Source: Clostridiales bacterium
Lineage (GTDB): Bacteria > Bacillota > Clostridia > Christensenellales > Pumilibacteraceae
Reading direction: 5' to 3'
DNA: 33,017 bases
Assembly (NCBI GenBank): GCA_022508425.1
Contig: JAFLVF010000004.1
Span: forward strand, 1 to 33,017
The notes below the pieces were generated by a model, which ran no database searches, had not been told where the DNA came from, and saw only the letters and a program-made list of their open reading frames with translations. The translations under genes and the position numbers were made by a program. Below are positions 1 through 33,017 of this stretch, one piece after another (position 1 is the stretch's first letter; each line of letters starts with the position of its first letter).

Positions 1-135
1 GTGCTTGACGGAGATATGAGACCGTGTTTAAGATTGCAAAAGGCGGCCACATTTACAAAAAGACATTACAACATCAAAGACACTGAGTTACCGCAAAATC
101 ACGGAATAGATCATTGGCTCCCGGGAGCACTGTAA
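1..135 (+). CDS. Possible 3' end of an upstream gene (partial, unidentified)
   Basis: Frame 1 is open from the first base to a TAA at 133-135, giving 44 codons ending in DHWLPGAL; the other two forward frames stop almost at once. It ends 18 bp before the ATG of the next gene, which would fit an operon. I recognise no family and the stretch is short, so chance openness is possible. The window edge hides its start. Confidence 0.35.
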   Translation: MLDGDMRPCLRLQKAATFTKRHYNIKDTELPQNHGIDHWLPGAL

Positions 136-153
136 ACGAAGAGCTTATTCATA

Positions 154-3039
154 ATGAAAAACGTCAAACAGAAAAACATCGGCAATAAATTCAGTCGCAA
201 TAAACTTGCGGTAATTATTATCACGGCGGTTATGTCAGTGGCGGCTGTTGTTTTGCTTGTTGTTTTGCTTGCTATGCATGCGGATCCAGAGCTTACAAAA
301 ATAGAGATAACGACGCCTCCTGACAAAACCGAGTATATCGAAAAACAAACGTTGGACACAACGGGTTTAGTGGTAAAAGCGTATTATAAAGATGATGTCG
401 TGGAAATATTCGATTATTCGGTGGATAAATCGGTATTGGAACTCGGTGACGACACAGTTACCGTGTCATATACCAACCGTAAAAAAACCAAGACCGCTAC
501 CTTCGGCATAAGTGTAATAGAAAAGAGTTTTTTATACATAGAGGTAACAAGGCAACCGGAGAAAACGGTTTATGTTGAGGGCTCCATTTTCGATCCGTCC
601 GGAATAGAAGTGACCGCTTATTATAATAACGGGGAGAGCGCGATAGTTTACGATTGGGTATGTAATTCGACGAAGGCATTATCGGTATCGGACAAATCTG
701 TCACGATATCGTACGGCGGCATGACTGCGGAAATACCTATTATTGTTGAGCAGAAGCATTTGCAAGAATTATATATTGATCGTTTGCCGAATAAGCTCCG
801 ATATACCGAGGGTGAATATTTTGATTTCCTCGGGCTTGTGCTGTACGCAAAGCACGATAATGCGCCGGACGAAAGAGTGTATGATTGGCAGCTTGACGCG
901 ATAAAACCGTTGACGGTTGCAGATACAAGCGTAAGTATATCATACACCCTTCACAATGTTACAAAATACGTCGTTATAGATATAGAAGTTGTAGAAGCAG
1001 AGCATATTTCAGATGCGCAAAGACTGTTGTCGGAACTGTTAAAATTACTACCGCAAGTTGATAGGTTGTGTGCCGAGGATTTAGGGGCATTGAATTATGT
1101 CATTTCGGTATTGAGTGAAACAGAACTATCCGAAGAACAGCAGAAACTTATGGATGAATTATGCGCCAAGCGCGATGAGCTTTTGGCTGAATTACCCGAT
1201 GAACCCGAAAAGTATTTTAATATAGTGTACGAAATAGGCGGCGGACTTGTTTTTGAGGATATAAACTTCGGAGATAATCCTACACGGTTAAAGGAGGGTG
1301 AAGTATTCGAGCTAAAAGCTGCTTTTTCCGATACGGCAGAAAAACAGGGTTATGAATTTACGGGATGGTCAATGGACGGCGAAATTATTACGAGCATTAT
1401 CAACATAGGCTCGGATAAAACTGTTTACGCGATTTTTACGCTTACATCTACGGTGGAGCTGATTTTTAAAGATAGGGAATCAAATGAAGAATTGTTAGTT
1501 ATAAACCCGCTACGCACAGACAGCTATAATTTTGATAGCGAAGGCGTATCCTCTGTAATTGTGAATCGCAAAGGTGTATTGCCTATTGCATACTATTCAT
1601 CCGACAATGACAGAATTGATAGTATAGATTTGAATAGGGGTAGTTCGCTGACCGTTTACGTGTTGACCGTCACGGCAAGAGAATTGCATTTGCCGGATGA
1701 GAATTTATTTACGGTCGGATGGAAATATGAATTTGTTATCGGACAAACAACCGACGAAACAATTTCCGTTGCAAGAACAGGGTCGGTTTTTAGGATTCCC
1801 ATCGGAGCTCAAGTTACTATTACTGCAACAAATGCAAATATAGACAGTATAGTTCTTGACGGTGTTAGCATAGGCACAAGACTTAATGCCACCATTGTCA
1901 ACGCAGTGTTTACTATGACGGGAAGCGAATATCCCGCTTCGGTCACATATACTACTAAGCTTACGGACATGACGACATTGTCATTTGTCGGACAAAACAT
2001 TCATTCGGTAGTTTACCCGATCGGATGGAATGGAATCATGGCCGATATTGATTTAGAACGTCTGGCTTTTATTTTCGATGAAGACAATAATAATTATTTA
2101 AATGTCTATCATATACACAATAATGAATATTATTTCGAAGATTTAAAGTCTTATGTATTTAGCAGTGATACTGTTATAAGTGTTTCGAAACTATATAATG
2201 ATTTTACTTTAACGATAAAATATGCTAACGGGCAGGAAAGATTAGACGATATTGTAGGTAAGCAAACATTAAGAAGCGCTATTTCGGAATTTGATGCAAA
2301 TGCCGTTTCCACACTGAATTTAATATTGGATACAAGCAATCTTTTTACAGACGGGGCCATGACTCAGTTAATTACCAAAGATGAGCTGCTTTCCATAGTT
2401 GTACGAAAAAATATTTTAGTTTACAGTGATTGGGTATTAACGCCGCAACAGCCGGAACAACCGAGTTACGAACCCGTTGACTACAGTGAATATTCATTTG
2501 TCAATACTTGGACCTCTTTGTTCGTAGACGAAAGCGATATACTGTCTTGCGAACTTGTTTTAACCGTAGATGGAAATTATTCATATTCAACTTTTGTTAA
2601 CGGCTTGGTTTCGGCTAATGCCTATGGGATATATCGCTTTAATAACGGAAAAATAGATCTTAAAACTTTTGTTTCGGCATATGAATACGACATATTTTCA
2701 CAGGACGACCTACCCATTGACATTTCATTTTCGGTCGACGGGTTATTACTTACTAAATTCATTCGACTTGACGGAACACAAAAGACGGTCTTTGAGCAAG
2801 TATTATTTTGCGGGGCTGTTCGTCCTATCAACTATTCTGCAATTCCTTATATAGGCAGTTATGATATAGACGGAATTACTATTACATTGCTGGAAAACGG
2901 TACTGCAATAATAAGCATCCCGAACGAACAAATTGTAGCATACTATCGTATCGGGGAAGACGGAAAAGTTTATTTAATGGACAACAGCGCTATTGGTACC
3001 GGTGATATAACAAATATATTGGAGGAGCACAAACGATGA
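154..3039 (+). CDS. Large membrane-anchored surface protein with bacterial Ig-like and InlB-type repeats
   Basis: The 961-residue product starts with a basic segment and one hydrophobic helix (about residues 18-43), so it is probably exported and held by an uncleaved N-terminal anchor. Three tandem Ig-like units of the Big_3 style follow (about 48-120, 123-200 and 203-285), each with a TEY/TVY/LRY-type first strand, a 'GL/GI-V-A-YY' core and an S-V-S/T-ISY end. A charged helical segment lies at about 285-350. Next comes an InlB/Listeria-Bacteroides-type repeat with the hallmark YEFTGWS. The remaining C-terminal 500 residues are beta-rich and not recognised. There is no LPXTG motif. Such domains normally mediate adhesion or glycan binding; the ligand is unknown. 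The ribosome site is weak. It overlaps the next gene by 4 bp (ATGA), so the two are probably translated together. Confidence 0.8.
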   Translation: MKNVKQKNIGNKFSRNKLAVIIITAVMSVAAVVLLVVLLAMHADPELTKIEITTPPDKTEYIEKQTLDTTGLVVKAYYKDDVVEIFDYSVDKSVLELGDDTVTVSYTNRKKTKTATFGISVIEKSFLYIEVTRQPEKTVYVEGSIFDPSGIEVTAYYNNGESAIVYDWVCNSTKALSVSDKSVTISYGGMTAEIPIIVEQKHLQELYIDRLPNKLRYTEGEYFDFLGLVLYAKHDNAPDERVYDWQLDAIKPLTVADTSVSISYTLHNVTKYVVIDIEVVEAEHISDAQRLLSELLKLLPQVDRLCAEDLGALNYVISVLSETELSEEQQKLMDELCAKRDELLAELPDEPEKYFNIVYEIGGGLVFEDINFGDNPTRLKEGEVFELKAAFSDTAEKQGYEFTGWSMDGEIITSIINIGSDKTVYAIFTLTSTVELIFKDRESNEELLVINPLRTDSYNFDSEGVSSVIVNRKGVLPIAYYSSDNDRIDSIDLNRGSSLTVYVLTVTARELHLPDENLFTVGWKYEFVIGQTTDETISVARTGSVFRIPIGAQVTITATNANIDSIVLDGVSIGTRLNATIVNAVFTMTGSEYPASVTYTTKLTDMTTLSFVGQNIHSVVYPIGWNGIMADIDLERLAFIFDEDNNNYLNVYHIHNNEYYFEDLKSYVFSSDTVISVSKLYNDFTLTIKYANGQERLDDIVGKQTLRSAISEFDANAVSTLNLILDTSNLFTDGAMTQLITKDELLSIVVRKNILVYSDWVLTPQQPEQPSYEPVDYSEYSFVNTWTSLFVDESDILSCELVLTVDGNYSYSTFVNGLVSANAYGIYRFNNGKIDLKTFVSAYEYDIFSQDDLPIDISFSVDGLLLTKFIRLDGTQKTVFEQVLFCGAVRPINYSAIPYIGSYDIDGITITLLENGTAIISIPNEQIVAYYRIGEDGKVYLMDNSAIGTGDITNILEEHKR

Positions 3040-6000
3040 AAAATACATGCACAAGCAAGTCTATTAAGATTAATTTACTTATTATTTGCTGTGTTTTATC
3101 TGTGTTGCTGCTTGCTTTGTTTTTCAGTCACAATGAAGCAAAAGCGGCGGCGGAAGATTCCGGTATTGATTATACATTTGAAGAAGTCCCGGTTGAAATT
3201 ATCCAAATCGATACCGATTCTCATATAAAACAAATCAAACCCGGCGAAAGCTTTTCAATAACTTTCGAAATGAGTCCATGGTATACAACTACGGACAGGA
3301 TATACTTTGATATTTTGCCTATCGGAGTTGCCGTTGCTTCAGATATCAGCACAATACAAATTAAAAACGGGCAAGCAATGGGAACGGCGATAATTACGGT
3401 TTCGCCTGAAGCAGAAGTCGGCAGTGAGTTTACCGTTACCGCTAATGCGAACGATGTAGCAAGTAATGAGATTAGATTAACTATTGTTAAAATTCCGGTG
3501 GAGCAAATAAAACTTTCATTTGCCGATTCCGACGATAAGCTTCATGTCGGTAAAAGTAAACAAGTTTTGTGCGAAGTTTTTCCGCAGACCGCAACAAACC
3601 AAAATATCAGATACGAATTATCGGGGACAGGGGCACAATATGTAAAGAATATCGACGAAAACACGGGAATAGTCACGGCCATTTCGAATGTTTCCGACGT
3701 TAAAGCAGATTCCACAGTAATTGTAACGGCATTTTCGGAAGATAATCCGTCTATCTCGGATAGTATAGTTATGTCTTTTTATGTTCCGACGATAAATGTC
3801 GAATTATCGGCATCCACGCCGTTAGGCGGAAAGACTCCCGACGATGACACGCTTGCCGTTGCAAACAGTGTTATCGGTGAAACAGTGAAGTTAAGTGCAA
3901 CCGTCAACGGTGTAAACACGACAGGTTTAAATTATGTTATTGTAAAAGGGCGTGAATATGTCGAAAACGGACTTATTCGCAGTGACGGAAGCTTTACCGT
4001 TAAATCCACGTCTGCGTGGACGAACGATATGTGTCAGCCTCATGCAGAAATAAGAGTTCGTGCGGCGTATAGTGACGGTTTTGACGAGATAGGTATTTCG
4101 ATATATGTCCCTGTGGAAAAAATATCGTTTGTTAATGATGATGTGCCAAATAATGTCGAGAATAATAGGACGTATGATTTAAGTGTAAAAGCTTTTCCCG
4201 AATACGCTACATTTTTGAATGATTGTAGCAATCCGTTCTTATATACGCTTAACGGGTTGGATAAGAATATAGCATCGGTTAATAACAAAGGAATATTGTC
4301 ACTTCCCAAATCAATCACGAGCAAAGGCAGTATTATAAATTATACTGCATACTTTAATGGAGCATGGGATGGGGTAGATGTAGAGCCGTTTGTTCATACC
4401 ATGTCTATTGTGCCGGTATCGGCAAACAATATTACAAACGTAGTTATAAAAAAGGATGGCGTTTCTATTACTGATAAATCTGTGAATGTTATTCCGGCAG
4501 ATGTTCTAAAAGTAGAAGTGGAATTCGATAAAGATAATGTAACGGAACTTGATTTTGATTTAATAGAAGATAGCACGATGCTATCTGTATCAAGCGATAC
4601 AATTACTATCGCTGATTTAAAGTATATGATCGAGGATAATCCTAATATTCCGATTACACTTAAATATAAAGGAGAAAAATCGGAAATAACAAAACAGCTT
4701 TTTGTACTAGTCTATGTCCCGGCTATGACCGCCCGCATAGATCAAGCATTAATCGCAAGGGATGTTCCTCTGAATTTACAGAAGTTAGTAATTATAAACG
4801 GACATGGATTCGCAAGCGATAAAACCATAACATGGGGCGAAGTCAAAATAAATGATAAAAAAGCGGTAAATGCTAGCTGTAATGATGGTTTTCTTCATAT
4901 TGACAACACAACTAATGCGGGATCGAGAGTGACCGTTACATATAAAACCTATGATAACGATATTTGGTTTGAACACACATTCATTGTGGCTTCGTTAGAT
5001 AATTCTTTCGATTTAACTTATTCACAAATAATAGACTATACGGTTAATGTGGACGCTCCACAACTTGAAGAGGGGCAAAGCGTCAGTTTAAAGTTGCGTT
5101 ATAAAGGCATAAGCGGAAAGAGTTTTGGCTTGACATATAAGCTTTATTCAACCTCAAATTCTACTTTTGTTGAAAAAGCGGGTGATCGAAACGATTTCTG
5201 TGATGAGTTTATACTATCTGCGCTTTCCGGTCAGAGCGGAAGAGACAATAATATAGGATATCTTATTGAAATAATTGACGGCACGGCAATCTATTATATC
5301 GGGACACAAGATTACGTGGAAAAATCGCGGGCTAATGTCCATATGAAAAACATTGCTATTTTTAATCGCATCAATGGAAATATTAGTGTATCAAATAAAT
5401 CGATAGAAGAAGGCGAAACGTTTATTCTTATTGGTTGGGATACGCTTGCAACCTTTGATGAAAAGGATTTATCTTGGTCCATTAACGGCCAGGCAGTTAT
5501 AGACAAGGTGTTAACAGGCGCTCCCAACTGCGCATTTGTGCTTAAAATCTCGGCTTCTCAACCATACAATAACACGTATATTACTTTTTCCGCCGAAATC
5601 GCTTTCAGTCCTATCATATATAAGAGCGAAATAGGCGAGATTCTCAAAAAAACATATAAGAAAAGTGATGAAACCATTAAACTCGCAAACAGTTTAAATG
5701 AAGTAAAGGCAAATTATGCCCAAACCGGTTGGTCAACCAGTATAAATGGAGCAAAAGACTATGAATTAGAAAGCCTATTTAGCGAAAATAAGGACCTAAC
5801 ACTTTACGCTTATTGGAATTTGACATTAATAGAAGAATCGATCGGCAGCTCATACGTATCCGATAGTCCATTACCTAATGATTTCTGTAGTTGGCGTACA
5901 GTAGACACAATATCAGGCTTCTTTAACAGTTACACATCAGTCGACGCCCTTAAAAAAATCGGGTATACGACTGTAACTATATCCATTAATATGCACATAT

Positions 6001-6254
6001 ATATTTACGGCGATGTTGAAATGTATTTACAAATCTATGATGCAATATCCGATAAAGAATTAAGTTGCTCCGGTTTATATCACTCTCCCAATGGCGATTC
6101 ATTTGATACGACATATACATTTACTTTTGATATCTCGGATTTAGATAATACACATGAAATACAATTAAGATTCAAAGGAAGGCGTTATGTAGCGGTATGG
6201 GGTGGACGTGTTACTTTAGAATCAAATAGACATTATACAGTCAAATTTGCATGA
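3036..6254 (+). CDS. Large secreted Ig-like surface protein
   Basis: The 1072-residue product has a clear signal peptide: a basic start, a hydrophobic core at about residues 12-32, then an AKA-A cleavage-like site near residue 37. The body is beta-rich with repeated Ig-like (Big_2-like) units such as the 'VEQIKLSF' and 'VEKISFVN' strands that open successive domains. A unit with TGWSTS, reminiscent of InlB B-repeats, lies near residues 870-930. The C-terminal 140 residues look like a separate beta-sandwich, possibly a binding module, that I cannot assign. There is no LPXTG motif or SLH domain. GGAGG lies just upstream of the ATG, which overlaps the stop of the preceding gene (ATGA). Together they look like a two-gene adhesin or surface-structure operon. 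The function beyond extracellular binding is inference. Confidence 0.8.
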   Translation: MKNTCTSKSIKINLLIICCVLSVLLLALFFSHNEAKAAAEDSGIDYTFEEVPVEIIQIDTDSHIKQIKPGESFSITFEMSPWYTTTDRIYFDILPIGVAVASDISTIQIKNGQAMGTAIITVSPEAEVGSEFTVTANANDVASNEIRLTIVKIPVEQIKLSFADSDDKLHVGKSKQVLCEVFPQTATNQNIRYELSGTGAQYVKNIDENTGIVTAISNVSDVKADSTVIVTAFSEDNPSISDSIVMSFYVPTINVELSASTPLGGKTPDDDTLAVANSVIGETVKLSATVNGVNTTGLNYVIVKGREYVENGLIRSDGSFTVKSTSAWTNDMCQPHAEIRVRAAYSDGFDEIGISIYVPVEKISFVNDDVPNNVENNRTYDLSVKAFPEYATFLNDCSNPFLYTLNGLDKNIASVNNKGILSLPKSITSKGSIINYTAYFNGAWDGVDVEPFVHTMSIVPVSANNITNVVIKKDGVSITDKSVNVIPADVLKVEVEFDKDNVTELDFDLIEDSTMLSVSSDTITIADLKYMIEDNPNIPITLKYKGEKSEITKQLFVLVYVPAMTARIDQALIARDVPLNLQKLVIINGHGFASDKTITWGEVKINDKKAVNASCNDGFLHIDNTTNAGSRVTVTYKTYDNDIWFEHTFIVASLDNSFDLTYSQIIDYTVNVDAPQLEEGQSVSLKLRYKGISGKSFGLTYKLYSTSNSTFVEKAGDRNDFCDEFILSALSGQSGRDNNIGYLIEIIDGTAIYYIGTQDYVEKSRANVHMKNIAIFNRINGNISVSNKSIEEGETFILIGWDTLATFDEKDLSWSINGQAVIDKVLTGAPNCAFVLKISASQPYNNTYITFSAEIAFSPIIYKSEIGEILKKTYKKSDETIKLANSLNEVKANYAQTGWSTSINGAKDYELESLFSENKDLTLYAYWNLTLIEESIGSSYVSDSPLPNDFCSWRTVDTISGFFNSYTSVDALKKIGYTTVTISINMHIYIYGDVEMYLQIYDAISDKELSCSGLYHSPNGDSFDTTYTFTFDISDLDNTHEIQLRFKGRRYVAVWGGRVTLESNRHYTVKFA

Positions 6255-6337
6255 AGCAGTGCAAAGTACGATGTTGCGCGGAATTGAGTCATACAGAGAG
6301 AAGGCTTTCGGACAAGTTGTAAACTAAATTAGTACAC

Positions 6338-6350
6338 TATGATAAAACCA
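6338..6350 (+). promoter_or_regulatory. Candidate -10 element placing the transcript start at the hamA ATG
   Basis: TATGAT at 6338-6343 lies 6 bp upstream of the ATG at 6350, the usual distance from -10 to transcript start. A TTGTAA at 6317-6322 could be a -35 but its spacing of 15 bp is short. No Shine-Dalgarno sequence precedes the ATG, and an in-frame stop at 6320-6322 excludes earlier ATG, GTG or TTG starts. A leaderless message is therefore plausible. Confidence 0.4.
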
Positions 6351-7297
6351 TGAATGCTATTGATATTTTCAAAAGTTTAATCGGCGATAAAATTAAGCCG
6401 TTGATAATCAAATACGAGCTTTTTAAAGATGCTTTCACTACATATCCTTATAGGCATACTTTGGACGCAGACTTTGAGGAGAAGTTTACAGATGCTATTT
6501 TTGATAGTATGATTTTTTATGCTTATGAGAAAGATGAAATCGAAAAGGAATTTAAAAGAGGGCATTTGGATGATCTACGCAGAGCTTCTCGCGTAGCATA
6601 TGAAAATCGTGTTTCAAAAACTGAAAAAGAAACAGATGGGTTGTTGGGAGAATTGACATTAGATAGTTTTATCAAACTTTTCTTTCCGAATATAGAAATG
6701 TTATACTCTCGTGCAAAATATGCCGAGAGGATACCGCATAAAGAAGAAATTATTCAACGCAAGGGACACGAAATAAAAGGTTATGATGGCATGGTCTTTT
6801 CTACAGAGAACGGCCAAAAATACTTTTGGGTAGGACAAGTGAAAACAGGCGATTGGAAATATTGTTTAGATAATATTAAAATTGATATAAACAAAAGTGT
6901 TATTAAGTATTATTTTTCTGATGCAATTGTGATACTTTGCGACATTATGCGAGCTGTTGACAGTTCTTCTGCAGAGTTGAGTAAGATAATAGATGATATC
7001 AACGATATTATTTATGATTGCAATAGTAAACGAGCAGAACAAACCGCAAAAATATTACAATATTTTAAGCAAGAAAACATTAAAATACGAATTCCGTGTT
7101 TGCTGATGCCAAACGAATCCGAATATGACGATAGAGTCAAGTTGCTTGAAATCATTAAAGCAAAAGTAAAAAATGCTTTCAAAGATTTTAATGTAAATAA
7201 TGATGATAATCTCGATATAGAAATATTTTTACTTGTGTTGCCTTTGCGTGATTTGCAAAAAGTACGCAAACTCTTTTTGGAGGTGCGTAAAGTATGA
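6350..7297 (+). CDS. hamA: HamA-like DUF1837 protein, Hachiman anti-phage system nuclease subunit
   Basis: The 315-residue protein fits the DUF1837/HamA pattern: an N-terminal helical part, a 'GELTLD' segment with E101, a G-Y-D-G turn (D146), and the strand WVGQVKTG with Q163 and K165. In this family the fold is PD-(D/E)XK-like, and E101/D146/Q163-x-K165 sit where the catalytic residues are expected. Glutamine replaces the usual acidic residue, as in Mrr-type nucleases. Known Hachiman systems pair HamA with the helicase HamB, which senses damaged or abnormal DNA and releases HamA to degrade DNA. The next gene overlaps it by 4 bp and encodes such a helicase. The start is fixed by an upstream in-frame stop but lacks a ribosome site. 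Assignment rests on motif and context, not a profile search. Confidence 0.75.
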   Translation: MNAIDIFKSLIGDKIKPLIIKYELFKDAFTTYPYRHTLDADFEEKFTDAIFDSMIFYAYEKDEIEKEFKRGHLDDLRRASRVAYENRVSKTEKETDGLLGELTLDSFIKLFFPNIEMLYSRAKYAERIPHKEEIIQRKGHEIKGYDGMVFSTENGQKYFWVGQVKTGDWKYCLDNIKIDINKSVIKYYFSDAIVILCDIMRAVDSSSAELSKIIDDINDIIYDCNSKRAEQTAKILQYFKQENIKIRIPCLLMPNESEYDDRVKLLEIIKAKVKNAFKDFNVNNDDNLDIEIFLLVLPLRDLQKVRKLFLEVRKV

Positions 7298-9672
7298 CGA
7301 TTGTGGAATTGTTAAAAGAAACTACTCGGATTATTAATAAATCAGAGTTAACTATCACAGAGCAAAATATATTAAAAGACTTGCTATGCTATTTATCCGA
7401 ATGGCGTAAAAATAATATAGACCATGCAAATCAATATCCGCAATTGGAATTTATTTTATATAATGCAAGCCGCAAACTTAGAACTTTTGGTTATAATCGG
7501 CTGAACAAATTTGACAATGAGGTTATTAACGCTGATAACACCTTAGCTGTCATAAGGGACAAAGCCGTTGATGAACTATACAAAACAGAATCCGGATTCT
7601 TTTTGGATAAAGCGCAAAAAGAAGTTCTTGAGGTGTTTGAGAATGCAAATGAGCGATTGTTTTTAAGTGCCCCTACTTCTTTTGGAAAAACATTTTTATT
7701 AAAAGAAATAATTTATCGGCATCATGAAAAATATCAAAATATTGTAATCGTATTACCAACAGTTGCTTTATTAATTGAAGTCACTGAGGAAATTGATGCC
7801 TTTAATGCAAAGTATAAATTTGGGTATAGTATATATAATTCAGTGTACAAAGATTTGGAACTGTCCGAAAGAAATATTTTTGTTTTGACACCCGAAAGAG
7901 TCGTGCGACTACTAGCTATCGTTCCTGACATTGAAATCAATTTTTTCTTTTTTGATGAAATATACAAAATCGACGAAGACGTCGCATTAACCAGTGAAGA
8001 TGATATAAGTGAGAAGATACAACTTGGAAATAATGAAGCAAAGCACGATGATCGAGATGATCGTGCGGTGGCTTTTAGATTGGCGCTTTATTTTCTACTC
8101 AAAAAGAGTAGAGCCGTTTATTTGGCGGGGCCGTTTATAGAAATAAGTAGTTTGCGCGAAGGGTTTGTTAGGATGCTTGAAACGCATGATATATCGGCAA
8201 AAGAAATTACATTTAATCCTACGTTAAAGAATGAGATTGATTTTCATGGGAAGACGCTGAAATACTTTTCCCCATTTGAGAAATACGAGGAAAAGACGCC
8301 CGCAGATACGTCAATTAAAAAACTTATATATACAGCGCAAAAATTGAAATTTTCCAAAACAAATCAAGCCATAGTTTATTGTTTATATCCCGGATACACG
8401 GAGCAATATGCAAGAGAATTTTCCAATAAATATAAGGAGCAATCACTTATTGATGAAAGGATTCAAATGTTCATAGAGCATTTGAAAAATAATTACAGTT
8501 TTTCTTTTGGCGGTAAAAAAAGTTCGTTTGATAATTGGGATTTTGTATATGCGTTGCGTAATCAAGTCGGTATACATAATGGTAAATTTCCTAAATACTT
8601 TCAGAGAGAAATTATGCGTCTTTTTAATGATGGCGCGATGAGCACATTATTTTGCACCTCTACAATTGTTGAAGGTGTAAATACAAACGCAAAGACAGTC
8701 GTCGTTTATAATAATCCTTCCGGCAATACTAACGAAGGAAAAAGATTTTTATTACTTAATATAAACGGCAGAGCCGGTAGGTATCAACATCATTTTATTG
8801 GTAATATCGTTTATCTCAGTGATAAAAGTCTTAAAATCGTAAATAGTAACGGCATTGCCCTTGATTTCAAGCCTTACAATTCAAAAGTATGTCTAAGTGA
8901 TTTAGATTTGGAAAATATTGCCGATGATGATTTGTCTCAAGTAAATAGAGAGCGAAAAGCTGCGCTTAACTTCAATAAGCAACTCTTGCCGGATGATGTT
9001 TTTGAACAAAACCGTTTAATAGAACGAAAAAAACAGGAAGAAATTTTATTGAAAATACTTGATAAAGTTGATAATTTTATTGGCGTGGAGTCCGCTTCTG
9101 TATATGATTTTGTTAGCGGTTCGTATTTTGAAACAATCTTACAGATATGGTCAGAAATAGGTGAGATTAAGTCGACTCAAATAAAAGCAATAAAAATGTT
9201 TTCAATAAATTACGCTAAAAATAGTTATCGCGGCGTGCTGGATTATCGTTTCAAAAAATATTCTGTGCAAGAAACCGATGAACACAAATTTGTGAATGAT
9301 ACTTATAGAAAAGTATTTTATGATGTAAAAGATACCATTGAATACCAATTGCCCAGAATTATAAGTCTATTTGAGTCTTTGATAATAAGAGCTTTTGAAA
9401 TTAAACGGATAAAACCGGCTTATCCCATCGATTTGAGTAATATAATACGCTTCTTTGAAATAGGCGCCACAACCCCTTTGGGAATAGATATGGTAGAAAA
9501 AGCTATCCCTATTGTTACCGTCAAAAAAGTTGATCAACTTCGACTTAGGTCATCAGACTTAGACGGGCAAAGAAACGAATTTGCAAAATTATTTAATCGG
9601 TTATCGTTTAAGTTTGATGGATATGAAAAACATTATTTGGTTGAATATATAACTAAATATTGTCAAAAGTAA
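7294..9672 (+). CDS. hamB: HamB-like superfamily 2 helicase of Hachiman system
   Basis: The 792-residue protein is an SF2 (Ski2-like) helicase. Visible motifs are Walker A SAPTSFGKT (residues 125-133), Walker B FDEIY (D221, E222; a DEIY variant of the DExH box), a motif III-like LAGPF, a motif V-like 'STIVEGVNTNA', and motif VI NGRAGR (491-496). An acidic insertion of about 25 residues follows the DEIY box. The C-terminal 290 residues are helical and unassigned, where HamB proteins carry their partner-binding region. Its job is probably ATP-dependent DNA loading or scanning that controls HamA. The ATG overlaps the hamA stop (ATGA) and has GGAGGT upstream, showing translational coupling. An AbpB-like helicase is the main alternative, but the DUF1837 partner argues for Hachiman. 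Confidence 0.8.
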   Translation: MTIVELLKETTRIINKSELTITEQNILKDLLCYLSEWRKNNIDHANQYPQLEFILYNASRKLRTFGYNRLNKFDNEVINADNTLAVIRDKAVDELYKTESGFFLDKAQKEVLEVFENANERLFLSAPTSFGKTFLLKEIIYRHHEKYQNIVIVLPTVALLIEVTEEIDAFNAKYKFGYSIYNSVYKDLELSERNIFVLTPERVVRLLAIVPDIEINFFFFDEIYKIDEDVALTSEDDISEKIQLGNNEAKHDDRDDRAVAFRLALYFLLKKSRAVYLAGPFIEISSLREGFVRMLETHDISAKEITFNPTLKNEIDFHGKTLKYFSPFEKYEEKTPADTSIKKLIYTAQKLKFSKTNQAIVYCLYPGYTEQYAREFSNKYKEQSLIDERIQMFIEHLKNNYSFSFGGKKSSFDNWDFVYALRNQVGIHNGKFPKYFQREIMRLFNDGAMSTLFCTSTIVEGVNTNAKTVVVYNNPSGNTNEGKRFLLLNINGRAGRYQHHFIGNIVYLSDKSLKIVNSNGIALDFKPYNSKVCLSDLDLENIADDDLSQVNRERKAALNFNKQLLPDDVFEQNRLIERKKQEEILLKILDKVDNFIGVESASVYDFVSGSYFETILQIWSEIGEIKSTQIKAIKMFSINYAKNSYRGVLDYRFKKYSVQETDEHKFVNDTYRKVFYDVKDTIEYQLPRIISLFESLIIRAFEIKRIKPAYPIDLSNIIRFFEIGATTPLGIDMVEKAIPIVTVKKVDQLRLRSSDLDGQRNEFAKLFNRLSFKFDGYEKHYLVEYITKYCQK

Positions 9673-9682
9673 GGAGTAAAAT

Positions 9683-10567
9683 ATGCCAAGAGATCATATT
9701 ATACCCAAATTCATATTGCGGGGTTTTGCGATTAACCCTACCGCGAAAAAGCAAAATCAAAAAATCATGATTTATGATAGAGGCACAAAGCAAGTCAAAA
9801 TTGAAAAAATTGCCGACGCTTACGCGATACGTGATTTTAATTCTCCCGAAACAGAAAAACTTTTAGCACAAAGGTATGAATCTGATGTCGCTAAAATTTT
9901 TAAGCGTATTTCAGATCATGCAGAAGGCAATCTCGGAAGCGTAGCTCTTTCCAATGCCGAATACAAATTGTTGTTTAGATTCTTTGTGATTATGTGGCGA
10001 AGAAATAATATCCAAATGGACAAAGCAAAAGAAATGAGTATTCAACTTGAAAATATTATGAAATCAATTTTTGGTAGTCACTATAATAAAATGATTAAAC
10101 CAGAGTACAAAGACTACTCTTTTGAAAAGATGTTTGACGAAAAAATTGACGATGTTAGGAAAGCCTTTTACGATAAAGTAATCTCTGAAACAACGGATGA
10201 TGATTCGACAGTACAGAAAGCAATAAAATATTATCCGCCATTTATCGTACACAATAAATCGGGAATACATTTTTTGTTGCACAATACATATGCCACATTA
10301 AGATATTTTGTTCCTCAAGATCAAAAAGAAATTTATGAGTATGATAATCCTAGCATTATGATATACCCAATTTCCAAAACACTCTGTTTTTGTATGTTAC
10401 GCAGTGAGAAAGAAATTGATATTACAAAAGACGAATATATTATTCCTATTGAAGTTTGGAATAAAGATGCAGACATAAAACAGCATTTCATAGACGGATA
10501 CATAACCCAAGTTGCAATTAGTTTTGTCGTTGACGATACAAACATAGCATTTGTACAGAGTCATTAA
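9683..10567 (+). CDS. DUF4238 family protein, candidate accessory gene of the Hachiman block
   Basis: The 294-residue protein opens with the DUF4238 signature H-x-x-P-x-x-x-L-x-x-F (HIIPKFILRGF). It continues with a 'YDRGTKQV' beta element, an ETEKLLAQRYE helix, and a C-terminal 'PSIMIYPIS' strand typical of the family's hydrophobic core. No signal peptide or membrane helix is seen, so it is cytoplasmic. The family has no settled biochemical function that I can state with confidence. It lies 10 bp after hamB with an AAGGAG ribosome site, so it is almost certainly co-transcribed. It shares the AT-rich composition of the two defence genes. It could be an effector, a regulator or a separate one-gene defence module; context alone cannot tell. 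Confidence 0.75.
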   Translation: MPRDHIIPKFILRGFAINPTAKKQNQKIMIYDRGTKQVKIEKIADAYAIRDFNSPETEKLLAQRYESDVAKIFKRISDHAEGNLGSVALSNAEYKLLFRFFVIMWRRNNIQMDKAKEMSIQLENIMKSIFGSHYNKMIKPEYKDYSFEKMFDEKIDDVRKAFYDKVISETTDDDSTVQKAIKYYPPFIVHNKSGIHFLLHNTYATLRYFVPQDQKEIYEYDNPSIMIYPISKTLCFCMLRSEKEIDITKDEYIIPIEVWNKDADIKQHFIDGYITQVAISFVVDDTNIAFVQSH

Positions 10568-10907
10568 GTTGTGGGAGTGATGCGGATAAGAAATGCGTAA
10601 TAGAGAGAAATAAATAGAAGATTCATAAAAGAGAGACGGTTCTAAATTGCTTTTAGAAGATACGATCATAAGAGAGCAAAACATCAAAGTCTATATAAAT
10701 AGACATGCAATCTCAAATCATCGTAGGTTACATGGTCATTCCCGCTTTAAAAACAAAGAGTATGGGATTTCTTTTGATAATATTATTGAATCAATTTAAT
10801 AGCAATTATAATATAGGCTACGAATAATTTACTTTGTAAAAACTTTTCCAAACCACTCTTTATACATAAAAAGTTCATATTCGTTGCCGGCGCTCCGCCA
10901 CACAAAG

Positions 10908-10929
10908 CGCACCCAAAGGGTGCGTTTTT
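10908..10929 (+). terminator. Rho-independent terminator-like hairpin
   Basis: CGCACCC, loop AAA, GGGTGCG, then TTTTT form a compact GC-rich hairpin with a T tract on the plus strand. It lies 340 bp after the DUF4238 stop and could end that transcript. It is also framed by CTCCGCCA (10893-10900) and TGGCGGAG (10933-10940), which would extend the structure. Confidence 0.6.
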
Positions 10930-10931
10930 GC

Positions 10932-11167
10932 ATGGCGGAGTGGGTAGGTGAAGCCTGTCGCAAAAAGAAAAGCACAATAACGATAACCTGTAAATGTAAC
11001 CGCAAAATCGTATTACAGTCAAAAAATAATTTGCGACAGGTTTGCGGCTCTTGCGCCGACCAAGAAAAAACGAGCTGGTAACTGTAATTATTGAAATGCT
11101 GACACGAGTGGATAATATGTATCGCGAAGACTGCGACGTAGCCCGCGGCGCTATCCCACCGTCGTAA
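10932..11167 (+). pseudogene. Small zinc-ribbon reading frame interrupted at an A6C run
   Basis: From ATG at 10932 the frame reads a short protein with a C-x-C and a C-x-x-C pair (TCKCNRK ... VCGSCADQE), typical of a small zinc ribbon. It stops at 11081. Just before, at 11065-11071, lies AAAAAAC. Shifting by -1 there extends the frame through NELVTVIIEML and VDNMYRED to a TAA at 11165-11167, giving about 78 residues in all. The extension looks like an amphipathic helix rather than noise. Either one base of the A run has been lost, or translation shifts. No clear ribosome site precedes the ATG, and the terminator hairpin lies immediately upstream, so a dead gene is the cautious call. Confidence 0.35.
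10954..11040. repeat. 11-bp perfect inverted repeat pair
   Basis: CCTGTCGCAAA (10954-10964) and TTTGCGACAGG (11030-11040) are exact reverse complements separated by 65 bp. They lie inside the interrupted zinc-ribbon frame. With the smaller repeats just upstream they make a structured block that could be a dispersed intergenic element. Confidence 0.6.
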
Positions 11168-11239
11168 AAATGAAAGCGGCATTAAAACTCATTATGTAGG
11201 CGCAATTTCGTCATTGACAGTGGCGCGTGTTTTGTGCGC

Positions 11240-11268
11240 TTGATTTTGTAAGGGCAATAGGTTATAAT
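11240..11268 (+). promoter_or_regulatory. Sigma-A-type promoter for the ADP-ribosylglycohydrolase
   Basis: TTGATT (11240-11245), a 17-bp spacer and a perfect TATAAT (11263-11268) lie about 70 bp upstream of the ATG at 11339. The predicted start near 11275 gives a 5' leader of about 64 nt. Nothing in the leader suggests a riboswitch. Confidence 0.7.
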
Positions 11269-11338
11269 TATTACGGGCTCGCGTATGCAATATTCGAAAG
11301 TGCGTTGGCGATTTTAGCTGTAAGGAGTATAACGGTTT

Positions 11339-12175
11339 ATGATTGGAGCGATTATCGGGGATATTGTCGGGAGCAGGTTTGAATTCGTGCACGATCACCG
11401 CCGCGACAGAAATTTTGCGCTGTTTGCAAGCGGATGCACTCCGACCGACGACAGCTTGATGACGTTGGCCGTTGCGCACGCGCTCTTTATTGCAAAAGGC
11501 GACAAAGATAAATTAAAAGAGGTAATCGTTCCGTGCATGAGAAATATTGCGCACGATTATCCCAATACCGGCTGGGGCGGAAGCTTTTACAAGTGGCTTT
11601 TTGTAGAGAAAAATCCACGGCCTTACAACAGTTTCGGAAACGGCGCAGGCATGCGAATTTCGCCCGTCGGCTGGGTGGCAGACAGCGAGACGGAAGTAAA
11701 GGAGCTGTCCAAAATCATAACGGAAGTATCGCACGACCATCCCGAGGGCTTAAAGGGAGCGGAAGCGATTGCGATGGCCGTTTATCTTGCGAGAATCGGG
11801 AAAGAAAAATCGGAAATCCGCGCGCGAATGGCGGAATACTATCCGCAACTTAAAGACGAAAATTTCACGATAGCAAACATATACGGGCATTACGGCTACG
11901 ACTATATGGGCAATTGGGTTACTTGCCAGGGCAGTATTCCTCAAGCGCTGGCGGCATTTTGCGATAGCGAAAGCTTTGAGGACGCCATAAGAAACGCGGT
12001 GTGTATCGGCGGTGACAGCGATACGATAGGAGCGATGGCGGGAAGCATCGCGGAGGCATATTACGGCGTACCGTTTGAGATGGAAGAAAAAGCCCTATCC
12101 TATCTTCCCGTAGATTTAAAGGGATATATTTTGCGTTCGATACCATGCGAAAACCAAGGGCGAAAAAGTAAATAA
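11339..12175 (+). CDS. ADP-ribosylglycohydrolase family protein (DraG/ARH type)
   Basis: The 278-residue protein carries the family's metal-binding motifs in order: GAIIGDIVGS at the N-terminus, TDDSLMT near residue 40, and GGDSDTIGAMAG near residue 220. The paired acidic residues of TDDS and GDSD normally hold two Mg2+ or Mn2+ ions that activate water to remove ADP-ribose from proteins or small molecules. Length is normal for a single-domain bacterial member. There is no export signal, so it is cytoplasmic. AAGGAG precedes the ATG, and a strong promoter lies upstream, so it has its own transcript. The substrate cannot be read from sequence. Its place beside a defence island is noteworthy but its composition matches the downstream GC-rich DNA, so it may be an ordinary chromosomal gene. 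Confidence 0.9.
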   Translation: MIGAIIGDIVGSRFEFVHDHRRDRNFALFASGCTPTDDSLMTLAVAHALFIAKGDKDKLKEVIVPCMRNIAHDYPNTGWGGSFYKWLFVEKNPRPYNSFGNGAGMRISPVGWVADSETEVKELSKIITEVSHDHPEGLKGAEAIAMAVYLARIGKEKSEIRARMAEYYPQLKDENFTIANIYGHYGYDYMGNWVTCQGSIPQALAAFCDSESFEDAIRNAVCIGGDSDTIGAMAGSIAEAYYGVPFEMEEKALSYLPVDLKGYILRSIPCENQGRKSK

Positions 12176-12242
12176 ACCCTCTTGGTCGACGGATGAAGAA
12201 AACCCGACAAAAGGCGCAATACAAGCGATTTCAAAATATTGT

Positions 12243-12272
12243 TTGAACAAAGCGACGGAAATTACCTAAAAT
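12243..12272 (+). promoter_or_regulatory. Likely promoter of the methionine sulfoxide reductase gene
   Basis: TTGAAC (12243-12248) and TAAAAT (12267-12272) are separated by 18 bp and lie about 50 bp before the GTG start at 12323. Each hexamer is near consensus. This fits separate transcription in the 147-bp gap after the ADP-ribosylglycohydrolase. Confidence 0.45.
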
Positions 12273-12322
12273 GCAATTGACGGGATAATTTGCATAGCAG
12301 TGCTGAGTAAAGGTGAAAAACA

Positions 12323-12772
12323 GTGAGCGACTACAAAATATTAAACGAACAACTTAGGCAATTAACGGAAGGCATTCCGCATCTGATTTCCAATCTGGCA
12401 AACGCCTCCGCTTTACTTTTCCATGCGCTGGAAAACGTGAATTGGGCGGGGTTTTATCTTGTAGAAGGCGACGGGCTCGTTCTCGGCCCTTTTCAGGGCA
12501 ATATCGCCTGTATAGAAATACCGCTCGGCCGCGGCGTGTGTGGCAGTGCGGTCGCGCAGGGCAAAACGTTGCTTGTTGACAACGTGCATAACTTTGACGG
12601 GCATATCGCCTGCGACAGCGCTTCGCTTTCCGAGATTGTCGTTCCTATCCGAAAGGGCGGAAGGGTGGTCGGCGTGTTGGATATCGACAGCCCGATCGAA
12701 GGTCGGTTTACGGAGCACGACCGTTTGGGCTTAGAGCAATTTGCCCGAATAATAGAAGACATTTGGATCTGA
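12323..12772 (+). CDS. msrC: Free methionine-(R)-sulfoxide reductase (GAF domain, fRMsr)
   Basis: This 149-residue single GAF domain reduces free methionine-R-sulfoxide using thioredoxin-type electrons. It has the family's three cysteines, C63, C73 and C97, with the same 10- and 24-residue spacing as the E. coli enzyme (C84, C94, C118). The flanking motifs RGVCGSA, FDGHIACDS and SEIVVPI are typical. The start is GTG at 12323, with a purine-rich AAAGGTG about 8 bp upstream. It is a cytoplasmic repair enzyme and seems to be a monocistronic gene ending before a bidirectional terminator. Nothing ties it functionally to the neighbouring glycan genes. Confidence 0.92.
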   Translation: MSDYKILNEQLRQLTEGIPHLISNLANASALLFHALENVNWAGFYLVEGDGLVLGPFQGNIACIEIPLGRGVCGSAVAQGKTLLVDNVHNFDGHIACDSASLSEIVVPIRKGGRVVGVLDIDSPIEGRFTEHDRLGLEQFARIIEDIWI

Positions 12773-12852
12773 CAAATCCGTTATCATCGGGTCGAGTGTG
12801 GCTCGTTTTTGACATAACGGCAATCTGACAAATTCGTGCGCACGCATTATGA

Positions 12853-12889
12853 AAAAATCGGCAGAAGCTTTTTGCGACTGCCGATTTTT
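12853..12889. terminator. Bidirectional terminator between convergent genes
   Basis: AAAAATCGGCAG (12853-12864) and CTGCCGATTTTT (12878-12889) are a perfect 12-bp inverted repeat with a 13-base loop. Each strand ends in a T run. It lies between the msrC stop on the plus strand and the GH94 stop on the minus strand and can serve both. Confidence 0.85.
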
Positions 12890-12950
12890 GATTGATGTAC
12901 TCGGTTTGTATATTAAATGGCTGTTGAGAGGTTAAAGGCATTGCCGCCGT

Positions 12951-15506
12951 TCAATCCTCGACAACGATTACGTTTTTGTCCGCCAAATCGTTTGTCGCTA
13001 TGTACAGCGACGGCGCGCCGGACGACTTATCGGGGACGGGGCTTACCGCTTTCCCGTTTAGTATAAACGTGCGCGCGCCCCTATCTGTCTTGCGATAAAA
13101 CAGGTCTATGCGCTTTCCCTTTGCCGTCAAGTGTATCTCGGCGCTGTTCATGGGCATGTATTCGGACGGGGATATGGCCACGCCGTTGAGGTCGGGGATT
13201 ATGCCGAATACGTATTTGACGAGCGCCTTGACGAGCGCGTTGGAACTGCCGGTAAACCAATCGCTCATCGATTCGCCGTCCAGGCCGAGCTCTTCGTTAT
13301 AGCAATAGCTGTTGCTCATGATAAACGGCGTTGTCGTAATCAGGCTGTGGGTGAGAGGCAAAACTTTGAACAGCTGTTCCCACGCTTTTTTCCCTTCGCC
13401 CAAGAGGAACAGCGACCATATTCCGAACATCGTTGCATGCACGTACACCGCGCCGTTCTCCGCCGTGCCGGGCGGAAGGTCGACAATGCGACCGACGCCT
13501 TTTGCGTCGCTGTCGAAATGGGGCGCGAAGGTCTTTAGCCCGTATTTGCTGTCGAGCCGAGAGAAGCTGTCGAGGATGTCTTTCTTGATGCTCTTGTCCA
13601 ATAGGTATGCGCCCGATATCACCCAGAACGCGTTGGCCGTCAGCCCGTCGCGGCTCATGCCGTCGGGGTCGTCGAAGCCGCCGACCGTGTACGACTTGCC
13701 GTCGCCCCAGCCGTGCAGAATTTTGCGTGCGCCGTCTTTGCTTACGATTGCGTGCTCTTGCAGGCCGCGCAACAATCTCTCTCGCGCGGTGGTCAATCTC
13801 TGCCTGTCGCCTAAGTCAATGCCGACATGCTCCGATATCTGCAATAGCTCGTCGAGGTTTTTGTACAACTGCAACGACGCCATGACCGAAACGCCGCTAC
13901 CGTATTCCTTGTCGGGGTCGCGCGAAACGCCGAGGCCGTCGACGGCGTCGTTCCAATCGCCGTACAGAATGCGAAGGCACCCTGTCTCCTCGTCGATATT
14001 ATTCAGCATATAGCCGACTATACGCTTGAGGTGCTCGGCAATCGTGTCGCGCGTCTCCACGCTCTCCACTCGATTGCGCCCGACTATTTTGTAATAACCG
14101 CACACCTCGTTGAGTATCGAATAGTCGTCGGTGTACGAGAGATATGTATAGATTGCCGAGATTATCCACACGTTTTGATCGATAAACTCGCGGGTATCCA
14201 TCTGCGGCAGTGCGCCTTTTGCGGGCAGAGAGTATTGGCGCGGCGCGCGCCCCGACGGGTCGATAAAGCCGAACAACTCAATCAGCTTTGTGCGGCATTC
14301 CTCCGGCCGCCAAACAAGCGCCGCTTCTATCTGCTGTACTACGTCTCTGACGCCGAGCAGAGAGATTCCGCTGTTCTTTGCGAGCGCGCAAAACCCGACC
14401 TGCCGCACGACGTTGGCTATAAACTCGGTAAAGGTCTCGCCGTTTAATTTCTCGCCGAACTCGCCGAACTTCATGGACAGCGCCGTCTTTGAGCGCGCCC
14501 TATTGTCGTCGGACCGTATGAGCGCGTCAAGCGCATTCTCGGCATAATCCTTGTCGACGGCGCGCACCGTACCGCACGTTTCGAAGCTCGCTTCGAGCAC
14601 GTAGTCTAAGTAGGCGACGTCGCCCGCTTGAATATTGACGCCGAGCATGTCGCCCGCGGCCGCCGTCTCGCCGAACTTACACACCGACTTCTGCCGATCG
14701 AAGTGCCCCGAGAACAGCGCGGGAGAGGACGTAATCGAGCTCGTCACGCCGCCCGCAAAGTCGGCGCGCGAGCAGGTGTGCTCGAAGTAGTTGACGTGTT
14801 CGGCTCGAACATGGCGGTTGATTACGCCGTAGTTGACGAGCCTTGTCATACGGTCGATGTTCTCTACGCTCTCAAACACAAAACCGTGCTCGGTCGCAGT
14901 GCACTTCTTGAACCATTTGGTCTCGTTGCATTCCCCGGCGGCATGCATCAATAGGCAGTTTAGATGTGTGGCAAGATAGGTTTCGATACTGTTCTTGCCC
15001 GTATTGATCGCACCGACGGTGAACACCGCTTTCTTGTCGTTCCCGACAAAAGCGCGGACGAAATATATCGCGCCCTTTACCTTAGCGATATAGTACGCCG
15101 CTTCGGGCGTGTATACCATAAACCGCTTGATGTTTTTCTCTTGCGCTTGCTTCGCCGCGCCCGTAATCGAGACGGGGAAGTAGCCGGCATTGGTCTTGAC
15201 CCCGCCGAAGAAAGCCGCATACGGCTGTTTGCCGTCGTCGACGGGCAGAATGTAATAAAACGTGCTCTCGTTGAGAGAAACGTTTCCGGACGAGTGCGCC
15301 CACAGTGTAAAACCGTCGCAAGCGTACGGATAGCGGCTGTCGCCCGAAGATCTCGGATAGCACAGCACCTTGCCGTCGCCGAGGAAGAAACAGTTTTCCG
15401 GCAATTCGCGACGGGAGCGCAATTGGGCATTGAGCTCGAGATTGCGCTCGGCGCGGACAAAATCGAGAATAGTATCTTTTAGCATTTTCAATCTACCGTT
15501 AATCAT
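12951..15506 (-). CDS. GH94-family glycoside phosphorylase
   Basis: The 851-residue cytoplasmic protein matches GH94, enzymes that cleave beta-linked glucosyl or N-acetylglucosaminyl ends with phosphate to yield an alpha-sugar-1-phosphate. Seen in order: an N-terminal beta-sandwich region, GVRDVVQQ near residue 385 (family GFRDxxQD), YGDWND at 515-520 with D520 as the likely general acid, ENGAVYVHAT near 690, and DWFTGSS near 755 matching the phosphate-binding (S/W)xTG loop. The loops between motifs diverge from textbook cellobiose and chitobiose phosphorylases, so the substrate is open. Neighbouring nagA, nagB and mutase genes make a GlcNAc-containing disaccharide attractive; a beta-glucan oligosaccharide fits the GH16 gene. 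The first ATG has no good ribosome site, and M8 (15485) is a possible alternative start. It lies 21 bp after the solute-binding protein in one leftward operon. Confidence 0.82.
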   Translation of the reverse strand: MINGRLKMLKDTILDFVRAERNLELNAQLRSRRELPENCFFLGDGKVLCYPRSSGDSRYPYACDGFTLWAHSSGNVSLNESTFYYILPVDDGKQPYAAFFGGVKTNAGYFPVSITGAAKQAQEKNIKRFMVYTPEAAYYIAKVKGAIYFVRAFVGNDKKAVFTVGAINTGKNSIETYLATHLNCLLMHAAGECNETKWFKKCTATEHGFVFESVENIDRMTRLVNYGVINRHVRAEHVNYFEHTCSRADFAGGVTSSITSSPALFSGHFDRQKSVCKFGETAAAGDMLGVNIQAGDVAYLDYVLEASFETCGTVRAVDKDYAENALDALIRSDDNRARSKTALSMKFGEFGEKLNGETFTEFIANVVRQVGFCALAKNSGISLLGVRDVVQQIEAALVWRPEECRTKLIELFGFIDPSGRAPRQYSLPAKGALPQMDTREFIDQNVWIISAIYTYLSYTDDYSILNEVCGYYKIVGRNRVESVETRDTIAEHLKRIVGYMLNNIDEETGCLRILYGDWNDAVDGLGVSRDPDKEYGSGVSVMASLQLYKNLDELLQISEHVGIDLGDRQRLTTARERLLRGLQEHAIVSKDGARKILHGWGDGKSYTVGGFDDPDGMSRDGLTANAFWVISGAYLLDKSIKKDILDSFSRLDSKYGLKTFAPHFDSDAKGVGRIVDLPPGTAENGAVYVHATMFGIWSLFLLGEGKKAWEQLFKVLPLTHSLITTTPFIMSNSYCYNEELGLDGESMSDWFTGSSNALVKALVKYVFGIIPDLNGVAISPSEYMPMNSAEIHLTAKGKRIDLFYRKTDRGARTFILNGKAVSPVPDKSSGAPSLYIATNDLADKNVIVVED

Positions 15507-15527
15507 TCGTCGATTTGCGACGGGCGC

Positions 15528-16961
15528 TTAGCTTAAGCCGCATTGGCGTTTCCAATCGTTCCATTGTCCCGAAACTTCGGTTTTGATTATGCTGAATGCG
15601 TTGTCGATAGAAGTGCCGTCGATGATGCGCTTGTAAGGCCGCGCGCCGCCCGTGCCCCAAATATCGACCTTGTTGTTGAGGTTGAGTAGGGCGGTGCTCT
15701 GCGTGATGTTTTGAATATCCTTTACGGGCGGATAGGAAGTAAACGCCTTGCTGTACGATTTCTTGACGTCGATTATGTTGGACATAAAGCTGTCCGTCGT
15801 CGACGCGCGAAGCGAGCCTTTGTAGGCGAGAACGCCGTGCGCTTCGTTGATATATGTTTCGCATCCCCAATCGCTGATCAGCAGTTTGATAAACGCCTTG
15901 GCCTTGTCCTGCTTGATCGAGCTGGCGGGCACTGCGATATATTGGTCGTCGCCGACGGTGTATGTTATGTCGGTGTCGACGGCGTCGGTTGCGGCGGGTG
16001 TCTTCATGTACCCGAGTTCGAACTTGCCGGAAAGGTCGGTAATTCCGTAATTGATTATCTCGTTGTACAGCCAGTCGCCGTTAAACATCATCGCGGCATA
16101 GCCGTTGGCAAAGCGCGTCTGCGCCGTGTGGTTGTTGTCGTTGCTTATATAATTGGCGCTGTTGGAAAACAGCTCGCTCCACATAGTGGTGGCCGTCTTG
16201 AGGTGCGCGTACGTTGCGTTTTGGTTCGCGTCGAAAATGTCGGGTGAATCGTACTTCATAAACTGCTTGATATTGTTCTCTCCGGCAAGTTGGGCCCACC
16301 ATGTAAACACCGCGTAGTCGAAGTAGTCGATGTTCGCGCTCGTGTAAATAAAGGGTGCGACGTGCTCGTTGGGGTCGTCCGAGCCCGCTACGGGCACGGC
16401 GGCTCTGCGTATGGTATTGCAAAGTTGAACGAGCTCGTCGTATGTCTCGGGGATATTCCAGCCGTTGTCGTCGAACATTTTCTTGTTGTAATAAATGCCG
16501 CCGACGCCGGCAATCAGCGGTAAGCGGTACGTATGCAGGCTTCCGTCTCTGTCGGGGAAATAAATGGAATTGCCGTAATCGGGAAGGACGAGGTCCTTTA
16601 CCTTCTCGCCGTCCACCGTTTCGTCGAGAAGCGAATCGAGATTGGCAAACTTGCCCTGCGATGCATAGCCCTTCCAGCCCGCGTCGACATTTATATAAAT
16701 GTCATCGACGTTGTTCTTGCTCGCAAGATGCGTGGAAATAAGCGAGGACGCATTGGCGCTCGGCGTGATGTTGACTTTGACTCCCGTCTCTTGCGTGTAT
16801 TTCTCGGCAACCTTCTCTATCCAGGTCGTGCCGTATCCTTTGTCTACGCAAATGATATTGAGCGTATTGGGATCGTTCTTGGTTTTGTTACACGCAAAAA
16901 GGGGCATGGCGCACGTTGCCGTAAGCAAAACAGCGAGAATTTTCGAAACGGTTTTCTTCAT
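15528..16961 (-). CDS. Sugar ABC transporter solute-binding lipoprotein (CUT1 type)
   Basis: The 477-residue protein has a lipoprotein signal peptide (MKKTVSKILA, hydrophobic core, LFAC with lipidated C24). The mature part has the family 1 extracellular binding protein pattern: an N-terminal TLNIICVDKG strand, the GGIYYNKKMFDD hinge element, a FANGYAAMMFNGDW loop, and a C-terminal helical region with AKAFIKLLISD. It should capture oligosaccharides at the outer membrane face and pass them to the two permeases encoded on the other strand. It is the first gene of a leftward operon with the GH94 phosphorylase, and has both a strong promoter and GGAGGG (16966-16973). Length is somewhat above the usual 420-450 residues. 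The ligand cannot be read from the sequence. Confidence 0.9.
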   Translation of the reverse strand: MKKTVSKILAVLLTATCAMPLFACNKTKNDPNTLNIICVDKGYGTTWIEKVAEKYTQETGVKVNITPSANASSLISTHLASKNNVDDIYINVDAGWKGYASQGKFANLDSLLDETVDGEKVKDLVLPDYGNSIYFPDRDGSLHTYRLPLIAGVGGIYYNKKMFDDNGWNIPETYDELVQLCNTIRRAAVPVAGSDDPNEHVAPFIYTSANIDYFDYAVFTWWAQLAGENNIKQFMKYDSPDIFDANQNATYAHLKTATTMWSELFSNSANYISNDNNHTAQTRFANGYAAMMFNGDWLYNEIINYGITDLSGKFELGYMKTPAATDAVDTDITYTVGDDQYIAVPASSIKQDKAKAFIKLLISDWGCETYINEAHGVLAYKGSLRASTTDSFMSNIIDVKKSYSKAFTSYPPVKDIQNITQSTALLNLNNKVDIWGTGGARPYKRIIDGTSIDNAFSIIKTEVSGQWNDWKRQCGLS

Positions 16962-17003
16962 AAATTTCCCTCCGATTTTTAATTAAGTTAAAAAATCTTT
17001 TAT

Positions 17004-17032
17004 AAGATAACACATTTTTTGCTGTTTGTCAA
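17004..17032 (-). promoter_or_regulatory. Promoter of the binding-protein/GH94 operon
   Basis: On the minus strand TTGACA (17027-17032), a 17-bp spacer and TATCTT (17004-17009) form a strong sigma-A-like promoter. It lies about 45 bp upstream of the ATG at 16961. CTGT-N8-ACAG flanks the -35 and could be a weak operator. Confidence 0.7.
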
Positions 17033-17234
17033 TACAGTTTTGAAAAATAAAAGATAATGATGCACCGATACTTTAAACTTTGCGGGAGCGGGAAACGGGG
17101 TGAAAAACGCCCGATATTTATTGTATATAACGGTCTCGACAAAAACGGCATATAAGGCGAGCGCAAAGGCATGCCGTCGTCCGACCCCGAGCGGCGGCCT
17201 CGGCAAAAATTTTTTAACAAATTAAAAAAACCTA
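17033..17234. other. Divergent intergenic region without a supported gene
   Basis: The 375-bp gap between divergent operons holds the two promoters at its edges. In between I see a 31-codon frame (17056-17154) with no ribosome site, a GGCATGCC palindrome (17168-17175), and a short CCGAG/CTCGG stem (17187-17203) followed by a T6 run that might be a weak terminator. None supports a gene. Regulators of both operons, such as the ROK protein, would be expected to bind somewhere here. Confidence 0.5.
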
Positions 17235-17263
17235 TTGCAATTGCATTTTTCGTATGTTATACT
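17235..17263 (+). promoter_or_regulatory. Promoter of the GH16/permease operon with overlapping palindrome
   Basis: TTGCAA (17235-17240), 17 bp and TATACT (17258-17263) make a good sigma-A-type promoter about 75 bp before the GTG start at 17337. The perfect palindrome TGCAATTGCA (17236-17245) covers the -35 and is a candidate operator. Confidence 0.7.
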
Positions 17264-17336
17264 GTAAAAAATTATACGCGGTGTAGGAGCAATGACCGAA
17301 AGAGTATTGACGTACGCCGTATAAAGGGAGGTAAGC

Positions 17337-19037
17337 GTGACGAGGAAAGGTGCAGCGTGTATATTTGCGGCCGTTTGTTTTGTCCTGCCCTCCGCGTTTA
17401 TGTTTTCGGCGTGCGGCAAGAAAGAGTCGCCGCCGCCCGAGCCTAAAGAGGGCGAGGCGGTGCGCCTCCTGTCGGGGACGGAGCTCGATTACGACAGAGC
17501 GTTTTTCGACGGGTTTGACAACGGCGTGAGCTACGACAATTGGTACATAGGCAAACAGGCGTGGGGTGCCGGCGGCAACGGCGGCGTTATCCCCGAGAAC
17601 GTCAATTACACCGACGACGGCGTGGTCATCTTCTCGGGCAACGGCGAGTACTATACGCGCGGCGACGTTGCGGGCGTGGGCGCTGTCAAAGACGGCACAC
17701 TGACGGGCGGCGCGCTTATCAGCAAGTTTTTGACGGGCCCGGGCAGATACGAGATAAAGATGAAGGTGTTGCCGCGGCTTGGCGCATGCAGTGCGTTTTG
17801 GACGTTTGCCTACGACGGCAACGCACCCGACGGATTTCCGTCACCCGGCAATCACGAGATAGATATAGAGCTGCCCGGCGGCAACAAGACAGGCGGCGAC
17901 AATATAGGGTTTGACAGCGTGCTCAATACCAATTATTGGTCGGTCGAGCAAAACATTTCCCAGGACAAGAAGCTGTCCGACGTGTCGGGCGGCGTAGTGT
18001 CCGCCGTCAACGACGGGCGGTGGCACACATTCGGGTTTGATTGGTACACCGTCGAGCCGAATGAGAGCGAAACTGTGGACGGCGAGCGCCCGACGGACAC
18101 CGGCAAGGTCGTGTATTACATAGACGGGATAGTAACCGCAATAAACGACGCTTTCGTGCCGTTCTATCAATCACGGCTGTGGTTGGGCGTGTGGTTTCCG
18201 CACAACACCGGGTTTGTGGGCGACGCGCTGTTCGAAAAGGATTACATGAGCGTCGATTACGTCAGCTACATACCGTTCAAGAACATGCCGTACTACGAGG
18301 ATTTTGTTCCCGACGTCAACGGCGTTGCCGATATTTCGGAATACCCGACAAAGCCTGTCGTCGCGGTCAAGGGCAATCTCGTATCCAACGGCGATTTCGA
18401 GTACGCGGCAAAGAAGGCGACCAATACCGGCTGGGAGGACAGGAAGAGCAATTATTCGTCGTCCGATTACGCGCTGGCGCAAGAAGACTTTAAGACGGCG
18501 TACGAGGCCGACAAAGCCGAGTACGATCGAATAATGGAACAAAACGTGCGCGAGTACTTCGAAGAAACTCATCCCGCGCTGTCGGGCGACGAGCTCGAGC
18601 AAGCGTACGCGGCGTACAAGGCGACGGAGGACTACGAGGACGATCTCGCCGCCGAGCTTGTCAGATTGAGAAACGCGTATATCTATCCCGAGCAGTCGCG
18701 GTGCTACGCCGAAGAGAGCACGGGATATTTGACGACGTGCGGCGCGCGCATAGTCGATTGCGGTCGACTCACTCAGACAATCGACAGTGTTTACGGCGGG
18801 TATGAAATAGACTACTCGTTTATGGCGAAGGGAAAGGGCACGGCGACGATTAGATTCTTGGCCGGCCGCGACGGAACCTCGCTTGCCGAGCACAGTATCG
18901 GTATTGACAAAGACGGGTTTACTCGGTTTTCGGGCACGCTTACGGCGCCCGAGGGCACGAGATACGTTCAGATTTCGTTCACCAGCTTCTACAAAGCGGA
19001 AGTCACGGTGGACGACGTCGTGATAGAGGTGGCGTAA
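17337..19037 (+). CDS. GH16-family beta-glycanase lipoprotein with CBM-like C-terminus
   Basis: The 566-residue protein has a lipoprotein signal (FSAC, lipidated C26) and a GH16 catalytic domain at about residues 50-330. The catalytic motif HEIDIELPG supplies E174 (nucleophile), D176 and E178 (acid/base), the classical ExDxE of endo-acting beta-glycanases. GH16 members cut beta-1,3/1,4-glucans, agar-type galactans or mucin-type chains; the specificity is open. Residues from about 350 on resemble a CBM4/9-like beta-sandwich, starting with SNGDFEY. It is split by a charged, Ala/Glu/Tyr-rich helical stretch at about 378-450. The start is GTG with AGGGAGG 6 bp upstream. It is the first gene of a rightward operon and overlaps the permease gene by one base (TAATG). 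It should be tethered outside the cell and feed the transporter. Confidence 0.88.
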   Translation: MTRKGAACIFAAVCFVLPSAFMFSACGKKESPPPEPKEGEAVRLLSGTELDYDRAFFDGFDNGVSYDNWYIGKQAWGAGGNGGVIPENVNYTDDGVVIFSGNGEYYTRGDVAGVGAVKDGTLTGGALISKFLTGPGRYEIKMKVLPRLGACSAFWTFAYDGNAPDGFPSPGNHEIDIELPGGNKTGGDNIGFDSVLNTNYWSVEQNISQDKKLSDVSGGVVSAVNDGRWHTFGFDWYTVEPNESETVDGERPTDTGKVVYYIDGIVTAINDAFVPFYQSRLWLGVWFPHNTGFVGDALFEKDYMSVDYVSYIPFKNMPYYEDFVPDVNGVADISEYPTKPVVAVKGNLVSNGDFEYAAKKATNTGWEDRKSNYSSSDYALAQEDFKTAYEADKAEYDRIMEQNVREYFEETHPALSGDELEQAYAAYKATEDYEDDLAAELVRLRNAYIYPEQSRCYAEESTGYLTTCGARIVDCGRLTQTIDSVYGGYEIDYSFMAKGKGTATIRFLAGRDGTSLAEHSIGIDKDGFTRFSGTLTAPEGTRYVQISFTSFYKAEVTVDDVVIEVA

Positions 19038-20011
19038 TGGCGAGCGCAGTTGCTATAAATACGAGACGTCGTTACAGCCGCATTACGAAGAGCAAGCTCA
19101 AAGATTACGCTTTCGTAGGCGTTTTGCTTTTGTATCCGGTATTGCAGTTTGTAGTCACCTGGTCGTTTGTAAACGTCGGGTCGCTCCTGCTCGCGTTCCA
19201 ATCGGTAGATACCTGGGGCAACGTCACGTCGATAGGCTTTGACAATTTCGCTATCGTGCTGAAAAATATCTTCAAGAGCGCAATCAACGATACGGGCGTG
19301 AGCTGGCTGAACAACCGCTCGGTAATACTGTTAAACTCGCTCGGCTACGGCGCGATCACTATATTTATCAGCCTGCCGCTGTCCATGCTGTTCGCGTATT
19401 TCCTGCAAAAGGACATGCCGATAGCTAACGTGTTCCGCGTCATATTCTTCCTGCCCAACATCATACCCATTGTCGCGCTCGTCATGGCGTTTAACATGCC
19501 GCTCGACTCTTCGTACGGCTATCTGTACAAGATAATGCAGTCAATGGGTTTTTCGGGCGGTTATATTTACGACAAATGGCCGAGCTCGCAGATGTGGGTA
19601 TATCTGTACTGTATATGGGCGGGCCTAGGGTACAACGTAGTCTTGATGTCGGGCGCGATAGGCCGCATACCCAAGGAAATTTACGAGAGCGCCAAGCTCG
19701 ACGGCGCGGGGTATATGACCGAGTTTTTCAGGATTACGATACCGCTCGTATGGCCGACGATAGTAACGCTCATTATCCTCGGGCTTACAAATGTTTTGAC
19801 GCTGTATCTCCAGCCGTACTTGTTGACCAACGAGGGGTCGGGCAACACGGGAACGATTGCCATGGAGATATTTACCGAGACGGCGTCTTTCAATCAAGCT
19901 AAGTACAACGAGGCGGCGGCAAAGGGTTTGCTGTTCTCTGTTGTGTGGGCACCGATAGTTTTGCTTGCGCGAAGCAGATTGTCCAAGAAATTCAGCGGCG
20001 TGGACTTTTGA
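19037..20011 (+). CDS. CUT1 sugar ABC transporter permease (MalF/UgpA-like)
   Basis: The 324-residue integral membrane protein has about six hydrophobic segments. Its cytoplasmic EAA loop reads ESAKLDGAGYMTEFFRITIPLVWP, with the conserved A-x-x-DGA core that docks the ATPase. An N-terminal basic stretch precedes the first membrane helix. It should form the channel with the next-encoded permease, take substrate from the lipoprotein encoded on the opposite strand, and use the ATPase encoded about 10 kb downstream. The ATG shares its A with the GH16 stop, with GAGGTGG just upstream. Sugar type is not readable from the sequence. Confidence 0.92.
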   Translation: MASAVAINTRRRYSRITKSKLKDYAFVGVLLLYPVLQFVVTWSFVNVGSLLLAFQSVDTWGNVTSIGFDNFAIVLKNIFKSAINDTGVSWLNNRSVILLNSLGYGAITIFISLPLSMLFAYFLQKDMPIANVFRVIFFLPNIIPIVALVMAFNMPLDSSYGYLYKIMQSMGFSGGYIYDKWPSSQMWVYLYCIWAGLGYNVVLMSGAIGRIPKEIYESAKLDGAGYMTEFFRITIPLVWPTIVTLIILGLTNVLTLYLQPYLLTNEGSGNTGTIAMEIFTETASFNQAKYNEAAAKGLLFSVVWAPIVLLARSRLSKKFSGVDF

Positions 20012-20024
20012 CGGGAGGAAAGAT

Positions 20025-20909
20025 ATGACAGCTGTTAAGTCGATGCGAAGGCGATATAAGTCCAAGAAAAAGTTTACCGCATACAGAATGGCCAAGCCGA
20101 TAATGTTTGCGGTGTTCGTAGTGTATGCGGTGTCGCTCATAGTTCCGTTTTTGTGGATGTTCATGAACTCGTTCAAGAGTGTGGGCGAGTTTAACACCGG
20201 CAACATCTTCGGTTTTCCCATAGAATGGTCGTCTACCAACCTGATAGACGTCATGTCTATGCAGATGGGCAACGGTCAGACCATATTCGATATGCTGCTT
20301 ATGAGCATTGTAACGACGGTGCTCGGCACGATCATTTCGGTAGGCCTGTCCACAATAGCGGCGTACGTCGTCGCCAAATACAATTTCCCCGGCAAGAAGG
20401 TTATTCTCGGCGCCGCCATATTCACCATGATAGTGCCCATTATCGGAACATTGCCCGCGCAGGTGCGCATGCTGGAGACATTCGGCATGATGGATTCGCT
20501 TGTCGGCGTATTGTTCCTGTATTCCGGTTGCTTCGGGTTTAACTTCATAATGTTGCACAGCTCGTTCGAAACAATTTCGTGGAGCTACGCCGAGGCGGCG
20601 CAGATAGACGGGGCCAACAGATTCCAGATAATGTTCCGCATAATGCTTCCGCTTGCAAAAGGCCCGATTATCGCCATTTGCATACTTCAGGCAATCGTGC
20701 TGTGGAACGACTATTCGACGCCGTTCCTGTTTATGAACAGCAACAAAACCCTCGCCGTCGGCTTGCAGGAGCTTCAGACCGGACACACGTCCGAATATCC
20801 GCTCGTGTTCTCGGCGGTGATGGTGGCGGTCATACCTATATTTATACTGTTCGCCTGCTTCCAAAAGACTATTATCAAAAACACCATAGCCGGCGGACTA
20901 AAGGGATAG
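20025..20909 (+). CDS. CUT1 sugar ABC transporter permease (MalG/UgpE-like)
   Basis: The 294-residue protein begins at ATG 20025 behind GGGAGGAAAG; the longer ORF in the track (19965) would run into the previous gene without a ribosome site. It has six predicted membrane segments, and its EAA loop reads YAEAAQIDGANRFQIMFRIMLP. The opening 'FLWMFMNSFKSVGEF' pattern is typical of the MalG subfamily. It is the partner of the upstream permease, 13 bp away. Together they form the transmembrane part of the oligosaccharide importer. Confidence 0.93.
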   Translation: MTAVKSMRRRYKSKKKFTAYRMAKPIMFAVFVVYAVSLIVPFLWMFMNSFKSVGEFNTGNIFGFPIEWSSTNLIDVMSMQMGNGQTIFDMLLMSIVTTVLGTIISVGLSTIAAYVVAKYNFPGKKVILGAAIFTMIVPIIGTLPAQVRMLETFGMMDSLVGVLFLYSGCFGFNFIMLHSSFETISWSYAEAAQIDGANRFQIMFRIMLPLAKGPIIAICILQAIVLWNDYSTPFLFMNSNKTLAVGLQELQTGHTSEYPLVFSAVMVAVIPIFILFACFQKTIIKNTIAGGLKG

Positions 20910-20917
20910 GTGCGCAA

Positions 20918-22798
20918 ATGACGTTATCCAAAAGAGCAAAGATAATAATAATCGCGGTCGCCGCGGCCGTCGTGATAGCGACGGTCACGGTGTTGCTCGT
21001 CCTCTTGCTTCCAAAAAAAGATAATGCGCCCACGCCCGCGTTTGCTTTTGCCGAGTACACGGTCGGCAACGGCGACAGGGTGACGGCGAGCGGCGCCGAC
21101 TCGTACAGGATAGTGGGCGGCGCGCCGACGGGCGTGTCTGTCACTCCCGACGGCGTATTCGTCGTCGGGGACGGCGCGACCGACGGAGCGCAGGTTTTGC
21201 TCGGCGCCGTCAAGGGCGGCAAAGTCGTTTCGACCGCGGTGTGTACGATTTCGGTGATATCCGCGCCGCCCGTCATTGTTTTCGACAATCTCTCGCTGTA
21301 CGTCATAGACGGGGAACGCGTGAGCGCGACGGCAACGCCCGCACGGTCGATTACATATTCGCTGAAATCGGAAGTCGACGGAGTAAAGATCGACAGAGTG
21401 ACGGGCACGGTATCTTTCTCATCGACGGTCGAGGACGGTACCGAATTTACCGTCACTGCGACGGCAAACGGCGTCGGCGCGGAAAAGAGCTTCAAAGCGT
21501 CGATAGGCACGCACGTCACCACGCCGCAGAATGTGGCGATATGCGAGTACAAAGTGGGCGGTGCGGCGCAGTTTGCGCTCGATTTCGGCGGCGACGAAGA
21601 AACGGCGGACAAAGGCGTGCTCGGCGTTTCCGTCAGGAACTCGCTTTTGAGCGCTTCCGAGTGGTCATACGATACGGCGACGCGGACTGTGTCCGTCAAG
21701 AACACCACGCTGTCGAAATTGCTGATGGGCGAGAACGCGGTCAGCATATTCACCGCGCGCAACACCGTCACGTGCGTGATAAAATGCGCGCGGTACGTAA
21801 AGGACGCGTTCGACCTCGCGGCGATAAACAAAAGCGCGCGCGCGCTTTCCGAATACTATGTTATGGTTGACGACGTCGACTTGACGGACTATCTCGCGGC
21901 GAGCGACGCGGGCTGGATGCCGATCGGCATTTACCGCGAGGTGGAGGACGGCACCGCGACGGCTATGGCGTTTAACGGAACGTTCGACGGCAACGGTCAT
22001 ACCATTTCGGGCTTTTGGGCCAATAGGAACGACGACTATGCGTACAACGGCGGACTGTTCGGCTACGTCACCGCCAATGCCCAGATTATGAACGTCAGAC
22101 TCGTCGGGAGCGAGACCAGGAACTACGTCGTCAAATCGTTCTCGGGCACTCTCGTCGGCTCCAACTGCGGAATAATCAAAAATTGCGCGGTGGACGTTGA
22201 TATAGAGCAGGCATACGGCTCGCGAATGGCGGGCGCGTTTGTGGGGCGCAACGAGGGCACGATATCCGATTGTTATTCGCTCGGGCTAATCGCGGACGGC
22301 GATGCGCACGGCGCGTTCTGCGGCGACAACAGCCTGGGTGCGCTGATACGTTGTTACGCGGTCAACGGCGGGGATATTCCCATGGTCGGGTCGGTATCCG
22401 CAAAGTTAGAGGATTGCAAGAAGTTTTCGACGGAGCAAGAGCTAATCGACGGCGCGGAGTTTTCCGAGAGCTCGGGCTGGATAACGTCGGACGGGCTTCC
22501 CCAACTACCCGTAATCCACGTCGACTACGAGCTTAGCGATATAGTGATCAACAATACCGAGACGGAGCTTGAGGTGGGGCAGACGTTACAGCTCGACATT
22601 ACTGGCGCGCCCGCCAATCTGTTCTCGTACGACAAACTGACTTTCTGCGTGATACAGGGCGACGGCGTTATAATTACGTCGAGCGGGCTCGTCATCACCG
22701 AATATGCGACGGCTGGCGTCGTACGAATAGAAGTACGCAACGGGGATATAGCGCGAGCGTATTCCTTTATGCTCGTACAATCGGGAGGAGAGGCATGA
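20918..22798 (+). CDS. Membrane-anchored extracellular protein with Ig-like and GLUG-like repeats
   Basis: The real start is ATG 20918, 8 bp after the permease stop; the 739-aa ORF in the track begins inside the permease gene. The 626-residue product has a single N-terminal membrane anchor (residues 9-31) and lies outside the cell. The first half is beta-rich with Ig-like units. Residues about 345-500 contain GLUG-type elements: FNGTFDGNGHTISGF, GGLFGYV, and repeated IKNC/ISDC turns typical of a right-handed beta-helix. A final Ig-like Big_2 unit (ELEVGQTLQLDI) ends the protein. It overlaps the regulator gene by 4 bp. Being embedded between permease and regulator genes, it may bind the glycan at the surface, but this is inference. 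Confidence 0.8.
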   Translation: MTLSKRAKIIIIAVAAAVVIATVTVLLVLLLPKKDNAPTPAFAFAEYTVGNGDRVTASGADSYRIVGGAPTGVSVTPDGVFVVGDGATDGAQVLLGAVKGGKVVSTAVCTISVISAPPVIVFDNLSLYVIDGERVSATATPARSITYSLKSEVDGVKIDRVTGTVSFSSTVEDGTEFTVTATANGVGAEKSFKASIGTHVTTPQNVAICEYKVGGAAQFALDFGGDEETADKGVLGVSVRNSLLSASEWSYDTATRTVSVKNTTLSKLLMGENAVSIFTARNTVTCVIKCARYVKDAFDLAAINKSARALSEYYVMVDDVDLTDYLAASDAGWMPIGIYREVEDGTATAMAFNGTFDGNGHTISGFWANRNDDYAYNGGLFGYVTANAQIMNVRLVGSETRNYVVKSFSGTLVGSNCGIIKNCAVDVDIEQAYGSRMAGAFVGRNEGTISDCYSLGLIADGDAHGAFCGDNSLGALIRCYAVNGGDIPMVGSVSAKLEDCKKFSTEQELIDGAEFSESSGWITSDGLPQLPVIHVDYELSDIVINNTETELEVGQTLQLDITGAPANLFSYDKLTFCVIQGDGVIITSSGLVITEYATAGVVRIEVRNGDIARAYSFMLVQSGGEA

Positions 22799-23925
22799 AT
22801 GCGGATATAAGTACAGGCAAAACACAGAGCTTTGCACGGTGCCTTAACAACAGGCTCGTCATGCGGCTGTTGCGAGAAAACGGCGCGGCTTCGTCCACCA
22901 TGCTCGCCGAACGCCTCGATCTGTCAAACGCGGCGCTCACGGCGATTATAGCCGATCTCAAGACCAACGGGTATATCAAAGAGCACGGCGACGTTTCTAC
23001 CCCTATCAAGACCGGTCGGCCGCCCAAGCTGTGGACGGTAAACGCCGATTACGGCTGTATAGTCGTAATATCGCTTCAAGACTACGTTGCGCGCGTCGTC
23101 ATCAGCGACATGAAGATGAAGATAAAGGACAGCATCGAGACGCGCATCGAGAGATACGATATAGCCATGCTGTACGAGATAGTGTTAGCCGTCAAAAACC
23201 TGCTCGGCTCGGACAAATACAGGAACATCCCTCTGAAATGGCTGGAATTCTCGGTGCCCGGCCGCGTCGACATGCTGACGGGCGAACTCCAGCTGTCCTC
23301 GCAGTTCGACAAGGACATATTCAGCGAGAAGAACTTTATAGTCAACCTGTTTGAGCGGCAGTTCGGCGTTCCGGTAGTGCTCGACAACGATATCAATCTT
23401 GCGGCGCTCGGCGAAATGAACTGCGGATTGCTAAAGGGCATAGGCAACGGTATGATAGTGCACGTCGACGAGGGTATAGGCGGCGCGCTCATAATAGACG
23501 AGAAATTGTACGCGGGCAGTCGCGGCTTTGCCGGCGAGTTCGGGCTTGTGCGCACACGTTTCGGCGACGAAGTGGGCGTGCTCGACGAGTTCGTGTCCAT
23601 GCGCGCGATTACAAAAAAGCTCGCCAAAGGCGACGTGTTCGATCTGTACGCCCGCGACGAGGACGCGCAAAAGTACGTGCTTGACACGGCGCGCTGTCTC
23701 GGTCGCGTACTCAAAGATCTGGTAGAAGTGCTCGACATCCCGACGATTGTCCTGTCGGGCGGCGTGACCAAGTTCGGCGAGAAATACCTAAACGTTCTCA
23801 ACGAGGAGGTCGGGCATTCCATAAACGGTGCCCGCGTGTACCCGTCGCTATTAGGCAAAGACGCGTCCATACACGGCGCGATTTATAAAGCAGTGGAAAC
23901 CTTAACCGACGACACCTTCAAGTAG
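22795..23925 (+). CDS. ROK-family transcriptional regulator (NagC/XylR type) with degenerate metal site
   Basis: The 376-residue protein has an N-terminal winged helix-turn-helix (about residues 18-75, with SSTMLAERLDLSNAALT and the basic wing KTGRPPK). A ROK sugar-binding domain follows, containing the DNDINLAALGE and GIGGALIID segments and FAGEFG. Normal members continue with GHM and a C-x-C-G-x-x-G-C-x-E zinc motif; here the region reads EFGLVRTRFGDEVGVLDE, so the histidine and all cysteines are missing. It probably represses or activates the surrounding sugar genes in response to a sugar or sugar phosphate. The changed site suggests a different effector or none. GGAGGAG precedes the ATG, which overlaps the upstream stop (ATGA). 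With its DNA-binding domain it is a regulator, not a kinase. Confidence 0.9.
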   Translation: MNADISTGKTQSFARCLNNRLVMRLLRENGAASSTMLAERLDLSNAALTAIIADLKTNGYIKEHGDVSTPIKTGRPPKLWTVNADYGCIVVISLQDYVARVVISDMKMKIKDSIETRIERYDIAMLYEIVLAVKNLLGSDKYRNIPLKWLEFSVPGRVDMLTGELQLSSQFDKDIFSEKNFIVNLFERQFGVPVVLDNDINLAALGEMNCGLLKGIGNGMIVHVDEGIGGALIIDEKLYAGSRGFAGEFGLVRTRFGDEVGVLDEFVSMRAITKKLAKGDVFDLYARDEDAQKYVLDTARCLGRVLKDLVEVLDIPTIVLSGGVTKFGEKYLNVLNEEVGHSINGARVYPSLLGKDASIHGAIYKAVETLTDDTFK

Positions 23926-24011
23926 ACGGCGTATTCATCGCGTGATACGGGCTACGTGCACGATGTACGGCTCGGTCATGTAGGTCTGTCTACACTACCT
24001 TCGCCGTCTAC
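23922..24011. repeat. 10-bp inverted repeat spanning the ROK stop codon
   Basis: GTAGACGGCG (23922-23931) and CGCCGTCTAC (24002-24011) are perfect reverse complements. The first arm overlaps the TAG of the ROK gene. A second GTCTACAC copy lies at about 23988-23995. No T run follows, so it is not a standard terminator; a regulator site or mRNA fold is possible. Confidence 0.5.
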
Positions 24012-24052
24012 ACAAATAAGCGGTTAATGCGCATTCGGCGCCCCGCAAACGT

Positions 24053-24074
24053 TTTGTAACAAGGAGGTTACAAA
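24053..24074 (+). promoter_or_regulatory. Perfect hairpin carrying the Shine-Dalgarno sequence in its loop
   Basis: TTTGTAAC (24053-24060), loop AAGGAG, and GTTACAAA (24067-24074) form a perfect 8-bp stem ending one base before the ATG at 24076. The loop plus first stem base is AAGGAGG, the ribosome site of the lipoprotein gene. The stem is A/U-rich, so it may present the site or tune translation. Confidence 0.7.
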
Positions 24075-24075
24075 C

Positions 24076-27000
24076 ATGAAAAAGTTCACACTTATATCGG
24101 CTATAGCCGCGGTTACGACGGTGTTTGCGCTTGTCGGGCTTGTCGGCTGTTCGGATAAGAAAACTTCGCCGCCCGAGGAGACCCCGCCGGCGGTAGAGGC
24201 GACGCCCCTCGACGCGCCGGTAATCGAGCTCAACGACAACGTCGTCGAGTGGGACGCGGTCGACCATGCCGTGTCGTACTCGGTGTACGTCGGCGATGAC
24301 GACGCCGTCACAGTAAACTCCACGACGACGTCGTACACAGTGGACAAGACGGAGGTAGGCACTTACGATATTTACGTCATTGCCAATGCTTCGTCATCGG
24401 GCGAGTATACCGATTCGGAAAAGTCCAACACCGTCACGTACGAGGTTTTCTCGCCCGAAGTTGTGGCGCTCGTCAGGCTCCGCCTTGTCAACAACGCCGA
24501 TAAACTCGACTATTTCCTCGACGAAGTGAGCGCGGAGACAAAACCCGATCTTACCGGGCTTGTCGTCAACGCCGTGTACAGCAACGGGAGCGTAAAGAAA
24601 GTTACGGCCACGCCCGAAGCGGTCGATTTCTCTACACCCGGCGACAAGACGGTGAAATTGTCGTACACCGAGGACGGCCGTACCGCAACGACGACGTATG
24701 TAATCACCGTACGCCGCCGTACCGAAGCGGATATACAAGACCTTATTACGCTTAAGCACGAGTTTACCGCCGCAGGCGACTACAAGCTCGCCGACGGAAC
24801 GGTCACCGCCGTCGATATGGACGGAACGATTGTGCCAGTCAAGGCCGAGGGCGGCGTAAGCAAAATAAATTTTCAAAAATCGGGCTCCAAGCTCGTAAAA
24901 GTTACCGCCGCGGACGGCAAGGTATCCTTTGTCAAAGTTACGGCCGCGATTTTCATTACGAATACGGACGGCTTCCTCGCAATGAACAATGCTCTCGACG
25001 GATATTATCTGTTGCGCAACGATATCACTTTCGAGGGATACAGCGCCACTATCGGCACCGCGCCGCTGAAAGCCGCGGAGGGCTTTGACGACGAGCGCGC
25101 ATTTACTTATGACGTAAGCGGCACTGCGCGGCAGGGCAAGGCGTTTACCGGCACGTTCGACGGCGACGGCTACGTCATCACAGGCTACCGCCATGCGACG
25201 GAGTCGTTCGGAACGGCGGACGGATACTATCTCGGCCTGTTCGGATATATCGGCGAGGGCGGAAAGGTTTGCAATTTCGTTCTCAGAAATTCGAGCATAA
25301 CGGGCGGCAAATGCAGTGCGATTATTTCGGGCGTCAACCTCGGCACGGTTGAGAACGTGACGATAGAGGACGACTGTTCTCTCAGCGTGTTCTACGCCGG
25401 GGGCGCCGTCGCCGCGGCGTACAACGGCGGTACAATCGGAAATATCGTGTGCGCGCCCGCACGCTTTAGCAGCAATTGGGACGGCGGCGCGTTCGTTTCC
25501 GCATACGAGAGCGCGGAGGGCGCGATCTCGAAAAACGTATATATCGCCAACAAGACCAATCTTACCGGCACGCTCGGCAACGGCTGGTACTACGCCGACG
25601 AGATAGGTACTGTATATTGCAACGCGACATATAAGAAGGTTCTCGCTATAGACACCACGATGTACAAAGGTGTGGACGGCAAGATCACGGTATTCCAACG
25701 CGCCGTCGAGGAGCTCGACTTTACGGTGTGGGTGAACGGTCAAGCGAACGAGGGCGTTTTGGCGTACTCGAGTTACGACCAAGATACGTACACCTATTAC
25801 TTGAAGCTTTTGACAACGGCGTCGGTCGATGCGGGCGACACTTTCGCCGTCGCGGTAAGGCCGCTCGGCAAGGATTATCTAAACAACGCCGTTACCGTCA
25901 CGGTGGGCGAGCCGTACGTGATATCCGCAACCTACGACGGCGATCCCATACAAGTGACAGCAGGTACCGACCTCAATATTTCGACAATTACTCTCAAGAC
26001 AACTTACACCGACGGTACGACCGGAACCATGCGCCCGCTCCGCTATGAGGGCTATAACAAGGGCGGCGCCGTAGGCGTCGCGCAGGAAGTCAAGCTGTTC
26101 TTCGGCGCCGGCGCGAACGATTACGTGCTCGTATCCGTCACGCCCAAGGCGGCGGAGGGCGACGTCGTAATCGGAATTTCGGCGACGAGGAAAAACAGCG
26201 ACCGCATAGTCACAGACATGGACGGCGCGCCCGACTTCGATCTTTACTATACGTTTACCGTGACTTACAGTATCAGCGCCGCCAAAACGGTGACGGTCGC
26301 TGGCGGCGTTTCCGTTACGGGCTGGGTATACGGTCACAATGCCGAAGTGACGGTGTCGTACGGCGAGGGCGGATATAACGTGTCCGACACAATTGCAATG
26401 GACGTATGGGCCGTTGTAAAATCGGCCACCGATTTCGCGGCGATCAACAATAACCTCAACGGCTACTACATGCTTGAAGATGGCGCTACGATAGACTTCG
26501 ACAACGGCGAAAAGCATGAGGCGCCGATTATAGGCGCAGTTCCCACAAAGGTTGTAGGTGGCGACACTATGATCGACACGGCCGACGCGCTCGAAGAAAC
26601 GGCGTTTAACGGCAAGTTCGACGGCAACGGCGGCAAGCTCGTCAATTGGGGCGCTCCCATAGACGGCTACGACGGTTGGAATATAAATCATTTCGGTCGT
26701 GCGATATTTGCGTATATAGGCTCGAACGGCGAGGTGTACGACTTTACCGTAGATAACTGCTTGGTGCAAGGCTTTAACGAGCTGGGCATAGTCAGCTGCT
26801 TTAACAAAGGCACAATCAGCGGCGTCACAGTCGAAGTCAATTGCCATATAGACACCGTTCACGGTGGCTTAGGTGCGTTTGCATCAATCAACCATGGCAA
26901 TATCACGGGCTGCACCAACAACGGCGCGACTTATACAAGCACGAAAGACAATCCGCGTGAGGATAAATCGCTTGCGGACGACGGCACTTCCGCGCACTGA
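24076..27000 (+). CDS. Large surface lipoprotein with FN3-like, Ig-like and GLUG-type repeats
   Basis: The 974-residue protein has a lipoprotein signal (GLVGC, lipidated C25) followed by a Pro/Glu-rich tether. An FN3-like domain comes next (about residues 45-130, starting PLDAPVIEL with VVEWDAV and a YDIYVIA strand). Then a Big_3-type Ig unit (about 133-215) with LTGLVVNAVYSNG. Two separated GLUG-type beta-helix segments contain FTGTFDGDGYVITGY with LGLFGYI, and FNGKFDGNGGKL with FAYIGSNGEVYDF. It resembles the protein encoded before the ROK gene and may be a diverged paralogue. It should sit on the outer face of the membrane as a glycan-binding or adhesive protein. No catalytic motif is visible. 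Large antisense ORFs over it are composition shadows. Confidence 0.82.
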   Translation: MKKFTLISAIAAVTTVFALVGLVGCSDKKTSPPEETPPAVEATPLDAPVIELNDNVVEWDAVDHAVSYSVYVGDDDAVTVNSTTTSYTVDKTEVGTYDIYVIANASSSGEYTDSEKSNTVTYEVFSPEVVALVRLRLVNNADKLDYFLDEVSAETKPDLTGLVVNAVYSNGSVKKVTATPEAVDFSTPGDKTVKLSYTEDGRTATTTYVITVRRRTEADIQDLITLKHEFTAAGDYKLADGTVTAVDMDGTIVPVKAEGGVSKINFQKSGSKLVKVTAADGKVSFVKVTAAIFITNTDGFLAMNNALDGYYLLRNDITFEGYSATIGTAPLKAAEGFDDERAFTYDVSGTARQGKAFTGTFDGDGYVITGYRHATESFGTADGYYLGLFGYIGEGGKVCNFVLRNSSITGGKCSAIISGVNLGTVENVTIEDDCSLSVFYAGGAVAAAYNGGTIGNIVCAPARFSSNWDGGAFVSAYESAEGAISKNVYIANKTNLTGTLGNGWYYADEIGTVYCNATYKKVLAIDTTMYKGVDGKITVFQRAVEELDFTVWVNGQANEGVLAYSSYDQDTYTYYLKLLTTASVDAGDTFAVAVRPLGKDYLNNAVTVTVGEPYVISATYDGDPIQVTAGTDLNISTITLKTTYTDGTTGTMRPLRYEGYNKGGAVGVAQEVKLFFGAGANDYVLVSVTPKAAEGDVVIGISATRKNSDRIVTDMDGAPDFDLYYTFTVTYSISAAKTVTVAGGVSVTGWVYGHNAEVTVSYGEGGYNVSDTIAMDVWAVVKSATDFAAINNNLNGYYMLEDGATIDFDNGEKHEAPIIGAVPTKVVGGDTMIDTADALEETAFNGKFDGNGGKLVNWGAPIDGYDGWNINHFGRAIFAYIGSNGEVYDFTVDNCLVQGFNELGIVSCFNKGTISGVTVEVNCHIDTVHGGLGAFASINHGNITGCTNNGATYTSTKDNPREDKSLADDGTSAH

Positions 27001-27036
27001 CGGCATTAAAACAACAGGGGAGATTAGACAACCGAT

Positions 27037-28443
27037 ATGGTCAAATTCGGAACGGGCGGATTTAGAGGCGTCATAGGCGACGACTTCAACCGCGACAACG
27101 TCAAGCTGGTCGCGCAGGGCTTGTGCGACATCATCAAGGCGCACGAGTATTTGCCGCGCGTCGTGGTGGGCTATGACTATCGTTTCGGCTCGGATTATTT
27201 CGCGGGCTGGATAGCGGAAACGCTCGCCGCCAACGACATTACATGCCTGTTGTACAACGAACCCATGCCGTCGCCCGCCGTCATGACGGCGGTGCGCGAC
27301 GAGAAGCTCGACTTCGGCTTTATGATAACGGCAAGCCACAATCCGTACTACTTTAACGGGGTCAAGCTGTTTATCAAGGGCGGAATGGATGCAGACGTTG
27401 CCACAACCAATGCGCTCGAGCGCGCAATCAACAGCGCGGACACCCCACTCCACATCACCCTCGACGAGGGCAAGGCTAAGGGGCTGATTGTCGACTACAA
27501 CAACAAGAAGCAGTACCTCGAAAATATCAAAAGCTTTCTTTCGCCCAAGCTTTTCGGCAGTAAGATAAAGATACTTTACGACAACCTCAACGGAGTGGGC
27601 GCGCGCTGTATCGAGCCGATGTTTCAAATGGCGGGGATAGAGAACTTCAAGATAATGAACGTTCAGCACGACGCGTTTTTCAATTTCTCGCCGCCCAATC
27701 CGACGGAGGCCGCGATGGAGCCGCTCAAAAGCCACGTCGTTCAATACGGCTTCGACTTCGCCATGGCTACCGACAGCGACAGCGACCGTTTGGGCATAAT
27801 CGACGAGAAGGGCAACTACGTTTCCAGCAATTTCATACTCGCGTGCTTGTATTACTATCTTCTCAAATACCGCGGCATGAAAGGCGACATTGTCAAAAAC
27901 TGCGCGACGACGACGCTCGTCGATATGATTGCGGCGCGCGCGGGGTACAAGTGCCACGAAGTGGACGTAGGATTTAAGAACATCTCGTCAAAGATACGCG
28001 AGGTGGACGCGCTTATCGGCGGCGAGAGCAGCGGCGGATTGACGGTGCGCGGCTACATATTCGGGAAAGACAGCGTGTTCAGCTCGCTTCTGTTCACCGA
28101 GATGGTCGCGCTGATGGGCAAGCCCGTGTCCGAGATAGTGAAAGAGGTGTGCGATTACGCGGGATACAACGGTGTTTGTATAGAGGACGAAATGCGCTTT
28201 GCCGACGGCGTGATACGCATTCCCGACGGTATGCCCGAGTTTTCGCTCGACATAGTACGAATCGAAGAGTACAACAACAATATCAAATATCACTTCGGCA
28301 ACGGGCAGTGGGCGCTCATACGCAAGTCGGGCACCGAGCCCGTGGTCAGATTGTTCGTCGAGTGCAACAGCGCCACCGCCGCGCGGGTCAACAGCAGAAA
28401 GTTGAGAGAATTTCTCACAAGCGGAAAGGGGAAGAACAAATGA
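27037..28443 (+). CDS. Alpha-D-phosphohexomutase (phosphoglucomutase/phosphomannomutase family)
   Basis: The 468-residue enzyme converts hexose-1-phosphates and hexose-6-phosphates. It shows all four family signatures: GTGGFRG at the N-terminus, the phosphoserine loop TASHNP with S100, the metal loop DSDSDR, the sugar-binding GGESSGG, and the C-terminal phosphate loop RKSGTEP. It is cytoplasmic. The substrate (Glc, Man, GlcN or GlcNAc phosphate) cannot be fixed by eye. In this operon it would link the sugar-1-phosphate from GH94 to the 6-phosphate used by NagA, NagB or glycolysis. The ribosome site GGGGAG is rather far (14 bp) from the ATG. Its stop overlaps the nagB start (ATGA). Confidence 0.93.
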   Translation: MVKFGTGGFRGVIGDDFNRDNVKLVAQGLCDIIKAHEYLPRVVVGYDYRFGSDYFAGWIAETLAANDITCLLYNEPMPSPAVMTAVRDEKLDFGFMITASHNPYYFNGVKLFIKGGMDADVATTNALERAINSADTPLHITLDEGKAKGLIVDYNNKKQYLENIKSFLSPKLFGSKIKILYDNLNGVGARCIEPMFQMAGIENFKIMNVQHDAFFNFSPPNPTEAAMEPLKSHVVQYGFDFAMATDSDSDRLGIIDEKGNYVSSNFILACLYYYLLKYRGMKGDIVKNCATTTLVDMIAARAGYKCHEVDVGFKNISSKIREVDALIGGESSGGLTVRGYIFGKDSVFSSLLFTEMVALMGKPVSEIVKEVCDYAGYNGVCIEDEMRFADGVIRIPDGMPEFSLDIVRIEEYNNNIKYHFGNGQWALIRKSGTEPVVRLFVECNSATAARVNSRKLREFLTSGKGKNK

Positions 28444-29162
28444 AAATCGTAATTGTCAAAAATTATAACGAGCTTTCCGCCGCCGCGGCGCTTATGATCG
28501 CGGACGTTTTGCGCTGTGTGAACAATCCCGTACTGTCGCTTGCGACGGGCAGTACTCCAATCGGCGCATACGCCGAGCTCGTCAATGCGTATAGGGACAA
28601 CAAGATATCGTTCAAAAACGTTTTGACATTCAATCTCGACGAGTACGTAGGGCTTCCCGCGACAGACGGCAACAGTTACCGCGCGTACATGAACAAACAT
28701 CTGTTCGACAACGTAGATATAGACAAGGACAACACTAATCTTCCCGACGGCACGGCAGACGACCTCGAGCAAGAGTGCAAGAGATATTCGGCACTGCTCG
28801 AAAAACACCCGAGGCATTTACAGCTCTTGGGGCTCGGCCGCAACGGGCATATCGGATTTAACGAGCCGGGGACGCGCTTCGACAGCGTGACGCACGTCGT
28901 AGAGCTTACCCCCGACACCATAAAAGCCAACTCGCGGCTGTTTGCGGACGGCGCCGTTCCCCGCCGCGCCGTGACTATGGGCATAAAAGATATCATGGCG
29001 GCAAAGCGAATCGTCCTGCTCGCCTCGGGGGAGAACAAAGCGCGCGCCGTATACAATACGGTCAAGGGCAGAGTAAGTGATAGCTGTCCTGCGAGCGTAT
29101 TGCAAACACATCCCGACGCAACGCTTATCGCGGATATGGAGGCGGCGCATGAGATTGTTTAG
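28440..29162 (+). CDS. nagB: Glucosamine-6-phosphate deaminase
   Basis: The 240-residue protein starts at ATG 28440, overlapping the mutase stop; the longer ORF in the track begins within the mutase gene. It converts glucosamine-6-phosphate to fructose-6-phosphate and ammonia. Recognisable parts are the SLATGSTP phosphate loop, NLDEYVGL with the catalytic D67, and GLGRNGHIGFNEPGT with H137 and E142. The length is that of short Firmicutes NagB enzymes without the E. coli allosteric C-terminus. AAGGGGAAG precedes the start. It lies between the mutase and nagA, making a compact amino-sugar catabolic cassette. Confidence 0.95.
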   Translation: MKIVIVKNYNELSAAAALMIADVLRCVNNPVLSLATGSTPIGAYAELVNAYRDNKISFKNVLTFNLDEYVGLPATDGNSYRAYMNKHLFDNVDIDKDNTNLPDGTADDLEQECKRYSALLEKHPRHLQLLGLGRNGHIGFNEPGTRFDSVTHVVELTPDTIKANSRLFADGAVPRRAVTMGIKDIMAAKRIVLLASGENKARAVYNTVKGRVSDSCPASVLQTHPDATLIADMEAAHEIV

Positions 29163-30297
29163 GAAGGCCAAGGTATATATCGAGGGCGTCGGCATCAAAA
29201 TGACAGACCTTCTGTTCGACACTCTCACCAGAAGCTACGAGAGCTCGGCCGACGCGGAGGAGATAAAAATTCCGTCTGACGCGTTAGTCGTGCCCGCGTT
29301 TATCGACCAACACATTCACGGAGTGGTCGGTGCGGACGCCTCGGACGGCGGCGGCGCGGTAAGAGTGATGGCAAAGGCCCTTCCGTCGGAGGGTACGGCG
29401 TACTTCCTGCCGACGACGATGACGGTAGGGCGCGAAGCGCTGTTGTCGGCGGTCGAAGCCGTCGGCAGAGCAATAGGCGACAACGACATGGGCGCGGAGA
29501 TACTCGGCGTTCATCTCGAGGGCCCGTTTATTTCGAACAAACACGTCGGCGCGCAAAACCCCGATCATGTGCGCGTTCCCGATATCGGGCTGTTGCAAGA
29601 GCTGATCGACGCGTCGGGCGGAAATATCAAGATGATGACGGTCGCGCCCGAACTCGACGGAGCGGATAAGCTTATACAATACGCTAAAGAGCATGCAATC
29701 AAGGTGTCGATAGGACATACCGACGCGACGTATTCGGAAGTCGAGCATGCGGGTAGACTCGGCGCGGACTGCATTACGCACACGTTCAACGCCCAGCGCG
29801 CTCTTCACCATCGCGAAGCGGGGACTGTGGGCGCGGCGCTCATGATGTACGGCATGTATGCCGAGCTCATCGCCGACTGCATACACGTAAGCGTGCCCGC
29901 TATGAAGCTTTTGCTGAAGTGTAAGCCCGAGGACAAGTTGATTCTCGTCACCGACTCGATACGCGCAAAGAATTTGTCGGGCGGCGAGAGCGAGCTCGGC
30001 GGGCAAAAGGTGACGGTGAGAGGGGGCGAGGCGCGGTTATCGGACGGAACGCTCGCCGGCAGTGTGCTCAAGATGAACGATGCGGTCAAAAACCTCGTCA
30101 TTAGATGTGGTGCGTCGATAACCCAAGCTGTGGACTGCGCTTCGGCTAACGTAGCAAAACATCTCGGTCTATTCGACGAGATGGGCGGAATCAAAATAGG
30201 CAAGCGCGCGTCGTACACGGTGCTCGACAAGAACTTCGACTGCGTGATGACAATAAGAGACGGCAAAACGATTTACGACAGAAATGCGGAGGCATAG
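29149..30297 (+). CDS. nagA: N-acetylglucosamine-6-phosphate deacetylase
   Basis: The 382-residue amidohydrolase removes acetate from GlcNAc-6-phosphate, giving the substrate of NagB. Metal and catalytic motifs are in order: FIDQHIHG near residue 55, HLEGPF with the metal-binding glutamate, IGHTDATY, THTFNAQ, and LVTDS with the catalytic aspartate. The start chosen is ATG 29149, which overlaps the end of nagB by 14 bp and has GGAGG 6 bp upstream; the 406-aa ORF in the track starts inside nagB. Translation is thus coupled to nagB. Its stop abuts the next ATG (TAGATG). Confidence 0.95.
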   Translation: MRLFRKAKVYIEGVGIKMTDLLFDTLTRSYESSADAEEIKIPSDALVVPAFIDQHIHGVVGADASDGGGAVRVMAKALPSEGTAYFLPTTMTVGREALLSAVEAVGRAIGDNDMGAEILGVHLEGPFISNKHVGAQNPDHVRVPDIGLLQELIDASGGNIKMMTVAPELDGADKLIQYAKEHAIKVSIGHTDATYSEVEHAGRLGADCITHTFNAQRALHHREAGTVGAALMMYGMYAELIADCIHVSVPAMKLLLKCKPEDKLILVTDSIRAKNLSGGESELGGQKVTVRGGEARLSDGTLAGSVLKMNDAVKNLVIRCGASITQAVDCASANVAKHLGLFDEMGGIKIGKRASYTVLDKNFDCVMTIRDGKTIYDRNAEA

Positions 30298-32382
30298 ATG
30301 GCAAGCGTAACACTCAATCATATATATAAGGTTTATCCAAACGGATTAAAGGCTGTCAACGACTTTTCCATGGACATAGCCGACGGCGAGTTTATCGTGT
30401 TCGTCGGTCCGTCCGGCTGCGGGAAATCGACGACGTTGCGCATGATTGCGGGATTGGAGGAAGTGACGGCGGGCGAGCTTAGGATAGACGGCGAGTTCGT
30501 CAACTACGTCGAACCCAAGGAACGTGACATAGCGATGGTTTTCCAAAACTATGCGCTCTATCCGCATATGACGGTGTACAACAACATGGCGTTTGGATTG
30601 GAGCTTAGGCGTGTGAGCAAGGACGAGATCAAAAAGCGCGTCCATTCCGCCGCGCGAATACTCGGCATTACCGAATATTTGCAGAAAAAGCCCAAAGAGA
30701 TGAGCGGCGGACAGCGCCAGCGCGTCGCGCTCGGCCGCGCGATGGTGCGCAACCCCAAGGTAATGTTGCTCGACGAGCCGCTCAGTAACCTCGACGCAAA
30801 GCTTAGGACGCAGATGCGCTCTGAAATACTGAAGTTGCACGACAGGCTTAAGACGACGTTTATATACGTAACGCACGATCAGGTCGAAGCCATGACGATG
30901 GGAACGCGCATTGTCGTCATGAAAGACGGCTTCGTCCAGCAAATCGACACGCCGCGCAATCTGTACAGCTATCCTTGCAACAAATTCGTCGCCGGATTTA
31001 TCGGCACGCCGCAGATGAACTTTTACAGCGGCAATATCAGGCGGGTGGGCGACAACGTAGAGCTCGCTTTGGACAACACGGACATAGTTTTCACCGCGCC
31101 GTACGAGCTGTTCGCCAAGACGGACAGCGTGTATCTGGACGGGAGCAAAAAGGTGATTTTCGGCATTCGCTCCGAGCACATATCAATCGATCCCGACAAA
31201 TATCCGTTCAAGGCGAAGTGCAAGGTGTCATACTGTGAGGACCTCGGCGTAGACAGTCAGGTTTACGGCAATTTCGACCTGAACTACGTAGACTTGATAG
31301 AGCCCGAGGAATACAGTGTTCCCGACGAAGAGACGATGCCCAAGAAGAAAAAGCGCGGAAAGAAGAACGAGCCCGAAGAGAGCAAACAAGAAGAAACCAA
31401 CGAGAGCGCTACGCGCGTCGTTATCAAAGCGCCTGCGGCGACCAAGATAGACAGAGATACAATAATCGAAGTTTCGCTCGACTTGAGCAATATGCAGATA
31501 TTCGACGCGGAGACCGAACAGTCGGTGGTGCCGCGCATACCCTCGCACTACACAATCGGGTGCAGTGTAAAGGGCGGGGTGATGACTATTCTCGGCTCGG
31601 AATTTAAGCTTCCGCCCGCGGTTTCGCTCGACGACGGCGAGTACACAATGGACGCGGACAGGAGTGCTCTGTCCGTCGGCACGGGGCTGAAAGCGGAGTT
31701 TTTGGACAAAGAGGTCGTAGACGGCGTTACACTCAATAGGTTTAGGGCGGGCGATACCATACTGTACGTCGCAAGCGACGGAAAAGTCGGCAAGCCCAAG
31801 GGCATATCCATAGACTTCAAGCACTGCTCGTTTGTCCGCGACGGCGAGATTGCAATCGGTGCGATGCCCGAGCAAAACTCGCTCGAATGCGTGCTGACAA
31901 AATTCGTCGAGCCAACCCGACAGGAAATCGACGGCGTGACAAAGGAAGTAAAAGTCAAACGTTACAAGCTCAACTTTGCAGTTTATCCCGAAACAATAGT
32001 CGGCAAGGACGGAACGTTGATAGCCGACGAGCGCACAATCGCCGAACAGTTTCGGTCGAAGTCGGTGCCTATCACTTCGCACAGCATTGTGTGCAACGAC
32101 GACGACGCACAGAAGATACTTATCGGCGCGGGGCGCGCTGTGTATAAAGATACGCTCGAAGCGCAGTTCTCGCCGTTTGACGTCGCGCTCGGAGAGGGGC
32201 TTGACGGTACGGTGGAAACGGTGTTAGACTACGGTGAAGAGAAGTTTGCAAAATGTTTAGTGGGCAACACGCCCGTTTATGTCAAGGTGGAAGACGGATT
32301 CGATCAAACGTCGGTCAAGCTTTCGCCCAACGTCAACGCTATAAAAGTCTATGACAAAACCATAGACATACGACTTGTATAA
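30298..32382 (+). CDS. CUT1 sugar ABC transporter ATPase (MsmX/UgpC-like) with large C-terminal extension
   Basis: This 694-residue protein is the likely ATPase of the importer. The N-terminal 240 residues are standard: Walker [10 protein letters not shown] (37-45), a Q-loop [10 protein letters not shown], signature [14 protein letters not shown], Walker B VMLLDEP, and switch histidine YVTHDQ. A TOBE/MOP region begins near 285 (FGIRSEH). A Lys/Glu-rich insertion (KKKKRGKK, about 348-370) interrupts it, and the usual family ending IFDAET is reached at about 401-406. Normal members end there; this one continues for about 288 residues. The extra part is beta-rich, and its last 55 residues (LDYGEEKF ... 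NAIKVYDK) resemble a second TOBE. It starts directly after the nagA stop, with GGAGG upstream. Confidence 0.92.
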
Positions 32383-32404
32383 GCCGATATAGGGGGTAAT
32401 CGAA

Positions 32405-33017
32405 ATGAGTAGAACTACCAAACGTATGCGTGTAAGCAAAGTGCTTCTTGCGTTAATGGCATTTATCGTCGCCTTTGTCGCAATTACGCTGTTCAATGCG
32501 TGCACCAAGACGGAAGAGCCGTCCGCTGCCACGTACACAATCGAGGTCTCCGCAACGACGCACGGCACAGTCACGCCGAGCGCGACCTCTGCCGAAGCGG
32601 GCGCAACCGTAACAGTTGCGGTGTCGCCCGATGTCGGGTACAAGTTGTCCGAGCTCAAATATAACGGCACGGACATTACGGCAGAGAAGAGCTTTATCAT
32701 GCCGGCGGAAAACGTCACGATTACCGCCGCATTTTCTCCGCAGTCATATACTGTGACTGTCGGCGAGTGCGAGCACGGCACGGTTGCAGTCGACGTGAAT
32801 TCAGCTAAGTACGGCGATACGGTCACCGTCACCGCCACACCCGACAACGGGTATGAGCTCGTCGCTATCAAGGTAAACGGCCAAGCGATTGAGGGCAACA
32901 CATTCACGATGCCGAGCGAGGCCGTCACGGTTACCGCAGAATTCGAGCTTATCAAATATAATGTTACGGTAATGCCTGCGACCAACGGCACCGTTTCGGT
33001 CGACAACGTAAAGGCGG
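32405..33017 (+). CDS. Surface lipoprotein with InlB/Flg_new-type repeats (3' end outside window)
   Basis: From ATG 32405 (GGGGGT upstream) the frame is open to the window end, 204 codons. It begins with a lipoprotein signal (hydrophobic residues 13-30, LFNAC, lipidated C33). Tandem repeats of about 70 residues follow, each with HGTV, a GY-K/E-L strand and a T/IMP-S/A-E-x-VT-TAEF end. These belong to the divergent InlB B-repeat/Flg_new_2 class seen in many surface proteins. It lies 22 bp after the ATPase gene and is probably in the same transcript. The catalytic or binding region, if any, would lie past the window. The antisense 249-aa ORF is a shadow. Confidence 0.85.
   Translation, partial: MSRTTKRMRVSKVLLALMAFIVAFVAITLFNACTKTEEPSAATYTIEVSATTHGTVTPSATSAEAGATVTVAVSPDVGYKLSELKYNGTDITAEKSFIMPAENVTITAAFSPQSYTVTVGECEHGTVAVDVNSAKYGDTVTVTATPDNGYELVAIKVNGQAIEGNTFTMPSEAVTVTAEFELIKYNVTVMPATNGTVSVDNVKA

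Follow-up and report, generated by a model that had tools for sequence, protein, structure and literature searches.

The locus described here raises the question of whether a GH94 glycoside phosphorylase, a phosphohexomutase, NagA and NagB, clustered with an ABC importer, make up a single amino-sugar route and, if so, on which glycan they act. The window, by which we mean the whole stretch of DNA that was analysed, corresponds to positions 1-33,017 of a contig of 49,961 bases, which belongs to the MAG of a gut bacterium (1.83 Mb, 94% complete, 6.6% contamination).

Gene content of the island

Profile searches establish that all of the named genes are present and intact, so that the clustering of GH94, mutase, NagA, NagB and importer genes on which the original prediction was built is borne out. 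The gene for the phosphorylase and that for a solute-binding lipoprotein lie on the minus strand, and the remaining island genes diverge from them on the plus strand in the order given here.

12951..15506, minus strand: GH94 glycoside phosphorylase (Pfam GH94, tree, residue table)
15528..16961, minus strand: ABC solute-binding lipoprotein, lipobox LFAC (Pfam SBP_bac_1, 80 bits)
17337..19037, plus strand: GH16 lipoprotein of the ExDxE type (Pfam, 27 bits against a cut-off of 22; motif; Foldseek)
19037..20011, plus strand: MalF-like ABC permease (profile matches)
20025..20909, plus strand: MalG-like ABC permease (profile matches; corrected start with GGAGG upstream)
20918..22798, plus strand: membrane-anchored surface protein without a Pfam family, conserved at the same place in relatives
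22795..23925, plus strand: ROK-family transcriptional regulator, NagC/Mlc-like, with an N-terminal helix-turn-helix
24076..27000, plus strand: large surface lipoprotein without a Pfam family
27037..28443, plus strand: phosphohexomutase, probable GlcNAc-1-phosphate mutase (TASHNP serine, sugar loop GGESSGGLTVRG, tree)
28440..29162, plus strand: NagB, glucosamine-6-phosphate deaminase (TIGR00502, 274 bits against a cut-off of 237; ATGA overlap with the mutase gene)
29149..30297, plus strand: NagA, N-acetylglucosamine-6-phosphate deacetylase (TIGR00221, 315 bits against a cut-off of 226)
30298..32382, plus strand: MalK-type ABC ATPase of 694 aa with a long C-terminal extension (NF008653, 450 bits)

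For both NagB and NagA the listed open reading frame was too long at its 5' end. The NagB gene begins at 28440 and overlaps the stop codon of the mutase gene; for NagA a start at 29149, preceded by GGAGG, is the most likely. The island extends beyond the window: at about 41197-44433 the same contig encodes a GH84 beta-N-acetylglucosaminidase (281 bits). The gene set of the island is more than a chance assembly, as it recurs around relatives of the window GH94 in several families of the taxonomic order. From their sequences the phosphorylase, mutase, NagB and NagA are apparently cytoplasmic and the GH16 enzyme is at the surface.

The importer consists of the solute-binding lipoprotein, the two permeases and the MalK-type ATPase; the lipoprotein scores 130 bits with TIGR03850 and 83 bits with the NgcE model, both below cut-off. 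The window encodes neither a PTS nor a sugar kinase, in agreement with what had been claimed for it. The ROK gene at 22795-23925 does not count as a kinase gene, since the helix-turn-helix at the N-terminus of its product points to a regulator of the NagC kind. In the MAG as a whole we found no PTS EIIC and no GlcNAc-type kinase, and elsewhere in this genome there are one ROK glucokinase (TIGR00744, 272 bits) and one galactokinase.

The GH94 phosphorylase

The window GH94 is a protein of 851 aa that matches the Pfam GH94 family clearly, if with a low score (110 bits against a cut-off of 27). Using the catalytic and phosphate residues of LpSOGP and VpChBP as a reference (PMC5309861), we find R387 D388, the WND motif W518 N519 D520 with its catalytic Asp, E683 and H690 all retained, and these residues together with FTGS are invariant across the clade to which the enzyme belongs. 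An AF2 model (pLDDT 80, with active-site loops below 50) has only GH94 enzymes as its top Foldseek matches, with TM scores of 0.63-0.76 for the disaccharide enzymes, and predicts the beta-sandwich plus (alpha/alpha)6 barrel of solved GH94 structures. Judged by its sequence, the protein is thus a GH94 with an intact active core that falls outside the chitobiose phosphorylases.

This placement comes from 50 catalytic domains compared in a maximum-likelihood tree, for which Vibrio chitobiose phosphorylase (ChBP), Clostridium cellobiose phosphorylase (CBP), SdCBAP, a Blautia GH94 and cyclic glucan synthase served as references. A single deep clade (100/100), set off by a long branch, unites the window enzyme with ten relatives and lies apart from both the ChBP clade (100/100) and the CBP clade (100/100) as well as from the other known clades, so that a chitobiose phosphorylase by descent is ruled out. 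The PDB entry 8BOU bears the name chitobiose phosphorylase but is the Blautia GH94, which acts on glucans, and it was therefore not accepted as a reference for ChBP. GH94 genes found in a search of plasmids were all distant. Val631 of VpChBP, named as crucial to chitobiose specificity (PMC10318527), corresponds to an invariant Leu677 in the window clade and to Tyr in cellobiose-type enzymes, and the residue table has no counterpart of ChBP Arg343 in the clade. The original prediction had proposed a substrate like N,N'-diacetylchitobiose and had named a family tree as the check; with the enzyme outside the ChBP clade, and with equivalents of both residues missing, that part of the proposal is not supported.

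An ordinary chitin route, in which the phosphorylase would act on N,N'-diacetylchitobiose from its position outside the known ChBP clade, appears very improbable to us. Mutase type, NagA and NagB are the same as in chitobiose phosphorylase loci, as such a route would have it, but the deep separate clade and the two missing residues speak against it, as do the failure to see GH18 or GH20 among the island proteins scanned and to find a kinase for the second GlcNAc.

In profile searches against the PDB the enzyme scores highest with cellobiose and cellobionic acid phosphorylases (98 and 93 bits) and lower with ChBP (56 bits), and its best single-sequence match is SdCBAP (4ZLE, 83 bits). Arg673, invariant in the window clade, aligns with SdCBAP Arg609, which we take to be an acceptor-site residue, and serves as a lead only. 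That the best profile scores are those of glucose enzymes would suit a beta-glucan locus. In such a locus the GH16 protein would be an endo-glucanase resembling lichenases, the GH94 would phosphorolyse glucans to Glc-1-P and the mutase would act as a phosphoglucomutase, with NagA, NagB and GH84 as separate amino-sugar genes sharing the island. We regard this as an unlikely alternative, albeit one to be taken seriously; the window clade lacks the Tyr of cellobiose-type enzymes.

The phosphohexomutase

All four PGM_PMM domains are present in the mutase, whose best NCBIfam model is archaeal GlmM (259 bits, below the cut-off of that model). It is one of five PGM-family proteins in the genome. The sugar loop is common to the window mutase clade and to ChBP-linked mutases, and in a GlmM-like protein encoded elsewhere in the genome GGEQSGH stands in its place. 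In the mutase tree the window clade is sister to mutases that adjoin true ChBP orthologues (91/93 support).

Of 396 genomes from the taxonomic order, only 30 have a member of the mutase clade; 7 of the 396 contain the window GH94 clade, and 6 of these 7 have the mutase as well (Fisher p 8e-7, with kinship ignored). Where ChBP orthologues were found through GH94 alone, such a mutase lies within 7 kb in every case (4/4), and at cellobiose phosphorylase loci a mutase is the direct neighbour in 0 of about 21. Seven further mutase-GH94 pairs, picked by the position of the mutase, all contain true ChBP with Val631 and 54-57% identity to the Vibrio enzyme. Two genomes (G284 and G179, loci L144 and L145) have another mutase copy directly 3' of an N-acetylhexosamine 1-kinase homologue. 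Because the common product of these two partner enzymes is GlcNAc-1-phosphate, linkage suggests that the window protein is most likely a GlcNAc-1-phosphate mutase. That the clade tracks ChBP and N-acetylhexosamine 1-kinase, and not cellobiose phosphorylase, argues against the phosphoglucomutase that a beta-glucan locus would call for.

About half of the members of the mutase clade are not near any GH94, and the clade is no exclusive marker.

NagA, NagB and the loci of relatives

The window copy of NagA stands alone, no other full-length NagA having been found in the whole MAG. NagA and/or NagB occur near the window GH94 clade in six loci (the window, G407, G019, G112, G296 and G406), and both are linked to it in the window, in G407, from the same genus and with the same gene order, and in G019, where a homologue of the MalK-type ATPase (49% over 620 aa) occupies the corresponding position. 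The remaining loci are arranged differently. NagA lies directly 3' of GH94 in G112, with NagB about 11 kb off and split over two reading frames, and in G296 and G406 NagB alone of the two is seen. Around 35 other GH94 genes there is one NagA, adjoining a ChBP orthologue, and no NagB; the Fisher p of 3e-4 for this comparison, with its unequal flanks and related loci, is a guide only. The NagA of G792 was discarded as linkage evidence, as it lies about 13 kb from GH94 and shares its operon with a PTS transporter for GlcNAc. In five further loci (G122, G088, G230, L003 and L004) a mutase is present and neither NagA nor NagB is seen in the stretch read, which weighs against an amino-sugar route; GH84 homologues lie just 3' of the mutase in G122 and G088.

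The recurrence of NagA and NagB in differently arranged loci, up to direct adjacency with GH94 in G112, runs counter to their being unrelated genes that share a beta-glucan island. The prediction that the four enzymes serve one amino-sugar route gains support from their context in other genomes, that is from the mutase clade, NagA, NagB and N-acetylhexosamine 1-kinase.

The kinase is found in G406, where GH94 is followed in turn by N-acetylhexosamine 1-kinase (420 bits to 4wh1), LacZ-type beta-galactosidase, a GH1-like protein (by reading) and NagB. Its position directly 3' of GH94 would be expected if the amino sugar were the acceptor, with GH94 cleaving hexosyl-GlcNAc to give hexose-1-phosphate plus unphosphorylated GlcNAc, to be phosphorylated by a kinase and passed on to NagA and NagB. 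We consider this improbable, since neither the window genome nor any other subfamily locus that was read showed an N-acetylhexosamine 1-kinase, and since the ChBP-type mutase, which needs GlcNAc-1-phosphate, is common in the subfamily loci.

The surface GH16 enzyme

The strongest case for a beta-glucan locus is made by the GH16 protein. Its catalytic strand is of the form ExDxE (E174, D176 and E178), a motif invariant in 12 homologues. The GH16 branch without a beta-bulge includes lichenases, xyloglucan transglycosylases and fungal chitin transglycosylases, and it is this branch that an ExDxE strand denotes (PMC6827312). A phmmer search against the PDB returned no match for the protein. The folds nearest to its AF2 model (pLDDT 85) by Foldseek are the GH16_21 lichenases 1mac, 1gbg and 3o5s, with TM scores of 0.81-0.82 by target length and 20% identity by fold. 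From the strand and the nearest fold of the model, the enzyme is assigned to the lichenase type and is none of the known chitin or mucin GH16 enzymes; the mixed glycan suggested with the original prediction may nevertheless be its substrate. A beta-glucan function can further draw on the GH16, ABC importer and GH94 locus of Blautia producta, which handles mixed-linkage glucan (PMC10318527), but the Blautia enzyme is a GH16_3 and so belongs to another subfamily.

Proposed route

Taking these lines of evidence together we favour, with moderate confidence, an island for the uptake and degradation of a glycan that contains GlcNAc, by way of GH94, mutase, NagA and NagB in succession. The GH16 enzyme would cut the glycan at the cell surface and the ABC importer would bring in an oligosaccharide with GlcNAc at its non-reducing end, from which GH94 would release alpha-GlcNAc-1-phosphate by phosphorolysis. 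The mutase would convert this to GlcNAc-6-phosphate, and NagA and NagB would yield fructose-6-phosphate, acetate and ammonia, with the first phosphorylation achieved without ATP. GlcNAc-1-phosphate is the GH94 product to which the context points, and donor, acceptor and linkage are all deduced from that context. The description 'kinase-free', as originally given, holds for the window; it does not extend to the acceptor half of the disaccharide, for which a kinase would be required. Glucokinase and galactokinase are both encoded in the genome. Because a GlcNAc-type kinase was not found in the genome, the acceptor in this organism is probably not GlcNAc, and galactose or glucose would suit the two kinases that it does have. 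Galactose fits both the galactokinase and the beta-galactosidase of G406, from which arises, with low confidence, the idea of poly-LacNAc as the source.

Chitobiose phosphorylase is the sole GH94 specificity known to form GlcNAc-1-phosphate, and GH94 enzymes found after it all produce Glc-1-P according to a 2022 review (PMC8950772), which speaks against the product proposed here. Tentatively, and against some odds, we suggest the window clade to be a second, independent GlcNAc-1-phosphate-forming GH94 lineage with a substrate other than chitobiose. Poly-N-acetyllactosamine host glycans, once cut by the ExDxE GH16 outside the cell, could for example supply a GlcNAc-beta-hexose such as GlcNAc-beta-1,3-Gal. 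If true, the island would be a way into host glycans that saves a kinase. A phosphorylase clade of its own, with these same partners but another glycanase upstream, would extend the known specificities by a new one, possibly of use as a tool for glycoside synthesis, and would give uncultured gut Clostridia without a detected PTS an ATP-saving way to live on GlcNAc-containing glycans.

Comparison with known systems

The route through chitobiose phosphorylase, GlcNAc-1-phosphate mutase, NagA and NagB is itself already known, and a ChBP plus mutase route has been proposed for Acidobacteria and Chitinispirillum (PMC6252331). The window GH94 clade, which is without a characterised member in the literature and databases searched, is what is new. 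With the Vibrio ChBP route the island shares the logic of phosphorylase, mutase, deacetylase and deaminase as well as ABC import, and homologous mutases adjoin ChBP orthologues within the same taxonomic order. It differs in that its GH94 belongs to another clade, in that no GlcNAc kinase was found for the island, and in having a lichenase-type GH16 and GH84 in place of chitinases.

The mixed-linkage glucan locus of Blautia producta (BpGH16MLG, ABC importer and BpGH94MLG) resembles the island in bringing together a surface GH16, an ABC importer and a cytoplasmic GH94. BpGH94MLG is, however, in another clade than the island enzyme, and mutase, NagA and NagB are absent from the locus as published (PMC10318527). 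The island GH94 has the Arg found at R609 of SdCBAP but lacks Lys613 and has Leu677 instead, and a long branch lies between the two enzymes. Finally, the bifidobacterial lacto-N-biose pathway combines a GH112 phosphorylase with NahK, and G406 likewise has a phosphorylase gene followed by a NahK homologue; the phosphorylase is a GH94 in G406, whereas that of bifidobacteria is a GH112 enzyme that releases Gal-1-P and not HexNAc-1-P.

The island does not end with the window, as a GH84 beta-N-acetylglucosaminidase gene that lies just beyond the window edge belongs to it as well. Further features are

41197-44433 (approximate) of the same contig, locus L035 8998-12234: GH84 beta-N-acetylglucosaminidase, which also carries F5/8 type C domains
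20918-22798 and 24076-27000, and also in L035: large surface proteins with no clear Pfam assignment
30298-32382: MalK-type ATPase, 694 aa

Several such surface proteins are found, repeatedly across clusters, and some relatives match the GLUG motif weakly; those of the clusters are possible glycan-binding proteins. The MalK-type ATPase is extended at its C-terminus by about 350 residues past the usual OB domain, and its homologue in G019, a genome with a GH94 relative, is 620 aa and aligns over the whole length (49%). A DEAD/ResIII helicase, a DUF4238 protein and an ADP-ribosylglycohydrolase (7294-10567 and 11339-12175) adjoin the island. Bacterial Ig-like and Listeria-Bacteroides repeat domains occur in two large proteins (154-6254) that are not part of the island.

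In G406, which also has a GH94 relative, the protein adjoining NagB (L146, 9769-10611) has a start (AHQDDIEF) that by reading resembles a PIG-L deacetylase; this putative enzyme could possibly replace NagA.

At L144 and L145, loci from two of the order's genomes, a phosphohexomutase of the type found beside N,N'-diacetylchitobiose phosphorylase orthologues lies directly 3' of an N-acetylhexosamine 1-kinase homologue, and this gene pair represents a kinase version of the same amino-sugar route.
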